64,000 bases of DNA, from NCBI RefSeq assembly GCF_003258365.1, contig NZ_QHKM01000004.1:1-64000 (forward strand), read 5' to 3'. Source of the stretch: Hymenobacter edaphi. Lineage in GTDB: Bacteria > Bacteroidota > Bacteroidia > Cytophagales > Hymenobacteraceae. The notes beneath the pieces were generated by a model. It did no database searches, was not told where the DNA came from, and was given only the letters and a program-made list of their open reading frames with translations. This document shows, one piece after another, positions 1 through 64,000 of this stretch. Both the position numbers and the translations under genes were made by a program. How positions within the stretch are numbered: the first letter of the stretch is position 1; each line of letters opens with the position of its first letter.

Positions 1-223
1 GCCAGCGCCCCCATTGTTGATACACCGCTTCCCAGGGCGGCAAATCGTGGGGCAGGTAGCGCCAGCCACAACCCGTTTTGACCAGGTAGCGCAGGGCGTT
101 GAACACGTCGCGCAACGCATGTTCGCGGTGCGGTGCGTCTTCGCGTACCAGGGCCAAATACGGCGCGACAAACATCCATTCCGCATCTGATACATCGCTG
201 GGGTAGCCTTTGCGTTGAGCCAT
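1..223 (-). CDS. IS5-family transposase, N-terminal part (runs off window)
   Basis: This reading frame begins at an ATG whose complement is at 221-223 and runs off the left edge, so only about 74 residues are visible. The translation starts [16 protein letters not shown] and later contains [14 protein letters not shown], the typical N-terminal (DUF4096) segment of IS5-group transposases, which precedes the DDE catalytic domain. The catalytic part is outside the window. The gene would move its own IS by cut-and-paste transposition. Whether the element is intact cannot be judged here. Confidence 0.85.
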
Positions 224-260
224 CCCCCAAATTACGCTACCAGTCCATAACAGGCTCTAG
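1..260 (-). mobile_element. End of an IS5-type insertion sequence
   Basis: The transposase start is followed outward by about 35 bases that should hold the terminal inverted repeat. Read on the minus strand, the segment begins CTAGAGCCTGTTATGGAC. The CTAG at 257-260 is a plausible target-site remnant for this family. The opposite end is outside the window, so the exact boundary cannot be confirmed by matching inverted repeats. Confidence 0.55.
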
Positions 261-368
261 CATCTTACTGCTTGGAAATGGCCGTTAAGCGTAGTAACTT
301 AAGTAAGGCCTCTGGCACCAACCTAACCAGGTTTCGGCCGTTATCCTACCTAACACCTCCCCCGCGCT

Positions 369-1130
369 ATGAATCGACTAGTACCCTGCCTGGGCGGAAT
401 CATAGTCAGCTGCCTGCTGCCGCTGGCCGCGGCGGCTCAGTTGAAGAGTATGCCGCAGGAGTTTTCGGCCAGTACCGTGGTGCTGACCAACGGCGACACC
501 ATTCGCGGCTCCCTGATGCTGCACAACGAGCTGGATTTGCTGCTGGTGACCATGGCCGATGGCACTGTGCGCACGGTGCCGGCCCTGGCCGTGCGCACGT
601 TTGCCGTATCGGGCGAAATCATGCGCTTCGACCGGCTGCCGCCGCAGTACCTGAACAGCGCGGCGTTTACGCCGGCCCGCGTGCGTCGGCGCTGGCACCA
701 GGTGCAGCGCGCCCGGCCGTTTCTGGTGTATGCCTGGAACCACGACCGGGACTATGCCACGTCCAGCGCGCCGGCTTTCTTTGAGCGCCTCAACGGCGGC
801 CCGGTTATCCTGCTGCGCCGCCAGCAGCTGGTGCAGCGCGCCGTGCCGTGGTCGGATGCGACCATGGCCTCGGGCTACATGATGCGGCCCGCCGGCACGC
901 CCTACTTCTACACCGACGTGCGTGAGCTGCTGTATCTGGGCACGCCCGAGGGCACCATCGTGGCGCTGCGGCGGCCCAAGCGCGACCTGCTGGCCTACTT
1001 CCCGGCCGAAGCCGCGCAGCTCGAGCAGTACGCCCATGCGCACGGCCTGGACTTCGCCAACAGCGCCGAGCTGGCCCGCCTGGTCGATTACGCCAACAGC
1101 CTGCGCCAACTCACGGCCTCGGCGCAATAG
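369..1130 (+). CDS. Secreted protein of unknown function
   Basis: This 253-residue protein starts with a clear signal peptide (MNRLVPCLGGIIVSCLLPLAAAAQ, positive N-terminus, hydrophobic core, Ala-rich cleavage region), so it is probably exported to the periplasm or outer surface. The segment just after it, around residues 35-75, contains NGDTIRGSLML and a GTVRTVPALAVRTF strand pattern that looks like a small beta-rich domain. I do not recognise a family. It is followed on the same strand, after 88 bases, by an M28 peptidase. No good TAnnTTTG promoter is visible in front of it. Start chosen because the signal peptide begins exactly there. Confidence 0.7.
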   Translation: MNRLVPCLGGIIVSCLLPLAAAAQLKSMPQEFSASTVVLTNGDTIRGSLMLHNELDLLLVTMADGTVRTVPALAVRTFAVSGEIMRFDRLPPQYLNSAAFTPARVRRRWHQVQRARPFLVYAWNHDRDYATSSAPAFFERLNGGPVILLRRQQLVQRAVPWSDATMASGYMMRPAGTPYFYTDVRELLYLGTPEGTIVALRRPKRDLLAYFPAEAAQLEQYAHAHGLDFANSAELARLVDYANSLRQLTASAQ

Positions 1131-1218
1131 CGGCCTTGTTCGGGCGTTTGTTTCGGCTGCCGACCGGGCATTGCGCCGGCCTCGCCTGCCGGGCCATCTT
1201 CATTTAGCCTATTTCTCC

Positions 1219-2199
1219 GTGTCCCTCCGCCGCCTGCTTCTGGTACTGCTGCTGCTGGCGTGCGGGCTGTTTGTTATTCGTGGCGGCTGGCGCCCGTCCG
1301 CCCCGCTTTTGCCACTAGCTGCCCCCTCTATGCCCGCCGACCAGGCCCGCCTTTACGCCGACGTCAAGTTTCTGACCGAGCTGCACCCCGCCCGCAACTA
1401 CCGGAATCTGACCTCCCTGAACCGGGCCGCCGACTACATCAAGGCGGAATTTGGCAAGCTTGGCTGTCGGGTGACGGAGCAGGCCTTCACCGTGGCCGGC
1501 CGCCGCTACCGCAACGTCATTGCCTGCTTCGGGCCCACGGACGGCGAGCGGGTGGTAGTCGGCGCGCACTACGACGTGTGCGACGACACGCCCGGCGCCG
1601 ACGACAACGCCTCCGCCGTGGCTGGCCTGCTCGAAACCGCCCGCCTGCTGCACGCCCGCGCCCCGCAGCTCACCCGTCCGGTGGAGCTGGTGGCCTATCC
1701 CAACGAGGAGCCGCCCTTTTTCGCCACCGAGGACATGGGCAGCTTCGTGCACGCCCAGGCTCTGCACGAGGCCGACGTACCGGTGCGGGCCATGCTCTGC
1801 TACGAAATGATCGGCTACTTCAGCGACCAGCCAGGCTCCCAGCGCTTCCCCAACGACGCCCTGGCCGCGCTGTTTCCGAGCACCGGTAACTTTATCATCG
1901 TCGTCGGCCGCGACGGGGAAGAGGCCTTTGCCCGCCGCGTGCAGCAGCTCATGCAGGGCGCCGCCCGGCTCGACGTGCAGCGCATCAACCTGCCCGATTC
2001 GTTGTCCCTAGCCGGCCTCTCCGACCACCGCAACTACTGGCACTTCGGCTTCCCGGCGGTGATGATCAACGACACGGCCTTTCTGCGCAACCCCCACTAC
2101 CACCAGCCCAGCGACACCATCGACACGCTCGACTTCCGGCGCATGGCCGAGGTCGTCAACGGCGCGGTGGCGGCCGTGCTGGCGCTGGCCACGGAATAG
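1219..2199 (+). CDS. M28-family zinc aminopeptidase, membrane-anchored or exported
   Basis: This 326-residue protein is assigned a GTG start, because from there it begins SLRRLLLVLLLLACGLFVI, a signal anchor; the longer upstream frame has no such logic. The catalytic domain has the M28 metal-ligand order: GAHYD (His about residue 117), GADDNAS (bridging Asp), NEEPPFF (general-base Glu and ligand Glu), and the late His in NPHYHQPSDT. The family consists of co-catalytic dizinc exopeptidases that remove N-terminal residues from peptides; substrate is not predictable. CYEMIGYFSD fits the conserved strand before the fourth ligand. It is probably extracytoplasmic. It lies between a secreted protein and a LysR regulator in the same direction. 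Confidence 0.85.
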   Translation: MSLRRLLLVLLLLACGLFVIRGGWRPSAPLLPLAAPSMPADQARLYADVKFLTELHPARNYRNLTSLNRAADYIKAEFGKLGCRVTEQAFTVAGRRYRNVIACFGPTDGERVVVGAHYDVCDDTPGADDNASAVAGLLETARLLHARAPQLTRPVELVAYPNEEPPFFATEDMGSFVHAQALHEADVPVRAMLCYEMIGYFSDQPGSQRFPNDALAALFPSTGNFIIVVGRDGEEAFARRVQQLMQGAARLDVQRINLPDSLSLAGLSDHRNYWHFGFPAVMINDTAFLRNPHYHQPSDTIDTLDFRRMAEVVNGAVAAVLALATE

Positions 2200-2203
2200 G
2201 GCT

Positions 2204-2338
2204 GTTCGTTATTCGTTGTTCGTTTTTTGTTATTCGTTTGGCGAGTATCGTAAGGTCCTGACTTCACGCTACGTGTAGCAGGGCATTGCCAGTGCCGTTG
2301 TGACGAGCAACGAAAAACAAACCACGAACAACGAGCAA
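2204..2338. repeat. Word-type inverted repeat A (TTCGTT words)
   Basis: The left arm at 2204-2239 iterates GTTCGTTATTCGTTGTTCG-type words. The right arm at 2302-2338 carries the complementary CGAACAACGAGCAA-type words, separated by about 60 bases. The arms are imperfect. The left arm starts five bases after the peptidase stop codon and the right arm ends directly at the start codon of the LysR gene, so there is no ordinary ribosome-binding site. The same word is used in element H at 53.4 kb. Confidence 0.8.
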
Positions 2339-3247
2339 ATGCTTTCCACCCAGCACGAAGTATTTCTGGAAGTTGCGCGGCGGCTGAGCTTCACCAAGGC
2401 CGGGCAGAGCCTGTTTCTGAGCCAGTCGGCGGTGAGCAAGCAGGTAAAGGCCCTGGAGGAGTACTACCAGGTGGGCCTGTTCGAGCGGCTCGGCAACACC
2501 GTGGCCCTCACGCCGGCCGGGCAGCTGCTCTACCGCAAGCTGCTGCAGGCCCAGCAGCTGCAGGCCGAGTTGCGCGCGGAAATGGCCGCCCTCAGCCCGC
2601 GCTTCACGCCCGACATTCACATGGTCATCGGGGCCAGCACCACCGTGTCGCTGTACGTGCTGCCGGCCGTGCTGTCGGGCTACCTGGCCGAGCACCCGCA
2701 CACCCAGCTCACGCTCAAAAACCGCAACAGCGAAAACATCCTCAAAGCCCTGCTCGACCACGAAATCGACCTGGGCGTTATCGAGGGCATTCACCGCGTG
2801 AGCAACGTGACCTACACCCCCCTGCTCACCGACGACGTGGTGGCCGTGTGCTCGGCCCGCAACCCGCTGCGCCACCAGCAGCTGGCCCTCACCGACCTCT
2901 ACCGCGTGCCGCTGGCTTTGCGTGAAGCCGGCTCGGGCACCCTGGCCGTGCTGGAGCAGGCCTTGCAGGCCCAGCGCATCCGCCTGGCCGATTTGCGAGT
3001 GCAGGTGCGCCTGGGCGGTACCGAGGCGCTGAAAAACTTCGTGCGCGTGGATGATCAGGTGCTGGCCTTTCTGCCCCGGCAGGCCGTGGCCCGGGCGCTG
3101 GCCGCCGGCGAGCTGGCCGAGGTGACGGTGCGCGACCTGCCGCTGAAGCGCCACTTCGAGTTTATCCAGCGCCGGGGCACCGAGAACCTGGCGCCGTTCC
3201 GCGAGTTCATGCAATTCGCGCTGCGCTACTATTCCGAACGGGAATAG
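2339..3247 (+). CDS. LysR-family transcriptional regulator
   Basis: This 302-residue protein has a winged helix-turn-helix at residues 5-60 (FLEVARRLSFTKAGQSLF then SQSAVSKQVKALE), followed by a two-lobed substrate-binding domain that starts near residue 90 (PDIHMVIGASTTVSLYVLP). This is the standard length and layout for LysR regulators, which bind DNA as tetramers and respond to a small-molecule co-inducer. The ATG at 2339 gives a standard N-terminus; an in-frame upstream ATG would translate repeat A and is unlikely. LysR regulators often control adjacent genes, here possibly threonine synthase and the ammonium transporter downstream, but nothing in the sequence proves that. Confidence 0.88.
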   Translation: MLSTQHEVFLEVARRLSFTKAGQSLFLSQSAVSKQVKALEEYYQVGLFERLGNTVALTPAGQLLYRKLLQAQQLQAELRAEMAALSPRFTPDIHMVIGASTTVSLYVLPAVLSGYLAEHPHTQLTLKNRNSENILKALLDHEIDLGVIEGIHRVSNVTYTPLLTDDVVAVCSARNPLRHQQLALTDLYRVPLALREAGSGTLAVLEQALQAQRIRLADLRVQVRLGGTEALKNFVRVDDQVLAFLPRQAVARALAAGELAEVTVRDLPLKRHFEFIQRRGTENLAPFREFMQFALRYYSERE

Positions 3248-3356
3248 GGTATGCCGAAATACCATTTGCGGCGGGCATAACTGCAAGACTACTTGCGGCC
3301 GTTTCAGGGGCAGATTCCGACGCTACCGGGTTCTGCTCACCTGCTTTTCCGCCGCC

Positions 3357-4556
3357 ATGCTTGTTGCCGCCGATACCACCAGCCTGCTCACCGCCCTGGA
3401 GTGCAGCCGCTGCCACGCCCCCCACGCGGCGGGCGTGGCCCAAACCGTTTCCCGCTGCTGCGCCGCGCCGCTGCTGGCCCGCTACGCCCTCGACGCCGCC
3501 CCGCCCCGCAGCGTGCTGGCCGGCCGCGAAGCCAGCATGTGGCGCTACCGTGAGCTGCTGCCCCTGCACGACGACGCCCACCGCGTGAGCCTGGGCGAGG
3601 GCCTGACGCCCATCCTGACGCTCGACAACCTGGCGGCCCGCTACGGGTTGCGCTCCTTGCTGCTCAAGGATGAAGGCCAGAACCCCACCGGCTCGTTCAA
3701 AGCCCGCGGCCTGAGCATGGCCGTGTCGCTGGCCCGGGAGCTGGGCGCGGCCGGCTGCATCATTCCCACGGCCGGCAACGCGGGCGTGGCTATGGCGGCC
3801 TACTGCGCCAAGGCCGGCCTGCCCGCCACGGTGGTCATGCCGCGCCACACGCCCGTCGCCTTTCAGGAGGAATGCCGCTGGTACGGTGCCGACGTGCAGC
3901 TCGTCGACGGGCTCATCAACGACTGCGCGGCCCGGGTGCGCGAGCTGAACGCCGCCGGCCAGCTGCTCGACGTGTCGACGCTGAAGGAGCCGTACCGCCT
4001 CGAAGGCAAGAAAACCATGGGCTACGAGCTGGCCGAGCAAGGCGGCTGGCGCCTGCCCGACGTCATCCTGTACCCGGCCGGCGGCGGCACCGGGCTCATT
4101 GGCATCTGGAAGGCCCTGCGCGAAATGCAGGCCATCGGCTGGCTGCCGGCCGACGCCAAGTTGCCGCGCATGGTGGCCGTGCAGGCCGAAAACTGCTGCC
4201 CGCTGGTCGAAACCCTGGCCGGCCGGCAGCCCAACTGCCAGCAGTACCAGGGCCGCCCCACCATTGCCAACGGCCTGGCCGTGCCGCGCCCCCTGGGCGA
4301 GGCGCTGATGCTGCAGGTGCTGGCCGAATCGAAGGGCACGGCCCTGGCCATCGGCGACGAGGACATGCTGACCGGGATGCGGGAGCTGGCGCGGCTGGAA
4401 GGCCTGTTTGTGGCCCCCGAGGGCGCGGCCGTGTGGATGGCCGCCCGGCAGCTGCTGGCCACCGGCTGGCTGCGCCCCGACGAGGAACTGCTGCTGCTCA
4501 ACACCGGCTCGGGGCAGAAGTACCTCGACAACGTGCTGGGCCGGCACACGGCGTAG
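3357..4556 (+). CDS. thrC: Threonine synthase (PLP-dependent)
   Basis: This 399-residue enzyme of the fold-type II PLP family converts O-phosphohomoserine to threonine. It has an N-terminal cysteine cluster (Cys16, Cys19, Cys34, Cys35), as in many threonine synthases, then SLGEGLTPIL, the PLP lysine in NPTGSFKARG (Lys115), the TAGNAGVAMAAYCAKAG helix start and the glycine-rich phosphate loop GGGTGLIG. Length fits the short (about 400-residue) threonine synthases. A related threonine deaminase-like or cysteate synthase role is possible, but the SLGEGLTP and N-terminal Cys region favour ThrC. No other threonine-pathway genes are nearby. Confidence 0.85.
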   Translation: MLVAADTTSLLTALECSRCHAPHAAGVAQTVSRCCAAPLLARYALDAAPPRSVLAGREASMWRYRELLPLHDDAHRVSLGEGLTPILTLDNLAARYGLRSLLLKDEGQNPTGSFKARGLSMAVSLARELGAAGCIIPTAGNAGVAMAAYCAKAGLPATVVMPRHTPVAFQEECRWYGADVQLVDGLINDCAARVRELNAAGQLLDVSTLKEPYRLEGKKTMGYELAEQGGWRLPDVILYPAGGGTGLIGIWKALREMQAIGWLPADAKLPRMVAVQAENCCPLVETLAGRQPNCQQYQGRPTIANGLAVPRPLGEALMLQVLAESKGTALAIGDEDMLTGMRELARLEGLFVAPEGAAVWMAARQLLATGWLRPDEELLLLNTGSGQKYLDNVLGRHTA

Positions 4557-4572
4557 CAAGCAGCAAAGCACG

Positions 4573-4677
4573 TGGCCTGCCGCCAGGCGTCGCACGACGT
4601 TCGGCAGCAGGCCTTTTCGTACCGACGCCCGCCGGGGCCCAGCCGAAGCCTTTTCGGACGGGCCCCGGCGGGCGTCG
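4573..4677 (+). terminator. Two consecutive strong hairpins after thrC
   Basis: The first hairpin, 4573-4612, pairs GGCCTGCCG with CGGCAGCAGGCC and ends before CCTTTTCG. The second has perfect 18-base arms at 4623-4640 and 4660-4677 (CGACGCCCGCCGGGGCCC and its complement), with an inner CCGAA/TTCGG stem. Together they very probably end thrC transcription, but the second is longer than a simple terminator needs and lacks a T run. Confidence 0.65.
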
Positions 4678-5000
4678 TTGTGACAACCGGGCAGCGGCCG
4701 GGGCACCGCAGACTTTCCGGAACGCCTGGTCAGCCCAGCGTGCCCGGGCGGCAGGATAAGGAAGCACGGCGGCGGGCAGCTCGGTTGCCCCGCTGCGCCC
4801 GGCGGCTGATGCTTGCCGCCCGAGCGAAGAAATACTGCTCGCATGGAGAGCCGTATTATGCTTCGAGCTAACGGGTGTTTGTTTTGGGGGTATTGTGGAT
4901 TGTTATCCACTGTTTTTCGAAATAAGCCCTGTGATTATAGGGGGTGTTGTGATAAAAGAGATGTTGTTTGTAACTTGACCCCTGAAAAATAAAGGTTGAT
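4678..5000. other. Non-coding gap before the ammonium transporter
   Basis: The left two thirds are GC-rich and hold several short palindromes. The last 130 bases (from about 4870) are AT-rich and should contain the amt promoter. I looked for TTTG-N20-TAnnTTTG and for a sigma-54 TGGCAC-N5-TTGC site and found neither convincingly. AAATAAAGG just ahead of the start codon at 5001 may serve as the translation initiation region. Confidence 0.4.
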
Positions 5001-6383
5001 ATGGTTTTCCCCGCCTCTTCCCCCTTGTCTGTTGCTCGCATAGCCCTCGGGGGGCTGTTGCTGGCCGCGCTGGTAGCCGCCGGCGTGCCCACCGAACACC
5101 CCGCCGCCGCGCCCGGCTCGCTCAACGGCGCCGACATTGCCTGGATGCTCACCGCCACAGCCATGGTGCTGATTATGACGCCCGGCCTCTCGTTTTTCTA
5201 CGGCGGCATGGTGCGCCCCAAGAACGTCATCAGCACCATGCTGCAGAGCTTCGTGGCCCTGGGCGTGATTTCGCTGGTGTTCTACTTCGTGGGCTTCTCG
5301 CTGGCCTACGGCGACTCCTGGCACGGCCTGATCGGTAACCCGCTCACGTTTGCGCTGCTCAACCACGTGGGCACGGCGCCGCACCCGCTGCTCTCGCCCA
5401 CCATTCCGTTTATTCTCTACTTCGCCTTTCAGCTGAAGTTTGCCATCATCACGCCGGCCCTCATTACGGGCTCCTTTGCCGAGCGCGTGCGCTTCAAGGG
5501 CTACCTGGCGTTTATGGTGCTGTTCTGCCTGTTCATCTACTGCCCGCTGGCTCACTGGACCTGGCACCCCGAGGGCTTCCTGCGCCAGTGGGGCGTGCTC
5601 GACTTTGCGGGCGGCACGGTGGTGCACATTTCGGCCGGCATTGCGGCCCTGGCCGGCGCCATGGTGCTGGGCCCGCGCACCACGCACCGACGCAAAGCCG
5701 TGTTTTCGACCCCCAACGTGCCCTACGTGATGCTGGGCACCGGCCTGTTGTGGTTTGGCTGGTTCGGCTTCAACGCCGGCTCGGCGCTGGCCGCCAACGA
5801 GCTGGCCGCTACGGCCTTCGTCAACACCAACCTGGCTTCGGCCGCGGCCTTGTTTGCCTGGCTGCTGATGGAAGTGGCCCGCGGCGGTAAGCCCACGGCC
5901 GTGGGCGCCTGCGTGGGCGCGGTGGTGGGCCTGGTGGCCATTACGCCGGCCGCCGGCTACGTCACCTACGGCCAGAGCATCCTGTTCGGGGTGCTGGCTT
6001 CGGTTATCAGCCAGCTGGCCGTGCACTGGCAAAACTCGCGCACCGGCATCGACGACACCCTCGACGTATTCCCCTGCCACGGGCTGGGCGGTATTGTCGG
6101 GATGCTGCTCACCGGTATATTTGCCGATAAGGTGGGGCTGATTCACGGCACGGCCACGGTGTTTGGCAACCACGTGCTGGCCCTGCTGATTGTGGTCGGC
6201 TACTCCTTCGCGGGCACCTGGTTGCTGCTCAAGCTCACCGGCCGCTTCTTCGCCCTGCGCGTGAAGTCGGCCGACGAAGAGCTGGGCCTCGATCTGAGCC
6301 AGCACGAGGAATCGACCTACCACGTCGACGAGGAATTTGAGCGCACGTACCGCAAGGAGCTGCTGCCCGCGGAAGTGCACTAA
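5001..6383 (+). CDS. amt: Ammonium transporter, Amt/AmtB family
   Basis: This 460-residue inner-membrane channel carries ammonium into the cell for nitrogen assimilation. It has an N-terminal signal-like segment (residues 11-29), as AmtB does, followed by the family pattern of 11 membrane helices. The conserved pore residues are visible: PGLSFFYGGMVRPKN in the first helix region, the first of the twin histidines in GGTVVHIS (His209), and the second in FPCHGLGGIVG (His360). The C-terminal tail (ADEELGLDLSQHEEST) is the usual cytoplasmic regulatory tail contacted by GlnK proteins. No glnK (PII) gene follows, which is unusual because amt is often linked to it. A terminator follows at 6473. Confidence 0.95.
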   Translation: MVFPASSPLSVARIALGGLLLAALVAAGVPTEHPAAAPGSLNGADIAWMLTATAMVLIMTPGLSFFYGGMVRPKNVISTMLQSFVALGVISLVFYFVGFSLAYGDSWHGLIGNPLTFALLNHVGTAPHPLLSPTIPFILYFAFQLKFAIITPALITGSFAERVRFKGYLAFMVLFCLFIYCPLAHWTWHPEGFLRQWGVLDFAGGTVVHISAGIAALAGAMVLGPRTTHRRKAVFSTPNVPYVMLGTGLLWFGWFGFNAGSALAANELAATAFVNTNLASAAALFAWLLMEVARGGKPTAVGACVGAVVGLVAITPAAGYVTYGQSILFGVLASVISQLAVHWQNSRTGIDDTLDVFPCHGLGGIVGMLLTGIFADKVGLIHGTATVFGNHVLALLIVVGYSFAGTWLLLKLTGRFFALRVKSADEELGLDLSQHEESTYHVDEEFERTYRKELLPAEVH

Positions 6384-6472
6384 CACAAGCTGATTTCGCG
6401 CCGTCAGTCGCCGTCCGGGGTTGACTGATCACCCACGGCGCGGACCAGGGGGGAGGTTCAGTGAAGTAGGGA

Positions 6473-6506
6473 GAAAAGCCGCCAGAGGGGAAACTGGCGG
6501 CTTTTC
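6473..6506 (+). terminator. Rho-independent terminator after amt
   Basis: Perfect 13-base arms GAAAAGCCGCCAG (6473-6485) and CTGGCGGCTTTTC (6494-6506), followed by GTTTTTATTG. The A-rich 5' side means it could also work on the other strand. Confidence 0.85.
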
Positions 6507-6577
6507 GTTTTTATTGCAGGCGCGGTTTGGGCACGAGGCCCGGGCCAGGCACGCCGGCGTTTTAGTTTTCAATCCCG

Positions 6578-7276
6578 ATGACCGTATCCTCCGTGTGGCT
6601 GGTGGCGCTTTCCAAGCAGCTGAACGTGCTGAGCGTGGCCGCCGCGCTGCTGCCGGTGGGGGTGGGGCTGCTGCACTGGCGGCACCTGACCACCTCGGGA
6701 CGCTGCCTGTGGGTGTGTTCGTTGCTGGCCAGCCTGCTGCTGGGCGGGCTGTGCGAGTACGGGCGGCTGGTATGGCACAACAATATCCTGCCGCTGCGCA
6801 GCCAGGTATGGCTGGAAACCGTGATGCTCACGGTGGCCTACTACCACGCTTTCACCAACCCCCGGCGGCGCCGGGCCATTCCGTGGCTGCTGGGCGTATT
6901 CACGCTGGGCGCCGTGGTCGAGACGGGCTGGTTTATGGACTGGCGCGTCGGCAACGGGCCGTACCTGCACGTGCTGCAGGCCATGCTGCTGATTGGGGTG
7001 GTCCTGGCGTATTTCGAGCAGCTGCTCAATAACCCGACGCCGGTGCCCCTGAGCCGAAACCCCATGTTTGTGGCCAGCGTGGGGGTGATGTTTTATTACG
7101 CCGGCACCGTGTTCGTGTACGTGCTGGAGCGCGTGATGCGCCAGGATACCGACCAGATACGAATGATGTTTATCGTGGAGTACACCCTGCGCATCCTCGT
7201 GCTCAACGGGGGCATTGCCGCCGCGCTCTGGCTTATGGCCCGGCGCGCCGGGCAGCCGGTGCGTGCCGCTCGATGA
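6578..7276 (+). CDS. Multi-pass membrane protein of unknown function
   Basis: This 232-residue protein has about six or seven predicted membrane helices spread over the whole length (for example LNVLSVAAALLPVGVGLL, LWVCSLLASLLLGGL, VMFYYAGTVFVYVLE) and a basic C-terminus (MARRAGQPVRAAR). I do not recognise a family; no catalytic motif is evident. It follows the amt terminator, so it probably has its own promoter. Its last 44 bases overlap, tail to tail, the end of the ZIP transporter gene on the other strand. Confidence 0.7.
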   Translation: MTVSSVWLVALSKQLNVLSVAAALLPVGVGLLHWRHLTTSGRCLWVCSLLASLLLGGLCEYGRLVWHNNILPLRSQVWLETVMLTVAYYHAFTNPRRRRAIPWLLGVFTLGAVVETGWFMDWRVGNGPYLHVLQAMLLIGVVLAYFEQLLNNPTPVPLSRNPMFVASVGVMFYYAGTVFVYVLERVMRQDTDQIRMMFIVEYTLRILVLNGGIAAALWLMARRAGQPVRAAR

Positions 7277-8093
7277 CCTGCGGCGCATTGGGGTTGTCCT
7301 TGTCGAGCTTGCTGAGGTAGAACGCCGCCAGAAAGCCCAGCACCGTAATCAGGCCGGTGAAGTTGTGGGCCACCTCGAAGGCTTCGGGAATCATCGTGTC
7401 GGCAATCATGGCCAGCACGGCGCCGGCGGCCACGGCCGTGGTGGCGGCCACCACGCCGGCCGAAAAGTGGCTGAAAACGGCAAACCCGGCCCAGGACGCC
7501 ACGCCCGAAATCAGCGCGATGCCGCTCCAGAGCAGCAGCACGTAGCGGGCCGGGCGCCCGGCTTTCTTCATGCCGGCGGCGCTGCTCAGGCCCTCGGGCA
7601 GGTTGGAAAGGAAGATGGCCGCCACCGCCACGGTGCTCACCACCCCGCCCGCCAGCATGCTCAGCCCGATAACAATGCTTTCGGGAATCCCGTCGAGCAG
7701 GGCGCCCACGGCCAGGGCCAGGCCGTTGTCGTCGCCGGCGTCGTTGCCCTCAGTTTCGCCTTTCTGCACCTCCTTGCGCTCGGTAGCCTGCTCGTGGCCC
7801 GAGCGTTTGCGGTGCTTGGCGCCGTAGCGGGCCAGCAGCCAGTTGGCCGCGGTGTAGGCCGCCGCCCCGCCCACGAAGCCCAGGCCGGTGGCGTTGAAGC
7901 CGCCGCGGGCGTAGGCCTCCTCCATCAGCTCCAGCGAGAGGGTCGAAATCAGGACGCCGCTGCCGAAGGCCATGACGGCGGCAATGAGCCGCTGCGGCAC
8001 GTGCGCGAAGTAGCCGATGGCGGCGCCCAGCAACAGGGCAGAGCCCGACGCCAGGCCCCAGAAACCGGCCTGCAGCCAGAGGGGAAATGTCAT
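7233..8093 (-). CDS. ZIP-family metal transporter
   Basis: This 286-residue membrane protein has about eight predicted helices and a charged cytoplasmic loop in the middle (KHRKRSGHEQATERKEVQKGET), the typical ZIP layout. The metal-binding signature is in helices 4-5: GALLDGIPESIVIG and IFLSNLPEGLSSA, with the His/Asn/Glu positions largely kept although the usual His-rich loop is reduced to a few His/Lys residues. ZIP proteins import zinc or other divalent metals. The ATG at 8093 was chosen because it begins directly at the first helix (MTFPLWLQAGFWGLASG); the frame upstream is repeat B. Confidence 0.8.
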   Translation of the reverse strand: MTFPLWLQAGFWGLASGSALLLGAAIGYFAHVPQRLIAAVMAFGSGVLISTLSLELMEEAYARGGFNATGLGFVGGAAAYTAANWLLARYGAKHRKRSGHEQATERKEVQKGETEGNDAGDDNGLALAVGALLDGIPESIVIGLSMLAGGVVSTVAVAAIFLSNLPEGLSSAAGMKKAGRPARYVLLLWSGIALISGVASWAGFAVFSHFSAGVVAATTAVAAGAVLAMIADTMIPEAFEVAHNFTGLITVLGFLAAFYLSKLDKDNPNAPQVIERHAPAARRAGP

Positions 8094-8102
8094 GTACGTG
8101 GT

Positions 8103-8174
8103 GCTTGGTGCGTAGTGCCTGGTGCGTAGGCCGCACGAATGGTCGAGCCAAGCACCAGGCACTACGCACCAAGC
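8103..8174. repeat. Word-type inverted repeat B (GTGCTTG words)
   Basis: Perfect 23-base arms lie at 8103-8125 and 8152-8174, separated by 26 bases. Each arm iterates words of the type GCTTGGTGCGTAGTGCCTGG. It fills the gap between the ZIP start codon and the stop codon of the DUF167 gene (8176). Element F at 46.4 kb uses the same word. Confidence 0.9.
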
Positions 8175-8175
8175 C

Positions 8176-8445
8176 CTATTTCGGATGTGCCAGCAGGGCC
8201 GCGCGCAGCTCCGCGTCGGTCAGATCGGGCACGTCGACCTTCTTGAACGGGGCCGCGTGGCCGCTGACGAGCGTGAGGCGGCTGCGCGGCACGCCGAGCA
8301 CCGTGGCCAGAAAGCGCAGCAGGCAGTCGTTGGCCTTGCCGTCTTGGGCCGGGGCGTGCAGGCGTACGGTCAGCGCGCCGTCGGCTGCCAGCTCCAGCGC
8401 ATTCTGTCGGGCGTTGGGCTTGGCTTTCAGGTGCAGGGTGGCCAT
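8176..8445 (-). CDS. DUF167 (YggU-family) protein
   Basis: This 89-residue protein matches the small DUF167/YggU family: the conserved core GALTVRLHAPAQDGKAND is followed by CLLRFLATVLGVPRSRLTLVSG and a short basic/hydrophobic tail. The molecular function of the family is not established; members are small alpha/beta proteins and are sometimes encoded near YggS/YggT or cell-division genes, which are not present here. The start codon at 8445 touches the left arm of repeat C. The stop codon almost touches the right arm of repeat B, so this short gene is boxed in by two repeat elements. Confidence 0.88.
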   Translation of the reverse strand: MATLHLKAKPNARQNALELAADGALTVRLHAPAQDGKANDCLLRFLATVLGVPRSRLTLVSGHAAPFKKVDVPDLTDAELRAALLAHPK

Positions 8446-8625
8446 TGGTGAGGTGGTGAAATGGTGAGGTGGTGAGTTTGTGAAATGGTGAGGTGGTGAG
8501 GTGGTGAGTTGACGTTACGCTTGCGCAAACGGCGCGCAAAACTGCGCAAAAGCGCAACCATCGGCCTGATCCAGCATACGCCTAACTCACCAACTCACCA
8601 ACTCACCAACTCACCACCTCACCAC
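8446..8625. repeat. Word-type inverted repeat C (GGTGAG words)
   Basis: The left arm at 8446-8510 iterates TGGTGAGGTGGTGAAATGG-type words about seven times. The right arm at 8584-8625 iterates the complementary AACTCACC words. The loop of about 70 bases is rich in GCGCAA/TTGCGC motifs. The left arm starts immediately at the DUF167 start codon and the right arm runs into the stop codon of the next gene (8625). Element G at 52.2 kb uses the same word. Confidence 0.9.
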
Positions 8626-8825
8626 TACGCCGGCGAGTTGTAGGCGTCGTACACGTTCCAGGCCCACAGGGCCAGGGGCACGACGATGGTCCACCACAGC
8701 AGGAAGCCCACGATGCCGCTCATCACCCAGATGAACACGGCTTTGAGCAGCTGGCCTTTGATGAGCTGGCCGAGGCCGGGAATAAAGGCCGACAGCAGGG
8801 CCGGCACGCCGTAGGTTGGTTTCAT
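8625..8825 (-). CDS. Small membrane protein, TM2-like
   Basis: This 66-residue protein has a first hydrophobic hairpin preceded by the motif FIPGLGQLIKGQLLKA, the G-x-G-Q-hydrophobic-x-x-G pattern of TM2-domain-like small membrane proteins, and a second segment (GIVGFLLWWTIVVPLALWAW). It ends NVYDAYNSPA, the usual D-A-Y type tail of such proteins. Function is unknown. The ORF is short, but start, composition and the family-like motif make it credible. It is downstream of an endonuclease III-like gene on the same strand, with only 30 bases between. Confidence 0.75.
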   Translation of the reverse strand: MKPTYGVPALLSAFIPGLGQLIKGQLLKAVFIWVMSGIVGFLLWWTIVVPLALWAWNVYDAYNSPA

Positions 8826-8855
8826 AGCGGGGCAAGATGGAAAAATGCGGTGGAA

Positions 8856-9620
8856 CTACGCGGCGCCGGCCGCCGGGCCGAGCAGCTGTTGCCCGTACGG
8901 GCACACATCGAGCAGTACGCAGCGGCGGCAGGCGGGGCTGCGGAAGTAGCAGCACTTCTGCCCGTGAAACATCAGCGCCTCGTGGTGGTCGTATACCTGC
9001 TGCGCGTCCCAGCCCGGGGGCAGCAGGGCCTCGAGCAGCGCGTGCGAGGCCTCGGTGCCCACCTTCGGGCCGATCAGGCCCAGCCGCTGGGCCACGCGGT
9101 GGTGGTGACTGTCGACGGGCATGGCGGGGCGGCGCAGGGTGCTGAAGAGCAGGGTGGCGGCGCTGGTTTTGGGCCCCACGCCGGGCAGCGTTTCCAGCCA
9201 GGCGCGGGCCTCGGGCACGGGCAGCGCAGTCAGCTGCGCGGTGAGCCGGGGCAGGTCCAGCGCACCGCCGAGCCGCTCGGTCAGCTCCCGCAGAATGGCC
9301 TGAATGCGCGGCGCCTTCTGCTCGGGCCAGGTGCAGGGATTGATCAGCCCCTCCACCTCCGGCGTGGGCGCGTCGCGCACCGCCGCCCAGGTGGGCAGGG
9401 CGGCCACCAGCTGCTGGTAGGCGCGGTGCGAGTCGGCGTTGCGGGTGCGGTGCGAAAGGATGGCGCTGACCAGCTCGCTCAGCGGGTCCTTGACGCTGAA
9501 AAACCGGAACGGGGCGCCGTAAAGGGCGCACAGCCGCTCGTGGGCCAGCAGGGCCAGCGCCTGGCGGTGGGCAAAATCGGCCGCGGCGGCCGCGGAATCG
9601 GGGAGGGGGACGGGAGGCAC
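8856..9620 (-). CDS. Endonuclease III-like DNA glycosylase with iron-sulfur cluster
   Basis: This 254-residue protein belongs to the HhH-GPD superfamily of base-excision repair glycosylases. It has LVSAILSHRTRNADSHRAYQ (QTxxx-like helix with His in place of Gln), the helix-hairpin-helix LPGVGPKTSA including the catalytic-position Lys, the VDSHHHRVAQRLG segment with the conserved catalytic Asp, and a C-terminal Cys-x6-Cys-x2-Cys-x5-Cys cluster (CYFRSPACRRCVLLDVC) that holds a 4Fe-4S. It is longer at the N-terminus than E. coli Nth. The replaced helix residues suggest a divergent subfamily, so the exact damaged base is uncertain. A terminator for the upstream gene separates it from that gene. 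Confidence 0.87.
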   Translation of the reverse strand: MPPVPLPDSAAAAADFAHRQALALLAHERLCALYGAPFRFFSVKDPLSELVSAILSHRTRNADSHRAYQQLVAALPTWAAVRDAPTPEVEGLINPCTWPEQKAPRIQAILRELTERLGGALDLPRLTAQLTALPVPEARAWLETLPGVGPKTSAATLLFSTLRRPAMPVDSHHHRVAQRLGLIGPKVGTEASHALLEALLPPGWDAQQVYDHHEALMFHGQKCCYFRSPACRRCVLLDVCPYGQQLLGPAAGAA

Positions 9621-9655
9621 AGTAATGGCAAACGCAGCCCCGGGCCCGGCGGTTG

Positions 9656-9711
9656 GCCCGGCCGCAAAAAAGCCGAAACCCGTGCGGATTCCGGCTTTTT
9701 TGCGGCCGGGC
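9656..9711 (-). terminator. Strong terminator after the Gly/Tyr-rich protein gene
   Basis: Perfect 20-base arms, 9656-9675 and 9692-9711 (GCCCGGCCGCAAAAAAGCCG and its complement), with six A and six T inside the stem. It lies 12 bases downstream of the stop codon of the minus-strand gene at 9723. Confidence 0.85.
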
Positions 9712-9722
9712 GAGGCCTGGGC

Positions 9723-10586
9723 CTAGCGGGCCGCCGCGTCGCCGTAGTTGTAGAGCTGCACGGCCTGCTTGAGCTTGCGGGCCTGCGAGCCGCTCAGGAA
9801 AGTGGGCACCAGCAGCACCGGCACTGACACGAGCACCAGCGGCAGGCCGCGGCTGTTGCCGCTGAAGGTGTTCAGCATGCCCGCCGCCAGCAGGCCGCCG
9901 CCCACCACGTAGCCGGCCGTGCTGAAGCGCCGCAGCCGGGCCACGTCGCGCAGCAGGGCCGCGCTGCCGGGGTTGTCCGACACGGCCACGCTCAGGCTGC
10001 GGAAGTTCATGTCCTGAATCGGCCCGCCGTCCTTGCTGAAGTACTCGGTCTTGACGGTGCGGTAACCGCTGCCGTAGGGGTAGCCTCCGTACGGGTAGCC
10101 GCCGTAGCCGTAGGGGTAGCCGAAGCGGCCAAAGCCGCCGTAGCCGAACCCGCTGCCGTAGGCGCCCGGCATGTACTGCTGCGAGGTGATGGAGTAGGTG
10201 CTGATGCGGCCCGTCTTCTCGCGCCGCAGCGTGGCCTGTCGGCGCGAGCCGGGCAGGTTGGTGCGGATGTAGTGGCCGGTTTCGTCGTCGAAGAACTTGA
10301 TCTGGTCCAGCTCGAAGCGCTGCTGCCCGTTCAGCAGCAGGTAAGAGCGGCCCACGGCGGGCTGGCGCAGCTCCACGTCGTCGGCGGCGTACACGGCCCC
10401 GTTGACCAGGCCGATGCGGTAGCGCGGCTGCTGCTGTTGCGGCGGCGCGGGCGCGGCGGCCGTGCGCGTGGCCGTATCGGGCGCCGCGGGAAGGGTATTG
10501 AGCTGGGGAGGAGTGTCCTGCGCGGCGGCGGGGGCAACGGCGGCCCCGCCCAACACGGCGGCAAGCAACAACGAGCGGATATTCAT
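9723..10586 (-). CDS. Exported protein with Gly/Tyr-rich segment, unknown function
   Basis: This 287-residue protein begins with a signal peptide (MNIRSLLLAAVLGGAAVAPAAAQ); the start was placed there because the upstream frame adds only arginine-rich shadow sequence. After a Pro/Ala/Gln linker comes a segment about residues 60-130 (LVNGAVYAADDVEL, YLLLNGQQRFELDQIKFF), then a low-complexity stretch of Gly, Tyr, Phe and Pro around residues 145-180 (GYGGFGRFGYPYGYGG), then two possible hydrophobic helices near the C-terminus (AGGLLAAGMLN, LVLVSVPVLLVPTFL). Family not recognised. A near-consensus minus-strand TACCTTTC box is at 10613-10620, 27 bases upstream. Confidence 0.72.
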   Translation of the reverse strand: MNIRSLLLAAVLGGAAVAPAAAQDTPPQLNTLPAAPDTATRTAAAPAPPQQQQPRYRIGLVNGAVYAADDVELRQPAVGRSYLLLNGQQRFELDQIKFFDDETGHYIRTNLPGSRRQATLRREKTGRISTYSITSQQYMPGAYGSGFGYGGFGRFGYPYGYGGYPYGGYPYGSGYRTVKTEYFSKDGGPIQDMNFRSLSVAVSDNPGSAALLRDVARLRRFSTAGYVVGGGLLAAGMLNTFSGNSRGLPLVLVSVPVLLVPTFLSGSQARKLKQAVQLYNYGDAAAR

Positions 10587-10612
10587 GGTGGGGAGGAAGG
10601 CGTGAACGGACA

Positions 10613-10620
10613 GAAAGGTA
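10613..10620 (-). promoter_or_regulatory. Putative -7 box TACCTTTC
   Basis: On the minus strand this reads TACCTTTC, one mismatch from the Bacteroidota TAnnTTTG box, 27 bases before the start codon of the gene ending at 9723. No convincing TTTG at the -33 position was found. Confidence 0.45.
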
Positions 10621-10774
10621 CCGGAAGAAACGCGCCGCACGGAGTCGGGAGCGTGAACGAGCCTGATCGAACGGCAAGAAAACAATCCGAGCTGAATAGT
10701 GGCCAGCGCGGGGCGACATTCCGAGCCAGAAACGACGGCGGCCCGGCAAGATGTTCCCCCGCGGGTTGGGCTTT

Positions 10775-13700
10775 TTACGGCGTCAGGGCTGCGTCGGGGT
10801 CATCGGGCACGAAATCTTCCGGCGCGGCCTCGCCCGCGTCGGCAAAACGGCCCTTGAAACGGGCGTACAGCGCGTTCATGCCCAGCAGCAGCAGGCCCAT
10901 GAAGATGAAGACGACGGCCTGCGTGATGGTGCCGCGCTGGCTCAGATCGAAGAACACCAGCCGCACCATGCACACCCCAATGCCGGCCAGCGCCACGTAG
11001 CGCAGGTCGCGGCGGCGCAGCAGCAGGCTGCTCACAAATACGCCCACCACCTCCAGCATCAGCAGCACGGTGAGCACCGAGCGGTCGAAGGACTGCACCA
11101 GCAGCACGGTGAGTACCCCGAAGGCCGGGTAGAGCAGCAGTGGCACCAGCCAGCGGAAGCGCAGGCGACCCAGCCTGGCCAGGCCTTGAAGCCCCGGCGG
11201 CCACTGCAGGCCCCTGCTGGCCGGCACGCGGCGCAGCAGCAGCGCCGCCAGCGCAAAGAGCAGCGCCACCGCACCGGCCGTGGTCAGCCAGGGCGTGGCC
11301 AGCCACTGGCCCGGGTGCAGGTAGCGCAGCGCGACGTAGGCAGCCGTGGCGGCGGCCAGCCAGTAGAGCGGCAGCGCGTACAGGCCGAGGCGCCGCAGAC
11401 GCAGGGGCAGGCGCGGGGCCGCGGCGGCCAGCCCCAGGGCCAGCAGCAGGCTCAGCGGCGCATGCCAGATGATGCGCGTTTCCCAGTGCAGAGTGAAGCC
11501 GGCCAGCAACAGGCTCAGTTCGGGCAGCCAGGGATGCAGCCAGCGCCAGCTGCGCTGAGTGGCCGCGGCCGGCGCGGGCAGCAGGGCCAGCGTAGCCAGC
11601 AGCGCCAGCAGCGCGGCGGCCGTGAAGCGCCGCGCCGGCCAGCCCAGCAGCAGCTCGCGGCTGCTGAGCACCGGGCCGAAATGGTAGAGCAGGGCCGCAC
11701 CCAGCAGGGCGTAGCCAAGGTGCAGCAGGTAGCGGGCGGGCTGGCCCGCACGTTGCTGCGCCTCGGCCGCCGTACCCGTCTGCAGCCACCGGGCCGCCAT
11801 GAAAGTGGCAGCGGCCAGCAGCGTCCAGAGCAGCGCGGGCGCGGCATCGGAGCGGAAGTGGAAGGCCAGCCAAGCCATGGCCCCCAGGTGCAGGCCCAGC
11901 AGGTACAGCCAGGGCCAGCGCACGTGCCGGGCCTGGGCGGCCCACCACGAGGCGGCCAGCCCCGCCAAGGGCAGCAGGGCCGTGGGCAGCAGGTACAGCA
12001 GCCGCGGCCCGACTTGCGGGGGGAGGTGCGCCGCGGCGTGGTGCCATTGCAGCAGTACGAAGCCGCCGCTGCTCAGCAGCACGCCCAGCCACAGTCCGGG
12101 CACCGGCACCGCGCGCCGCAGCGCCAGCAACCCCGCGCCGGCCAGCACAGCGGCCCACGCCGCCCAGCCCTGCTGGTACACCAGCGCGGCCGCGGCCAGC
12201 GGCAGCAGGCCGGCCACCAGGCCCAGCAGCCGCAGGCGGTAAGCCTGATCATACGACAGCGGCAGGACGTCGTAAGCGGGGGCGGCGCGGCGGGCCAGCA
12301 GGGCCTGGCCCGCCGCCGTGGCCAGGGCAGCCGTCAGCAGCAGCAGGGCGCGCAGGTTCAGGCCAATGACGAGCAAGCCGTCGGCACGGCTGACCACCGG
12401 CACCAGCCCGAGGGCCAGCAGCAGGGTGGCGTAGAGCAGCACGCGGTACAAGGGCCACTCGCGGCGCAGGGCCAGCAGCAGCGTCATCAGCAGCGTTTCG
12501 AGGTAGAGCAGCAGGGCGGTGGCGGGCCAGCTCAGCCCCAGCTCGTGCAGGCCGAGCACGGCCAGCATCAGCAGGGCCTGCCCGAACAGCAGGTGCAAGT
12601 GCCGTAGCCACTCGGTGGTGCCGCGCAGCCACTGGCTCAGGCCGAAAGCGCAGCCCGCGGCGGCCACGGTGCCCAGTAGCAGCCCGGGAATAAAAGTAGG
12701 CGTCGGCCCGAAAAAGGAATGGGCCAGCACCAGCAACAGCCCGGTGTAGTGCAGCCCGATGAGCGCGCCCACCGAGGGGCCCGCCCAGAAGGCGAGGCCA
12801 CCCTCGGCTGGCGGCTCCGTTTCGGTGTGGCGGGTGGTGTGACTTAGGCGGAAAAAGGCGGCGCCCAGCAGCGCGGCCAGCAGTAGGCCGGCCGCCCGGC
12901 GGTAAAGTAGCGCGGCTGATAGGTTCGGCTGCAGCAGTTCGAACACGCTCAGCAGCAGCAGGATCAGGCCCGTCAGCTGGGCTGCTACGGCCAGCACCTG
13001 CGGCACGCGGGCCTCGGCGCGGCGCGTCAGCAGCAGCGTGGCCGCCAGGGTTTCGGCGTAGAGGATCAGCAGGACGGTGGGCCAGCCCAACCCCAGCTCG
13101 TGCAGGCCGAGCACGGCCACCGTCAGCAGCGCCTGGGCCGTCAGCAGGTGCAGCTGCCGCAGCCACTCGGCGCCGCCGCGCAACCATGAGCTCACGCCCG
13201 CCGCGCAGCCGGCGGCCGCCACGGTGCCGGCCAGCAGCGCCGGAATGGACGTCGAAGCCGGCCCGAAGAAGGCTTGGACCAACATCAGCAGCAGGCCGGT
13301 GTAGTGCAGCCCAATCAGCGCGCCGGCCCAGGGGGCCAAGCCGCCGAGCGGGTCGGTGGCGGAGTCGGCGCCGTCGGGGCGGGAATAACTGCTCAGGCGG
13401 AAGAAAGCGGCGCCCAGCAACGCCGCCAGCAGCAGGCTGCCGGCCCGGCGGTAGAGCTGGGCGGCCGTCAGCACCGGCAGGGGCAGGCCGAACAGGCTGA
13501 CGAGCAGCAGCAGCAGGCCGGTCAGCAGCGCCGCGGCGGTCAGAAGTTGCGGCACGCGGGCCTCGGCGCGGCGGATGAGCAGCAGCGCGGCCAGTAGGGT
13601 TTCGGCGTAGAGGATCAGCAGGGTGGCGGGCCAGCCCAGGCCCAGTTCGTGCAGGCCGAGCACGGCCACCGTCAGCAGCAGCTGGGCAGCCAGCAGGTGC

Positions 13701-15721
13701 AGCTGCCGGAACCAGGCCGTACCATTGCGCAGCCACTGGCTCAGGGCCAGCACCGCGGCGGCTGCGGCCGCGCTGGCCCCGATCAGCCCGAGCACCGGCG
13801 GCTGCGCCGTGCCAAACAGAGCCCGCAGCACCAGCGCCGCCGCCCCCACGTACAGCGCGCCCACCAGCCCGCCGAAGCTGCGGTACAGCTCGCGGCGCAG
13901 CGGCGCGGTCGTTTCGGCGGTGAGCAGCGGCAGCGTGCGGGCTAGGTGGAAATAGGCCGCGCCGGCCGCGGCGGCCAGGAAGAGCAGCAGCGCATTGCGG
14001 TGCAGGCCGGTAGCGGCGTACGTAGGCAGCTGCAGCAGATTTACGAGCAGCAGCCCGCCGCCGGCCAGCAGGGCGCCCACCGAGGCAATCTGGAACACCA
14101 GGCTTTCCTTCTCGCGGGCCATAATAAAGGCCACCAGCAGCGTTTCGAGCAGCATGAACACCAGGATGACGCTCACGGTGGCGTGCCAGCCCTGCAGCGA
14201 CAACGCCGTGGCCAGGGCCAGAATCAGCGAAATGACGGTGTCGGTCTGAAACAGCCACTGAATGCCCAGCCGCCGCGCCTGCCGCGCCACCAGGAAAGTG
14301 GCAATGGCCCCGAGGCCCAGCGGAATGGTTTTCCAGACCGAGCCGGTGCTGTAGAGGTACAGGTTGATGCCCAGGCAGGTCCAGTTCAGCACGTGCGCGG
14401 CGAAGAGCAGCGCGTCGAACCGCCCGTTGGCGTACACCTTGCGGTACTGCACCACGGCCGCGGCCAACCCCACCAGCAGCACCAGCGCCATGGCGCCCAG
14501 GCGCAGGCCCGCGGCAACGGGCACGGCCAGCTGCCCGTGCCAGTACAGGTGAAACGCGAAAAAGCTGACGATGCTCAGCAGCAACTGGTAGCGCCAGCGC
14601 TGCCGGTAGGTAATGCCAATGGCAAAGGCCGTAACTGCCGCCGCCGCCCCGAGCGTGAGCAGCGTGGGCGGCAGCACGGCCAGGGCCACCAGGCTCAGGA
14701 TGCCGTGCAGGGATGATACGGCCTCGCGGCTGCTGTTCCAGGCCAGCCACAGGTTGGCGGCGGCCCCGGCAAACAGCAGCAGGTAGCTCAGCGGCCCTTC
14801 CACCCAGCGCAGGCCCGGCATGCTGACGGCCCCCACGCAGGTAAACAAGAAAATGGCCGCCGCGCTGCTTTGCAGCCACACCGCCAGCTGGGCCGCGAAG
14901 GGCTTGGTACGCAGATAATAATGCAGGCCCAGCAGGCTGGCGGCAAACAAATTGATGAGCAGAAACCGGTACACCGGCGCCAGCTGCAGGGCCGTGTACA
15001 CGCCCAGAAAGCCCACGCCCGTCACCAGCACCACCGCGCCGAGGATGCCGGTCCAGTTTTCCAGCACCACGGCCGACATCCGGTCCCACCACGAGGGCTC
15101 GGCGGGCTGCGGCGCCTCCGGTTTGGGGCGCAGCACTGGCTGCGGCACCGGCTGGGGCGTTGGCGGCAGCGGGGCAGGAGCGGGTTGGGGCTGCGCAGCC
15201 GGTGCCGGCTCGGGCGCCGGCGCAGGTTTCGGTGCGGGCGGCGCGGCTACGGGCGGCGCCGGTACGGCGGGTGGGGGCGTGGTCGGCGCGGCCGGTGGGG
15301 TTGGCGCGGCCGGTGGCACGGGCGCCACGGGCGGCGGGGCCGGAGCGGCTACAGGAACTGGTGGCGCCGGAGCCGCGGGTGGCGTACCGGGGGCGGGCGG
15401 CGCAGTGGGGGCCGATGGAGCCACCAAAACGGGTGGGGGAGGAGCCACCGGCGCCGGCGTAGGGCGCGGCACGGGCGCCGGGGTGGCTACCGGGGCGGGT
15501 GGCGCTACAACGGGCGCCGTTACGGGGGCCGTCGGCGGTGCGGCGGGGCGCTGCCGAAGCTGCTGCACTTCGCGCGTGAGCAGCTCCAGCTGCTGGTGCA
15601 GGCGCTGCTGGTCGGCGCGCTGGCTGGCCAGGTCGGCTTCGGCGTCCTGAACGCGCTGCTGCAGCCGCAGCAGTACCACTACCAGCGCCACGCTCAGCAG
15701 AATCAGTACAAATGCTCCCAT
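10775..15721 (-). CDS. Giant DUF2339 integral membrane protein
   Basis: This 1,648-residue protein has an N-terminal helix (GAFVLILLSVALVVVLL), a coiled coil to about residue 60, an extreme Pro/Ala/Val-rich linker (about residues 63-215), then WWDRMSAVVLENWTGILGAVVLVTGVGFLG, which is the DUF2339 entry motif, and dozens of membrane helices to the end. The C-terminal segment (LRYVALAGIGVCMVRLVFFDLSQRG) is also typical. The family is of unknown function and usually 700-1,100 residues; this one is enlarged by a tandem repeat of about 183 residues (see separate entry). The start ATG at 15721 gives the shortest cytoplasmic N-terminus; an alternative is 15736. Likely an inner-membrane or envelope protein. 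Confidence 0.88.
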   Translation of the reverse strand: MGAFVLILLSVALVVVLLRLQQRVQDAEADLASQRADQQRLHQQLELLTREVQQLRQRPAAPPTAPVTAPVVAPPAPVATPAPVPRPTPAPVAPPPPVLVAPSAPTAPPAPGTPPAAPAPPVPVAAPAPPPVAPVPPAAPTPPAAPTTPPPAVPAPPVAAPPAPKPAPAPEPAPAAQPQPAPAPLPPTPQPVPQPVLRPKPEAPQPAEPSWWDRMSAVVLENWTGILGAVVLVTGVGFLGVYTALQLAPVYRFLLINLFAASLLGLHYYLRTKPFAAQLAVWLQSSAAAIFLFTCVGAVSMPGLRWVEGPLSYLLLFAGAAANLWLAWNSSREAVSSLHGILSLVALAVLPPTLLTLGAAAAVTAFAIGITYRQRWRYQLLLSIVSFFAFHLYWHGQLAVPVAAGLRLGAMALVLLVGLAAAVVQYRKVYANGRFDALLFAAHVLNWTCLGINLYLYSTGSVWKTIPLGLGAIATFLVARQARRLGIQWLFQTDTVISLILALATALSLQGWHATVSVILVFMLLETLLVAFIMAREKESLVFQIASVGALLAGGGLLLVNLLQLPTYAATGLHRNALLLFLAAAAGAAYFHLARTLPLLTAETTAPLRRELYRSFGGLVGALYVGAAALVLRALFGTAQPPVLGLIGASAAAAAAVLALSQWLRNGTAWFRQLHLLAAQLLLTVAVLGLHELGLGWPATLLILYAETLLAALLLIRRAEARVPQLLTAAALLTGLLLLLVSLFGLPLPVLTAAQLYRRAGSLLLAALLGAAFFRLSSYSRPDGADSATDPLGGLAPWAGALIGLHYTGLLLMLVQAFFGPASTSIPALLAGTVAAAGCAAGVSSWLRGGAEWLRQLHLLTAQALLTVAVLGLHELGLGWPTVLLILYAETLAATLLLTRRAEARVPQVLAVAAQLTGLILLLLSVFELLQPNLSAALLYRRAAGLLLAALLGAAFFRLSHTTRHTETEPPAEGGLAFWAGPSVGALIGLHYTGLLLVLAHSFFGPTPTFIPGLLLGTVAAAGCAFGLSQWLRGTTEWLRHLHLLFGQALLMLAVLGLHELGLSWPATALLLYLETLLMTLLLALRREWPLYRVLLYATLLLALGLVPVVSRADGLLVIGLNLRALLLLTAALATAAGQALLARRAAPAYDVLPLSYDQAYRLRLLGLVAGLLPLAAAALVYQQGWAAWAAVLAGAGLLALRRAVPVPGLWLGVLLSSGGFVLLQWHHAAAHLPPQVGPRLLYLLPTALLPLAGLAASWWAAQARHVRWPWLYLLGLHLGAMAWLAFHFRSDAAPALLWTLLAAATFMAARWLQTGTAAEAQQRAGQPARYLLHLGYALLGAALLYHFGPVLSSRELLLGWPARRFTAAALLALLATLALLPAPAAATQRSWRWLHPWLPELSLLLAGFTLHWETRIIWHAPLSLLLALGLAAAAPRLPLRLRRLGLYALPLYWLAAATAAYVALRYLHPGQWLATPWLTTAGAVALLFALAALLLRRVPASRGLQWPPGLQGLARLGRLRFRWLVPLLLYPAFGVLTVLLVQSFDRSVLTVLLMLEVVGVFVSSLLLRRRDLRYVALAGIGVCMVRLVFFDLSQRGTITQAVVFIFMGLLLLGMNALYARFKGRFADAGEAAPEDFVPDDPDAALTP
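12500..14010 (-). repeat. In-frame tandem repeats inside the DUF2339 gene
   Basis: Three copies of a unit of about 550 bp start with the same coding signature, visible near 13,628, 13,080 and 12,528 (spacing 548 and 552 bp). The protein repeats the elements LHELGLGWPATLLILYAETL, RRAEARVPQ, LYRRAGSLLLAALLGAAFFRL, ALIGLHYTGLLL and QAFFGP in that order. DNA identity is high enough to see by eye, so the duplication is recent or kept similar by recombination. Confidence 0.85.
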
Positions 15722-15734
15722 AACCTCAACGTGC

Positions 15735-15762
15735 AAAAAAAAACCCGGCGGCGCGGGCAGAG
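15735..15762 (-). terminator. Rho-independent terminator after the CheY-like gene
   Basis: On the minus strand CCCGGCTCTGCCCGCGCCG folds back through GCCGGG and is followed by a run of nine T. It is downstream of the regulator stop codon at 15802 and upstream of the DUF2339 start codon. Confidence 0.75.
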
Positions 15763-15801
15763 CCGGGCCGTCGGGGCTTCATAACGTGGAGGTAATGCGC
15801 T

Positions 15802-16221
15802 TTAGTCTTCGGACTTGAGCAGCACTTCCAACAAATTCATGCTGTCGACCATGTCGCGGGTGTTTTCGAAGTCGATGGGCTTCACGATGTAGCCCTGCAC
15901 GTCGAGGTTTTCGGCCTGCAGCCGGTCGATGTCCATTTCCGAGGTGGTGGTGATGTACACCGGCACCTGGCGCAGCTCGGGCTGGGTGCGCAGCTCACCC
16001 AGAAACTCGAAGCCGTTCATCTTGGGCATGTTCAGGTCGAGCAGAATCACCTCCGGCAGCGGGCGAATGGCCTCCGCCCCGTTGCGGCCCAGCAGCAGAT
16101 CCAGCGCCTCGATGCCGTTGAAGGCCGTGTAAAGCTTGTGCGGAACGTTGAATTTTTCAAACGACTTCTGCACGGTCATCGTGTCGAAAAAGTCGTCTTC
16201 AACCAGGAGAACTGAACGCAT
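15802..16221 (-). CDS. Single-domain CheY-like response regulator
   Basis: This 139-residue receiver-only protein has the acidic pair EDD (residues 8-10), the phosphoacceptor Asp in LLDLNMPKMNG (Asp62), Thr/Ser in YITTTSEMD and Lys114 in YIVKPIDF. The insert between strands and the helix 4 wording match the Rcp1-like receivers that accept phosphate from a phytochrome-type or CHASE3-type kinase. The kinase immediately upstream on the same strand (stop at 16310, 88 bases away) is the probable partner. The regulator also has its own TACCTTTG box at 16245-16252, so it may be made separately. No output domain, so it probably acts by protein contact. Confidence 0.92.
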   Translation of the reverse strand: MRSVLLVEDDFFDTMTVQKSFEKFNVPHKLYTAFNGIEALDLLLGRNGAEAIRPLPEVILLDLNMPKMNGFEFLGELRTQPELRQVPVYITTTSEMDIDRLQAENLDVQGYIVKPIDFENTRDMVDSMNLLEVLLKSED

Positions 16222-16244
16222 AGGAAAGGGGGCAAAGCGGTGCC

Positions 16245-16252
16245 CAAAGGTA
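16245..16252 (-). promoter_or_regulatory. -7 box TACCTTTG before the CheY-like gene
   Basis: Exact TAnnTTTG on the minus strand, 23 bases upstream of the regulator start codon at 16221 and 57 bases downstream of the kinase stop. It suggests the regulator can be transcribed independently of the kinase. Confidence 0.6.
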
Positions 16253-16309
16253 CGTAGAAAAGCGCCGGTCGGGATGTGGCCCGCCCGCCGCGCTATGCGT
16301 ATGGCCTGG

Positions 16310-17812
16310 TTACGCCGCCGTGCTCTTCGGCCAGGTAAACACAAACGCCGCGCCCTGCCCGGCGGCCGATTCCACCCGGATGCTGCCGCGCTGCTCGTCG
16401 ATGATTTTCTTCACGATGCTGAGCCCGATGCCGGTGCTTTCGGCCGTGTGCCGGTCGCGCAGGGTCTGAAACATCAGGAAGATTTTCTCGTGGTATTCCG
16501 GCGCGATGCCCGGCCCGTCGTCCTGCACCCGAAACTCAAACTCGCGCTCCAGCACGCGGCAGCCCACCGTGATGATGCCCAAGCCGGTGTGGTGGTACTT
16601 CACCGCGTTCGAGAGCAGGTTGGTAAACACCTGCTGCAGGCTCAGGCGGTCGGTGACGAGGGTGGGCAGCGCATCGGGCAGGCGCAGCTCGAAGGTGGGC
16701 GGCACTACCAGGTCGGCCACGTCGTGCACGAGGCGCTCCACGTTCACTTCCTCCAGCTTCTGCTGGGTGCGGCCCACGCGGGCGTAGGCCAGCAGGCCGT
16801 TGATGAGGTCTTCGAGGCGGGCCAGGCGGCCCTTCATCATGCCGAAGTACTCCTGCATCTTGGGCGAGAGTTCGTGGCCCTGCTCGTCCTCAATCCACTT
16901 TACCACGGTGCTCACGCCGCGCAGCGGGGCCTTCAGGTCGTGCGAGGCCACGTAGGCAAACTGGTCCAGTTCGCGGTTGCGCTTTTCCAGCGCGCTGAAG
17001 GCCTCGTCCAGGGTCTGGGTCATGCGGTTGAGCGAGGAGGCCAGGTTGCCAAGGCTGTCCTGCTCCCGGTCGCTGATTTTCACCTTGTAGTCGCCCTGCA
17101 CCACCTGCTCGGCCAGGTGCTCGATGATGCCGATGCGCCGGGCCACGCTGGCGTTGGTGGCGGCCAGCTCGGTGCGCAGCTGCTCGTTGGCGCTGATTTC
17201 GATGCCCACGCGCCAGAACAGCCACAGCGTAACGACGATGGCCACCGCCGCCGAAAGCAGGATGACGGCCGGGGTGAGCGACTCGTACATTTCCTGGTCG
17301 GCGCTGCGCTCGGCCAGCAGGCTGAACTCGGCCGCCCGCGCCCGCGCCAGCAGCCGCTCAATGGCCCGCATCGACTGCCGGTCGGTATCGAGGGCCGTCT
17401 GGATGATGGCGTTGGAGCTGCCCACGGTGGTTTTGGTCAGCTCGCCGAACAGGCGCATTTCGGCGCTGATCATCGTGCCGAGCGTGTCCAGGCGCTGGGC
17501 CTGCACGGGGTTGTCGAGCACCAGCTGCCGGGCCTGCTCAAACTCGGTGTCCTCGCCGGTGCGGGCGGCTTCGTAGCTGCGCAGGTAGCTGGAGTCGCGG
17601 GTGAGCAGGAAGCCGCGCACGCCGGAACGGGCGTCTTTCAGGCGCAGCTCCACGTCCTTGAGCTGCTGCATCACGCGGTAGCTGTGCTCCACGCGGCCGG
17701 TGCGCCGGCTCAGCTGCTGAATGCTGATAAAAGCGGCCACGGCTGTGAGCAGCAGCACGCTGGCGGCAATGGCAAAGCCGATGTAAAGCTTGGTTTTGGT
17801 TTGCAGGGCCAT
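16310..17812 (-). CDS. CHASE3-domain sensor histidine kinase
   Basis: This 500-residue inner-membrane kinase has: TM1 (about residues 9-31), a periplasmic CHASE3 domain with RGFLLTRDSSYLRSY (about 35-175), TM2 (about 181-201), a HAMP linker (about 215-275), a HisKA domain with the phospho-accepting His in YVASHDLKAPLRG (about residue 291), and a HATPase domain with N box TNLLSNAVKYHH, G1 box DDGPGIAPEYHEKIF and G2 box STGIGLSIVKKI. The CHASE3 ligand is unknown. It should phosphorylate the CheY-like protein encoded just downstream. The ATG at 17812 is preferred over the overlapping TTG. Confidence 0.93.
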   Translation of the reverse strand: MALQTKTKLYIGFAIAASVLLLTAVAAFISIQQLSRRTGRVEHSYRVMQQLKDVELRLKDARSGVRGFLLTRDSSYLRSYEAARTGEDTEFEQARQLVLDNPVQAQRLDTLGTMISAEMRLFGELTKTTVGSSNAIIQTALDTDRQSMRAIERLLARARAAEFSLLAERSADQEMYESLTPAVILLSAAVAIVVTLWLFWRVGIEISANEQLRTELAATNASVARRIGIIEHLAEQVVQGDYKVKISDREQDSLGNLASSLNRMTQTLDEAFSALEKRNRELDQFAYVASHDLKAPLRGVSTVVKWIEDEQGHELSPKMQEYFGMMKGRLARLEDLINGLLAYARVGRTQQKLEEVNVERLVHDVADLVVPPTFELRLPDALPTLVTDRLSLQQVFTNLLSNAVKYHHTGLGIITVGCRVLEREFEFRVQDDGPGIAPEYHEKIFLMFQTLRDRHTAESTGIGLSIVKKIIDEQRGSIRVESAAGQGAAFVFTWPKSTAA

Positions 17813-17967
17813 CAACGGGAAGGCAATACGGCCCGCCGGGTGCCGGCCGTGCGCAAGATACGCAGGGGCCGCGCCCGCGTTGGGCCGGCGCCGGGCCCGG
17901 TGCGGCGGCGTATCTTCGCGGCCGCTGCGGGGCCGGGTGGCCCCGCCGGCACTGCCCCTTTCCCGCC

Positions 17968-18771
17968 ATGCCCGACCCGATCAGCAGCCCCCAGAATCCG
18001 CGCATCAAGGCCCTGGTGCGCCTGCAGCAGAAATCCGCCGAGCGCCGCCAGCAGGGCCTGACCATCGTCGAAGGCCTGCGCGAGCTGACCATTGCCCGCG
18101 CCGCCGGCATTGCGGTGCCCGCCGTGTACGTGTGCCCCGAGCTGCTGCCCGCCGCCGGCCAGCAGGAGCTGCGCCAGGCCCTGGCCGCCGACACCGAGTG
18201 GTTTGAGGTGTCGCGGGCGGTGTTCGAGAAGGTGGCCTACCGCGAGGGCTCCGACGGCGTGCTGGCCCTGGTGCGCGCCCCGCAGCGCCGCCTGCAGGAT
18301 CTGCCGCTGCCCCCGAATCCGCTGGTGCTGGTGCTGGAGGCCGTGGAAAAGCCCGGCAACCTCGGCGCCGTGCTCCGCACCGCCGACGCGGCCCAGGCCG
18401 ACGCCGTCATCGTGTGCGACCCGCGCACCGACCTCTACAACCCCAACGCCATCCGCAGCAGCATCGGCTGCGTGTTCACGGTGCCGGTGGTGGCCACCAC
18501 CCGCGAGGAGCTGCTGGGCTGGTGCCGCCAGCACGGCATCCGCACTTACGCCGCCGCCCTCACGCCCCAGGCCCGGCCCTACACCGACTACGACTTCCGC
18601 GGCCCCACCGCCCTGGTGATGGGCACCGAAGCCGATGGCCTCACCCCCGAGCTGATGCAGGCCTGCGACGAAACCATCATCATTCCCATGCGCGGCTACA
18701 TCGACTCGCTGAACGTGAGCACGGCCACCGCGGTGCTGGCCTTCGAAGCCGTGCGGCAGCGGCAGGGTTAG
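17968..18771 (+). CDS. SpoU/TrmH-family RNA 2'-O-methyltransferase
   Basis: This 267-residue SAM-dependent enzyme belongs to the SPOUT superfamily (knotted fold, homodimer). Its first 80 residues form the substrate-binding extension (SPQNPRIKALVRLQQKSAER, then IVEGLRELTIA), as in RlmB/TrmH-type proteins. The three family motifs are visible: LEAVEKPGNLGAVLRTADAA, MGTEADGLTPELM and IPMRGYIDSLNVSTATAVLA. It methylates a ribose in tRNA or 23S rRNA; which one cannot be decided from sequence. It is transcribed divergently from the CHASE3 kinase, with 155 bases between; TATCTTCG at about 17909 is a near-consensus promoter box for this gene. Confidence 0.9.
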   Translation: MPDPISSPQNPRIKALVRLQQKSAERRQQGLTIVEGLRELTIARAAGIAVPAVYVCPELLPAAGQQELRQALAADTEWFEVSRAVFEKVAYREGSDGVLALVRAPQRRLQDLPLPPNPLVLVLEAVEKPGNLGAVLRTADAAQADAVIVCDPRTDLYNPNAIRSSIGCVFTVPVVATTREELLGWCRQHGIRTYAAALTPQARPYTDYDFRGPTALVMGTEADGLTPELMQACDETIIIPMRGYIDSLNVSTATAVLAFEAVRQRQG

Positions 18772-18821
18772 CGGGCGGCTTCGGGGCGGTTGACAACAAG
18801 GCGGCGCGGCCGGAGCGCGCC

Positions 18822-19574
18822 TCAGCGGTTGGCTACCGGCTGCGAGCCTACCGTTTCCGGCTGCGCTTCCGATGGTGGTACGTGCGCCGGCCGTGCCTCA
18901 CCGGGCAGCCGCGGCCGGGCCGTGCGCCACACGCGCCAGCCGGCTGCCAGCAGCACCAGCAGGCCCGCCGCCATGGTGCCCAGCATCAGCCCGAACGAAA
19001 CCGGGTAGAGCAGGCTGCCGCCCACTACCACGCCCGCGCCCAGCCACCAGAGGATTTCGGAGCCCGCGGAGCCGGTACGCAGCGGCGCCTGCTGCAGGGC
19101 GGCCGGGTCGGCGGGCGGGTAGAGCAGCCACTTCAGGCGCGGGTAATCGTGCAGCAGCAGGCCCAGCGTGAGCACCAGGAAGCCCGTGACGAGGAAGGGC
19201 GTGCCCACCCAGTGCTGCGACCAGGTGAGGAAGATGATGTTCAGCCACATGGGCACCAGCAGCACCGCCCCGAGCAGGGCAAAGCGCCCCGTGAGCAGCA
19301 GCAGGCCGATGACCAGTTGGGCCACCCCGATAAATTGCCCAAAGATGACCAGCCCGTACCTGGCCAGAAATGCGTGGTTCACGGGCGGCCCCATCAGGCC
19401 CGGAATGTGGTTTTCGGTCAGCTTGTACAAGCCGCCGCTCAGCATCAGCGCGCCCAGCAGCAGCCGCGCCCCCATGACGTAGAGGCGGCGCAGCCAGCCG
19501 CCGGCCGGCAGGGCCACGGCCGTAGCCACGATGGGCAGCAGAATCATCAGGACGTAGAACACAGGGGTGGGCAT
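18822..19574 (-). CDS. DoxX-like membrane protein
   Basis: This 250-residue protein has about seven predicted membrane helices. The N-terminal two thirds resembles DoxX/DoxD-type proteins: RLLLGALMLSGGLYKLTE in helix 2, FGQFIGVAQLVIGLLLLTGRFALLGAVLL and MWLNIIFLTW; the C-terminus is a Pro/Arg-rich tail. The family is associated with quinone or respiratory-linked membrane complexes but function is generally unknown. Start at 19574 gives a signal-anchor type start (MPTPVFYVLMILLPIV); the upstream frame is shadow sequence. It converges with the TrmH gene. The next gene on the same strand upstream is nagA, 133 bases away. Confidence 0.72.
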   Translation of the reverse strand: MPTPVFYVLMILLPIVATAVALPAGGWLRRLYVMGARLLLGALMLSGGLYKLTENHIPGLMGPPVNHAFLARYGLVIFGQFIGVAQLVIGLLLLTGRFALLGAVLLVPMWLNIIFLTWSQHWVGTPFLVTGFLVLTLGLLLHDYPRLKWLLYPPADPAALQQAPLRTGSAGSEILWWLGAGVVVGGSLLYPVSFGLMLGTMAAGLLVLLAAGWRVWRTARPRLPGEARPAHVPPSEAQPETVGSQPVANR

Positions 19575-19707
19575 GGCAGGGGCGCAGGGTGCAGCGCAAA
19601 GGAACGCCGCTGCGGCTCGTTGGTCAACCGCATGTGCATGTGGTGGGCGCTGCGCCGGCGTGCCAACCGGGCCGCAGCGGGCAGCCGCCGACTGCGGCAC
19701 GGCCGGC

Positions 19708-20844
19708 TCAGGCGCCCGGCTCGGTCCAGCGCAGCTCCCCGTTCAGCACCACGCCGTGGGGGCGGAAGTCGGCATCGAACAGGCTCAGGCTGGCCTGGTA
19801 GCCCGGCGCGATGCGGCCCAGCTCGTGGTCGAGGCCCAGCACGCGGGCAGGATAGAGGGTGGCCATGCGCAGGGCCTCGCTCAGCTCGATACCCGCGTGC
19901 AGCACGCAGTTCTGCACGGCCTGCAGCATGGTCAGCGCCGAGCCGGCCAGGGTGCCCTGCTCGTCCACGAACCGATTGCCGGCGCGGCGGAAGCGGTAGG
20001 CGCCCTCGGGGCTTTCCTCCACCGCGTCGGTGATGAGAAACAGCCGCTCGCGCAGCAGCTTGTGGCTGATGCGCAGGGCCGCGAAGTCGCAGTGCAGGCC
20101 GTCGGCAATGATGCTGGCCGCGGCGGCCGCGTCGTCGTACACGGCGCCCACCAGGCCCGGCTCCCGGCTGGTCAAGGCCGACATGGCGTTAAACAAATGC
20201 GTGGCCGCCCCGAAGCCCTGCCGGAACCCCCGTTGCGCCTCGCCGAACGTGGCCGCCGAATGCCCCGCCGACAGCACCACGCCCGCCGCCCGCAGCCGCG
20301 CCACGGCGGCCGTGGAGGCCACTTCGGGCGCCATCGTCACCAGCCGCAGCAGCCCCGGCCCCACGGCCAGCCACCGCTCGATTTCGGCCAGGTCGGGCTC
20401 CCGGATGAACTCCGCCTGGTGCGCGCCCTTCTTCGCGGGGTTGATGAACGGACCTTCCAGGTGCACGCCCAGCAGGCCGGTGCCGGGCGTGGCGCTGCGG
20501 TAGGCGTGGGCGGCGCGCAGGGCCTGCAGCATCAGGTCCGGGGCGTTGGTGGGCATGGTGGCCACGAAATGCGTGGTGCCCTGCTGCCGGAATACTTCCT
20601 CCAGGCGGGCCAGCGTGGCCGGGGTGGGGTGGGTGGAGAAGAGCACCCCGCCGCCGCCGTACACCTGCAAATCCAGCAGCCCCGGCGCCACCCGCAGGCC
20701 GCGGGCATCCTGGCGGGGCACCTCGGCGGGCAGCTCGGCGGCGGGCAGCACCGCCTCGATGCGGCCCTGGCTGATGAGCACGGCGTGGTCGGTGAGCGTG
20801 GTCGAGCCGGTGTAAAAGGAAGCGTTGGTGAGGGCGTAGCGCAT
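19708..20844 (-). CDS. nagA: N-acetylglucosamine-6-phosphate deacetylase
   Basis: This 378-residue amidohydrolase removes acetate from GlcNAc-6-phosphate, feeding peptidoglycan and chitin sugars into glucosamine-6-phosphate. It has the family motifs GVHLEGPFINPAKKGAH (metal-binding Glu), VLSAGHSAATF (His), TRHLFNAM-like ATHLFNAMSAL with REPGLVGA, and the catalytic Asp in LFLITDAVEESPEG. Length is normal. The start at 20844 (MRYALTNASFYTG) is preferred over the long upstream extension, which would read through the acylphosphatase promoter region. The acylphosphatase gene is divergent. No nagB or transporter is nearby, so this looks like a lone salvage gene. Confidence 0.92.
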   Translation of the reverse strand: MRYALTNASFYTGSTTLTDHAVLISQGRIEAVLPAAELPAEVPRQDARGLRVAPGLLDLQVYGGGGVLFSTHPTPATLARLEEVFRQQGTTHFVATMPTNAPDLMLQALRAAHAYRSATPGTGLLGVHLEGPFINPAKKGAHQAEFIREPDLAEIERWLAVGPGLLRLVTMAPEVASTAAVARLRAAGVVLSAGHSAATFGEAQRGFRQGFGAATHLFNAMSALTSREPGLVGAVYDDAAAAASIIADGLHCDFAALRISHKLLRERLFLITDAVEESPEGAYRFRRAGNRFVDEQGTLAGSALTMLQAVQNCVLHAGIELSEALRMATLYPARVLGLDHELGRIAPGYQASLSLFDADFRPHGVVLNGELRWTEPGA

Positions 20845-20986
20845 GACAACAGGGGAAAAACAGCAACCGGCACCGACGATTGGGGCCAGCGCCTCGTACA
20901 GGGCCCGACGGGCAGCAGCGGAAACTGCGCCTAAAATTGAACAGATTCGGCCGTTTGCCCCCGCGCCGCGCCCATCCCGCCTGGCT

Positions 20987-21262
20987 ATGTCCCCCGAACA
21001 CCGCACTTTCCACATTCACGGCCGCGTGCAGGGCGTGTTTTTCCGGCAGTCGGCCAAGCAGGAGGCCGAGCGCCTCGGCCTGCACGGCTACGCCCAAAAC
21101 AATGCCGACGCCACCGTCACCATCGAAGCCGAAGGGCCGGCCGAGGCCCTGGCGGCGCTGGAAAGCTGGTGCCGGCACGGCCCGCCGCAGGCCCGGGTGG
21201 ATAGGGTAGAGGCCCAGGCGGGCGCAGTGCAGGGATTCACGAGTTTCGAAATTCGCCGCTGA
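20987..21262 (+). CDS. acyP: Acylphosphatase
   Basis: This 91-residue enzyme cleaves acyl phosphates. The catalytic loop GRVQGVFFRQSAKQEA with its Arg (phosphate binding) and the downstream Asn in GYAQNNADATVTIEAEG (orienting the water) are both present, in a ferredoxin-like fold of normal length. The ATG at 20987 matches the family N-terminus (MSPEHRTFHIHGRVQG); the upstream frame would overlap nagA's upstream region. It is divergent from nagA by 142 bases and 35 bases before the lipoprotein gene, which may be co-transcribed. Confidence 0.92.
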   Translation: MSPEHRTFHIHGRVQGVFFRQSAKQEAERLGLHGYAQNNADATVTIEAEGPAEALAALESWCRHGPPQARVDRVEAQAGAVQGFTSFEIRR

Positions 21263-21297
21263 GCGGGACGCTCCGCCCGTTATTATCCCGCTGTGCC

Positions 21298-22266
21298 ATG
21301 TTGCTACGCGCCCCTGCTGCCGTGTTTTCCCTGCTGCTGCTGGCCTGCACCGCGCCCACGGAGCCGGCCGGCCAGGCTCCCGCGGTGGCCCCACCTTCGT
21401 CCGAGTTTCAGCGCTACTGGTACGCCGGCCAGGCCGAGTTGAGCCGCTACCGCCTCAGCCAGAGCCGCTACGATGCTCTGCACCCAGGCGAGGCAGTATT
21501 GGTGTTCGTGACGGAAGACTTTCTGCCCCGCCAGCAAGTGAAGTACGAGGGCGCCCCAACCCGCGAAAAGCCGGTTTCGGTGCTGAAAATGAACCAGCTG
21601 CGCCGCTTCACCACCGGCCTCTACGACTACTCCGTCAACACCTCGGTGTTTACGCCCGTGGCCGGCCCGGGCACGCTCAAGGTGGTGACGACCGTGCAGG
21701 ACTGGTGCGGGCAGACCTTCACCCAGCTCAACCGCCGCGGCACGGGCTACCAACTCGAAGCGCGCTCTTACTTTCAGCCGGAAGCCGACCAGGACGTGAA
21801 GCTGCCCGCGGCTCTGCTCGAAGACGAGCTGTGGACGCGCCTGCGCATCGGCCCCGACCAATTGCCCCAGGGCGAAATCCAGCTGATTCCGGGCACCGTG
21901 GCCAGCCGCCTGCGCCACCGCCCGCTGCGCCCCGAAACGGCCACGGCCACGTTAGCCGCCTATTCCGGCCCCGATTTTCAGTCCAGCCAGCCCGGCGGCG
22001 CGCTGCGGGCTTATACCCTGCGCTACGCCGCCGGCGGCCGCACGCTGCGCATCGTGTTTGAGGCCGCGTTTCCCTACCTCATTGCCGGTTGGGAAGACAG
22101 CTACGACGGCCAGATGCAGCTCAGCGGCCAGACGCTGGGTAGCAAAAAAGTGCTAACCACCCGCGCCGTGCGCACCCACACCCTGCGCTCCGACTACTGG
22201 CAGCGCCACCAGCCCGCCGACAGCACCCTGCGCCACCAACTGGGCGTAACGGGCTTCGGTAGGTAA
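21298..22266 (+). CDS. Probable lipoprotein of unknown function (Bacteroidota family)
   Basis: This 322-residue protein starts with a lipoprotein signal (FSLLLLACTAP with the lipobox Cys at about residue 17). The mature part is about 300 residues and contains EFQRYWYAGQAELSRYRLSQ, VTEDFLPRQQVKYEG, SVLKMNQLRRFTTGLYDYS and QDWCGQTFTQLNRRG, a pattern I associate with a conserved Bacteroidota family of unknown function that databases have sometimes mislabelled as septum inhibitor Maf; it has no Maf nucleotide-pyrophosphatase motif. Likely anchored in the outer membrane. It directly follows acyP. Confidence 0.75.
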   Translation: MLLRAPAAVFSLLLLACTAPTEPAGQAPAVAPPSSEFQRYWYAGQAELSRYRLSQSRYDALHPGEAVLVFVTEDFLPRQQVKYEGAPTREKPVSVLKMNQLRRFTTGLYDYSVNTSVFTPVAGPGTLKVVTTVQDWCGQTFTQLNRRGTGYQLEARSYFQPEADQDVKLPAALLEDELWTRLRIGPDQLPQGEIQLIPGTVASRLRHRPLRPETATATLAAYSGPDFQSSQPGGALRAYTLRYAAGGRTLRIVFEAAFPYLIAGWEDSYDGQMQLSGQTLGSKKVLTTRAVRTHTLRSDYWQRHQPADSTLRHQLGVTGFGR

Positions 22267-22307
22267 GCCCGGCTGTGCTAAGCTGCCCACACCCGACGCT
22301 GGGCGGC

Positions 22308-23177
22308 TCATTGCTTCTGCACGCGGCGGGTGAAGCTGCCCTGCGGCGTCTCGACGCGCAGCAGGTAGAGGCCCGCCGGCAGGCCGCTGAGCGGCAGCTG
22401 GGCAGGCCGGCCGCCGGCCAGCTCCACGGGCGCCGCCACCGCCCGGCCAAGGTTGTCGAGCAGGGTGGCGCGGGCTGCGCCGCCCGCGGGGGGCTGAATG
22501 GTGAGCTGCTCGCCGGCCGGCACCGGGTACACCTGCCAGGCCGCCGCCTGCTGGGCCGGCAGGGCGGCCAAGGGTACAGCCTGCAAGGCGTAGGCGTCTA
22601 CCTGGAAATGAGACGAAAATAGATCGAGCATCGTGAGGCGCACCCAGCCGTAGCGCCACGCGTTGCCGGCCCGCATCCGTAGGGCAAGGTATTTCGTGTT
22701 TGGAGGTGTGTAGGTGGCAAAAGGAGTAGCATGAGGCCCAAATCCTCCCGTATGTGCAGTTAAGGTGGTGCTGGCCTGAGTCCGATTACTCCAGAATCTA
22801 TTTACACCATACCCAGGCTGAAAAGTAGCCTCTACCAGTGGCTGGCCTGCTCCGAAAGCGGATGGATAGATTTCACTAATTATTTCAACGTCCATGTGGC
22901 TTAAATAAACTCTAGTAGTGCTAGTGCTATACCGCGTTCCAACTGAATACGAAGCCTCAAATACCAGGTCCGTCCGGCCATCCTGATCCACATCCAGTGA
23001 GTCCCGGTCGTTTGGTGAGCCGGATGGGCGATGAATGTCAAGGGCCGGCGAAAGAACCACGTGCTGCAGCCCGGCCGTCTGGCCCGCCAGGACCGGCGTA
23101 GAGGTCTGAGCAGTGGCCGAAACCGCCAGCAGGCACAGGGGGAGCAACAAGCTCGCAGAAGGGTAAAAACGACGCAT
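22308..23177 (-). CDS. Secreted protein with type IX secretion sorting domain
   Basis: This 289-residue protein has a signal peptide (MRRFYPSASLLLPLCLLAVSATAQ) and a C-terminal T9SS type A sorting domain: VYPVPAGEQLTIQPP, then LLDNLGRAVAAPVEL, LPLSGLPAGLYLLRVETPQG and a final basic RRVQKQ. Such domains direct proteins across the outer membrane and onto the cell surface or gliding machinery. The middle (DVDQDGRTDLVFEAS, a calcium-binding DxDxDG motif; GNAWRYGWVRLTML) has no recognised enzymatic motif. Its DNA is more AT-rich than the flanks (22.7-23.0 kb), with ATAAATAG-like codons, hinting at relaxed selection or transfer. Converges with the lipoprotein gene. Confidence 0.85.
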   Translation of the reverse strand: MRRFYPSASLLLPLCLLAVSATAQTSTPVLAGQTAGLQHVVLSPALDIHRPSGSPNDRDSLDVDQDGRTDLVFEASYSVGTRYSTSTTRVYLSHMDVEIISEIYPSAFGAGQPLVEATFQPGYGVNRFWSNRTQASTTLTAHTGGFGPHATPFATYTPPNTKYLALRMRAGNAWRYGWVRLTMLDLFSSHFQVDAYALQAVPLAALPAQQAAAWQVYPVPAGEQLTIQPPAGGAARATLLDNLGRAVAAPVELAGGRPAQLPLSGLPAGLYLLRVETPQGSFTRRVQKQ

Positions 23178-23350
23178 ACAAACTGACTTGGACGTGAATA
23201 ATAGAACTGCGCGCGGGCCGGGCCCTCAACCGCTGGCTAAAAGCCGCGCGTAAGCAAATACGCTGTTTTCCAACAGCAAAAGCAACCGCCCGAGGCAATG
23301 GTAATGCATCCGCAACTGCCAACCGTACAAGCTGGAACCGGCCGGAAATG

Positions 23351-23380
23351 AAAACGGCGCGACCGAAGCCGCGCCGTTTC
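23351..23380 (-). terminator. Terminator after typA
   Basis: AAACGGCGCG (about 23352-23361) pairs with CGCGCCGTTT (about 23370-23379) around a short loop; on the minus strand the right side ends in TTTT. It lies 29 bases beyond the typA stop codon. Confidence 0.8.
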
Positions 23381-23408
23381 CTGCGAATAACAAACAACCA
23401 ACGAAGAA

Positions 23409-25217
23409 TTAGTCGGCCTTCTTGGCCGAGCGCAGACGCTCGTTTTCGTCCAGCAGGATTTTGCGCATCCGGATCGACTTGGGCGTCACTTCCAGGTACT
23501 CGTCCTTCTGGATGTATTCCATGGCGTCTTCCAGCGAGAACTGGCGCTTGGGCTGAATCTTCACGTTTTCATCCGAGCCCGAGGCGCGCATGTTCGTGAG
23601 CTTCTTGCCCTTCTGGATGTTGATGGTCAAATCGTTCGGGCGGGTATGCTCGCCGATAACCTGGCCGCCGTACACTTCCTCGCCCGGGTCCACGAAGAAC
23701 TCGCCGCGGTCCTGCATCTTGTCGATGGTGTAAGCCGTGCCGGGGCCGCTTTCCATCGAGATGAGCGAACCGCTGATGCGGCCGGGGATGGTGCCTTTGT
23801 AGGGCTCATAATCCTGGAAGCGGTGGTTCATGATGGCCTCACCGGCGGTGGCGGTCAGCACGTTGTTGCGCAGGCCGATCAGGCCGCGCGACGGGATGTT
23901 GAACTCCAGGTGCTGCAGGTCGCCCTTGGGCTCCATGATGGTCAACTCGCCCTTGCGCATGGTCACCAGCTCGATAACCTTACCGGCGGTTTCCTCCGGC
24001 ACGTCCACCACGAGGTGCTCGATGGGCTCCAGACGGTCGCCGTTTTCGTCCTCCTTGTAGAGCACCTGCGGCTGGCCTACCTGCAGCTCGTAGCCTTCGC
24101 GGCGCATCGTCTCGATGAGTACCGACAAGTGAAGGATACCGCGGCCATACACCAGGAAGGTGTCTTCGCGGTCGGTTTCCTGCACGCGCAGGGCCAGGTT
24201 TTTCTCGGTTTCCTTGTACAGACGGTCGCGCAGGTGGCGCGAGGTCACAAACTTGCCTTCCTTGCCGAAGAACGGCGAGTTATTGATGGTGAACAGCATG
24301 TTCATCGTCGGCTCGTCGATGCTGATGCGGGTCAGCGCCTCCGGGTTGTCGGCGTCGGCGAGGGTGTCGCCGATGTCGAAGCCTTCGATACCGGTCACGG
24401 CGCAGATTTCACCGGCCGATACCGACGAAACCTTGGCTTTGCCGAGGCCTTCGAATACCTGCAGCTCCTTGATCTTCACCTTCTTGATGGTGCCATCGGC
24501 CTTCATCAGGCTCATGTTGGTGCCTTCGGTGAGGGTGCCGCGCTGTACGCGCCCGATGGCAATCCGGCCCACGAAGGCCGAGTAGTCCAGCGAGGTTACC
24601 TGCATCTGCGGGGTGCCTTCGTAGAACGGCGCCGGCGGGATGGAGGCAATAACGGCGTCGAGCAGCGGGGTGATGTCCTCGGTCTTCTGTTTCCAGTCGG
24701 TGCTCATCCAGCCCTGCTTCGAGGAGCCGTACAGGGTCACGAAGTCCAGCTGGTCTTCGGTGGCGCCGAGGTTGAACATCAGGTCGAATACCTGCTCGTG
24801 CACCTCGTCGGGGCGGCAGTTTTCCTTGTCGACTTTATTCACCACCACGATGGGCTTCAAACCCAGGTCGATGGCTTTGCCGAGCACGAAACGGGTCTGG
24901 GGCATGGCGCCTTCGAAGGCGTCGACGAGCAGCAGCACGCCGTCGGCCATCTTCAGCACGCGCTCCACCTCGCCGCCGAAGTCGGCGTGACCCGGGGTGT
25001 CGATGATGTTGATTTTAACGTCTTTGTAGCGAACCGATACGTTCTTCGAGACGATGGTAATGCCACGTTCCCGCTCCAGGTCGTTGTTGTCCAGGATCAG
25101 GTCGTCGAAGTGCTGGTGCTCCGAGAAGAGCTTCGAGGCGTGGATGATCTTGTCCACGAGCGTAGTCTTGCCGTGGTCAACGTGAGCGATAATGGCGATG
25201 TTGCGGATGTTCTGCAT
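23409..25217 (-). CDS. typA: Ribosome-associated GTPase TypA/BipA
   Basis: This 602-residue translational GTPase has the full EF-G-like layout: P-loop [14 protein letters not shown], switch [17 protein letters not shown] guanine-specificity motif, beta-barrel domain 2, then the BipA-specific C-terminal domain ([22 protein letters not shown]). It binds 70S ribosomes and assists 50S assembly at low temperature or stress. Length and every motif are normal. A minus-strand TACCTTTG box at 25237-25244 is 20 bases ahead of the start codon. Followed by a terminator, so it is monocistronic. Confidence 0.97.
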
Positions 25218-25236
25218 GAGAGCGGTTTTGCGGGTG

Positions 25237-25244
25237 CAAAGGTA
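25237..25244 (-). promoter_or_regulatory. -7 box TACCTTTG before typA
   Basis: Exact TAnnTTTG on the minus strand, 20 bases before the typA start codon. A TTTG lies only 14 bases further upstream, closer than the usual 19-21. Confidence 0.6.
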
Positions 25245-25401
25245 CGGAATGTTTTGCGCAAATGCTTGTTACCCTTAATGTTTCAGGGCAAACCGTACTG
25301 GGGCTTAGCCTCGTAGGTTAGCCGAACAAATCGAAAAGCCCTTGCGTTCTGCTGCTGGCCCGCTGTTTTTCCCCGGGCTTTATCCCCGCCGACCTCCGCT
25401 T

Positions 25402-25974
25402 ATGAAAACCGCCTCCCTGCTCCTTAGCCTGCTGTGCCTGACCACCTTGCCGGCCTGCTCGCAGAACCGGAAAACGGCCGAACCCACCGGCCCCAACCCG
25501 CCCAACGCCAAAGTCACCGGCCAGACGGCCGCCACCAAAGATTATCCCAAGGCCCAGCCCGTGACCGGCAAGCCCGACGAGTTTCCCATTCGCAAAACCG
25601 ATGCGCAGTGGAAAGCCCAGCTCACGCCCGATCAGTACTACATCCTGCGCCAGCAGGGCACCGAGCGGCCCTTCACCGGCAAGTACCACGACAACCACGA
25701 GTCGGGCCGCTACTACTGCGCCGCCGACCACAACCTGCTGTTCTACAGCACCGAGAAGTTTGAGTCGGGCACGGGCTGGCCGAGCTTCTGGGCGCCGGCC
25801 ACCAACCAGAGCGTGAAAGTGACCGGCGACAACTCGCTGGGCATGAGCCGCGACGAAATCCTGTGCGCCAAGTGCGGCGGCCACCTTGGCCACGTGTTCA
25901 ACGACGGCCCCAAGCCCACCGGCCTGCGCTACTGCATGGACGGCAACGCACTGGTGTTCGAGAAAAGCAAGTAA
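25402..25974 (+). CDS. msrB: Methionine-R-sulfoxide reductase, lipoprotein form
   Basis: This 190-residue protein reduces methionine-R-sulfoxide in oxidised proteins. A lipoprotein signal ([16 protein letters not shown], Cys at about residue 18) puts it in the periplasm or outer membrane; the MsrB domain starts at about residue 60 ([14 protein letters not shown]). The catalytic Cys is in [13 protein letters not shown] and the substrate loop GTGWPSF is present. The first zinc CxxC pair is incomplete: YYCAADH has one Cys with Asp in the second place, while the second pair (CAKCGGH) is intact. So zinc binding may be altered. The start at 25402 is where the signal peptide begins. Confidence 0.9.
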
Positions 25975-25982
25975 CCGCCTGA

Positions 25983-26055
25983 GCGCTCCTGCAAGCAGCC
26001 GCCCCGCCCGGAAAATCCCGCGTTTTCCGGGCGGGGCGGCTGCTTGCAGGAGCGC
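25983..26055. repeat. Perfect 33-bp inverted repeat after msrB
   Basis: Arms at 25983-26015 and 26023-26055 are perfect complements over 33 bases, with a 7-base loop (TCCCGCG). It is GC-rich with an AAAA/TTTT near the loop, so it can act as a terminator for msrB, though it is far longer than needed and has no trailing T run. Confidence 0.85.
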
Positions 26056-26141
26056 GGCTGTACCCAACGGCGCCATGTTTCCCGAGCTAGGAATTCGGCT
26101 TTTGTAGCGACCTTGTCGGTCTGTATTTCACCCAGCTGCCG

Positions 26142-27968
26142 ATGCGCTACCTGCTGCTTACCGGGTTTGGGCTGTGGCCGGCGACTTTGCTGGCGCAGTC
26201 CGACGACGCCGGCCGTATGCCGGCTGCACCGTTGCGCCTCGACTCGCAGCAGGCCTGGCTGCGCCGCCCGGCCCTGCCCGATACCACCCGCGTCAAGCTG
26301 CTGTTCACCATCAGCAAGACCTACCTGCAGACCGATCTGGACAGTGCGCGCACCTACGCCGCCCGGGCCGCCGCCCTGGCCCGGCGCACGGGCTTCCGCT
26401 GGGGCTTGGTGCGGGCGCTGAACAACCTGGGCGCCGCGTACTATTATCAGTCGGATTTGCCGGGCGCGCAGCGCACCTTCGAAGCAGAATTGCGGGCGGC
26501 GCGGCGCCCCGCCGACCAGCTGTACGTGGGGCACGCCTACCTGGGGCTGGGCAACGTGGCCTCGGATCTGGAGGATATCGCGCAGTCGCGGCGCTACTAC
26601 GAGCAAGCCCGGAAAGCCTACGCGGCCTGCCGGCCCCGCAACGTGCGCGGCGAGCTGCTGGTGCTTCATAACCTGGCCAACTCCTACCTGCCCGACAGCG
26701 AAGAGGCTGGGCCGCCCAAACCAGAGGACCTGCTGCGGGCCCGGCGGCTGGCCATCCAGGGCCTGCGGCTGCTGAATCGGCCCGATTCGCCGCTGGGCAC
26801 GCACTTGCGACTGTTGCTCGGCACTGTGCAGCAGCTGCTGGGCCGGCCCGATTCGGCTGCGGCCAACTGGCAGCACGTGCTGCGGGTGAGCCGCACCCAC
26901 CCCGATTTGCAGGTCCAGAGCGAGGCCTGGCTGCACTTGGCCGAGCTGGCCCGGGCGCAGGGCCGCCTGCCGCTGGCGCTGGCCCGCACCGAGCAGGCCA
27001 CGGACCTGATGCGCCAGGTAGGGGAGCTGGAGGTGCTGAGCAAGGCGTTGAATATCAAGGCTCAGCTGATGGCTGCGCTGCGCCTGCCCGGGGCCTACGA
27101 CACTCTGCGCACCTACACGGTATTGCGCGATACGCTGCTGCGACAGGCCAGCTTGGCGGCCGTGGCCTCGGCCCAGGCCCGCTTTGCCGTGGCCGAGCAG
27201 CGCACCCGCGTCCGGCAGCTGGAGCAGCAGCGCCGCATCGCGGAGCTGGAGCAGCAGCAGCGCACCGTGCGCAGCCGCCTGCTGCTGGGCGGGCTGGGGG
27301 CGGGGCTGCTGCTGCTGGCCGGCGGGGCCTTCTGGGCCTACCGCCGCCGCCAGCAGCGCCGTGAGGCCGCCCTGCGCCGCCAGCTGGCCGCCGACTTGCA
27401 CGACGACGTGGGCGGGCTGCTTTCGCGTATTGCCCTGCAAACCGACCTGATGCAGGAAGGCCTGGGCGCCCCCGAGCTGCGGCAAACCCAGCTGGCCGAG
27501 GTGGCCGACAACAGCCGCCTGGCCGTGCGCCAGCTCAACGACGTGGTGTGGAGCCTCGACGCGCAGAACGACTCGGTGCCCAACCTGCTCGACCGCCTGC
27601 GCGACTACGCCCACGAGGTGCTGGTGCCCACCGGCCGCGACGTGCGCTTCCTGGCCGACGAGGCTCCCGGCGCCAGCCCCGAGCTGTCGGCCCCGGCGCG
27701 GCGCGGGCTCTACCTGATCTACAAGGAAGCCCTGCACAACATCCTGAAGTACGCCCCGCTCGACGCCACCGTGACCGTGGCCCTGCACCGCACCCCCGAC
27801 GGGGTACAGCTGGCCGTGGTCAACAGCGGGCCGCCGGCGACGGTGACGCGCGGCTCGGGCCACGGCCTGCGCAACATGCGCGAGCGGGCCGCTGCCCTGG
27901 GCGGCACCGCCGCCACCGGCCCCGAGCCCGGCGGCGGCTTCGGCGTGCGGGTGCAGGTGCCGGGCTAG
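26142..27968 (+). CDS. TPR-containing sensor histidine kinase
   Basis: This 608-residue protein starts with a signal peptide (RYLLLTGFGLWPATLLAQ). About residues 35-345 look like a periplasmic TPR solenoid (for example RRSGFRWGLVRALNNLGAAYYY and YLGLGNVASDLEDIAQSRRYYEQA). A coiled coil (about 350-378, rich in Gln/Glu/Arg) leads to one membrane helix (about 379-402, GGLGAGLLLLAGGAFWAY). The kinase part is of the LuxR-partner type (HisKA_3-like): LAADLHDDVGGLLSRIA contains the phospho-accepting His, and the ATPase N box is YKEALHNILKYAPLD with the G2-like GHGLRNMRERAAALGG. It sits in front of a LuxR-type regulator and likely phosphorylates it; the signal is unknown. Confidence 0.93.
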   Translation: MRYLLLTGFGLWPATLLAQSDDAGRMPAAPLRLDSQQAWLRRPALPDTTRVKLLFTISKTYLQTDLDSARTYAARAAALARRTGFRWGLVRALNNLGAAYYYQSDLPGAQRTFEAELRAARRPADQLYVGHAYLGLGNVASDLEDIAQSRRYYEQARKAYAACRPRNVRGELLVLHNLANSYLPDSEEAGPPKPEDLLRARRLAIQGLRLLNRPDSPLGTHLRLLLGTVQQLLGRPDSAAANWQHVLRVSRTHPDLQVQSEAWLHLAELARAQGRLPLALARTEQATDLMRQVGELEVLSKALNIKAQLMAALRLPGAYDTLRTYTVLRDTLLRQASLAAVASAQARFAVAEQRTRVRQLEQQRRIAELEQQQRTVRSRLLLGGLGAGLLLLAGGAFWAYRRRQQRREAALRRQLAADLHDDVGGLLSRIALQTDLMQEGLGAPELRQTQLAEVADNSRLAVRQLNDVVWSLDAQNDSVPNLLDRLRDYAHEVLVPTGRDVRFLADEAPGASPELSAPARRGLYLIYKEALHNILKYAPLDATVTVALHRTPDGVQLAVVNSGPPATVTRGSGHGLRNMRERAAALGGTAATGPEPGGGFGVRVQVPG

Positions 27969-28233
27969 GGCAATAAGCCCGTTAGCCTGACGAAAGAAGG
28001 ACCTGGCTCGTGCCCTGCACCGCCGCTCCAAGCGAAGAGCGGATAGATGGTTTTGGCACCAACGGAAAAGCGCCACCAACGCCCAATGGGCAGGGCCAGG
28101 CAGCCGCGGTAGCAGACGTCGGCCGGTTATTGGGGGCGGCAGTGCCGGGTGAGCAAAAAGGCTTTGGTCCGCGCTGGATGCGCGAGTTGCTCCGGGCGGC
28201 GGGACTTTGCCAGGCGCTACCCGCTCCGCATTC

Positions 28234-28251
28234 TTGTCGCATCATCATGCG
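28234..28251. promoter_or_regulatory. Candidate operator 1 before the LuxR-type regulator
   Basis: TTGTCGCATCATCATGCG lies 36 bases upstream of the regulator start codon. It is nearly identical (17 of 18 bases) to a perfect palindrome just downstream of the same gene. The left half TTGTCGCAT is intact, the right half is partly degraded. Position and symmetry suit autoregulation by the regulator; binding is inferred. Confidence 0.5.
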
Positions 28252-28287
28252 CTATGGCGGCGCCCTGCCGCCCGGTACCTTCGTGCC

Positions 28288-28920
28288 ATGTCTACTGCTC
28301 TTGCCATCATCGAGGATGATCCGTCGATTCGTCAGTCCTACGTGACGTACCTGTGCGCCCAGCCCGAGTTCGAGTGCGTGCTGGTGGCCGGCTCGGTGGA
28401 GGAGTTTCTGGACCTGCTGCCCACGGCCGCCCGGCCACCCCGGCTGGTGCTGTCCGATATCGGCCTGCCGGGCCTGACGGGCATCGAGGGCGTGACGCGC
28501 ATCCGGCGGGTGCTGCCCAAGGCGGAGGTGGTACTCATTACCGTGTTTGCCGAGCCGGAGCGACTGTTGCAGGCCCTGTGCGCCGGGGCCGTGGGCTACC
28601 TGCTCAAGAGCACCATGCTGCGCGACGTGAAAGCGGGCCTGCTGGAAGTGCTGGACGGCGGCTCGCCCATGTCGCCGGCCATTGCGCGGCACATCGTGCG
28701 CCACTTTCAGCCCCTGCCGGCCCCGGCCGAGGTGCTCACGGCCCGCGAGCTGCAGCTGGTGCAGGCCATTGAGGAGGGGCTGAGCTACCGGCTGGTGGCC
28801 GAGCGGCTCGGCATCAGCATCAACACGGTGCGCACCTTCATTCGCCGCATCTACGACAAGCTGCAGGTCAATTCCAAGGCCGAGCTGCTGGCCCGCCACC
28901 GGGGGCCGGCGGGAAGCTAG
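28288..28920 (+). CDS. NarL/LuxR-type response regulator
   Basis: This 210-residue protein has a receiver domain (acidic residues in IIEDDPSIRQSY, phosphoacceptor Asp57 in VLSDIGLPGLTG, Lys107 in GYLLKSTM) and a LuxR-type DNA-binding domain at about residues 145-205 (LTARELQLVQAIEEGLSYRL, then VAERLGISINTVRTFIRRIY). It probably receives phosphate from the TPR kinase encoded 319 bases upstream. TACCTTCG at 28276-28283 is a one-mismatch promoter box immediately ahead of the start codon, so it can be made separately. The gene is flanked by two copies of the same palindrome. Confidence 0.93.
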   Translation: MSTALAIIEDDPSIRQSYVTYLCAQPEFECVLVAGSVEEFLDLLPTAARPPRLVLSDIGLPGLTGIEGVTRIRRVLPKAEVVLITVFAEPERLLQALCAGAVGYLLKSTMLRDVKAGLLEVLDGGSPMSPAIARHIVRHFQPLPAPAEVLTARELQLVQAIEEGLSYRLVAERLGISINTVRTFIRRIYDKLQVNSKAELLARHRGPAGS

Positions 28921-28928
28921 CCGGGCTG

Positions 28929-28956
28929 GTGTTGTCGCATCAACATGCGACAACAC
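28929..28956. promoter_or_regulatory. Candidate operator 2 (12-bp perfect palindrome)
   Basis: GTGTTGTCGCAT (28929-28940), CAAC, ATGCGACAACAC (28945-28956) is a perfect 12-base-arm palindrome starting 9 bases after the regulator stop codon and about 85 bases before the next gene's start. It could be a terminator for the regulator (no T run) or an operator for the surface-protein gene at 29041; the shared word with 28234-28251 favours an operator. Confidence 0.55.
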
Positions 28957-29040
28957 GGGTGGACGGAAGGACGGACCTTTGGGGCTACGCCACGCGGCTG
29001 ACTGGCCGCCGGGGCCCACTGATCTGCCAACACACCTGCC

Positions 29041-30702
29041 ATGCACCACCGTTCTTCTCCACTGCGTCACCTGTTTCTGCTGCTGGGGCTGCTGGCGTTT
29101 GCCGCGGCCACCCGCGCCCAGAGCGTAGGCGTGGGCACCGCTACGCCTAATGCCAAGGCCGCCCTCGATATCGTCAGCACCGACAAGGGGGTATTGGTGC
29201 CGCGCCTGACCCAGGCCCAGCGCACCGGCATTGCCGCCCCCGTGCCCGTGGGCCTGCTGGTGTACCAGACCGACGGCACCCAGCCCGGCTTCTGGTACTA
29301 CGAAGCCGCTGCTGGCTGGACCGCCCTCAGCGGCGGGGGCAGTACCGGCGACAATCTGGGCGACCATGTGGCCACAACCAACCTCAACCTGAACGGCAAC
29401 AAGCTGGTGGACGGTACCACCGCCCGCGCTATCCGCAGCGGCCTCGACCTCAGCCCCGCCGGCCTGCTCACCCTGGGCGCGGCTCGCACCAGCCCCGACT
29501 CCACCACCGGCCAGGGCGTACGCCTGCCCGACCTCGATCAGGACTTTATGCTGACCTCCCGCCGGTTCCGGGGCAAGACCAACCCGCTGAACGTATCCGG
29601 GGCCGGCGAGCGGCTGATGTGGCTTTCGTACTACAGCGCCTTCCGGGCCGGCGGCGTCACGGGCACCCGCTGGGACTACCCCAACGTGGGTAGCTACTCC
29701 GTGGCCTTCGGCCTCGACAACCAGGCTGGCAGCGACTACAGCGTCGCCTTCGGCTACAACAACCGCATCCGGGCCGGCGAAGGCACCTTCGCTATGGGCT
29801 ACGACAACGAAGTCGTGCAGGGCTACTGGGGGGTGATGATGGGCCGCGAAAACGCCTACCGGGGCTACCACGGCCTGGTGGGCGGCTACCAGAGCAAGGT
29901 GCAAACCTCCACCTTTCTCTACGTCCCGTCGCTGGCCTTTGGCTACAGCAGCCAGGCCCGCTCGTCCCAGGGCAGCTGCTACGCCCTGGGCTATTACGCC
30001 CGCACCGGCGGCTACTACGGCTGCTTCGTGCTGGCCGATTACTCGCCGGTACAAAACAACGACCCGAACCGGCAGCAGGACTCCCTGGTCAGTACTAGCT
30101 ACAACCAGTTCTCGGCCCGCTTTGCCGGGGGCTACCGCCTGTTTACCACCGCCGCCACCACCGCCAGCCAGGGCACGGCCGTGGGGGTGAAGCTCGACGC
30201 GGGCAGCAACGCCTGGTCCATTATTTCCGACTCCACCAAGAAGGAGCGCGTGGTGCTGGCCGATGGCAACCTGTTCCTGGCGCGCATCAACGGCCTGCGC
30301 CTGGGCTCCTGGAACTACCGCGGCCAGAGCCCCGACACCATGCGCCACTACGGCCCCATGGCCCAGGACTTCTACGCCGCCTTCGGCCACGACGGCGTCG
30401 GGCGCAGCGGCAACCCGACCAGCATCAACCAGGCCGACTTCGACGGGGTGAACCTTATTGCCATCCAGGCCCTGTACCGCCGCGTGCTACTGCTGGAAGC
30501 CGCCAACGCCCGCCAGCAGCAACTGCTGCAGGCCGGCGCGCCCGCACCCCGCGCTACGACCGCCGAGCTGGCCGAGCTGCGCCGTCAGAACGCCGCGCTG
30601 CAAAGCCGCGCCGCCCAGGCCGATGCCGACCACGCCGCCCTGCTCACCTTGCAGGCCCAGGTGGCTCGCCTGCTGAGCGAGGGTGCCCAGGCCCGGAAAT
30701 AG
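29041..30702 (+). CDS. Large surface protein with YadA-like repeats and S74-like tail
   Basis: This 553-residue protein has a signal peptide (HLFLLLGLLAFAAATRA) and begins with a domain common in Bacteroidota surface proteins (SVGVGTATPNAKAALDIVST, GLLVYQTDGTQPGFWYY). The middle has Hep_Hag/YadA-like head repeats (SVAFGLDNQAGSDYSVAFGY, then GEGTFAMGYDNEV). The C-terminal part (SDSTKKERVV, YGPMAQDFYAAFG, a region ending in a coiled coil rich in Ala/Leu/Gln) matches the intramolecular chaperone (peptidase S74) tail that helps tail-fibre-type trimers fold and then cuts itself off; the catalytic Ser-Lys pair is suggested by SDSTKK but unproven. Probably an adhesin. Downstream of the kinase/regulator pair. 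Confidence 0.8.
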   Translation: MHHRSSPLRHLFLLLGLLAFAAATRAQSVGVGTATPNAKAALDIVSTDKGVLVPRLTQAQRTGIAAPVPVGLLVYQTDGTQPGFWYYEAAAGWTALSGGGSTGDNLGDHVATTNLNLNGNKLVDGTTARAIRSGLDLSPAGLLTLGAARTSPDSTTGQGVRLPDLDQDFMLTSRRFRGKTNPLNVSGAGERLMWLSYYSAFRAGGVTGTRWDYPNVGSYSVAFGLDNQAGSDYSVAFGYNNRIRAGEGTFAMGYDNEVVQGYWGVMMGRENAYRGYHGLVGGYQSKVQTSTFLYVPSLAFGYSSQARSSQGSCYALGYYARTGGYYGCFVLADYSPVQNNDPNRQQDSLVSTSYNQFSARFAGGYRLFTTAATTASQGTAVGVKLDAGSNAWSIISDSTKKERVVLADGNLFLARINGLRLGSWNYRGQSPDTMRHYGPMAQDFYAAFGHDGVGRSGNPTSINQADFDGVNLIAIQALYRRVLLLEAANARQQQLLQAGAPAPRATTAELAELRRQNAALQSRAAQADADHAALLTLQAQVARLLSEGAQARK

Positions 30703-30731
30703 CCGCCCTCCTTCGTCCCGGAGCGCCACCG

Positions 30732-30765
30732 CACCAGCGCCAGCCGAATCCGGCTGGCGCTGGTG
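30732..30765 (+). terminator. Hairpin after the surface-protein gene
   Basis: Perfect 14-base arms CACCAGCGCCAGCC (30732-30745) and GGCTGGCGCTGGTG (30752-30765), 29 bases after the stop codon. Confidence 0.7.
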
Positions 30766-30777
30766 GTTACGGGCCGG

Positions 30778-30833
30778 CCCGGCCGGCCCGCTGCACACAC
30801 GCAACGTTGCGCCCCCGCAGCGGGCCGGCCGGG
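30778..30833. terminator. Second hairpin in the convergent gap
   Basis: Perfect 17-base arms CCCGGCCGGCCCGCTGC (30778-30794) and its complement (30817-30833), between the two convergent genes. It could end transcription from either side; no T run. Confidence 0.5.
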
Positions 30834-30911
30834 CGCCATCGGTCCAGGAGGAGCCGCAATTATGCGTCTCTGCACCGTCCGGGGTGGTCTTCAGCCATGC
30901 TAACCTGCGGC

Positions 30912-31913
30912 CTACCGGCGGCGCCGGGCCGCGGCCGCCGCGCCCACGCGCACGGTGAGGCGGTAGCGGCCTTCGCGGGGGCTTTGGTTGGTCAGGTTCA
31001 GGTAGCGGATGCCCAGGGCGGGGTCGTAGGGCAATTCGTGCCGCTCGCCGGGGCCGAGCAGGGCGGCCGCGGGCGGGCACACTTCGCCGGGCAGCACGCT
31101 CAGGCAGGCCCGGAAGGGCTCGGGGCCGGGGTTTTCGAGCACCAGCACGGTGCCGGCCGGGTCGTAAGCCGGGTCGAGGCCGTCGGGCAGGGCCGAAACG
31201 GTGCCGGATGCGGGCAGCCGGCCTTCCTGCCCGTTGGTACTGCGCACGGGGCGGCGCAGCATCTCCTGGGGAAAGTAGCTCTGGCAGCGTTTGGGGTCGG
31301 TGGGAAAGGCCAGGGCCACCGTTTTCACGCAGAGCGTGAGGGCCAGGGTGTATTGCTTGCGCACGTTCTGCACGCCGGTGCGGCCCTGGTCCACGGCCTG
31401 CTGCTTGCTGCTCGCGTTGGTCCGGGCCGCGTCGAATTCTTCGTACAGGGTGCGGTAGCGCTGCACCTCGAACTCCTCGGTCAGCTCCTTCTGAAAGTCG
31501 GTACCGCCCTTAATAACGCGGTTGAACAAAGTGTCAGCGTTTTTCAGGTTGGCGTCGCGGTATTCCTTCAGGCCGTTGGGCAGCATCACACTGGTTAGCT
31601 CAGGGTGCTTGGTGGCGCGGTACTCGATGAGCTTCTGGTCCTGCTTCATGTAGTCGCCGAGCAAGGCCAGCTTGGCGTCGCGCAGCTCCACCGAACCGCC
31701 GCGCTGCGTGAGACCCTGGTCGGTGCGCTGGTGGTCAGCCTCCAGGTTTTTGCGCAGCGGCCGCAGCAGGCTGATGAGAGGCGTGAATTGCTCGTCTGGG
31801 TTGTCGCCGTTGAGGTTCTGCTCTACGGTCCGGCCGAATTTGAGCAGCCGTTCGGAGGTAATGTTACGGTCGTCGAAGTAGTCTTCGTCGAAAGTGGCAA
31901 ACAGTTCGCGCAT
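30912..31913 (-). CDS. Protein of unknown function
   Basis: This 333-residue protein has no signal peptide and no recognised motif. The N-terminal two thirds (residues 1-230) is mostly charged helix (KFGRTVEQNLNGDNPDEQF, LEADHQRTDQGLTQRGG, TDFQKELTEEFEVQRYRTLY), the C-terminus has a Pro/Gly beta-like region (PDGLDPAYDPAGTVLVLENP, LPGEVCPPAAALLGPGERHE) and ends RVGAAAAARRRR. Similar multi-helix proteins are common in Bacteroidota but I cannot assign a family. Its upstream side (31,914 on) is an unusual palindrome array. Its composition is normal for the window, so it is likely a real gene. Confidence 0.65.
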   Translation of the reverse strand: MRELFATFDEDYFDDRNITSERLLKFGRTVEQNLNGDNPDEQFTPLISLLRPLRKNLEADHQRTDQGLTQRGGSVELRDAKLALLGDYMKQDQKLIEYRATKHPELTSVMLPNGLKEYRDANLKNADTLFNRVIKGGTDFQKELTEEFEVQRYRTLYEEFDAARTNASSKQQAVDQGRTGVQNVRKQYTLALTLCVKTVALAFPTDPKRCQSYFPQEMLRRPVRSTNGQEGRLPASGTVSALPDGLDPAYDPAGTVLVLENPGPEPFRACLSVLPGEVCPPAAALLGPGERHELPYDPALGIRYLNLTNQSPREGRYRLTVRVGAAAAARRRR

Positions 31914-31971
31914 GGCGCAGTAGAAGTGAAGGGTTGAAAAAAGGTGAGATAAATGGCCTCACTTTTTACTG

Positions 31972-32250
31972 TGCCCGACGGCGGAAGCCGTGCCGCAAAT
32001 GGCGGCGGCTTATCCTACACGCTAGTAGACCTGGCCACCGTTCGCGGCAGCGCCTACTAGCGCGTATTCCCTGTCGCCGCGAATAGCGGCAGCGTGTCCT
32101 ACCCTGTAGTAGGCCTTGCCGCCAATGGCGGAAGCATAGAATAAGCTGTAGGAGAAGCTGCCGCCGTTCGCGGCAAGATTACCGGAGCGTCCGACCCTGC
32201 TGCCGTCAATGGCGGCAAGACACAGAAGCTACCCGCAACCGCCGCGACGG
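31972..32250. repeat. Array of degenerate 42-bp palindrome units
   Basis: Cores of the type GCCGC-N3-5-GCGGC repeat at 31991, 32032, 32072, 32116, 32158 and 32200 (spacing 41, 40, 44, 42, 42 bp). Examples are TGCCGCAAATGGCGGCGGC, TTGCCGCCAATGGCGGAAGC and CTGCCGCCGTTCGCGGCAAG. Units 1 and 3 also share spacer text (TCCTAC then TAGTAG), so there is a two-unit superrepeat of about 83 bp. A partial unit lies at 31972 and a decayed one at about 32229. No open frame is maintained across it. Confidence 0.8.
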
Positions 32251-32745
32251 AGTGGCAAGAGCATCAGAAAAGAGAGGTAAGTGCCCGCCCGGTGTGCGGG
32301 GCGAGGGTAAGCGGATAGGGGCAGGTAACAACGTCCGACGTAAACCCTACAGCTGGTGCCGGTCTGCAGCCCGGCCGGACTATATAGTGCAGTAGACGAT
32401 GGCAATATTTATAATGAAATCGAGTAATGCAATACCAATTGTTAATAATGCCGGCTGTTTATAGTAATGATTTTAGTGGTTCGCCGCCGTGGCCCCGGTG
32501 GCAGCGGTGACAGGGGCGCCGCCCGAGGCGGTTGCCCGGCAACAGCGGCCACCCGTTCGCCGGACCGCCGGCCGCGCCGGCTCCCGCATCCGGGCCGGGC
32601 TTGCGGCCGGCCGCGGCCCGGCCGCGCCGGCTGCCGCCCGTTCGGCGCGCAATCCACGGCCCGGCCCGGTGTCGTTTATGCGGCCAGGCCAAAGCATCTT
32701 TGTGGCTTCGGCTGTTACTTCAGCATCACCCGCCGCCTTTTTCGC
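32251..32745. other. Long non-coding gap before the DUF3050 gene
   Basis: After the palindrome array come about 200 bases of AT-rich DNA (TATATAGTGC, ATATTTATAATG), then 230 bases of very GC-rich palindromic text (32,500-32,690). The 15-mer GCCGCGCCGGCTCCC/GCC occurs twice about 47 bases apart. Just before the gene, a TTTATG then CATCTTTG (about 32,676 and 32,696) resembles a weak TTTG-N-TAnnTTTG promoter. No credible reading frame was found. Confidence 0.45.
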
Positions 32746-33531
32746 ATGCCCCAAGACCCCATTGCCGCCCTGCAGGCCCGCCTGGCCCCGGCCCGCCAAC
32801 AGCTCGTCGACCACAGCGTGTACCAGTCCTTGCACACGCTCGACGACCTGCGCGTGTTCATGCAGCACCACGTGTTTGCCGTGTGGGATTTTATGTCCCT
32901 GCTCAAAGCCCTGCAGCGCGAGCTGACCTGCGTGACCCTGCCCTGGGTGCCCAAAGGCTCGCCCCGCACCCGCCGCCTCATCAACGAAATCGTGCTGGAA
33001 GAAGAAACCGACGTCGACCCCGAAGGCCGTCCCACCAGCCACTTCGAGCTGTACCTGCGCGCCATGCAGGAGTGCGGCGCCGACGTAGCCCCCGTGCAGC
33101 GCCTGCTCGACGCGCTGGCCCAGGGCCAGGACCTGGAGGCTGCCCTGGAGGCCGCCGACGCCCCGGCCAGCGTGCGCACCTTCGTGCGCCAGACCTTCGA
33201 CGTGGTGGGCGGCGGCCAGCCCCACGCCGTGGCCGCCGCTTTCACCTTTGGCCGCGAAGACGTGATTCCCGACATGTTCCGCCACCTCGTCGGCGACCTG
33301 CGCCAGCGTTTCCCCGGCCAGCTCGACACCTTTACCTACTACCTCGACCGCCACATCGAGCTGGACGAGGAAGCCCACGCCCCGCTGGCCCAGCAGATGG
33401 TGCGCAAGCTGTGCCAGGACGACGCCCACAAGTGGCAGCAGGCCGCCGACGTGGCCGCCCGCTGCATGCAGGCCCGCGTGGCGCTCTGGGACGGCATCCG
33501 CGGGGCCCTGCCCGTGCCGGCCGGGGCGTAG
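32746..33531 (+). CDS. DUF3050 protein, probable heme-oxygenase-like fold
   Basis: This 261-residue protein matches the DUF3050 family: VFMQHHVFAVWDFMSLLKAL, LINEIVLEEETDVDPEG, FTFGREDVIPDMF and YLDRHIELDEEAHAPLA. The evenly spaced His/Glu/Asp clusters look like iron ligands of the heme-oxygenase-like diiron oxidase superfamily; the family's reaction is not known to me, so this is an inference. The start at 32746 is right after a weak promoter; the longer upstream frame runs through GC-rich palindromes. It is followed by a small lipoprotein gene. Confidence 0.8.
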   Translation: MPQDPIAALQARLAPARQQLVDHSVYQSLHTLDDLRVFMQHHVFAVWDFMSLLKALQRELTCVTLPWVPKGSPRTRRLINEIVLEEETDVDPEGRPTSHFELYLRAMQECGADVAPVQRLLDALAQGQDLEAALEAADAPASVRTFVRQTFDVVGGGQPHAVAAAFTFGREDVIPDMFRHLVGDLRQRFPGQLDTFTYYLDRHIELDEEAHAPLAQQMVRKLCQDDAHKWQQAADVAARCMQARVALWDGIRGALPVPAGA

Positions 33532-33606
33532 CGCCCCAACTTCGGCGCCGCGCTTGCGTTGAGCAGAAGAGCCGCCGGGCACTAAGGCCGGGCCGCTTAG
33601 CCGCTG

Positions 33607-33966
33607 ATGACTACCCCCCGATATCTGCCCCTGGCCGCGGCCGGCCTGCTGGCCCTGGCCCTGGGCGCCTGCACCGCCTCCGACAGCGCCGTCGAAACCG
33701 ACCGCGCGCCCACCGAAATCCGCACCGATGCCGACCGGCAGGCCGCCTACAACCGGGGCGTGGGGGCAGGGGGCTCCGTGCCCGACGCTACGCCCTACCG
33801 CGTGCCGCAGGTGCGCGAGCAAGCCGCCGCTTCCGGGGGGCGGCAGCGCATCGAAACCATCAACACCAACGACCCGAACAACACCTCCCAGGAAACGCGC
33901 ATGCGCCGCATCCAGGGCAACCCTAACATCACCACCACCGATACGCTGCTGAACCGCCGGCCCTAG
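33607..33966 (+). CDS. Small lipoprotein, unknown function
   Basis: This 119-residue protein has a lipoprotein signal (LPLAAAGLLALALGACTASD, lipobox LGAC, Cys at about residue 22). The mature protein is short, polar and Asn/Thr/Arg-rich (ADRQAAYNRGVGAGGSVPDA, TINTNDPNNTSQETRMRRIQ) with no recognised motif. Such small lipoproteins are typical outer-membrane anchored proteins. Followed by a strong hairpin. Confidence 0.7.
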   Translation: MTTPRYLPLAAAGLLALALGACTASDSAVETDRAPTEIRTDADRQAAYNRGVGAGGSVPDATPYRVPQVREQAAASGGRQRIETINTNDPNNTSQETRMRRIQGNPNITTTDTLLNRRP

Positions 33967-33985
33967 GCCCGGCCCCCCAAACGCC

Positions 33986-34033
33986 GAAGCCGCCCCGGCC
34001 GGCCCCGCAGTGCGGGGCGGCCGGGGCGGCTTC
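33986..34033 (+). terminator. Long GC-rich hairpin after the lipoprotein gene
   Basis: Arms of about 22 bases, GAAGCCGCCCCGGCCGG and complement, with one bulged base. Nineteen bases after the stop codon and 20 before the stop of the minus-strand gene, so it may serve both. Confidence 0.75.
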
Positions 34034-34053
34034 GTGGTGCCAGCCGGGGCGGC

Positions 34054-34740
34054 TTAGATGTCGTTGACGGCCGGGGCGGTGTCGCTGGTGCCGTTGGGGC
34101 CGGGCGCGGCGGGGCGCTTGGCGGCCGGGCGGGCAGTGGTGGCGCGCGAGCGGTTGGTGCGGGCTGGCGCGGCGGGTTTGGCGGCTACCGGCGCGGCGGC
34201 CGGCGTGCGGCGCGGGGCCGGGCGGCGTACCGGGCGCGGGGCGGGCGTCTCGGCGGCCGGGGCAGCCGCGGAGGTGGGGGCGGGCTGGGCACCCGGCGCA
34301 GCCGGGGCCGCGCCGTTCAGCACCTGCTCAAACAGCTGCTGGGTTTCCTGCTCCAGCCGCAGCGAGGCCGCCGCCACCACTTCCTGGATCTGCGCCTTGG
34401 TTTCCTGGCGGATGCGCTTGCTGAGCTCCTTCACCCGCTTGTTGAGTTCCTTCTGCGCCTGCTTGGCGGCGGCTTTGGCCTGCTTTTTCTGTTCCTTTTT
34501 CGATGCCGCAGGGGCCACGAAGGCCGGCAGGTCGATGCTGGAATGGGCGGAGAGCGAAGCGGCTTTTTCCTGGGCTTTGGTGGCTTTGCGCTCGGCCTTG
34601 GCAGCCTTTTCCAGGGCTTTTTCTTCGGCTTTGGCGGCCTTGCGCTCCACTTTGCGGAGGGCTTTCTTGTCTTTCTGCAGCGGCGCGGCGTCGGCGCCGG
34701 ATTGAGCAAGGGATGAGTCGGAGAGGGTAGGGGCGGCCAT
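34054..34740 (-). CDS. Lys/Ala-rich basic protein, histone H1-like tail
   Basis: This 228-residue protein begins with a Lys/Ala/Glu coiled coil (DKKALRKVERKAAKAEEKAL and later ELNKRVKELSKRIRQETKAQ) and ends with a Pro/Ala/Arg-rich tail (PARTNRSRATTARPAAKRPA) resembling Hc1/H1-like chromatin tails. The first part could pack as a helical rod. I would expect a DNA- or RNA-binding or envelope-spacer role, but there is no defined family. The start at 34740 fits; the upstream in-frame extension would overlap the intergenic region. Confidence 0.65.
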   Translation of the reverse strand: MAAPTLSDSSLAQSGADAAPLQKDKKALRKVERKAAKAEEKALEKAAKAERKATKAQEKAASLSAHSSIDLPAFVAPAASKKEQKKQAKAAAKQAQKELNKRVKELSKRIRQETKAQIQEVVAAASLRLEQETQQLFEQVLNGAAPAAPGAQPAPTSAAAPAAETPAPRPVRRPAPRRTPAAAPVAAKPAAPARTNRSRATTARPAAKRPAAPGPNGTSDTAPAVNDI

Positions 34741-34957
34741 GGGAGGACGGGGGTTAGCTCGGTGTGGGTACTTGGACGCGCAAATCAAGGTAATTGTTAT
34801 CAATTCGTTATGTTAAGTTTTTTGCACTTCGGCCGCCGCTCCTAACGCGCTGAACGCCGCAACTGTAGCCCAATCGTCCTTTCTTTGCGCTTTCAAATTT
34901 GAATTTGCCCGGCTGCCAACCCAACCCCGCGGCGGCCCGCGCTGTTTTCCTCTCCCG

Positions 34958-37003
34958 ATGCAAACTGTTCCCCAACGTTATACCGTCACGGCGGCGCTGC
35001 CCTACGCCAACGGCCCGGTCCACATCGGCCACTTGGCCGGCGTGTACCTGCCCGCCGATATCTACGTGCGCTACCAGCGCGCCCAGGGCCGCGACGTGAA
35101 GTTTATCTGCGGCTCCGACGAGCACGGCGTGCCCATCACCATCCGCGCCCAGAAGGAAGGCGTCACCCCGCAGCAGGTGGTTGATAAGTACCACGCCATC
35201 ATCCGCGACTCGTTCCGGGACTTCGGCGTGTCGTTCGACATCTACTCGCGCACTTCCAACGAAACGCACCGCCAGACGGCCTCCGACTTCTTTCGCAAGC
35301 TGTACGAGGCCGGGCAGTTCACCGAGCAGGTGTCGCAGCAGTACTACGACGAGGAAGCCCAGCAATTCCTGGCCGACCGCTACATCGTGGGCACCTGCCC
35401 CACCTGCGGCAACGAAAACGCCTACGGCGACCAGTGTGAGCGGTGCGGCTCTTCCCTGAGCCCCACCGACCTGATTTCGCCGCGCTCCATGCTTTCGGGC
35501 AACCAGCCGGTGCTGCGCGAAACCAAGCACTGGTACCTTCCGCTCGACCAGTACGAGCCCTGGCTGCGCGAGTGGATTGTGGAAGGCCACAAGCAGGACT
35601 GGAAAACCAACGTCTACGGCCAGTGCAAATCCTGGATCGACCAGGGGCTGCACCCCCGCGCCGTGACCCGCGACCTGGACTGGGGCGTGCCGGTGCCCGT
35701 CGAGGGCGCCGACGGCAAGGTGCTCTACGTATGGTTCGATGCGCCCATCGGCTACATCTCGGCCACCAAGGACCTCTTGCCCGACGGCGAGTGGCAGAAG
35801 TACTGGCAGGACCCGGGCACCAAGCTGCTGCACTTCATCGGCAAGGACAACATCGTGTTCCACTGCATCATCTTCCCCGCGATGCTCAAGGCCCACGGCG
35901 ACTTTATCCTGCCCGACAACGTGCCCGCCAACGAATTCCTGAACCTGGAAGGCGACAAGATTTCGACCTCCCGCAACTGGGCCGTGTGGCTGCACGAGTA
36001 CCTGCAGGACTTCCCCGGCAAGGCCGACGTGCTGCGCTACGTGCTCTGCGCCAACGCCCCCGAAACCAAGGACAACGACTTCACCTGGAAGGACTTCCAG
36101 GCGCGGAATAACAACGAGCTGGTCGCCAACCTCGGCAACTTCGTCAACCGCGCCGTGGTGCTGACCCACAAGTTCTTCGGGGGCCAGGTACCTGCCGCCG
36201 CCGAGCTGACCGCCGCCGACCAGGACGTTTACGCCCAGCTGGCTGAGTTTCCGCAGCGCGTCGGGGACCTGATCGAGAATTACCGCTTCCGCGACGCGCT
36301 CAACGAGCTGATGAACCTCACGCGCCTGGGCAACAAGTACCTGGCCGACATGGAGCCCTGGAAGCTCATCAAAACCGACGAGGCCCGCACCGGCACGGTC
36401 TTGCACGTGGCCCTGCAGCTGGCCGCCAGCCTCGTCACCTTGATGGAGCCCTTCCTGCCCGCCGCCTCCGCCAACCTGGGCCGGATGCTGAGCGTGGAGA
36501 AAACCGCCTGGACGGCCGCCGGCCACGCGGGCGCCCTGCCCGCCGGCCACCAGCTCGGCGAGGCCTTCCTGCTCTTCGACAAAATCGAGGACCAGACGGT
36601 GGAAGCTCAGGTGCAGAAGCTGCTCGACACCAAGCTGGCCAACCAGCTGGCCAACGCGCCCGTGCTGGCCGCCAAGGACAACGTGTCGTTCGAGGACTTC
36701 GGCCGCATGGACCTGCGCATCGGCACCATCCTCGCGGCCGAGAAAGTAGCCAAGACCAAAAAGCTCCTGAAACTCACCGTGGATACCGGCCTCGACAAGC
36801 GTACCATCGTGTCGGGCATTGCCGAGCACTTCACGCCCGAGCAGCTTGTAGGCCAGCAGGCGCTGGTGCTGCTGAACCTTGCCCCGCGCGAAATCAAGGG
36901 CATCGAAAGCCAGGGCATGCTGCTGCTGGCCGAAAACGCCGACGGCAAGCTCAGCCTGATGCAGCCCGGCCAGCCCGTACGCCCCGGTTCGTTCGTCGCG
37001 TAG
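34958..37003 (+). CDS. metG: Methionyl-tRNA synthetase with C-terminal tRNA-binding domain
   Basis: This 681-residue class I synthetase has the HIGH-type motif ([12 protein letters not shown]), a zinc knuckle with Cys-x2-Cys pairs ([18 protein letters not shown]), the KMSKS-type segment as KISTSRNWA, and a C-terminal EMAP-II/Arc1p-like tRNA-binding domain ([20 protein letters not shown]). Length is normal for the form with the extra domain. It makes Met-tRNA for initiation and elongation. A near-consensus box (TTTCTTTG) lies about 75 bases ahead of the start. A hairpin follows at 37084. Confidence 0.97.
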
Positions 37004-37083
37004 AGGAAGATTCGGCCCGCCGTTGTTGCAAGCGAAGCAATAGGTCCTAGACAATGTGACGCCGACCGAATACTTCCCAACTA

Positions 37084-37135
37084 AAAACGACACCGCCCGA
37101 AACCTCAGATGCAGGGTTTCGGGCGGTGTCGTTTT
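37084..37135. terminator. Bidirectional terminator between metG and pth
   Basis: Perfect 21-base arms at 37084-37104 and 37115-37135, with AAAA at one end and TTTT at the other, in the gap between the two convergent genes. Confidence 0.85.
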
Positions 37136-37212
37136 CGGTTACTGCAAATGGGGCCGTCGTGCCGCCAGAGGAACGACGGCTGCGCTTCGCTCGCAATGCG
37201 GGGTGAGCCGGC

Positions 37213-37779
37213 TTACTTCACGTTCACCACGTTCATGGCCCGCTCGATGCCCAGCGTGCCGAAGGCCAGCACGGCGTCGGCGGCTTTTTCCAGGCGCAGC
37301 GGCAGGTCAATCAGCTCGTCGGCCGAGAAGGGGCTGAGCACGTAATCCACCTGCCGGCCCTTCGAGAAGCTGGAGTCGATGCCGAAGCGCAGGCGGGCGT
37401 ACTCGTCGCTGCCCAGCGTTTCCTGGATGTGCTTCAGGCCGTTTTGCCCGCCGGCCGAGCCTTTCCCTTTCAGCCGCAGCTTGCCGAAGGGCAGGGCCAA
37501 ATCGTCGGTTACCACCAGCAGCTGCTCCTTTTCCAGCTTCAGGGTGCTGAGCCAGTGCGCGGCGGCCTTGCCGCTCAGGTTCATGTAGGTGGTGGGCTTC
37601 ACCAGCACGAAGGTTTTGCCCTTGTGCTTGATTTCGGTGGTGAAAGCATGCCGGCCCAGCGCCCAGGGCGCCGCCTCAAACTTGCGGGCCAGGTAGTCGC
37701 CCACCATAAAGCCCACGTTGTGCCGCGTATCAGCGTACTCCGGCCCGATGTTGCCCAGGCAGAGGATCAGAAACTTCAT
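37213..37779 (-). CDS. pth: Peptidyl-tRNA hydrolase
   Basis: This 188-residue enzyme releases tRNA from drop-off peptidyl-tRNA. It has the signature LGNIGPEYADTRHNVGFMVGD (with catalytic His20), the Asn in KPTTYMNLSGKA, and the catalytic Asp in VVTDDLALPFG. The start at 37779 is right after repeat D. The rplY gene is upstream on the same strand; Pth and L25 are often neighbours in bacteria, and here repeat D separates them. Confidence 0.96.
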   Translation of the reverse strand: MKFLILCLGNIGPEYADTRHNVGFMVGDYLARKFEAAPWALGRHAFTTEIKHKGKTFVLVKPTTYMNLSGKAAAHWLSTLKLEKEQLLVVTDDLALPFGKLRLKGKGSAGGQNGLKHIQETLGSDEYARLRFGIDSSFSKGRQVDYVLSPFSADELIDLPLRLEKAADAVLAFGTLGIERAMNVVNVK

Positions 37780-37784
37780 AGACC

Positions 37785-37996
37785 ACGGATTCGACGGATT
37801 TTTCGGATTCCACGGATTTCGTGGCCGATTCCTCAGGCAACGTCGCCCATCCGTCTGGTTTAGGATGGTAAAATTATTCAAACAAGCACGAAAAAAGCCG
37901 CTCTGCGGACAGAGCGGCTTTTTCTGACGTGGGAATCGTTCGGAAAATCGAATCGTTCACAGAATCCGTGGAATCCGAAAAATCCGTCGAATCCGT
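37785..37996. repeat. Word-type inverted repeat D (ACGGATT words)
   Basis: Perfect 34-base arms at 37785-37818 and 37963-37996 iterate words such as ACGGATTCGACGGATT. Between the arms (about 145 bases) lies a terminator-like hairpin at 37891-37923. The left arm starts five bases before the pth start codon and the right arm ends five bases before the rplY stop, so the element is exactly the gap. Confidence 0.92.
37891..37923 (-). terminator. Rho-independent terminator after rplY
   Basis: AAAAAAGCCGCTCT, loop GCGGAC, AGAGCGGCTTTTTT; about 14-base arms. Inside repeat D, downstream of rplY on the minus strand. Confidence 0.85.
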
Positions 37997-38001
37997 AGTC
38001 C

Positions 38002-38574
38002 TTATTTCTCGGCTTGCATCTGGCCTTTGAGGGCACGCGGGATGGCAACCGTAGCAATGGGAGCCAGCTGGTTGGTCAGGATCTTGTAGTCGGTGGTTTC
38101 CACCTTGCTTACTTTGATCGACTTGCCCAGGCCCAGGTCCGAGATGTCCACCTTCACGTAGTCAGGCAGGTTCTCGGGCAGCGCCTGCACCTTCAGCTTG
38201 CGCAGTTTCGACACCAGTTTGCCACCGGCCAGTACGCCCGGCGAAACGCCCACGAACTGAATCGGAATGTCCATTTTCACCTCTTTGCCCTCCTGCAGCT
38301 GCAGGAAGTCCACGTGCAGCAGCATCTCGTTCACGGGGTGGAACTGCGCGTCTTGCACGATGGCGCGGTAGGTGTCGCCCTCCACGTTCAGGTCCACGAT
38401 GTGCACCTCCGGGGTGTACAGCAGCTCGCGGAACAGGATGGCGGGCACGTAGAAGTGAATTTGCTCGCTGCCACCGTACATCACGCACGGTACATACGAC
38501 TCCAGGCGCAGGCGCTTGGCTTCCTTCTTGCCGAGATTCGCTCTTTTAAACCCTACAATCTCCAGGCTTTTCAT
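38002..38574 (-). CDS. rplY: 50S ribosomal protein L25/CTC
   Basis: This 190-residue protein is the long (CTC-type) L25: the N-terminal 5S-rRNA-binding L25 domain (KSLEIVGFKRANLGKKEAKR, FYVPAILFRELLYTP) is followed by the TL5/CTC beta domain (DFLQLQEGKEVKMDIPIQFV, KVQALPENLPDYVKVDISDL). It binds 5S rRNA in the large subunit. The start at 38574 is four bases inside the next upstream small gene. A TACCTTTG box on the minus strand is at 38659-38666, 85 bases before the start. Confidence 0.96.
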   Translation of the reverse strand: MKSLEIVGFKRANLGKKEAKRLRLESYVPCVMYGGSEQIHFYVPAILFRELLYTPEVHIVDLNVEGDTYRAIVQDAQFHPVNEMLLHVDFLQLQEGKEVKMDIPIQFVGVSPGVLAGGKLVSKLRKLKVQALPENLPDYVKVDISDLGLGKSIKVSKVETTDYKILTNQLAPIATVAIPRALKGQMQAEK

Positions 38575-38939
38575 AAACTGGTGTTTGAAAAAGTGTGGCC
38601 TCTGGTAAAGACCTTGAAATGAAATCGTTCCACCCGGCTGGTAAGGCCGAAGGGGCCGCAAAGGTACGCGGAGAAATCGGGATTAAAAAGCAGCCCAAAC
38701 AAAGCACCTCCACCACCCCGGCGGCGCTCCTCGTCGGCAGGCGTATCGGGCCCGCCCAACGAGAGTATCATCAGCAGCGCCAGAAGTAGGAAAAGGGCAA
38801 CGCCAAGGCCAATCAAAGACAGGAGCAGCCGCAAGAAGCCCTGCCCGAACGAACGAGCGGCAAACACCCAGTTCAGCCCGACGCATAACGCCAAAAACAG
38901 GACCCCGGCAATGGCTAACACGATGTACGGTTCAGTCAT
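38571..38939 (-). CDS. Small membrane protein, overlapping rplY start
   Basis: This 122-residue ORF has two hydrophobic helices (EPYIVLAIAGVLFLALCVGL and SLIGLGVALFLLLALLMILS), an Arg/Gly linker and a C-terminal half with no pattern (SRVERFHFKVFTRGHTFSNT). Its stop overlaps the rplY start by 4 bases. Its C-terminal half contains the rplY promoter box and leader, so the true protein may be shorter, or the ORF may be spurious. Composition of the helices looks real. Unknown function. Confidence 0.5.
   Translation of the reverse strand: MTEPYIVLAIAGVLFLALCVGLNWVFAARSFGQGFLRLLLSLIGLGVALFLLLALLMILSLGGPDTPADEERRRGGGGALFGLLFNPDFSAYLCGPFGLTSRVERFHFKVFTRGHTFSNTSL
38659..38666 (-). promoter_or_regulatory. 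-7 box TACCTTTG for rplY
   Basis: Exact TAnnTTTG on the minus strand, 85 bases before the rplY start codon. It sits inside the small membrane-protein ORF. Confidence 0.6.
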
Positions 38940-38976
38940 GCCGGGGCCCGATGGAGGGACAATAGCTACGCTAACT

Positions 38977-39906
38977 CTATATAAAGAGCGAGCTGATCGA
39001 CTCGTGCGACACCACGTTATGGATGGCGCGGGCGAAGAGGTCGGCCACGGAAATCACCTTGATCTTCGCGTTTTCCTCGCGCAGCGGAATGGTGTCGGTC
39101 GTAATCAATTCTTCCAGCGCCGAGTTGCGGATTCGCTCGTGGGCGGGGCCGCTGAGCACGGGGTGGGTGATGACGGCGCGCACCGAGGCCGCGCCGCGCT
39201 CCAGCAGCAGGTCGGCGGCCTTGCAGATGGTGCCGGCCGTGTCCACGATGTCGTCGACCAGGACCACGTTCATGCCCGTCACGTCGCCGATGACCTGCAT
39301 GGAGGCAATTTCGTTGGCCCGCAGGCGCATTTTGTCGCAGACCACGATTTCGGCCCCGAACTTCTTGGCGAAGGCCCGGGTGCGCACCACGCCGCCCACG
39401 TCGGGCGAGGCGAAGATGAGGTTGTCGAGGTTGAGCGAGCGGATGTAGGGCGCCGTGATGGTCGAGCCGTCGAGGTGGTCCACCGGAATGTCGAAGAAGC
39501 CCTGAATCTGGCCGGCGTGCAGGTCGCAGGTCATCAGGCGGTCGGTGCCCACGCTCTGGATGAACTCGGCCACCACCTTGGCCCCGATGCTCACGCGGGG
39601 CTTGTCCTTGCGGTCCTGCCGGGCGTAGCCGAAGTAGGGCATCACCACCGTCACGTGCTTGGCCGAGGCGCGCTTGGCCGCGTCCACCATCAGCATCAGC
39701 TCCATCAGGTTGTCGGCCGGCGGGAAGGTGCTCTGGATCAGAAACACCTCGCAGCCACGCACGCTCTCGTTGAAGCTCGGGCCGATTTCGGAGTCGGCGA
39801 AGCGCTGGATGGTAAGGTCGCCGAGGGGCTGGCCGTAGGCGGCGGCAATTTTTTCGGCCACGTCGCGCGACGTGGTACCGGAGAAGATTTTGACCTGCGA
39901 GGACAT
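38977..39906 (-). CDS. prs: Ribose-phosphate pyrophosphokinase
   Basis: This 309-residue enzyme makes PRPP from ribose-5-phosphate and ATP for purine, pyrimidine, His and Trp synthesis. It has FSGTTSRDVAEKIA, the ATP loop DAAKRASAKHVTVVMPYFGY, the metal-binding DLHAGQIQGFFDIPVDHL, and the PRPP signature VVLVDDIVDTAGTI. Length is normal. The start at 39906 (MSSQVKIFSG) is preferred. A near-consensus TACCTTGC lies upstream. The preceding gene on the plus side is tRNA-Gln on the minus strand. Confidence 0.97.
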   Translation of the reverse strand: MSSQVKIFSGTTSRDVAEKIAAAYGQPLGDLTIQRFADSEIGPSFNESVRGCEVFLIQSTFPPADNLMELMLMVDAAKRASAKHVTVVMPYFGYARQDRKDKPRVSIGAKVVAEFIQSVGTDRLMTCDLHAGQIQGFFDIPVDHLDGSTITAPYIRSLNLDNLIFASPDVGGVVRTRAFAKKFGAEIVVCDKMRLRANEIASMQVIGDVTGMNVVLVDDIVDTAGTICKAADLLLERGAASVRAVITHPVLSGPAHERIRNSALEELITTDTIPLREENAKIKVISVADLFARAIHNVVSHESISSLFI

Positions 39907-40051
39907 GATGAGAAAGGGGGACTGAGTGAGCGAAGCAAGAAGCCGGCAGCCGCAAGGTAGGGGATGCACGCGCTAGAGGCTTGGTTCGCAGGCCACTCGG
40001 GCCCCGGACCACCGCTAGCGCGTGGGCCGACCCGCCGAAACCGGAAAAAGC

Positions 40052-40094
40052 AAAAGGCGCCGACTCCGCTCCGAAGAGGGGGCCAGCGCCTTTT
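40052..40094 (-). terminator. Terminator after tRNA-Gln
   Basis: AAAAGGCGC (40052-40060) pairs with GCGCCTTTT (40086-40094); minus-strand T tract follows at about 40044. It lies a few bases downstream of the tRNA on the minus strand. Confidence 0.7.
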
Positions 40095-40097
40095 TGG

Positions 40098-40170
40098 TTG
40101 TCCGACCAGGGCTCGAACCTGGACTTTCTTGAATCAAAATCAAGCGTGTTGCCAGTTACACCATCGGACA
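40098..40170 (-). tRNA. tRNA-Gln (anticodon UUG)
   Basis: Read on the minus strand it starts TGTCCGATGGTGTAACTGGC and ends with AGTCCAGGTTCGAGCCCTGG plus TCGGACAA. Acceptor stem TGTCCGA/TCGGACA pairs fully; the anticodon stem is CTTGA/TCAAG around the loop TTTTGAT, giving anticodon UUG (reads CAA, Gln). The T arm has GGTTCGAG. The discriminator base is A and CCA is not encoded. It has its own terminator. Confidence 0.95.
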
Positions 40171-40352
40171 ATTTCCCGCTCGGTTACCAGTGGTTGTGCC
40201 GTTTGGGTTTGCAAATGTAGGTAGGTTTTTGCTGCCTCCAAATTTCCGCCGAAAAAAAATTTCCACGAAACCCCCTCAGGACGCTCCAAACGGGCCTTTT
40301 TCCGGTGAGTGTCAGCGAGAAAAGTTTCTGCACTTTTTCGGCGGCGGGGCCG

Positions 40353-40384
40353 TTTGTTCGGGCGCTGATTGGTCCGTACTTTTG
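40353..40384 (+). promoter_or_regulatory. Consensus Bacteroidota promoter of atpD
   Basis: TTTG at 40353-40356, 20 bases, TACTTTTG at 40377-40384: both boxes exact and with consensus spacing, 41 bases ahead of the atpD start codon. The best promoter in this half of the window. Confidence 0.85.
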
Positions 40385-40416
40385 CGGCCTGAAACTGCTC
40401 TCATTCTCCCATATAA

Positions 40417-41931
<1,515 letters not shown>

Positions 41932-41936
41932 TTTTT

Positions 41937-42024
41937 TAGTTGACAGTTGACAGTTGTCGGTTGTCAGTTCGAATGCAAAATCGGATTGGCACTGACAACT
42001 GACAACTAAAAACTGACAACTGAC
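41937..42024. repeat. Word-type inverted repeat E (TTGACAG words) within atpDC
   Basis: The left arm at 41938-41970 iterates TTGACAGTTGACAGTTG; the right arm at 41991-42024 iterates ACTGACAACTGACAAC. The loop is about 20 bases. The left arm starts 6 bases after the atpD stop codon and the right arm ends exactly at the atpC start codon. Confidence 0.92.
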
Positions 42025-42270
42025 ATGCGTTTAGAAATCATCACGCCGGACCGGAAGGTGTTCGAGGGGGAAGTTTCCTCGGCCGTGTTTCCGGGCGCTG
42101 CCGGCCAGTTTGAAGTGCTCAACAACCACGCGCCGATGATTGCCGCCCTGCAGGCCGGCGAGCTGCGCGTGACCAGCGCCACCGGCCGCGAGTCGTTCCA
42201 GGTGAGCGGCGGCGTGGTGGAAGTGCTGCGCAACAACGTGACGGTACTGGCCGAGTCGGTGCTGGCTTAG
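42025..42270 (+). CDS. atpC: ATP synthase F1 subunit epsilon, short form
   Basis: This 81-residue protein has only the N-terminal beta-sandwich domain (RLEIITPDRKVFEGEVSSAV, PGAAGQFEVLNNHAPMIAAL). The C-terminal helical domain present in E. coli epsilon (about 138 residues) is absent, as is common in Bacteroidota. It forms the central stalk with gamma. Because the inhibitory helices are missing, it cannot inhibit the ATPase the way E. coli epsilon does. No Shine-Dalgarno sequence: repeat E occupies that position. Confidence 0.95.
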   Translation: MRLEIITPDRKVFEGEVSSAVFPGAAGQFEVLNNHAPMIAALQAGELRVTSATGRESFQVSGGVVEVLRNNVTVLAESVLA

Positions 42271-42294
42271 GTCGGCCCGTCGTAGCCCAAAGCG

Positions 42295-42333
42295 AAAAAA
42301 GCCGCTCCTGCCACCGCAGGAGCGGCTTTTTTT
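42295..42333 (+). terminator. Terminator after atpC
   Basis: AAAAAAGCCGCTCCTG, loop, CAGGAGCGGCTTTTTTT; strong stem and T run, 25 bases after the stop. Confidence 0.9.
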
Positions 42334-42394
42334 GTGCCCAAGCGCAGCAAGCAGCGCCGTTGTCGTATTGTTGCGGCGGATAACCGCCCCTGTC

Positions 42395-43489
42395 ATGCCG
42401 CCCATCGACCCGCTCAACGCCATCGAAAACATCTACACGCCCCGGCAGCGGCACGTGCTGCTGGTTGCGTCCATCCTCGGGCTGGCCGGGCTGATGGTGT
42501 TCGGGCTGGCGCAGTACCTCACGGCGTTTCTGGCGGCGGGCATTCTGTTCGTGGTGTTCCGGCCCATCTGGGTGGCGCTGGTGCACCGGCGCCGCTGGAA
42601 CCGCCGGCTGGTGACCATCGGCATCCTGGTGCTGACGGTGGTCGTGCTCGTCATTCCGTTTTACGCGCTCAGCTCCCTGCTCGTCAACCGGCTGGTGGCC
42701 TTCGTGCGCAACCCCGACCAGATTCTGCAGGTGCTGCACAAGCTGGAGCAGGCCACCGGCATCAAGATAACCGAGCAGCAGAACGTGCGCCAGCTGCTGC
42801 AGCAGGGCACCAGCGTGGTGAGCCGCTGGCTGACCACGCTGGCCAGCAGCGCCCTGAACGTGCTGGTGGTGGTGGGCCTGATGCTTTTCACGATGTACTA
42901 CCTGTTTATGCAGGAAACGTACTTCCTGATCGGGCTGCGGCGCTACCTGCCGTTCCGCAGCGAAACGATGAACGAGCTGGGTGATTCGCTCAAGAACAAC
43001 GTCAACGCCAACGTGCTGGGCCAGGCGCTGGTGGCCCTGGTGCAGGGCATCCTGACGGGCCTGACCTTGTGGCTTTTTCAGGTCCCCGACCCGCTGTTTT
43101 GGGGCGTGGTGGCGTTTTTTATGGCGTTTTTGCCGGTGCTGGGCACCCCGCTGGTGTGGGGGCCGGCGGCGCTGTACCAGTTTTCGCAGGGGCACAAGGG
43201 CGCGGCCATTGGCATTCTGCTGGTGGGCGTCATCGTCATCATCAACGTCGACAACCTGCTGCGCATTCTGCTGGCCAAGCGCATGGGCAACATTCACCCG
43301 CTGGTGACGCTGGTGGGGCTGGTGCTCGGGGTGGAAATCTTCGGCATCATCGGGCTGGTGGTGGGGCCGCTGCTGGTGTCGTATTTCCTGGTGCTGATGG
43401 AGGTGTTTCGGCGCGAAAACCGGGCGGCGCAGAAAAAGAAGCACCAGACGCCGCCGGACGGCAGCGGCGCCCCGGTCAGTAGTGGGTAA
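42395..43489 (+). CDS. AI-2E/PerM-family membrane transporter
   Basis: This 364-residue protein has about eight membrane helices, including the family motifs QALVALVQGILTGLTLWLFQ, FWGVVAFFMAFLPVLGTPLV and LLVGVIVIINVDNLLRILLA, then VGLVLGVEIFGIIGLVVGPL. It belongs to the AI-2 exporter/PerM family of putative permeases of unknown substrate. Start at 42395 is right after the atpC terminator region. The C-terminus is short and basic. Homologues in Bacteroidota are sometimes considered autotransporter or exporter components; I give no substrate. Confidence 0.88.
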   Translation: MPPIDPLNAIENIYTPRQRHVLLVASILGLAGLMVFGLAQYLTAFLAAGILFVVFRPIWVALVHRRRWNRRLVTIGILVLTVVVLVIPFYALSSLLVNRLVAFVRNPDQILQVLHKLEQATGIKITEQQNVRQLLQQGTSVVSRWLTTLASSALNVLVVVGLMLFTMYYLFMQETYFLIGLRRYLPFRSETMNELGDSLKNNVNANVLGQALVALVQGILTGLTLWLFQVPDPLFWGVVAFFMAFLPVLGTPLVWGPAALYQFSQGHKGAAIGILLVGVIVIINVDNLLRILLAKRMGNIHPLVTLVGLVLGVEIFGIIGLVVGPLLVSYFLVLMEVFRRENRAAQKKKHQTPPDGSGAPVSSG

Positions 43490-43615
43490 GCGCCGGGCCA
43501 GCGGCGGAAGGCGAGGCCGGAAAAGCGCGGCGCCGGCCGTAGCTTGCGGCACGACAGGCGCCGATGCAACGCGCCGCGCCGGCCCGGTGCCTTTGCCCGT
43601 CAACTTCCCGCCCCG

Positions 43616-44743
43616 ATGACCTTTATCAACCCCAAAATCACGCCCATCTACCAAAGCTCGGTTTTCAAGTTTGAGGACCTGAACGAGCTGGATGCGTACT
43701 TCGCCGACACCAGCAGCCGCTACCTCTACTCGCGCAACGGCAACCCCAACTCCGACGAGCTGGCCGACGCCGTGAATCAGCTGGAAGGCGGCGCGGGCGC
43801 CGTGGCTACCTCCTCGGGCATGGCCACCATCTTCGCCGCTATTCTGGCCTACTGCCAGGCCGGCGACCATGTGCTGTGCGCGGCCGACATCTACGGCGGC
43901 TCGGCGGCCCTGCTCAACACCGAGCTGAGCCGCATGGGCATTGCGGTAACCTACGTGCCCTTCGAGCAGCTCTACGAGCTGGCGCCGCTATGCCGGCCCA
44001 CTACCCGCCTGCTGCTGGCCGAAACCATGAGCAACCCGCTGCTGCGCGTGGCCGACCTCGGCCGTCTCGCCGCGCACTGCCACGCGCTGGGCCTGAAGCT
44101 GGTGGTCGACAACACCTTCGCCTCGCCCATGCTGACCCGGCCCCTGCAGCTCGGCGCCGACATCAGCCTGCACAGCGTGACCAAGTACATTGCCGGCCAC
44201 AGCGACGTAACGGCCGGCGTAACCGTGGCCGCCGACGCCGAAGTGGCGGCCCGGCTCAAGCAAATCGGGGTGCTGTACGGCCTCACGCTGAGCCCGATGG
44301 AAAGCTGGCTGGCCGTGCGCGGCCTCAAGACGCTGCGCCTGCGCATGCGGGAACACAGCCACAACGCCCTGGCCGTGGCCACCATGCTGGCCGCGCACCC
44401 CGCCGTGCGGGAGGTGTATTACCCCGGTCTGCCTACACACGCCCAGCACGCACTAGCGGCCGAGCAGGGCGGTGGGCTGTTTGGCGGCATGCTCTCCTGC
44501 AAGCTGGCCGACGACCGGGAAGTGGTCAGCAACTTCATGCGCCGCACCGAGCGGTTCCCCTTCGCGCCTTCCCTGGCGGGCGTCGATTCGTCGCTGTCGT
44601 ACCCGCTGGGCACTTCGCACCGGGCGCTGACCGCGGAGCAGCAGCAGGATTTGGGCATTACCACCGGGCTGGTGCGGCTGTCGGTGGGCATCGAGCCGGT
44701 GGAAGAGCTGCTGGCGGACCTGCGGCAGGCGCTGGAAAGCTAA
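43616..44743 (+). CDS. Cys/Met-metabolism PLP enzyme (gamma family)
   Basis: This 375-residue protein belongs to the cystathionine gamma-synthase/gamma-lyase family: TPIYQSSVFKFEDL, YLYSRNGNPNSDELADAVNQ, GGAGAVATSSGMATIFAAIL (PLP phosphate contacts), VVDNTFASP (PLP Asp) and HSVTKYIAGHSDVTAG (Schiff-base Lys). Possible reactions are cystathionine gamma-synthase, methionine gamma-lyase or O-acetylhomoserine sulfhydrylase; sequence alone does not separate them. The start at 43616 is preceded by TGCCTTTG, a weak promoter box. It stands alone between PerM and SdpI. Confidence 0.92.
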   Translation: MTFINPKITPIYQSSVFKFEDLNELDAYFADTSSRYLYSRNGNPNSDELADAVNQLEGGAGAVATSSGMATIFAAILAYCQAGDHVLCAADIYGGSAALLNTELSRMGIAVTYVPFEQLYELAPLCRPTTRLLLAETMSNPLLRVADLGRLAAHCHALGLKLVVDNTFASPMLTRPLQLGADISLHSVTKYIAGHSDVTAGVTVAADAEVAARLKQIGVLYGLTLSPMESWLAVRGLKTLRLRMREHSHNALAVATMLAAHPAVREVYYPGLPTHAQHALAAEQGGGLFGGMLSCKLADDREVVSNFMRRTERFPFAPSLAGVDSSLSYPLGTSHRALTAEQQQDLGITTGLVRLSVGIEPVEELLADLRQALES

Positions 44744-44782
44744 CTTGCCGGAAGCGTAATTGCCACGTCAATTTTGCCGCTG

Positions 44783-45175
44783 ATGGACAAGGAAAGCGTA
44801 GCCACCGGTATTGCCCTGATAGTCGTGTGCGGCCTCGCGCTGCTGATAAGCTGGGTAACCAAATACCGCCCGCCCAGGCAAATCAACTGGCTGTACGGCT
44901 ACCGCACGGCGCGCTCTATGCGCACGCCCGCTGCCTGGCACGAGGCCAACACTTACTTTGCCCGCTACTTCTGGCGACTGAGCCTGGGGCTGCCGGTGCT
45001 GGCCGTTGCCGTCTATTTTCTGGTCGACGGCGTCCGCGCCCTGCAGGTCGTGCTGGCCTGCTGGGTGCTGGGCCTGGTGGTGGGGGCGGTGCGCACGGAG
45101 CGCCGCCTGAACCAGCTTTTTGACGATGCTGGGCAGCTGCGCGGCGCAGAAACAAACGCGCAATCAGGGCCTTAG
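44783..45175 (+). CDS. SdpI-family membrane protein
   Basis: This 130-residue protein has three hydrophobic helices (GIALIVVCGLALLISWVTKY, YFARYFWRLSLGLPVLAVAV and ALQVVLACWVLGLVVGAVRT) and the SdpI signature NWLYGYRTARSMRTPAAWHEAN. In Bacillus, SdpI gives immunity to the SdpC toxin; most homologues elsewhere have unknown roles. The ATG at 44783 was preferred over an upstream TTG. CAATTTTG at 44768 is a weak promoter box very close to the start. Confidence 0.85.
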   Translation: MDKESVATGIALIVVCGLALLISWVTKYRPPRQINWLYGYRTARSMRTPAAWHEANTYFARYFWRLSLGLPVLAVAVYFLVDGVRALQVVLACWVLGLVVGAVRTERRLNQLFDDAGQLRGAETNAQSGP

Positions 45176-45282
45176 GCGAGGGTAGGTTTTATACTCCGTG
45201 TCGGTGCTTTTGTACTACCCGCGGGGATTTTTATACTGGTGATTGAACTTTATAAGCTGCTTAGGCCAGCTTTTAGGCCAGG

Positions 45283-46422
45283 TTACAGCATTTCGCGCAG
45301 CGCCTGCACCACCCGCCGCACGTCGGCATCGGTCATGGCGGAGCCGGAAGGCAGGCAGAGGCCGCGGGCAAAAAGGTCGGCGCTGAGGGGGCCGCCGTAC
45401 ATGGGCACGGCGGCGAAGAGCGGCTGCAGGTGCAGCGGCTTCCAGAGCGGGCGCGACTCGATGTTGCGCGTTTCCAGGTGCAGGCGCAGGTCTTCGGGCG
45501 TACGCTCGGTGTACGTGGGACGCAGCAGCAGGGTGGTAAGCCAGCGGTTGGCGCGCGTGTCCGCCGGCTCAGCGGGCCCGACCTGCACGGCTTCCAGCGG
45601 CTGGAGCAGCTCGCAGTACTGGGCATAAATCTCGCGGCGGCGCTTCACGCGGTCCTCGATGAGCTCCATCTGCCCGCGGCCGATGCCAGCCAGCAGGTTG
45701 CTCAGGCGGTAGTTGTAGCCCTGCACCGAGTGCTGGTAGTACGGGGCTGCGTCGCGGGCCTGGGTGGCCAGAAAGCGGGCCTGCCGGGCCCAGTCGCCGT
45801 TGTCGGTGAGCAGGGCGCCGCCGCCGCTGGTGGTGATGATTTTGTTGCCGTTGAACGACAGCACGCTCAGCGCCCCGAACGCGCCCAGGGGCCGGCCGTG
45901 GTAGCGCGCCCCGAGGGCTTCGGCCGCGTCTTCGAGCACCGGCACGCCGTATTCAGCGGCCACGGCCAGAATTTCCGTCAGCCGGGCCGGCATGCCGTAG
46001 AGATGCACCACGATGATGGCCTTGACCTGCTTGCCCAGGCGGCGCCGCTCGTCGAGGGCTTCGCGCAGACGCTCGGGGCAGAGGTTCCAGGTGCTGGCTT
46101 CCGAGTCGACGAAAACCGGCTCGGCGCCTACGTAGCGCACCGGGTTGGCGGTGGCCACGAAGGTGAACGAGGGTACGATAACCTCGTCGCCGGGCCCGAC
46201 GCCGAGCAGCAGCAGGCCCAGGTGAATGGCCGCCGTGCCCGAGGACAGGGCCACGGCGTATTTGGCGCCGGTGTACTGGCACAGGTCGCGCTCGAAGCCG
46301 TCGAGGTTGGGACCCACCGGCGCCACCCAGTTGTCTTCAATGGCCTTGTGCAGGTAATTCAGCTCGTGGCGGCCGAGGTGAGGCGGGGAGAGGTAGAGTC
46401 GGTCGTGGTCGTCGCTGTGCAT
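45283..46422 (-). CDS. DegT/DnrJ/EryC1/StrS aminotransferase, PglE-like
   Basis: This 379-residue PLP enzyme moves an amino group from glutamate to a 4-keto nucleotide sugar. It has the family motifs DNWVAPVGPNLDGFER, VALSSGTAAIHLGLLLLGVG, DEVIVPSFTFVATANPVRYV, VLEDAAEALGARYHGRPLG and the PLP Lys in SFNGNKIITTSGGG (Lys194). Last of three genes with a sugar transferase (PglC-like) and an acetyltransferase (PglD-like), so it most likely makes a UDP-4-amino sugar for acetylation. No 4,6-dehydratase (PglF-like) is in the window. Separated from the upstream pglD-like gene by repeat F. Confidence 0.9.
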   Translation of the reverse strand: MHSDDHDRLYLSPPHLGRHELNYLHKAIEDNWVAPVGPNLDGFERDLCQYTGAKYAVALSSGTAAIHLGLLLLGVGPGDEVIVPSFTFVATANPVRYVGAEPVFVDSEASTWNLCPERLREALDERRRLGKQVKAIIVVHLYGMPARLTEILAVAAEYGVPVLEDAAEALGARYHGRPLGAFGALSVLSFNGNKIITTSGGGALLTDNGDWARQARFLATQARDAAPYYQHSVQGYNYRLSNLLAGIGRGQMELIEDRVKRRREIYAQYCELLQPLEAVQVGPAEPADTRANRWLTTLLLRPTYTERTPEDLRLHLETRNIESRPLWKPLHLQPLFAAVPMYGGPLSADLFARGLCLPSGSAMTDADVRRVVQALREML

Positions 46423-46424
46423 TA

Positions 46425-46516
46425 TGGGTGCTTGGTGCGTAGTGCTTGGTTGTTAGTGCCTGGGGCTCAGGCCGGGCTTGCGTCAGAACGACCCAAGCAC
46501 CACTTACCAGGCGCTA
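46425..46516. repeat. Word-type inverted repeat F (GTGCTTG words)
   Basis: The left arm at 46425-46466 iterates GTGCTTGGTGCGTAGTGCTTGG; the right arm at about 46493-46516 reads CCAAGCACCACTTACCAGGC. It is more degenerate than the others. It starts at the pglE-like start codon and ends in the pglD-like stop codon. TCAGAACGAC (46483-46492) immediately precedes the right arm, exactly as in element G. Same word as element B. Confidence 0.75.
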
Positions 46517-47206
46517 ATGATATTTGATTACCTGGGCGGGTACGCCCACGGCGGTGCAGTCGGCGGGCAGGTCGCGCACGGCCACGGCGCCGGCGCCCAC
46601 GATGCAGCGGGCGCCCACGCGCACCTGGTTGATGACGGTGGCGTTGGTGCCCAGGTAGGCTTCGGTTTCCAGGTAGGCCTCGCCGCCGACGTTGGCGTGG
46701 GGCATCAGGGAGCAGAAATCCTCCAGCACCGCGTCGTGGCCGATGGTGCAGCCCAGGTTCAGCAGCACGTGGCGGCCCAGGCGGATGTCGCAGGTGAAGA
46801 TGCAGCCCTGCGTGACGATGCAGCCCGCGCCGAGCTGCACGAACTGGTAGGGCCGCAGCAGCACCGAGGGATGGACCAAAGTGGCGAAATGCAGCTGCGC
46901 ACCGCTGAGGCGGGCCACCACGGCGGCGCGTTGCCGGCTGTTGCCGATGGCTACGGCCACGAACACCGGCTCGGGGTGGGCGTTCAGCGCGTCGATGGTG
47001 CCCAGCCAAGACAGCTCGTGCACCCGGTCGTGGGGCGGGCGCTGGTCGTCGTAGAAGCCGAGCACGTTCCAGCGCAGCTCCACTTCGTTGAGCTGGCGCA
47101 CCAGCATCAGCACCTCGCGGCCCAGCCCGCCGGCCCCCACGATAACCAGGGGCCGCACGCCGGGGAACTCAGCGTCGTCGTACTCGGAGAAGAAAAGTTG
47201 GGTCAT
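46514..47206 (-). CDS. PglD-like sugar O/N-acetyltransferase
   Basis: This 230-residue left-handed beta-helix protein has a Rossmann-like N-terminal domain (RPLVIVGAGGLGREVLMLVR) and a hexapeptide-repeat domain (QLGAGCIVTQGCIFTCDIRL, then CTIGHDAVLEDFCSLMPHAN with the catalytic His) ending in VGARCIVGAGAVAVRDLPAD. PglD-type enzymes acetylate the 4-amino group of UDP-2,4-diamino sugars such as bacillosamine. The long upstream reading frame is shadow sequence; start at 47206 is five bases after the pglC-like stop, so they are one operon. Confidence 0.9.
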   Translation of the reverse strand: MTQLFFSEYDDAEFPGVRPLVIVGAGGLGREVLMLVRQLNEVELRWNVLGFYDDQRPPHDRVHELSWLGTIDALNAHPEPVFVAVAIGNSRQRAAVVARLSGAQLHFATLVHPSVLLRPYQFVQLGAGCIVTQGCIFTCDIRLGRHVLLNLGCTIGHDAVLEDFCSLMPHANVGGEAYLETEAYLGTNATVINQVRVGARCIVGAGAVAVRDLPADCTAVGVPAQVIKYH

Positions 47207-47211
47207 GGAGA

Positions 47212-47880
47212 CTACTCGGAAGAAGACGACGGCGGCGGGCTGCCGCGGAAGGCCTCGGTGGTGGCCTGGCCGGGGGCGCTGATGCCGCGGGCGCCGAGCA
47301 CGCGGGCCGCCGTCAAGGCGAGAATACGTAAATCCAGCGCAAACGACGCGTGCGCCACGTACCACAGGTCGTAGTCGAACTTCTGCTCCCAGCTGATGGC
47401 GTTGCGCCCGTTTACCTGCGCCCAGCCCGTAATGCCGGGCCGCAGCGCGTGGCGCCGGGCCTGCGCGGGCGAGTACAGCGGCAGGTACTCGACCAGCAGG
47501 GGCCGGGGCCCGACCAGGCTCAGGTCGCCGCGCAGCACGTTCCAGAGCTGGGGCAGCTCGTCGAGGGAGGTGGCGCGCAGCCCGCGGCCGAGGCGGGTGA
47601 GGCGCTGGGCATCGGGCAGCAGCTGGCCGGCGGCGTCGCGGGCCTCGGTCATGGTCTGCAGCTTGTAGAGCGTGAAAATGCGGCCGTGCAGGCCCGGCCG
47701 CGGCTGCCGAAACAGCACCCCGCGCTGCCCCGGCTGCAGCCACAGCAACAGCGCCGCCCCGGCCAGCACGGGTAGCGCCAGCAGCAGCAGCGGCAGCGCC
47801 AGCAGCACGTCGAAGGCGCGCTTGCCCCGGCGCAGGTACCAGGTGCGGGGCGGGGCAGACGGGGCAGGGGAGAAGGGCAT
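47212..47880 (-). CDS. PglC/WcaJ-like phosphoglycosyl transferase
   Basis: This 222-residue protein has a single N-terminal re-entrant/TM helix (KRAFDVLLALPLLLLALPVL) and the monotopic phosphoglycosyl transferase core: FRQPRPGLHGRIFTLYKLQT (canonical KFRTM replaced by KLQTM), SLDELPQLWNVLRGDLSLVG and PRPLLVEYLPLYSPAQARRH, including the Asp-Glu catalytic pair. It moves a sugar-1-phosphate onto undecaprenyl phosphate to start a glycan. The short length is PglC-like. It heads the pglC-D-E cluster; a 21-bp palindrome array lies upstream. Confidence 0.9.
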   Translation of the reverse strand: MPFSPAPSAPPRTWYLRRGKRAFDVLLALPLLLLALPVLAGAALLLWLQPGQRGVLFRQPRPGLHGRIFTLYKLQTMTEARDAAGQLLPDAQRLTRLGRGLRATSLDELPQLWNVLRGDLSLVGPRPLLVEYLPLYSPAQARRHALRPGITGWAQVNGRNAISWEQKFDYDLWYVAHASFALDLRILALTAARVLGARGISAPGQATTEAFRGSPPPSSSSE

Positions 47881-47924
47881 GGCAGGCCGACACAGGGCGC
47901 CGCAAGTTAGGCCGCGCGGTCCAC

Positions 47925-48176
47925 AGCCGCGAGCTTGCGGCTCACAAGCGCGAGGCTGCGGTCGGAAGGCGCAACCCTGCGGTACCGGGCCGGAAAGTTG
48001 CGCTTCTGAACCGCGAGGTTGCGGCTGTTGGCCGCGAAGTTGCCGTTCCAGGGCGCAAGGCTGCGGTTAGAAGCCGCAACCCCGCATTGGTAGACTGCGA
48101 GGTTGCGGCTCGAAACCGGGAAGTTGCGCTTCGAAGCCGCGAGGGTGCGGTGCGGAGCCACGCGGCGGCCCGGAAC
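47925..48176. repeat. Array of 12 palindromic units with a 21-bp period
   Basis: Units start every 21 bases at 47925, 47946, 47967, 47988, 48009, 48030, 48051, 48072, 48093, 48114, 48135 and 48156. Typical units are AGCCGCGAGCTTGCGGCTC and AACCGCGAGGTTGCGGCTG: each is itself a small stem (GCCGC/GCGGC) with a loop of about 6. The last unit is degenerate. It fills the gap between pglC-like (minus) and ispE (plus). All reading frames are open across it because the period is 3x7. Confidence 0.9.
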
Positions 48177-48261
48177 CGCGCGGCGGCGGCGGCGTACCGC
48201 ACGCGGGTGGTCCGCCGCTGCGGACTGGCGCGGTGGCCGCGCAGTGCCGTTCTTTGCGCCC

Positions 48262-49080
48262 ATGCTCGTCTTCCCCAACGCCAAGCTCAACCTCGGACTG
48301 CACATCACGGAGCGCCGCCCCGACGGCTTCCACACCCTCGAAACCGTGATGCTGCCGCTGCCCTGGTGCGACGCGCTGGAAGTGCTGCCGGCCGCCGAAA
48401 CCACGCTCACGCTCACCGGCCGCCCCATCCCCGGCGACCCGGCCACCAACCTCTGCCGCCGGGCCTACGAGCTGCTGCAAGCCGATTTTCCCGAGGTGCC
48501 GCCCGTGCACCTGCACCTGCACAAGGTGGTGCCCATCGGCGCGGGCCTGGGCGGGGGCTCGGCCGATGCCGCCTTCGCCCTGCGGGCCCTCAACACCGTG
48601 CTGCAGCTGCAGCTGACCGACGAGCAGCTGGAAGCCTACGCCCGCCGCCTGGGCTCCGACTGCGCCTTTTTCATCCGCAACGAGCCCGCCCTGGCCCGGG
48701 GCCGCGGCGACGAGCTGCAGCCGCTGCCCCTGCCGCAGCTGCGCGGGGCGGCCTGCAAGGTCATCTACCCCAACCTGCACATCAGCACCGCCGAGGCTTA
48801 TGCCGGCGTGACGCCCAAGGCTCCCGCCCACGAGCTGCGCGCGGCTCTGGCCGGCCCGGTGGAAAGCTGGCGCGAGACGGTGGTCAACGACTTCGAAGCC
48901 TCGCTGGCGCCGAAGTATCCGCTGCTGGGCGAGCTGAAGGCGCAGCTGTACGCGGCTGGAGCGGCCTACGCCAGCCTCTCGGGCTCGGGCTCAGCGGTGT
49001 TCGGGCTGTGGCCGGGGCTGGCGCAGCCGCCGACTATGGCGCTGCCGGCGGAGTACCTGGTGTGGGACGGGCAGCTGTAA
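48262..49080 (+). CDS. ispE: 4-diphosphocytidyl-2-C-methyl-D-erythritol kinase
   Basis: This 272-residue GHMP kinase phosphorylates CDP-methylerythritol in the MEP route to isoprenoids. It has FPNAKLNLGLHITERRPDGF, the ATP loop VPIGAGLGGGSADAAFALRA, LGSDCAFFIRNEPALARGRG and GSGSAVFGLWPG. The start at 48262 (MLVFPNAKLN) is family standard; longer upstream frames run through the palindrome array. A weak box GTTCTTTG lies about 15 bases ahead. Divergent from the pglC-like gene. Confidence 0.95.
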   Translation: MLVFPNAKLNLGLHITERRPDGFHTLETVMLPLPWCDALEVLPAAETTLTLTGRPIPGDPATNLCRRAYELLQADFPEVPPVHLHLHKVVPIGAGLGGGSADAAFALRALNTVLQLQLTDEQLEAYARRLGSDCAFFIRNEPALARGRGDELQPLPLPQLRGAACKVIYPNLHISTAEAYAGVTPKAPAHELRAALAGPVESWRETVVNDFEASLAPKYPLLGELKAQLYAAGAAYASLSGSGSAVFGLWPGLAQPPTMALPAEYLVWDGQL

Positions 49081-49207
49081 AGGCCGCCGGGCTTCCCGGC
49101 GGCTAATCGGCGGCGCAGCCGGATGACCTGCGCAAAAAAGGCATTATCCGACACCACCCAGCCCTTCACGCCTCCGGGTGACAGCCCCCGGGGTTTATTC
49201 TTTTCTT

Positions 49208-51196
49208 ATGCCTTTCCGTTTTCCGCTGCTTGTGCTGCTATTCGTTGCCTCGTCTGCCGCCCTGGCCCAAACCGAGGCCGACTACGCCCGCTACCCCACT
49301 TACACCGGCTCTGATTTGGGCCTGACCTACGCCGGCAAGCAAGCCAAGCTGCGCGTGTGGGCGCCCACGGCCGAGCAGCTCACCCTGCGCCTCTACGAGG
49401 CGGGCACCGGCGGCCTGCCCCGGGCCACGCACGCCATGCAGAAAGCCGAGGGCGGCACCTGGACCTACACCCTGCCGGCGGGCGCCACCGGCTTCTACAC
49501 CGTGCAGGCCACCATAGCCGGGCAGGCGCGGGCCGAAGTGGCCGACCCGTACGTGCACGCCGTGGGCCTGAACGGGCAGCGCGGCGCCCTGCTCGATGCC
49601 GCGGCCGCCACGCCCGCCGGGTGGGCGCAGGACCAGCGCCCGGCCCTGGCCCAGCCCACCGACGTGGTTATCGGGGAAGTGCACGTGCGCGACCTGTCGA
49701 TGAGCCCAACGGCGGGCGTGCGGCACAAAGGGAAGTTTCTGGGCTTCACCGAAACGGGCACGCGCGGTCCGCAGGGCGTCAAAACCGGCCTCGACCACCT
49801 CGCGGAGCTGGGCCTGACCCACGTACACCTGCTGCCGACCAACGACTTCGCCTCGCTCGACGAGAGCCAGCCCGGCCCGCGCTACAACTGGGGCTACGAC
49901 CCGCTGCACTACACCGTGCCCGAGGGCAGCTACGCCACCGAGGCCGCCGCGCCGGCGGCCCGCATCGTGGAGCTAAAGCAGCTGGTGCAGGCCCTGCACC
50001 GCCAGCGGCTGCGCGTGGTGCTCGACGTGGTCTACAACCACACCGCCGACGCCCGCCGCTCCAGCTTCGAGCAGCTGGTGCCCGGCTACTACTACCGCCA
50101 CACCGCCGACGGCCGCCTCTCCGACGCCGCCGCCTGCGGCAACGAAGTGGCCTCGGAGCGGCCCATGGTGCGCAAGCTCATTGTGGAATCGGTGGCGTAC
50201 TGGGCGCGGCACTACCACGTCGACGGCTTCCGCTTCGACCTGATGGGCATCCTCGACCTGGAAACCATGCGCCAAGTGCGCGCGGCCCTCGACCAGCAGG
50301 ACCCGAGCATCTTCGTCTACGGCGAGGGGTGGACGGCCGGGGCTAGTCCGCTGCCCGAAGCCCAGCGCGCCGTGAAGGCCAACGTGGCCCAGGTGCCCGG
50401 CGTGGCCGCGTTCGGCGACGAGCTGCGCGACGGGGTGAAGGGCCACTACGCCCGCCAGACCGAGCCGGGCTTTGCCAGCGGCCGGCCGGGGCTGGAGGAA
50501 AGCGTGAAATTTGGCATCGTGGGCGCCACCCGCCACCCCCAGCTCGACTACGCCCGGGTCAACTACAGCCACGCGCCTTGGGCCGCCGCGCCCAGCCAGA
50601 GCATCAACTACGTGGCCTGCCACGACGACATGGTGCTCTGGGACAAGCTGCGCGCCGCCAACCCCGGCGCCAGCGAGGAGGAGCTAATGCGCATGGACGC
50701 GCTCAGCAACGCCATTGTCTTCACTTCGCAGGGCGTGCCCTTCCTGCCCGTTGGCGACGAGTTTTTGCGCACCAAGGGCGGCGCGCACAACTCCTACAAC
50801 CTGCCCGATTCCATCAATCAAATCGACTGGGCGCGCAAAGCCCGTTACGCGCCGGTCTTCGCCTTCTACCGGGGCCTGATAGCCCTGCGCCGGGCGCACC
50901 CGGCCTTCCGGCTGCCCACGCAGGCGCTGGTGGCCCGCCACCTGGAGTTTCTGCCCGATGTGCCCGCCGGCACCATTGCCTACCGCCTGCGCGGCCACGC
51001 CGGCGGCGACAAGTGGGACAACATCGTGGTGGTGTTCAACGGCAACCGCGCCCCCGCCCGCGTGCCCGTCCCCGCCGGCCGCTACACCGTGGTCTTGCGC
51101 GGCCTCGACGTCAACGAGCAGGGCCTGGAGAAGCTGGATCAGGCGCAGCAGCCGCTAACGGTGCCGGCCAGCTCGGCGCTGATTCTGGTGCAGTAA
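49208..51196 (+). CDS. pulA: Pullulanase type I (GH13)
   Basis: This 662-residue protein has a signal peptide (MPFRFPLLVLLFVASSAALAQ), an N-terminal beta-sandwich (CBM48-like, about residues 25-130), the pullulanase signature YNWGYDPLHYTVPEG, and GH13 motifs VVLDVVYNHTAD, DGFRFDLMGILD (nucleophile Asp), VYGEGWTAG (acid Glu) and YVACHDDMVLWDKL (the His-Asp site, with Asp instead of Asn). It would debranch alpha-1,6 links in pullulan or glycogen/starch limit dextrins in the periplasm or outside. Length is normal. Followed by a shared terminator. Confidence 0.93.
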   Translation: MPFRFPLLVLLFVASSAALAQTEADYARYPTYTGSDLGLTYAGKQAKLRVWAPTAEQLTLRLYEAGTGGLPRATHAMQKAEGGTWTYTLPAGATGFYTVQATIAGQARAEVADPYVHAVGLNGQRGALLDAAAATPAGWAQDQRPALAQPTDVVIGEVHVRDLSMSPTAGVRHKGKFLGFTETGTRGPQGVKTGLDHLAELGLTHVHLLPTNDFASLDESQPGPRYNWGYDPLHYTVPEGSYATEAAAPAARIVELKQLVQALHRQRLRVVLDVVYNHTADARRSSFEQLVPGYYYRHTADGRLSDAAACGNEVASERPMVRKLIVESVAYWARHYHVDGFRFDLMGILDLETMRQVRAALDQQDPSIFVYGEGWTAGASPLPEAQRAVKANVAQVPGVAAFGDELRDGVKGHYARQTEPGFASGRPGLEESVKFGIVGATRHPQLDYARVNYSHAPWAAAPSQSINYVACHDDMVLWDKLRAANPGASEEELMRMDALSNAIVFTSQGVPFLPVGDEFLRTKGGAHNSYNLPDSINQIDWARKARYAPVFAFYRGLIALRRAHPAFRLPTQALVARHLEFLPDVPAGTIAYRLRGHAGGDKWDNIVVVFNGNRAPARVPVPAGRYTVVLRGLDVNEQGLEKLDQAQQPLTVPASSALILVQ

Positions 51197-51213
51197 AGGC
51201 AGTTACTGCTACG

Positions 51214-51261
51214 AAAAACCGCCGCGCCGGGCTTCCAAACGGGAGCCGGCGCGGCGGTTTT
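51214..51261. terminator. Bidirectional terminator between pulA and EamA gene
   Basis: AAAAACCGCCGCGCCGG pairs with CCGGCGCGGCGGTTTT around a 15-base loop, in the convergent gap. Works for both genes. Confidence 0.85.
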
Positions 51262-51277
51262 GGGTTTCGACGTAGGC

Positions 51278-52213
51278 TTACCGTTCCACCAGGCTCACGG
51301 CCTCATCCGCCGTGGGCTTGCGGCGGCGCAGCTGCCACTGGTTCAGCAGCGGGTGAATGAGTACGCTGAGCAGGATAATGAAGGTACCTGCGTAGAAGCC
51401 CAACGACAGGCGCTCCTGCCCGAAGCCGGGCACCGCCAGCCAGTACATCAGCACGGCCAGCACGATGCCGTAGACGGGCTCCAGGTTGATGGTCAGGTTC
51501 ACGGCAAAGGCCGAAAGGCGCTTCATCAGCTCCACCGAGGCCGAGAAGGCGTACACCGTGCACACGCCGGCCAGCAGCAGCAGCCACAGCCAGTCGGCGG
51601 GGGTGGGGTCGAGGCTGGGCAGCGGGCCGCCGAAGGCCGGGCGGGCAATCAGAAACACCATGATGCTCAGGCAGGCCCCGGCCATTTCGTAGAGCGTGAG
51701 GCGCAGCGGCGGGTGGTCCTTGATGAGCCGGGCATTGAGCACGCTGAAGAGGGCGCTCAGCCCCGCCGACAGAATGGCCACGCCTAGGCCCAGCAGCTGG
51801 TCGAACTCGGCCTGCGACACCAGGTACAGCCCCACCATGGCCAGCAGCCCGAGCAGGATTTCGTAGGGTTGAAACCGCTTGCGCAGCAGCAGGGGCTCGA
51901 GCAAGGAGGTCCACAGCGCCAGCGTGGCCATGCCCGCCAAACACACGCTCACCGACGAGAGCCGCGCCGCCAGGAAGAAGGTAATCCAGTGCGCGGCCAC
52001 CAGCGCGCCCACCCCCAGCAGCCGCAGGGCCTGCCCCGTGGGCACGCGCCAGGGCAGCCCGCGCAGCACCAGCAGCCCGATCAGCCCCACCGAGGCAATG
52101 AGCGTGCGGTAAAACACCAGCTCCACCGGCGGCAGCGAAATCAGCTTGCCCAGAATGGCCGTGAAGCCCCACAAAAACACAATGAAGTGGAGGCGGAGGT
52201 AGTCTTTGAGCAT
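51278..52213 (-). CDS. EamA/DMT-family transporter
   Basis: This 311-residue membrane protein has ten hydrophobic helices in two five-helix halves, the duplicated EamA layout of drug/metabolite transporters: LHFIVFLWGFTAILGKLISL, LVFYRTLIASVGLIGLLVLR and MATLALWTSLLEPLLLRKRF in the first half, NARLIKDHPPLRLTLYEMAG and LSAFAVNLTINLEPVYGIVL in the second. Substrate is unknown. Start at 52213 follows repeat G directly; the upstream in-frame extension is the repeat. It converges with pulA. Confidence 0.87.
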   Translation of the reverse strand: MLKDYLRLHFIVFLWGFTAILGKLISLPPVELVFYRTLIASVGLIGLLVLRGLPWRVPTGQALRLLGVGALVAAHWITFFLAARLSSVSVCLAGMATLALWTSLLEPLLLRKRFQPYEILLGLLAMVGLYLVSQAEFDQLLGLGVAILSAGLSALFSVLNARLIKDHPPLRLTLYEMAGACLSIMVFLIARPAFGGPLPSLDPTPADWLWLLLLAGVCTVYAFSASVELMKRLSAFAVNLTINLEPVYGIVLAVLMYWLAVPGFGQERLSLGFYAGTFIILLSVLIHPLLNQWQLRRRKPTADEAVSLVER

Positions 52214-52327
52214 GTGGTGAGATGGTGAGGTGGTGAACTGGTGAGTTTGATGGTTGGGAGGCCGGAACAGCGCATTTCGCGCATTCAGAACGACACTCAC
52301 CAGTTCACCACCTCACTATCTCACCAC
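52214..52327. repeat. Word-type inverted repeat G (GGTGAG words)
   Basis: Arms at 52214-52246 and 52295-52327 agree at 32 of 33 positions when complemented. They iterate GGTGAG/CTCACC words. The left arm touches the EamA start codon and the right arm touches the LptF/G stop codon (52328). TCAGAACGAC (52285-52294) immediately precedes the right arm, as in element F. Same word as element C. Confidence 0.92.
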
Positions 52328-53407
52328 TTAGCGCGGAACGAAGCGGTACAAAATCAGCCCGATGGTGCTGAAGACAATATTGGGCACCCAGGCGGCCAGC
52401 ATGGGGTTCATATCGCCCACCAGGGCCAGGTTGCGGCTCAGGATGACGAAGCCGATGTAGATAAACGCCAGCACGAAGCCCAGCGCAATCTGCCCGCCCA
52501 CGCCGTTGCGCGACTTGCGGGCACTCATAATCACGCCGATGACGGTGAGAATGACGATGGCGAAGGGGTAGGCGTACCGCTCGTATTTCTCCACCAGGTA
52601 GATTTCGGTGTCGTCGGCGCCGCGGTTGATTTTCTCCCGGATGAACGCGTTCAGCTCGGGGGTGGTCATCGTCTCCTGCAGCTTGAAAGTGCTGGCGAAA
52701 TCCTTGGGGTAGAGGTTCAGCGTCGTGTCGCGGGCGGGGTAGGTGCGCAGCGTTTCCTTGCCGTTGCGAATGGTGCGCACCGTCTGCTGCGTCAGGCGCC
52801 ACACCTTCTTGGTGGTGTCCCAGCTGATGGCCTCGGCCTGCATGCGCCGCTTGAGCAGGGTGCCCTCGATGGTTTCGATGGCGAAGCGGTAGCCCACGTT
52901 GGCCGAGTTGTCGTAGCTTTCCAGGTAGGCGTAGTTGTTCGGGCCGATGCGGATGTGCACGTTGCGCCCCTGAAAGTGGTAGGGGTTCTTCACGTACTTC
53001 CGCTCGAAGGCCACGCGCGGCTTGTTGGCCAGCGGAATCACCCAGCCGATCAGCCCGAAAATGGCCCCGCCGATGAGCACGCCGCCCATTACGTAGGGCA
53101 GCAGAAACCGCCGAAAGCTCACCCCGCTGGCCAGAATGGCCACAATTTCGGTGCGCGCCGCCAGCCGGGCCGTCACCAGCACCGTGGCAATGAACACGGT
53201 AATGGGGCTGAGCAGGTTGGCGTAGTAGGGGAAGAGGTTCAGGTAGTACTCCGAAATAATCTTCCACGCGCCCAGGTCGTGCTTGATGAAGTCGTCGTTT
53301 TTCTCCGTGAAGTCAATCACGCAGATAACCATCACCAGCACCACCACCGTGAAAAAGAAGGTGGTGAGCAGCTTGCCGAGGACGTATTTATCGAGGAGGC
53401 GGAGCAT
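52328..53407 (-). CDS. LptF/LptG-family permease
   Basis: This 359-residue inner-membrane protein has three helices at each end (LLDKYVLGKLLTTFFFTVVV, SPITVFIATVLVTARLAART, GVLIGGAIFGLIGWVIPLAN; and AYPFAIVILTVIGVIMSARK, GGQIALGFVLAFIYIGFVIL) around a periplasmic beta domain (about residues 115-270), the layout of LptF/G, which pull LPS from the membrane with the LptB ATPase. The motif SGVSFRRFLLPYVMGG is typical. LptF versus LptG cannot be separated from sequence alone. No lptB is nearby. Confidence 0.88.
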   Translation of the reverse strand: MLRLLDKYVLGKLLTTFFFTVVVLVMVICVIDFTEKNDDFIKHDLGAWKIISEYYLNLFPYYANLLSPITVFIATVLVTARLAARTEIVAILASGVSFRRFLLPYVMGGVLIGGAIFGLIGWVIPLANKPRVAFERKYVKNPYHFQGRNVHIRIGPNNYAYLESYDNSANVGYRFAIETIEGTLLKRRMQAEAISWDTTKKVWRLTQQTVRTIRNGKETLRTYPARDTTLNLYPKDFASTFKLQETMTTPELNAFIREKINRGADDTEIYLVEKYERYAYPFAIVILTVIGVIMSARKSRNGVGGQIALGFVLAFIYIGFVILSRNLALVGDMNPMLAAWVPNIVFSTIGLILYRFVPR

Positions 53408-53516
53408 TCGTTTTTCGTTATTCGTTTCTCGTTTTTCGGCTCAGTTGATAACTGGCCAGTTTCGTTGGCAGTTGTTGGGGAAACGAAAAACGAAGAACCA
53501 ACAACGAAAAACGAAC
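53408..53516. repeat. Word-type inverted repeat H (TTCGTT words)
   Basis: The left arm at 53408-53439 (TCGTTTTTCGTTATTCG type) touches the LptF/G start codon and the right arm at 53480-53516 (GAAAAACGAAGAACC type) touches the tgt stop codon (53517). About 40 bases separate them. The arms pair imperfectly, roughly 30 of 37 positions. Same word as element A. Confidence 0.85.
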
Positions 53517-54647
53517 CTACAAACGTACCATCAGCTGCTTCACCATGCGCTCCTTCCACTCGCGGAAGGTACCGGCCAGGATTTGCTCCCGGGCCGAGCG
53601 CACCAGCCAAAGGTAGAAGGTGAGGTTGTGCACCGAGGCCGCCATGCCCGCCAAATACTCGCTGGCGTGGAACAGGTGCCGCACGTACGACTTGGAGTAG
53701 AACGTGCTCACGTAGCCGCCGAGTTCGGCGTCGATGGGCGAAAAGTCCTGCTCCCACTTCTTGTTCTTGATGTTGATGATGCCCTGCGTGGTGAAGAGCA
53801 TGCCGTTGCGAGCGTTGCGGGTGGGCAGCACGCAGTCGAACATGTCCACGCCCAGGGCAATGTTTTCCAGGATGTTGGCCGGCGTGCCCACGCCCATCAG
53901 GTAGCGCGGCTTGTCGCGGGGCAGGATGTCGCAGCAGATTTCGGTCATCTCGTACATCAGCTCGGCCGGCTCGCCCACGCTCAGCCCCCCGATGGCGTTG
54001 CCGGCCCGGCCCTGCTCGGCAATAAACTCCGCCGATTTCACCCGCAGGTCCTTGAAGGTGCTGCCCTGCACGATGGGAAACAGCTGCTGCTCGTAGCCGT
54101 AGAGCGGCTCCGTCTCGTCGATGCGCTGGATGCAGCGCTTCAGCCAGCGGTGCGTCATGTCCAGGGACTTGCGGGCGTACTCGTACTCGCAGGGCCAGGG
54201 CGTGCACTCGTCGAAGGCCATAACGATGTCGGCCCCGATGACGCGCTGAATGTCCATCACGCCCTCGGGCGTGAAGAGGTGCTGCGAGCCGTCGATGTGG
54301 GAGCGGAACTTGACGCCCTCCTCCTTGATCTTGCGCGTGTTGCTCAAAGAGTACACCTGATAGCCGCCCGAGTCAGTAAGGATGGGCCGGTCCCAGCCGT
54401 TGAACTTGTGCAGGCCGCCGGCTTTCTGCAAGGTGTCGAGGCCGGGGCGCAGGTACAGGTGGTAGGTGTTGCCGAGGATGATCTGGGCCTGCACGTCATC
54501 CTTTACCTCGCGCTGGTGCACGGCCTTCACCGAGCCCGCCGTGCCCACGGGCATAAAAATGGGCGTCTGAATCGTGCCGTGGTCGGTAGTGAGCACGCCC
54601 GCGCGGGCTTTGCTCTGCGGGTCGTGGGCGAGAAGGTCGAATTTCAT
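53517..54647 (-). CDS. tgt: tRNA-guanine(34) transglycosylase, zinc-cysteine-less form
   Basis: This 376-residue enzyme swaps guanine 34 for a queuine precursor in four tRNAs. Catalytic motifs are intact: PILTDSGGYQVYSLS with Asp93 and FDCVLPTRNARNG with Asp271. The usual zinc site Cys-x-Cys-x2-Cys before the Tyr-Ser motif is absent: SPIDAELGGYVSTFYSKSYV has Leu, Gly and Ser in those places, and only the later His in RHLFHASE is kept. I believe many Bacteroidota Tgt proteins share this. The start at 54647 follows a minus-strand TACCTTTG box (54671-54678). Confidence 0.93.
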   Translation of the reverse strand: MKFDLLAHDPQSKARAGVLTTDHGTIQTPIFMPVGTAGSVKAVHQREVKDDVQAQIILGNTYHLYLRPGLDTLQKAGGLHKFNGWDRPILTDSGGYQVYSLSNTRKIKEEGVKFRSHIDGSQHLFTPEGVMDIQRVIGADIVMAFDECTPWPCEYEYARKSLDMTHRWLKRCIQRIDETEPLYGYEQQLFPIVQGSTFKDLRVKSAEFIAEQGRAGNAIGGLSVGEPAELMYEMTEICCDILPRDKPRYLMGVGTPANILENIALGVDMFDCVLPTRNARNGMLFTTQGIINIKNKKWEQDFSPIDAELGGYVSTFYSKSYVRHLFHASEYLAGMAASVHNLTFYLWLVRSAREQILAGTFREWKERMVKQLMVRL

Positions 54648-54667
54648 GCGAAGCGGGGCCAAACAAG

Positions 54668-54993
54668 CCGCAAAGGTAGCCCGCGGATGGCAGTGATGCG
54701 TCGCTCATTGCGCGGATCGTGGACGGGCGACGGTTCACCGGCCGTCCTTGCGGGCAACGCAAAGCAATCGGTCCCGGACAAGGTGCCGCCGACCCAGACC
54801 GCCCCGCCCGAAGCCTCGCGTCTGTCGTTTCACGCGGAGCGGTTTTCGGGTGGTGCCAGTTGGGCCGTTTACCCTCCGGCCCGGACCGATTGCCGCGCTT
54901 CGCTCGCCACGATGGGCGGTGGACCGTCACCCGTCCGCCTAATATCAACGGCATCAGCGACGCATCACTGCCATCCGCGGGCTACCTTTGCGG
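54668..54993. repeat. Large inverted repeat with mirrored promoters
   Basis: Perfect 38-base arms at 54668-54705 and 54956-54993 include CGCAAAGGTAGCCCGCGG and GCGACGCATCACTGCCATCC. Inside, further pairings (GCAATCGGTCC with GGACCGATTGC; GGACGGGCGACGGTTCACC with GGTGGACCGTCACCCGTCC) suggest the whole 326 bp once formed one hairpin. Each arm carries TACCTTTG on the strand pointing outward: minus at 54671-54678 for tgt and plus at 54983-54990 for the glycosyltransferase. Confidence 0.9.
54983..54990 (+). promoter_or_regulatory. TACCTTTG box for the glycosyltransferase (mirrored in tgt)
   Basis: Exact TAnnTTTG, 26 bases before the TTG start at 55016. An identical box on the other strand (54671-54678) serves tgt, because both lie in the 38-base perfect inverted repeat. 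No exact TTTG -33 partner. Confidence 0.6.
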
Positions 54994-55015
54994 GCCGAAT
55001 TCAGCTGTACCCGCC

Positions 55016-56155
55016 TTGCCCTTTCACCTTTCGCCCGTTTCCTGGCTGCTCGTGCTCAGCGTACTGGTGCAGCTAGTGTACGCCGCGTATTACTTCTGGC
55101 CCTTCGCCCTGCGCCGCCCGGCCGAAACCGCCGAGCCGGCCCCCGCCCACGAGCAGGCGCACCCGGTGTCCATCGTCGTGGCCGCCCGCAACGCCCTGGA
55201 GCAGCTGCGCTACCTCATGCCCGAGCTGCTGCAGCAGGACTACGCCCAGTTTGAAGTCGTGCTCATCGACGACCGCTCCGACGACGACACCGGCCTCTAC
55301 ACCCAGCAGCTCACCCAGTACTACCCCAACGTGCGCCTGGTCACCATAGCCAGCACGCCCGAGGGCATTGCGCCCAAGAAATACGCCCTCACGCTCGGCA
55401 TCAAAGTCGCCCGCTACCCCTACCTGCTCTTCACCGACGCCGACTGCCAGCCCGCCTCCAACCAGTGGCTGCGTCACATGGCCCGCGGCTTCGACGGCGG
55501 CGCCGATATCGTGCTCGGCTACGGCCCCTACGCCGAAGCCGAGGGCCTGCTGAATAAGCTGGTGCGCTTCGAGACGCTGCTCTCCGGCCTGCAATACCTT
55601 AGCTTCGCCGAGCGCGGGCAGCCCTACATGGGCGTGGGCCGCAACCTGGCCTACACCAAGGCCACGTTTATGGCCACCAAGGGCTTCGCCTCGCACATCC
55701 GCCGCCTGAGCGGCGACGACGACCTGCTGGTGCAGGACGCGGTGCAGCTGGGCCGCCGCACCAGCGTCGTTACCGCGGCCGAGGCCCAGACCATCAGCCA
55801 CGCCCCGGGCACCTGGGGCCAGTGGTGGCGGCAGAAGCGCCGGCATATGTCGGCCGGCCCGCGCTACCGGTTTTCCGACCGGGTTCGGATTGGAACCTTT
55901 ATCTTAGCTAACGGCTTGTTTTATATTGGAACTCTGGCGGCATTTGTAGTGCCTGAACCTGAGTGGGTAGCACTGGCGGCCGTATGGGGCGTCCGAACCT
56001 CGACCGTAGTTGCTACGTACGCGCAGGCCAGCCGCCGCCTCCACGACCGGCAGCCCTGGTGGCTGATTCCGGTGCTGGACGCGGGGTATTTTTTTGCCTA
56101 CTCTCTCCTGACAGCCTCGTTAGTGCTCTACCGCAACCCCTCCCGATGGAAGTAA
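55016..56155 (+). CDS. Family 2 glycosyltransferase
   Basis: This 379-residue protein has an N-terminal membrane helix (SWLLVLSVLVQLVYAAYYF), the GT-A domain with VSIVVAARNALEQLRYLMPE, DDRSDDDTGLYTQQL, the DxD-type motif LLFTDADCQPA, the acceptor region PYMGVGRNLAYTKATF, SGDDDLLVQDAVQLGRRTSV and WWRQKRRHMSAGPRYRF (the QxxRW-like motif), then C-terminal membrane helices. It should make a polysaccharide or glycolipid at the inner membrane. No ATG fits the N-terminus; TTG at 55016 begins right after the mirrored promoter and gives the expected domain start. It overlaps the sigma factor start by 10 bases. Confidence 0.88.
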   Translation: MPFHLSPVSWLLVLSVLVQLVYAAYYFWPFALRRPAETAEPAPAHEQAHPVSIVVAARNALEQLRYLMPELLQQDYAQFEVVLIDDRSDDDTGLYTQQLTQYYPNVRLVTIASTPEGIAPKKYALTLGIKVARYPYLLFTDADCQPASNQWLRHMARGFDGGADIVLGYGPYAEAEGLLNKLVRFETLLSGLQYLSFAERGQPYMGVGRNLAYTKATFMATKGFASHIRRLSGDDDLLVQDAVQLGRRTSVVTAAEAQTISHAPGTWGQWWRQKRRHMSAGPRYRFSDRVRIGTFILANGLFYIGTLAAFVVPEPEWVALAAVWGVRTSTVVATYAQASRRLHDRQPWWLIPVLDAGYFFAYSLLTASLVLYRNPSRWK

Positions 56156-56769
56156 ATAATCAGGACCTCCAGAAGCAGTTCTCGGCCAAGGCCAAGCACG
56201 ACTTCAAGCTCATTCGCTCCGCCGTCGAAAAAGGCGACGAAAAGGCCTACGCTGAGCTGATGCAGATCTACAAGAAGCCCGTGTACCACGTGGTCTTGAA
56301 GATGGTGCGCAACCCCGACGACGCCGAAGACCTCACCATCGAGGCCTTCGCCAAGGCTTTCCGCAACCTGCACAAGTTCAACCCCGAGTACGCCTTCAGT
56401 ACCTGGCTGTTCCGCATTGCCACCAACAACTGCATTGACTTTATTCGCAAGAATAAAATCAAGACGATGTCCATCGACTCGGCCATCAAGATTGACAACG
56501 GCGACGAAATCACCATTGATTTCCGCGACAACAACCTGAACCCGGCCGAGTCGGCCATCAAAAACCAGAAAATCGAAATCATGCAGCACGTGGTATCGCG
56601 GCTGCCCGATAAGTACCAGCGCCTCGTCACCCTGCGCTACTTCGATGAGCTGAGCTACGAGGAAATTGCCCAGGAGCTGAAAGCTCCCCTCGGCACCGTT
56701 AAAGCCCAGCTGCACCGCGCCCGGGAGCTGCTCTATGACATGGTGAAAAACAAAAAGGAAATCATCTAG
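56146..56769 (+). CDS. RNA polymerase sigma-70 family factor (ECF-like)
   Basis: This 207-residue protein has region 2 (KPVYHVVLKMVRNPDDAEDL, then TIEAFAKAFRNLHKFNPEYA and FSTWLFRIATNNCIDFIRKN) and region 4 (LPDKYQRLVTLRYFDELSYE and EIAQELKAPLGTVKAQLHRA), with no region 1 or 3, so it is of the extracytoplasmic-function type. In Bacteroidota such a factor of about this size is widely conserved. The ATG at 56146 lies inside the glycosyltransferase 3' end, implying translational coupling. No anti-sigma gene is adjacent. Confidence 0.92.
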   Translation: MEVNNQDLQKQFSAKAKHDFKLIRSAVEKGDEKAYAELMQIYKKPVYHVVLKMVRNPDDAEDLTIEAFAKAFRNLHKFNPEYAFSTWLFRIATNNCIDFIRKNKIKTMSIDSAIKIDNGDEITIDFRDNNLNPAESAIKNQKIEIMQHVVSRLPDKYQRLVTLRYFDELSYEEIAQELKAPLGTVKAQLHRARELLYDMVKNKKEII

Positions 56770-56808
56770 TAACTGGCTGAATGGCCAAACCGCTAAATGG
56801 CTGATTGC

Positions 56809-56838
56809 CGACGCCCCGCCCACCCCGGCGGGGCGTCG
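56809..56838 (+). terminator. Terminator-like hairpin after the sigma factor gene
   Basis: CGACGCCCCGCC pairs with GGCGGGGCGTCG, followed by TTGTTTG. It is 40 bases after the sigma factor stop. Part of the gap before it reads AACTGGCTGAATGGCCAAAC, which looks like half of a word-type element. Confidence 0.7.
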
Positions 56839-56844
56839 TTGTTT

Positions 56845-56928
56845 GTAGCGCGAAGTTTCACTTCCCGTATCGTTGTTGACGTCCGGGCGGCGTCGTTCAA
56901 CAATACGCGAAGTGAAACTTCGCGCTAC
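56845..56928. repeat. REP-like inverted repeat before rsmG
   Basis: Perfect 20-base arms GTAGCGCGAAGTTTCACTTC (56845-56864) and complement (56909-56928), with partial inner pairing (GTATCGTTG and CAACAATAC). The 26-mer at 56903-56928 recurs with 3 differences at 57683-57708. It is followed 2 bases later by the rsmG promoter box. Confidence 0.88.
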
Positions 56929-56930
56929 AG

Positions 56931-56938
56931 TACCTTTG
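56931..56938 (+). promoter_or_regulatory. TACCTTTG box at the rsmG start
   Basis: Exact TAnnTTTG only 8 bases before the ATG at 56947. If it is used, the mRNA has almost no leader. The position of the -33 element would fall in the arm of the REP-like repeat. Confidence 0.55.
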
Positions 56939-56946
56939 CCCGCACG

Positions 56947-57606
56947 ATGGAAATCCTCTTCCGCTACTTCCCCGACCTCACGCCGCGGCAGCGCGAGCAG
57001 TTTGAGCAGCTCGACCACGAATTCCGCGGCTGGAATGAGCGCGTCAACCTCATTGCCCGCACCGACGTGGATAACCTGGCCGAGCGCCACTTCCTGCACT
57101 CCGCCGCCATTGCCAAGGTGGTGCAGTTCCCCAGTGGCAGCTCGGTGCTCGACGTGGGCACTGGCGGCGGCCTGCCCGGCCTGCCACTGGCCATCCTGTT
57201 CCCGGAGGTCGAGTTTCACCTTATCGACAGCATCGGTAAGAAAATCAAGGCCGTGCAGGACATGGCCCACGCCCTGAAGCTGCACAACGTGACGGCCGAA
57301 CAGATCCGGGCCGAGCAGGTGCGACAGAAATTCGACTTCGTGGTGAGCCGCGCCGTGACGCGCCTGGCCAACTTTCACCCCTGGATTACCCAGCGCTACA
57401 CCGCCACCGCCACGGCCAGCCCCACCCACGGCCTGTACTACCTCAAGGGCGGCGACCTGAGCGAGGAAATTGCCGAATCCGGCCTCGTCGCCACCGTCAC
57501 CGACCTCAGCGACTTTTTCCGCGAGGAATTCTTCGAGACGAAAAAAGTCGTCTTCGTGCCCGCCAACAACGCCCTGGCCCGCGGCAAGCGCACGGGCAAC
57601 GTGTAA
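56947..57606 (+). CDS. rsmG: 16S rRNA m7G527 methyltransferase
   Basis: This 219-residue Rossmann-fold methyltransferase (GidB) modifies G527 in 16S rRNA. It has FPDLTPRQREQFEQLDHEFR, NERVNLIARTDVDNLAERHF, the SAM loop VLDVGTGGGLPGLPLAILFP, LIDSIGKKIKAVQDMAHALK and SRAVTRLANFHPWI. The start at 56947 is canonical (MEILFRYFPD); a longer frame runs through the REP-like element. Its flanks both carry copies of the REP-like repeat. Confidence 0.95.
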   Translation: MEILFRYFPDLTPRQREQFEQLDHEFRGWNERVNLIARTDVDNLAERHFLHSAAIAKVVQFPSGSSVLDVGTGGGLPGLPLAILFPEVEFHLIDSIGKKIKAVQDMAHALKLHNVTAEQIRAEQVRQKFDFVVSRAVTRLANFHPWITQRYTATATASPTHGLYYLKGGDLSEEIAESGLVATVTDLSDFFREEFFETKKVVFVPANNALARGKRTGNV

Positions 57607-57609
57607 AAC

Positions 57610-57722
57610 GCGCCGTTAGCGCCGTCCGCTTCGCGTATTCCGGCCGGTTGTCGTTGACGGATAGACCACGGGGCCGTTCTGGATACGCGAAGCGGAGCTT
57701 CGCGCTACGACGCTAACGACGC
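57610..57722. repeat. REP-like inverted repeat after rsmG
   Basis: Outer arms GCGCCGTTAGCG (57610-57621) and CGCTAACGACGC (57711-57722); inner CGCTTCGCGTAT (57627-57638) and ATACGCGAAGCG (57683-57694). The right side contains GCGAAGCGGAGCTTCGC, itself a palindrome, in the 26-mer shared with the element before rsmG. Confidence 0.85.
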
Positions 57723-57726
57723 GGCC

Positions 57727-58710
57727 TCAGGCCGGTACCTCGGCCGTCAGAAACTCCACCGCCCGCCGCTCCGAGTAGTACTGCCCGTCGGAGGGCAGGC
57801 CTTCGGCAAAGCCCACGTGGCCGCCTTCCTCGGGCGTTTCCAGAAACACGTAGGAGCTGCTTTCGGCCGCGGCGCGCGGAAAGCAGGCCGGCGGCAGAAA
57901 CGGGTCGTTCTGGGCGTTGACGATGAGCGTTGGCACGCCGATACCGGCCAGGTAACGGCCGGAGCTGCTGCGCTCGTAGTATTCGTCGGCCGACTTGAAG
58001 CCGTGCAGCGGGGCCGTGTACCGGTCGTCGAACTGCGGAAAGTCGCTAAGCTCCTCCAGGCCCTCCACGCTCAGCTGCCCGGGCAGCAACTCCGCTTTCC
58101 GCCGGATTTTCTCGCGCAGCGTCTTCAGAAAGCGGTTCAGGTAGATGCGGTTTTCCAGCCGCGAAATGTGCATGGAACCGGCTTTCAGGTCCGTGGGCAC
58201 CGAAAACACGGCGGCGCGCTCTACCTCCGCAGGTACGCGCTGGGCATCTTCGCCGAGGTATTTCAGGGTCATGTTGCCGCCGGCCGAGAAGCCCGTCAGA
58301 AAGATGCGGCGGTAACGGCCGGTGCGCAGGGCCTCCTGCACCACGAAGTGCAGGTCGTCGGTGTCGCCGAGGTGGTAGGCGCGCAGCAGGCGGTTGGGCT
58401 CGCCGCTGCAGCTGCGGTAGTTCCAGGCCAGCGCGTCGATGCCGGCCTGGTTGAGCGCCCGGGCCATGCCGCGCACGTAAGGCCGGCCGGCGTCGCCTTC
58501 GAGGCCGTGCGAGATGATGCCCAGCGTATCGGTCAGGTGCTCGGTGCGGGCCCAGTCGAGGTCGAGAAAGTCGCCATCGGTGGTTTCCACGCGCTGGCGC
58601 TGGTACTGCACCTCGGGCACCTCGCGCAGCAGGCTGGGCACGATGGTTTGCAGGTGGCCGTTGAAGAGGTAGAAGGGCGGCCGGTAGCGGGAGTCGGTGA
58701 CGAGCGGCAT
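57727..58710 (-). CDS. YheT-family alpha/beta hydrolase
   Basis: This 327-residue protein is of the YheT/abhydrolase 1-3 type: PPFYLFNGHLQTIVPSLLR is the family N-terminus, the oxyanion region GIISHGLEGDAGRPYVRGMA, nucleophile GFSAGGNMTL, acid Asp in LIVNAQNDPFLPP and His in GGHVGFAEG. The substrate is unknown (probably a lipid or carboxyl ester). The length is normal. It converges with rsmG and is divergent from the DUF4142 gene. Confidence 0.9.
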   Translation of the reverse strand: MPLVTDSRYRPPFYLFNGHLQTIVPSLLREVPEVQYQRQRVETTDGDFLDLDWARTEHLTDTLGIISHGLEGDAGRPYVRGMARALNQAGIDALAWNYRSCSGEPNRLLRAYHLGDTDDLHFVVQEALRTGRYRRIFLTGFSAGGNMTLKYLGEDAQRVPAEVERAAVFSVPTDLKAGSMHISRLENRIYLNRFLKTLREKIRRKAELLPGQLSVEGLEELSDFPQFDDRYTAPLHGFKSADEYYERSSSGRYLAGIGVPTLIVNAQNDPFLPPACFPRAAAESSSYVFLETPEEGGHVGFAEGLPSDGQYYSERRAVEFLTAEVPA

Positions 58711-58815
58711 AGCGGCGAAAGGGTTAAGCGGAAGCGGAACGAAGCTTAGGGAAGATACGCACTATTTTCGGCATGCATACTACTTGCCGGCGGGTACGCA
58801 CTCACGGCTAAAACC

Positions 58816-58849
58816 CGCCCGGGCCCGGCAAAGTTGCCGGGCCGGGCGG
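58816..58849. other. GC-rich hairpin in the divergent gap
   Basis: CCGCCCGGGCCCGGCAA pairs with TTGCCGGGCCGGGCGG (one unpaired base), between two divergent genes. Either a leader structure of the DUF4142 gene or a structural repeat; not a normal terminator because neither gene ends here. Confidence 0.55.
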
Positions 58850-58943
58850 CATTGCGAGGCAAAAGGGCAGGGCCCGCCCCCTTAGCTGCTAACAAGCCCG
58901 GCCGGAACGGCGTATGTACCAGCTGACCAACGCCATTGCACCC

Positions 58944-59579
58944 ATGAAAAGGGCCTCCCTCGGACTCCTGACCGCCAGCCTGCTGCTGAGCGCCGCCTGC
59001 ACCAGCACCAATCCCGAAACCGAACAGGCCTCCGCGGCCCGGGCCGAAGCGGCCGTCAGCCGCCCGCCCGGCAGCTCCGAGGTGCTCGGCGCCTACGACC
59101 CGGGCACGCCCGAAACCATGAACCCGACCACCGCCGACGCGCTGCGCGGCTTCTCCGACGCCGAGTTTCTGCTCACCGTGGCCAGCAGCAACGAGATGGA
59201 AGTGCAGCTCGGCACGCTGGCCGCCCAGCAGGGCAGCACCGACGCCGTGAAGCAATTCGGGCAAATGATGGTGGATCAGCACACGGCCGCCGGGCAGGAG
59301 CTGAGCGCCGTCAACGCCCAGCTCGACGTGAAGCCCTCGGTGGCCATCATGCCCATGCACCAGCAGCTCATCGACCGGCTCAAGGACAAAGCGGGCCGCG
59401 CCTTCGACGAGCGGTACTTGGACGTGATGGAAACGGCGCACAAGCTGGACATTGTCATGTTCGAGGCCAAGGAGAAGAAGGCCGAAAACGCGGCGGTGCA
59501 GGCCTTCGCCGCCAAAATGCTGCCCACGCTGCGCACCCACCTCGCCGAGGCCAACGCCCTGGAAAAGCAGGTGGATTAG
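58944..59579 (+). CDS. DUF4142 lipoprotein
   Basis: This 211-residue protein has a lipoprotein signal (ASLGLLTASLLLSAACTSTN, Cys at about residue 19), an acidic linker, and a DUF4142 domain from about residue 75: DAEFLLTVASSNEMEVQLGT, QFGQMMVDQHTAAGQELSAV, MHQQLIDRLKDKAGRAFDER and VMFEAKEKKAENAAVQAFAA. The domain is a helical bundle resembling ferritin-like folds; its role is unknown, but it is common in envelope-stress contexts. Start at 58944 is at the signal; an upstream in-frame ATG adds 10 residues and is less likely. Confidence 0.88.
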   Translation: MKRASLGLLTASLLLSAACTSTNPETEQASAARAEAAVSRPPGSSEVLGAYDPGTPETMNPTTADALRGFSDAEFLLTVASSNEMEVQLGTLAAQQGSTDAVKQFGQMMVDQHTAAGQELSAVNAQLDVKPSVAIMPMHQQLIDRLKDKAGRAFDERYLDVMETAHKLDIVMFEAKEKKAENAAVQAFAAKMLPTLRTHLAEANALEKQVD

Positions 59580-59617
59580 GGCGGCCGACGCCGGCAAGGC
59601 AATTCTTCGTCAACGGG

Positions 59618-59649
59618 TTTGCTATTTTCGGAGTGAGTCACTACCTTTG
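59618..59649 (+). promoter_or_regulatory. Consensus Bacteroidota promoter of rpsT
   Basis: TTTG at 59618-59621, 20 bases, TACCTTTG at 59642-59649; both boxes exact. The start codon of rpsT is 56 bases further on. An ideal example of the group's housekeeping promoter. Confidence 0.88.
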
Positions 59650-59705
59650 CCAACCCAATTGACTAGGAACCTCGACAGAACCTCTGTTTTCCCGCTTTTC
59701 AAAAC

Positions 59706-59963
59706 ATGGCAAATCATAAGTCGGCTCTGAAGCGCATCCGCTCGAACGAAGCCAAGCGCGTGTTGAACCGTTACCAGCACAAATCGACCCGCACGGCCGT
59801 TAAGAAGCTGCGCGCCACTACCGACGCTTCGGAAGCCCAGGAGCTGCTGAAGAAAGTATCTTCGATGCTTGACCGTCTGGCCAAGAAGAACATCATCCAC
59901 AAGAACAAGGCTGCCAACAACAAGTCCAGCCTGACCAAGTACGTAAACTCGCTGGCCGCCTAA
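59706..59963 (+). CDS. rpsT: 30S ribosomal protein S20
   Basis: This 85-residue basic protein matches S20: MANHKSALKRIRSNEAKRVL, TRTAVKKLRATTDASEAQEL, and NIIHKNKAANNKSSLTKYVN. It binds 16S rRNA helices early in 30S assembly. Length is normal. Codon choice is noticeably less GC-extreme than neighbours, typical of a highly expressed gene. Followed by a terminator at 59993. Confidence 0.98.
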   Translation: MANHKSALKRIRSNEAKRVLNRYQHKSTRTAVKKLRATTDASEAQELLKKVSSMLDRLAKKNIIHKNKAANNKSSLTKYVNSLAA

Positions 59964-59992
59964 GCAGCCGAGAGTTTAGTCGAGTTCTTGAT

Positions 59993-60023
59993 GAAGGCCC
60001 CGCGCTACCGGCGCGGGGCCTTC
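59993..60023 (+). terminator. Terminator after rpsT
   Basis: GAAGGCCCCGCGC pairs with GCGCGGGGCCTTC; 30 bases after the stop codon. Confidence 0.85.
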
Positions 60024-60103
60024 GTGCGTTTTGGCGCGACCATAGGATGCGCTTATTATCAACTGATGAAATGCGTTCCAAGCCACGCAGATTGCGCAGA
60101 TTC

Positions 60104-60153
60104 GCCAAGCAAAAAGCCCGCGCTGCAACGGCAGCGCGGGCTTTTTGCTTGGC
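60104..60153 (-). terminator. Terminator after pyk
   Basis: Perfect 23-base arms at 60104-60126 and 60131-60153 with an AAAAAG/CTTTTT core. On the minus strand it ends 12 bases past the pyk stop codon. Could also stop plus-strand transcription. Confidence 0.88.
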
Positions 60154-60165
60154 AAGTCGAGCGGC

Positions 60166-61605
60166 TTAGGCCACGCTCAGCTTGATCATGTTGGTCTTGC
60201 CCTTCTCGCCGATGGGCATGGAGGCGGTGTTAATGAACACGTCGCCCTTGTCCAGGTTGCCGGTAGTGGAGAGGATGTACTTGATGTCCGACACCGAGCT
60301 GTCGGTGCTCACCATCCGGTCGTAGTAGAAGCCGCGCACGCCCCAGATCAGGCTTAGTGTGGTGAGCAGGTTGCGGTTGTCGGTGAAGATGAAGATGTTG
60401 GCCTTGGGGCGGTACTTGGCAATCTGGAAGGCCGTGTAGCCGCGGTGCGTCATGCCGGTAATGGCCTTGGCGCCGGTGTTCTTGGCCATGTGGCAGGCCG
60501 CCGACAGCACGCTGTCGACCATGAAGGTGGGCGACTCCGGCGTGATGGCGTGCCAGCGGTGGTAGAGCGACTCGCGGCGCGACTCCACGCTCTGAATCGT
60601 GCCCACCATCGAGCGAATCACTTCGGCGGGGTAGGCGCCCACGGCGGTTTCGGCCGAGAGCATCACCGCGTCGGCTCCGTCGATGACGGCGTTGGCCACG
60701 TCGCTGGTTTCGGCGCGCGTCGGGCGCGGGGCCGTAATCATGCTCTCCATCATCTGCGTGGCCACAATCACCGGCTTGCCGGCCTTGTTGCACTTCTCGA
60801 TGATCATCTTCTGGGCCATCGGCACCTCTTCCATCTTCACTTCCACGCCCAGGTCGCCGCGGGCCACCATGATGGCGTCGGTGAGGGCAATGATGTCGTC
60901 GAGGTTTTTCAGCCCTTCCGGCGTCTCGATTTTGGCCACCACCTTGGCGTGCTTGCCGCTTTCGGCAATGATCTGCTTGATGAAGCGAATGTCCTCGCCG
61001 CGGCGGGCAAACGACAGCGCAATCCAGTCTACGTCGTTTTCGAGGCCGAACCGCAGGTCTTCGATGTCCTTTTCGGTCATCGACGGGGCCGACACATCGG
61101 AGTCGGGCAGGTTGATGCCCTTGCGCGGCTTCACCAGCCCGCCGTAAATCACCTCGCAGAGCACTTCCTTCTCGCGGTCGGTGCTGATGACGCGCAGCTC
61201 GATCTTGCCGTCGTCGATCAGAATCATGTCGCCGGCTTTCACGTCGCGCGCCAGGCCCAGGTAAATGGTGCTGATGCGGCCGGGCCGGCTGATTTCTTTT
61301 TCGCCGCACACCAGCGTAATCTGCTCCCCGGCCTTGATTTCAAACGAGCCGCCTTCCACCTCGCCGAGGCGGATTTTGGGGCCCTGCAAGTCCTGCAGCA
61401 GGCCCACGTGGGTGCGCATGTCCTTGTTGAGGCGGCGCACCAGGTTAATCACGTTCAGGTGTTCTTCGTGGGCGCCGTGGGAGAAATTGAGGCGAAACAC
61501 ATCCACGCCTTCGCGGATGAGCATACCCAGCTTTTCGTACGTGTTGGAAGCCGGCCCGACGGTGGCGACAATTTTGGTTTTGTTGAAGGAGGGACGATTT
61601 TCCAT
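60166..61605 (-). CDS. pyk: Pyruvate kinase
   Basis: This 479-residue glycolytic enzyme converts PEP and ADP to pyruvate and ATP. It has TKIVATVGPASNTYEKLGML, substrate-loop Arg/His in FRLNFSHGAHEE, the active-site signature with the Lys in CAVVVPRR-type DVDWIALSFARRGEDIRFIK, GLKNLDDIIALTDAIMVARG (DLGVE metal loop) and VIVATQMMESMITAPRPTRA. The C-terminal domain is normal (AITGMTHRGYTAFQIAKYRP). Upstream is a TAATTTTG box at 61644-61651. Confidence 0.97.
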   Translation of the reverse strand: MENRPSFNKTKIVATVGPASNTYEKLGMLIREGVDVFRLNFSHGAHEEHLNVINLVRRLNKDMRTHVGLLQDLQGPKIRLGEVEGGSFEIKAGEQITLVCGEKEISRPGRISTIYLGLARDVKAGDMILIDDGKIELRVISTDREKEVLCEVIYGGLVKPRKGINLPDSDVSAPSMTEKDIEDLRFGLENDVDWIALSFARRGEDIRFIKQIIAESGKHAKVVAKIETPEGLKNLDDIIALTDAIMVARGDLGVEVKMEEVPMAQKMIIEKCNKAGKPVIVATQMMESMITAPRPTRAETSDVANAVIDGADAVMLSAETAVGAYPAEVIRSMVGTIQSVESRRESLYHRWHAITPESPTFMVDSVLSAACHMAKNTGAKAITGMTHRGYTAFQIAKYRPKANIFIFTDNRNLLTTLSLIWGVRGFYYDRMVSTDSSVSDIKYILSTTGNLDKGDVFINTASMPIGEKGKTNMIKLSVA

Positions 61606-61643
61606 GTATTCAATGGGGAATTGTGCTGCAGAGCGGGAAGCAA

Positions 61644-61651
61644 CAAAATTA
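61644..61651 (-). promoter_or_regulatory. -7 box TAATTTTG for pyk
   Basis: Exact TAnnTTTG on the minus strand, 39 bases before the pyk start codon. The -33 region holds no exact TTTG. Confidence 0.6.
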
Positions 61652-61677
61652 GTTGCGGAGTTTTTTTATGTGGTTGG

Positions 61678-61906
61678 GCGAGGCGCAGCCGAAGGACCTT
61701 ATTACGCGGAACGGGCAGTTCCAGCCGTCAATGCGGAGCAGGCGGGGTTTCGGCGGTACATGCGCTTCCCGGCTCAAGCCGGCTCCGTGGGGGAGAAGCC
61801 GGCTTGAGCTGATACTGAAGCAGGTACGCGAGAGACTCCGGCTGCGCGCGAAATGACGGTGGGAAGCGTCGTTCGAGCGTGATAAGGTCCTTCGGCTACG
61901 CCGCGG
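61678..61906. repeat. Nested inverted repeat between pyk and the IPExxxVDY gene
   Basis: Outer arms: GCCGAAGGACCTTAT (61688-61702) and its complement ATAAGGTCCTTCGGC (61882-61896), with imperfect extension on both sides. Inner hairpin: GCTCAAGCCGGCT (61772-61784) and AGCCGGCTTGAGC (61797-61809). Also CGCTTCCC/GGGAAGCG (61763 and 61861). No gene is seen. It resembles a miniature transposon-like dispersed repeat. Confidence 0.85.
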
Positions 61907-61931
61907 CCGAAGCCACGGAGGGTTTGCGGCC

Positions 61932-62360
61932 CTAAAAGAGCAAGTTTTCTTTGAACTTAAGCGTATTTGGGTCGAAGCGGCAGGCGTACTGCACCTCGGG
62001 CAGGGCCGTAAGCTGCTCCAAGAGTTGGTCGGCGTCGAGCGCGCCGGTGCCGTTTTGCACCTGAATCAGGTAGTCATACTCCTTAATATCGGGCGCCAGA
62101 AACGGTTTTTTCAGGGGCGACGGGTCCACCGAGCGGTTGCGCAGCAGGCGCAGCGTGGCCGTTTCGGTGGCGTGCAGGTAATTACTGATGACGAGGCGGC
62201 CGCGGGTGAGCAAGTCGTAAATCAAGTCCTGCTGCTTCACCAAACGCAGGCGCAGGGCCCGATTCAGCGTCCAGGCCAGCTTATGGTCCCGGCTCGACGA
62301 CACTACGCCGAACAGGTCGAAGTCACAATCGTAGTCGCAATCGAGGGTCAGGGTTTTCAT
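61932..62360 (-). CDS. IPExxxVDY-family protein
   Basis: This 142-residue protein starts MKTLTLDCDYDCDFDLFGVV and has SSSRDHKLAWTLNRALRLRL and EYDYLIQVQN, the pattern of the Bacteroidota IPExxxVDY family, a small protein of unknown function often encoded beside acpP or pyruvate kinase. Here acpP and fabF are divergent and pyk is downstream, so the neighbourhood matches. The start at 62360 was chosen for the family N-terminus. Confidence 0.87.
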   Translation of the reverse strand: MKTLTLDCDYDCDFDLFGVVSSSRDHKLAWTLNRALRLRLVKQQDLIYDLLTRGRLVISNYLHATETATLRLLRNRSVDPSPLKKPFLAPDIKEYDYLIQVQNGTGALDADQLLEQLTALPEVQYACRFDPNTLKFKENLLF

Positions 62361-62452
62361 AGCGCAGCACAGAATCAGGTCCAACGGGCGTAAAACTACG
62401 CACTTGCGGGGGCAAGACCAGCGCCCGCGCCGGGGCAAATGCAACCGTCCGG

Positions 62453-62484
62453 TTTGATAATGTTGAGGAAGATGGTGTTATTTG
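62453..62484 (+). promoter_or_regulatory. Weak promoter of acpP
   Basis: TTTG at 62453-62456, 20 bases, then GTTATTTG at 62477-62484; spacing is right and the last half of the -7 box is exact, but the first two bases differ from TAnnTTTG. About 30 bases before the ATG at 62514. Confidence 0.5.
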
Positions 62485-62513
62485 TGCCCGAGTTTTCTTT
62501 AAACCCCACGGAA

Positions 62514-62750
62514 ATGTCTGAAATCGCAGAAAAAGTAAAAAGCATCATCGTTGACAAGCTGGGCGTAGAGCCGTCGGAAGTGACCCCGGAGGCCAGCTTC
62601 ACCAACGACCTCGGCGCTGACTCGCTGGACACGGTTGAGCTGATTATGGAGTTCGAAAAAGAGTTCAACGTGAGCATCCCCGACGACCAGGCTGAGAACA
62701 TCGGCACCGTGGGCCAAGCCATTGCTTACCTCGAAGAGCACGCCAAATAA
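62514..62750 (+). CDS. acpP: Acyl carrier protein
   Basis: This 78-residue acidic protein has the phosphopantetheine attachment Ser in [20 protein letters not shown] (Ser37) and ends with [13 protein letters not shown]. It carries growing acyl chains in type II fatty-acid synthesis. Start at 62514 ([10 protein letters not shown]) is standard; the upstream frame would be a shadow. It is followed by fabF after a short hairpin. Confidence 0.97.
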
Positions 62751-62786
62751 GGCATCTTTACTTAGCTAAAGCAGAACCGCTTTGCC

Positions 62787-62804
62787 GGCCGGCTCGTGCC
62801 GGCC
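62787..62804 (+). terminator. Hairpin between acpP and fabF
   Basis: GGCCGGC, TCGT, GCCGGCC, followed by GTTTTCTTTTTCCCC. Because fabF follows directly, this is probably an attenuator or processing stem rather than a complete stop. Confidence 0.65.
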
Positions 62805-62844
62805 GTTTTCTTTTTCCCCGTTTTTACCCCTTCGCACCTCTTTT

Positions 62845-64000
62845 ATGGCGCTACGGAGAGTTGTTGTTACTGGTCTCGGAGCCATCACCCCGCTCGGCAA
62901 AACGGTTGCCGAATACTGGGACGGTTTGTCACGCGGCGTGAGTGGGGCCGCCCCCATCACCCGTTTCGACGCCAGCAAGTTCAAAACCCGCTTTGCCTGC
63001 GAAGTGAAGGGCTACAATCCCGACGACTACTTCGAACGCAAGGAAGGCCGCAAGATGGACCTGTTCACGCAGTTCGCCGTCATTGCCAGCGACCAGGCCA
63101 TTGCCGACGCCGGCCTGCTGGAAGGCGTCGACAAGGACCGCGTGGGCGTTATCTGGGGCTCGGGCATCGGCGGGCTGCGCACCTTTCAGGAGGAGTGCAT
63201 TGCCTTCGGGCGGGGCGACGGCACGCCGCGCTTCAACCCGTTCTTCATTCCGAAGATGATTGCCGACTCCTCGTCGGGCAACATCAGCATCAAGCACGGC
63301 TTCCGCGGGCCGAACTTCGTCACGACCTCGGCCTGCGCCTCGTCGTCCGACTCCATCATCGCCGCCTTCAACTACATCCGCCTGAACATGGCCGATGTGA
63401 TTGTGACCGGCGGCTCGGAGGCGGCCATTACGGAAGCGGGCGTGGGGGGCTTCAACGCCATCAAGGCCATGAGCGAGCGGAACGACGCGCCCGAGCTGGC
63501 TTCGCGGCCCTACGACAAGGAGCGGGACGGCTTTGTGCTGGGGGAGGGCGCCGGCGCGCTGATCCTGGAAGAGTACGAGCACGCCAAGGCCCGCGGCGCC
63601 AAGATTTACGCCGAGCTGCTCGGCGGCGGTTTGTCGTCCGACGCCTACCACATCACTGCGCCCGACCCCGACGGCAACGGCGTGGTGCTGGTAATGCAGA
63701 ACGCGCTGCGCGACGCGGGCATCACGGCGGCCGACGTGGACTACATCAACACCCACGGCACCAGCACCCCGCTGGGCGACGGGGCCGAGGTGAAGGCCAT
63801 CCAGAAAGTGTTCGGCGACGAGGCCTACCGCCTCAACATCAGCTCGACCAAGAGCATGACCGGTCACCTGCTGGGCGGCGCGGGCGGCATCGAGGCACTG
63901 GCCAGCATCCTGGCCATTCAGCACGGCGTGGTGCCCCCGACCATCAACCACTTCACCGACGACCCGGAGCTGGACGCCCGGCTGAACTTCACGTTCAACC
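62845..64000 (+). CDS. fabF: 3-oxoacyl-ACP synthase II (runs off window)
   Basis: About 385 codons are visible; the end is beyond the window. It condenses malonyl-ACP with acyl-ACP. The catalytic Cys164 is in TTSACASSSDSI, with His pairs in NTHGTSTPLGDGAEV and KSMTGHLLGGAGGIE. N-terminus MALRRVVVTGLGAITPLGKT is family standard. It follows acpP in the usual acpP-fabF order. Confidence 0.97.
   Translation, partial: MALRRVVVTGLGAITPLGKTVAEYWDGLSRGVSGAAPITRFDASKFKTRFACEVKGYNPDDYFERKEGRKMDLFTQFAVIASDQAIADAGLLEGVDKDRVGVIWGSGIGGLRTFQEECIAFGRGDGTPRFNPFFIPKMIADSSSGNISIKHGFRGPNFVTTSACASSSDSIIAAFNYIRLNMADVIVTGGSEAAITEAGVGGFNAIKAMSERNDAPELASRPYDKERDGFVLGEGAGALILEEYEHAKARGAKIYAELLGGGLSSDAYHITAPDPDGNGVVLVMQNALRDAGITAADVDYINTHGTSTPLGDGAEVKAIQKVFGDEAYRLNISSTKSMTGHLLGGAGGIEALASILAIQHGVVPPTINHFTDDPELDARLNFTFN

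Follow-up and report, generated by a model that had tools for sequence, protein, structure and literature searches.

Word-built inverted repeats in eight intergenic gaps

Within the 64-kb stretch of DNA analysed here (the window), eight intergenic gaps, A to H, contain inverted repeats whose arms are iterations of short words. They are a selection: the window holds 61 inverted pairs of at least 20 nt, and the 25 pairs listed include terminators and REP-like elements. Gene boundaries throughout are those of our own gene caller, not of a curated annotation, and the gaps carry no strand of their own. TTCGTT words form gap A (2204–2338; ungapped arms 2213–2238 and 2309–2334), between plus-strand genes for an M28 peptidase and a LysR regulator, and gap H (53408–53516; arms 53407–53438 and 53484–53515), between minus-strand TGT and LptF/LptG genes. 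GTGCTTG words occur in gap B (8103–8174), together with GTGCGTA, as perfect arms at 8103–8125 and 8152–8174 between two co-directional genes called on the minus strand, and in gap F (46425–46516), the weakest case of all, with gapped arms, which separates two minus-strand genes, one PglD-like and one for a DegT aminotransferase. Gaps C (8446–8625; arms 8462–8500 and 8586–8624) and G (52214–52327; arms 52214–52246 and 52295–52327) are built from GGTGAGNT octamers; the arms of G touch both gene boundaries, those of an LptF/LptG and an EamA gene (both minus). Gap D (37780–38001), upstream of a minus-strand peptidyl-tRNA hydrolase gene, has ACGGATT words of period 9 (arms 37781–37831 and 37950–38000) that enclose a terminator-like hairpin with a T run. 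Gap E (41932–42024), with TTGACAG words (arms 41933–41954 and 41991–42012), immediately follows a plus-strand gene of the ATP synthase alpha/beta family, which we take to be atpD, and precedes the presumed atpC gene. Direct reading confirmed the words that a preliminary description had named in these gaps, with arms adjoining start or stop codons.

In the final gene calls, all eight gaps lie between co-directional genes. In an earlier gene-caller run, genes at A and B were placed on a different strand; Pfam matches back the strands used at A and D–H, and at B there is a ZIP match below the cut-off.

Folding strength and the question of terminators

Ungapped inverted-repeat scores for A to H were 17, 23, 27, 36, 16, 9, 30 and 20. 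Seven of the eight gaps (A–E, G and H) scored above all 60 dinucleotide shuffles, and gap F scored 9 against a best shuffle of 10. RNA folding on the gene strand gave z values of −6.7, −8.7, −10.7, −12.0, −9.7, −2.5, −10.8 and −7.4; none of 200 shuffles folded as well as the native sequence in any gap but F, which folded better than 199 of 200. By these measures the inverted repeats originally reported in the eight gaps are real. At the Rfam gathering score, the only match in the whole window was to tRNA, with none for the hairpins.

Ordinary intrinsic terminators are a very improbable explanation, although the hairpins do sit after stop codons and a hairpin with a T run is found inside gap D. 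Likewise, in the convergent gap X3_17785, word arms enclose a terminator-like hairpin in this genome, and G003, the closest relative overall, has a word hairpin in its place. However, the combination of a short loop with a T run after the stem is not seen in the eight gaps: with ungapped arms the loops measure 26–118 nt, and no T run follows the outer stem by eye. The iterated hairpins that we examined are long-looped, mostly lack a T run and are found mostly in co-directional gaps.

A dispersed population and a GGTGAG family

The eight are part of a population spread over the genome: an inverted repeat of score at least 14 is present in 196 of 699 gaps (1.04 Mb), against 1 after one shuffle. 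Tandem words of periods 7, 8 and 9 occur in intergenic DNA, and 88 word arrays were counted in 464 co-directional gaps, compared with 8 after one shuffle.

The GGTGAG pattern (at most two mismatches) has 296 matches and its reverse none. Loop included, GGTGAG hairpins align over about 100–110 bp to unlinked sites in relatives, which number in the dozens and mostly show 71–86% identity. A core motif lies in the loop of 15 of 23 GGTGAG hairpins (1.2 expected), whereas only 1 of 44 other iterated repeats has it (1.7 expected); we therefore rejected it as a general signature of several words. The earlier view that the loops are unique does not hold in general, as GGTGAG hairpins share this core and align through the loop. 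The GTGA arm precedes the TCAC arm in 26 gaps and follows it in none, and a further 15 gaps in this set carry a single array with no second arm. GGTGAG hairpins occur in 22 of 464 co-directional, 3 of 113 convergent and 1 of 122 divergent gaps. In 19 of the 22 co-directional gaps the best repeat overlaps the upstream stop codon or begins no more than 8 nt from it, and in 8 its end lies no more than 8 nt from the downstream start codon. GGTGAG is not a phylum-wide word, being found in 5 of 296 genomes in a sample that excluded seven same-genus relatives.

The GGTGAG family has a conserved full-length sequence with inverted arms, dispersed in copies of about 100–110 bp around a common core, as would be expected of a classic MITE on which a transposase acts in trans, the iterated arms being the terminal inverted repeats of the MITE. 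We nevertheless consider a MITE unlikely: the other words lack the core, arm ends and the number of units vary between elements, no target-site duplication was recognised by reading orthologous gaps, which are not alignable, and no transposase with such ends was found in the one family searched (PF01797). REP elements are linked to RAYT transposases. The single PF01797 match in this genome has, by eye, a different inverted repeat in its flanks, and a scripted scan over 400 nt listed none. Thus the genome has dispersed extragenic palindromes near stop codons, but, unlike in REP/RAYT systems, its RAYT-type gene is flanked by something other than the word hairpins, and we rejected RAYT as their mover.

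Different words in the same gap

Comparison with relatives revealed both empty and re-worded gaps. Gap C measures only 3–11 nt in four relatives (G002, G004, G005 and G007), near-empty sites of the kind that the preliminary description had suggested looking for; among the orthologous gaps compared, none was an alignable empty site. In G003, gap C holds a long run of TTTCACCA units. Gap E contains an inverted repeat of score at least 13 in all 12 genomes compared, in five word or repeat classes as judged by eye. An ATGTG element at gap E looks common to G003 and G016, which belong to two genera, and some elements therefore look old. At another gap of this genome (C11, near 1,032,966), at least four different words lie between the same stop and start codons in six species, again by eye.

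We compared words in gaps of at least 60 bp that hold a repeat in both genomes; 5 of 24 such gaps in G003 and 7 of 10 in G001 have no 7-mer in common with this genome. In unshared cases the relative has a non-homologous hairpin in 9 of 16 gaps (G003) and 9 of 15 (G001), against a baseline, where our gap has no repeat, of 14 of 115 and 5 of 63. With both gaps at least 80 bp long, recurrence gave p = 0.0094 (G003) and 0.0012 (G001). The strictest form was weaker, with 5 of 12 versus 14 of 81 for G003 (p = 0.064) and 7 of 13 versus 5 of 40 for G001 (p = 0.0047), and some of its switches are still between kindred spellings of GTGA or ATGTG or involve REP-like repeats. The first version of the test, on 59 co-directional gaps and later enlarged, gave p = 0.13 per gap and p = 0.0005 for pooled, non-independent pairs. 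Recurrence may reflect gaps that are tolerant of insertions. The presence of different words in the same gap suggests, from the sequences compared, that a new hairpin arrives as a complete copy in place of the old one, not by slow editing.

There are two rivals to this reading. In the first, polymerase slippage would extend words in situ and template switching in the palindrome would copy one arm to the other, with no mobile element. Long arrays exist, unit number varies (as in the run in gap C of G003), and the REP-like element X3_85439 of this genome differs from that of G003 in both arms at once, all as expected from growth in place. Yet G003 has other words than this genome in gaps with flanks of 91–98% identity, words and core are common to unlinked loci, and one-sided stem changes predominate (see below), and we hold growth in situ to be quite unlikely. 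In the second, homologous recombination in the flanking genes would import another species' gap. Gap E is discordant with overall identity in this way, TTGACAG being common to this genome, G004, G005 and G007 but not to G003. Its flanks, the only ones compared, are nonetheless nearer to G003 (97/94% identity) than to G005 (93/91%), and exchange would leave the origin of new words at one site unexplained; we doubt that it is the main process.

Polarity of the arrays

The arrays of this genome are oriented with respect to genes. At stop codons 22 are G/T and 3 A/C, and at start codons none is G/T and 25 are A/C; by base count, G exceeds C in 26 of 29 at stops and C exceeds G in 33 of 34 at starts. 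Without GTGA words the sample is weak, with 6 G/T and 6 A/C at stops and 0 and 8 at starts (p = 0.042). Single arrays lacking a partner follow the same polarity. In other genomes, largely cyanobacterial, the G-rich strand likewise reads from gene into gap in 91 of 97 placeable TTGACAG arrays. As only 13 of these 97 have a hairpin partner (4 of 138 by a cruder count), we rejected a hairpin interpretation of cyanobacterial-type TTGACAG arrays. Stop- and start-codon content both correlate with polarity; where the rules conflict, the G/T rule holds in 17 of 25 cases at stops, against 8 for the stop-codon rule, and in 5 of 8 at starts, against 3 for the start-codon rule. Codon content may be a cause of the polarity.

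Pairing of the arms and a proposed copying model

If the hairpins were selected in mRNA, with a stem required between cistrons and the sequence free while pairing holds, strong folding of the eight gaps and continued occupancy under changing words would both be expected, including at gap E. Among 364 stem pairs compared between close relatives, two-sided changes numbered 2, with 0.5 expected, which also leans this way. One-sided changes, however, numbered 23. The arms are thus not kept paired by compensatory change, and their near-perfect match, previously read as a sign of ongoing maintenance, loses that meaning. Nor do G·T mismatches on the sense strand outnumber A·C mismatches (37 and 37; 10 and 17 in the GGTGAG subset), and the sense strand is the more stable in 26 of 52 cases. 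Both strand tests have limited power, because terminator-like controls, in which a bias is expected, came out non-significant as well (12 to 4, p = 0.077, for mismatches; 28 to 20, p = 0.15, for stability). Partnerless arrays also keep their polarity. With three negative tests, two of them of low power, we rejected RNA selection on pairing, and selected mRNA hairpins seem improbable as an overall account. Repeated occupancy of gaps is compatible with a function for which a hairpin, whatever its sequence, is required. Of the two processes initially offered, element copying and selection on RNA, the first is supported by dispersed GGTGAG copies, near-empty gaps and other words in the same gap, and the second is not.

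We propose, with roughly even confidence, that these are dispersed intergenic word elements that are refilled by copying and then drift, possibly with a REP-like role. An element is most visible here as a hairpin of a G-rich array of 7–9-bp words, a loop and a complementary C-rich array. A putative copying process, drawing on a pool of words in the genome through insertion or gene conversion, would refill the narrow space behind the stop codon, where a hairpin is presumably tolerated; the arms would match because copies are recent, and would then drift independently. More tentatively, the hairpin may act on mRNA as REP/BIMEs do, as a 3′-end barrier or an insulator between two cistrons, and such a role would favour retaining some hairpin there with any word. 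A REP-like intercistronic role is plausible.

Relation to known repeats

The polarity rule is already published, in the accessible text of PMC4692102, for the quadruplex heptamers GGGAATC of Xanthomonas and GGGGA(C/T)T of Nostoc. These lie between aligned open reading frames (ORFs) and are under-represented between divergent ones, and their G-rich strand tends to lie no more than 50 bp past a stop codon (sense) or ahead of an ORF (antisense); in two Xanthomonas genomes, stem–loops could be formed by 70 and 75 convergent pairs. That text reports mostly the same gaps in both species, with length and sequence variation, stresses the increased stability of heptamer loci and gives no function. Iterated intergenic words and polarity are thus shared with our elements. 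By inspection, the units here (TTCGTT, GGTGAGNT, GTGCTTG, TTGACAG and ACGGATT) contain no GGG, and quadruplexes therefore cannot be the common cause. Further differences are several words per genome, unrelated words in the same gap and a core in the GGTGAG octamers. In the accessible open literature we found no paper combining Hymenobacter, an inverted repeat and intergenic location, no description of word switching at one gap and no polarity rule that covers words lacking G tracts.

A broader idea, which we hold only speculatively, is a fixed grammar across several phyla (7–9-bp iteration, the G-rich strand reading from gene into gap, a seat at the stop or start codon) with a free word, in which putative copying machinery would rewrite arrays, often as matched pairs, into the same junction. 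If true, many words would obey one polarity rule and be interchangeable at a junction, which would turn attention from single words towards the process by which they are written, and gaps would be available in which that process could be caught in closely related strains.

The STRRs of cyanobacteria (PMC2670836) are usually 7-bp tandem repeats between genes, such as hupS and hupL, that can form hairpins, with transcript stability or translational coupling suggested as roles; the accessible text describes neither word switching nor a polarity rule, and the host here is taken to belong to the Bacteroidota. TAACTGA repeats (PMC4679880), known from Beggiatoaceae, Cyanobacteria and five Bacteroidetes, resemble our elements in being intergenic heptamers that distant phyla share; in one genome most of them lie immediately ahead of start codons. 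Unlike our elements, they are direct repeats, with one indirect repeat in that genome and no predicted hairpin, and sampled sets in Microcystis are of mixed orientation; no mechanism is evident in the accessible text. Published heptamer repeats have, in the portions available, been treated singly, with word-specific explanations such as quadruplex formation or a binding protein.

REP/BIMEs, in the available text of PMC12306157 and PMC3733652, are dispersed extragenic palindromes near gene ends and in operons that are reported to stabilise mRNA and, when at most 15 nt from a stop codon, to affect translation; REPs are palindromes of 20–40 bp, whereas our arms are iterated words. The BrickBuilt MITE of Porphyromonas gingivalis (PMC4596501, accessible text) likewise combines intergenic tandem repeats with small inverted ends, but as a single family of 19 copies with 23-nt units, where here several words of 7–9 bp occur.

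Word-built hairpins in eight intergenic gaps

Direct reading confirmed the words and inverted repeats claimed for eight gaps of the window: A (2204-2338) and H (53408-53516) carry TTCGTT, B (8103-8174) and F (46425-46516) GTGCTTG, C (8446-8625) and G (52214-52327) GGTGAG, D (37780-38001) ACGGATT and E (41932-42024) TTGACAG. In seven of the eight, the ungapped inverted-repeat score exceeded all 60 shuffles; the arms of gap F pair only with gaps, and its folding beats 199 of 200 shuffles. Folding z-scores of the seven gaps other than F range from -6.7 to -12.0. A Pfam scan of ten flanking proteins (both neighbours of gaps A, F, G and H and one neighbour each of B, D and E) matched an M28 peptidase, a LysR regulator, peptidyl-tRNA hydrolase, the ATP synthase alpha/beta family, a DegT aminotransferase, PglD-like, EamA, LptF/LptG and TGT; a ZIP-like protein matched below its cut-off. 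The sole Rfam match in the window was a tRNA gene (40098-40170, minus strand).

In gap D, the word arms surround a terminator-like hairpin with a T run, and these arms are absent in relatives except G003, the closest genome. The same arrangement occurs in gap X3_17785 (contig C11, about 1,037,785), where in G003 a word hairpin lacking a T run takes its place. In the gap at 56770-56946 of the window, a stretch of GGCTAAATGG-type words follows the preceding gene's stop, and the gap also has a REP-like inverted repeat (TGTAGCGCGAAGTTTCAC).

A dispersed family with fixed arm order

A GGTGAG pattern of 21 nt, allowed at most two mismatches, matched 296 times across the 6.04-Mb H. edaphi genome, and its reverse 0 times. 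We surveyed 1.044 Mb (the window plus 0.98 Mb) with our own gene caller, obtaining 699 gaps of 20-700 bp. Inverted repeats scoring at least 14 occurred in 196 of these and in 1 of a single shuffled set; in a smaller first sample, many such repeats were terminator-like or REP-like by eye. GGTGAG hairpins occupied 26 gaps, the GTGA arm coming first in all 26, and single arrays without a hairpin occupied 15. With reversed sequence as the control, we obtained 12 single arrays, 1 opposite arrangement and no hairpins; shuffled sequence yielded 2 single arrays and no hairpins. By gap type, those with hairpins numbered 22 among 464 co-directional gaps, 3 among 113 convergent ones and 1 among 122 divergent ones. 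Arrays of more than 10 GGTGAG octamer units lie at C11:1,076,412 and 1,506,284, one with a short partner arm and the other with none seen.

Two 20-kb queries from this genome had syntenic matches in five relatives, and the GGTGAG elements in them also matched unlinked sites, dozens at the least, with identities mostly of 71-86%. The GGTGAG hairpins, previously regarded as having unique loops, are a dispersed family whose loops are not unique. In a phylum sample drawn outside the same-genus relatives, the pattern (one mismatch) occurred in 5 of 296 genomes, mostly in H. edaphi (149 matches) and G016, from another genus (58). Among 40 family genomes (H. edaphi included), GTTGNCAG and ATGTGC patterns were found in 16 and 13, respectively, with 2-3 mismatches allowed, and lone matches may be chance; reversed controls gave 0 or 1 per strand. 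Match counts differed strongly: 122 (G003), 81 (H. edaphi) and 3 (G006) for GTTGNCAG, and 57 (G016) and 7 (H. edaphi) for ATGTGC.

Arrays are polarized between stop and start codons

In co-directional gaps of our sample, G+T-rich arrays lay at the stop in 22 cases, the start in 0 and the middle in 4; A+C-rich arrays lay at the start in 25, the stop in 3 and the middle in 13; and mixed arrays were divided 7, 4 and 10 among stop, start and middle. The two ends of array-free gaps differ little (G+T 0.50 in the first 40 nt, 0.46 in the last). Hairpin arms follow the polarity because of their paired geometry; single GGTGAG arrays in co-directional gaps obey it in 10 of 10 cases. With GTGA words removed, the polarity was weak (stop, 6 G/T and 6 A/C; start, 0 and 8; p = 0.042).

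The exact TTGACAG array occurs in at least 116 stretches in species genomes. Of the 80 matches listed by title, 69 are cyanobacterial, some of them sharing an assembly, and the others come from Bacteroidales, Firmicutes, Chloroflexi, Desulfobacterales and sources without names. Listed loci over 3 kb held 135 arrays, of which 38 were excluded: 33 lay at edges, 3 fell in long gaps and 2 were within genes. Of the 97 placed by their nearer end, 91 obey the polarity and 6 break it; 84 have no same-word partner, and 78 of these obey. Arrays of other words in these listed loci numbered 35 G/T, 15 A/C and 20 mixed at stops, 2, 29 and 12 at starts, and 26, 33 and 28 in the middle. The signal is mainly one of G over C: across all words, 76 of 95 arrays at stops have more G than C (3 ties), and at starts the reverse holds for 51 of 61. 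Cut-offs for 'near' varied among these counts (15, 40 and 30 nt), and gene boundaries came from our own hexamer caller, stop triplets being frequent in G-rich words.

Different words at the same junction

Orthologous gaps in relatives (numbered G001 and so on) were located through the sequence on either side. An inverted repeat scoring at least 13 occupies gap E in each of the 12 genomes compared, with a loop of 3 nt in G020. By eye, the word is TTGACAG in H. edaphi, G004, G005 and G007, ATGTG-type in G003, G016, G002, G006 and G028, and GTGAATGA in G001; G011 has a REP-like repeat and G020 another palindrome. A single stop-to-start junction near C11 position 1,032,966 is filled in six species by GGTGAG, ATGTG, GTGAAGTT, GAGTT-type (G006 and G005, scoring just 11 and 10) or TTGCCGG-type words, with flank identities of 86-97% (one right flank, 76%).

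For co-directional gaps, we counted repeats that are iterated or have a long loop. Of 16 gaps with an H. edaphi repeat that G003 does not share, 9 contain a non-homologous repeat in G003, versus 14 of 115 without an H. edaphi repeat (p = 1.8e-4); for G001 the counts are 9 of 15 versus 5 of 63 (p = 3.6e-5). Homologous repeats occupy 15 (G003) and 1 (G001) further gaps. For gaps of at least 80 bp in both genomes, p = 0.0094 and 0.0012, respectively. Several 'non-homologous' pairs are still built from related words. Requiring no shared 7-mer left 5 of 12 versus 14 of 81 (G003, p = 0.064) and 7 of 13 versus 5 of 40 (G001, p = 0.0047), some cases still being related spellings or REP-like. Recurrence at the same gaps is real, and moderate in its strict form; gaps merely tolerant of insertions would give the same recurrence. 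Near-empty orthologues also exist: gap C spans 3-11 nt in four relatives, and in three, gap G measures 46-55 bp and lacks a repeat.

Arms change mainly on one side

In 16 homologous repeat pairs (15 with G003, 1 with G001), 339 of 364 stem pairs were unchanged, 23 had changed on one side and 2 on both sides with pairing kept, where independent change predicts 0.5. These mainly one-sided changes run against the preliminary description, which took perfect or near-perfect arms as an argument for ongoing maintenance. Sense-strand arm mismatches in co-directional long-loop repeats were 37 G.T and 37 A.C (GGTGAG arms, 10 and 17), compared with 12 and 4 in terminator-like hairpins (p = 0.077). Of 52 iterated repeats, 26 fold more stably as sense than as antisense; the division was 28 to 20 for terminator-like hairpins (p = 0.15). 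These strand tests are negative but weak, and the stem counts are clearer evidence for DNA copies drifting after birth.

At X3_85439 (locus L074, C11 about 1,105,439), both arms of a REP-like element, TGTAGCGCGAACT..., have changed together relative to G003 with complementarity kept. Its inner arms also differ, and template switching is possible.

Known relatives and a possible mechanism

The class of intergenic iterated words is already known, because published heptamer, STRR and TAACTGA repeats have like features. A study of GGGAATC and GGGGA(C/T)T heptamers describes the same gap types and the same strand rule as here; it counts 70 convergent pairs in one Xanthomonas genome and 75 in another, and reports no function found (PMC4692102). 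STRR hairpins occur between cyanobacterial operon genes (PMC2670836), and TAACTGA repeats lie mostly upstream of start codons in one genome (PMC4679880). We did not find in the open-access literature rule-obeying words without G tracts, many words per genome, hairpins retained at a junction while their word differs, or the octamer family with its core.

The analysis shows dispersal, position, arm order, polarity, differing words at one gap and mainly one-sided drift. We infer that whole elements may be copied into the space directly 3' of stop codons; the genome's pool of words would supply their replacements, and decay would follow. As the agent, we considered the genome's one RAYT-type Y1 transposase gene (L075, C41:41082-41297; the single PF01797 match), framed by its own long inverted repeat by eye; it was rejected as the mover because its flanks lack these words. 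Judged by position, a REP-like effect of the hairpins on mRNA is plausible; REPs closer than 16 nt to a stop codon are described as able to lower translation (PMC12306157).

Other inverted repeats, of GTCATGCTGAGC and GTCATGTCGAGC types, lie at C11:12,044-12,355, 69,253-69,543 and 153,407-153,747. Repeats resembling them occupy gaps E and G in G011 and gap H in G028, where H. edaphi has word hairpins.
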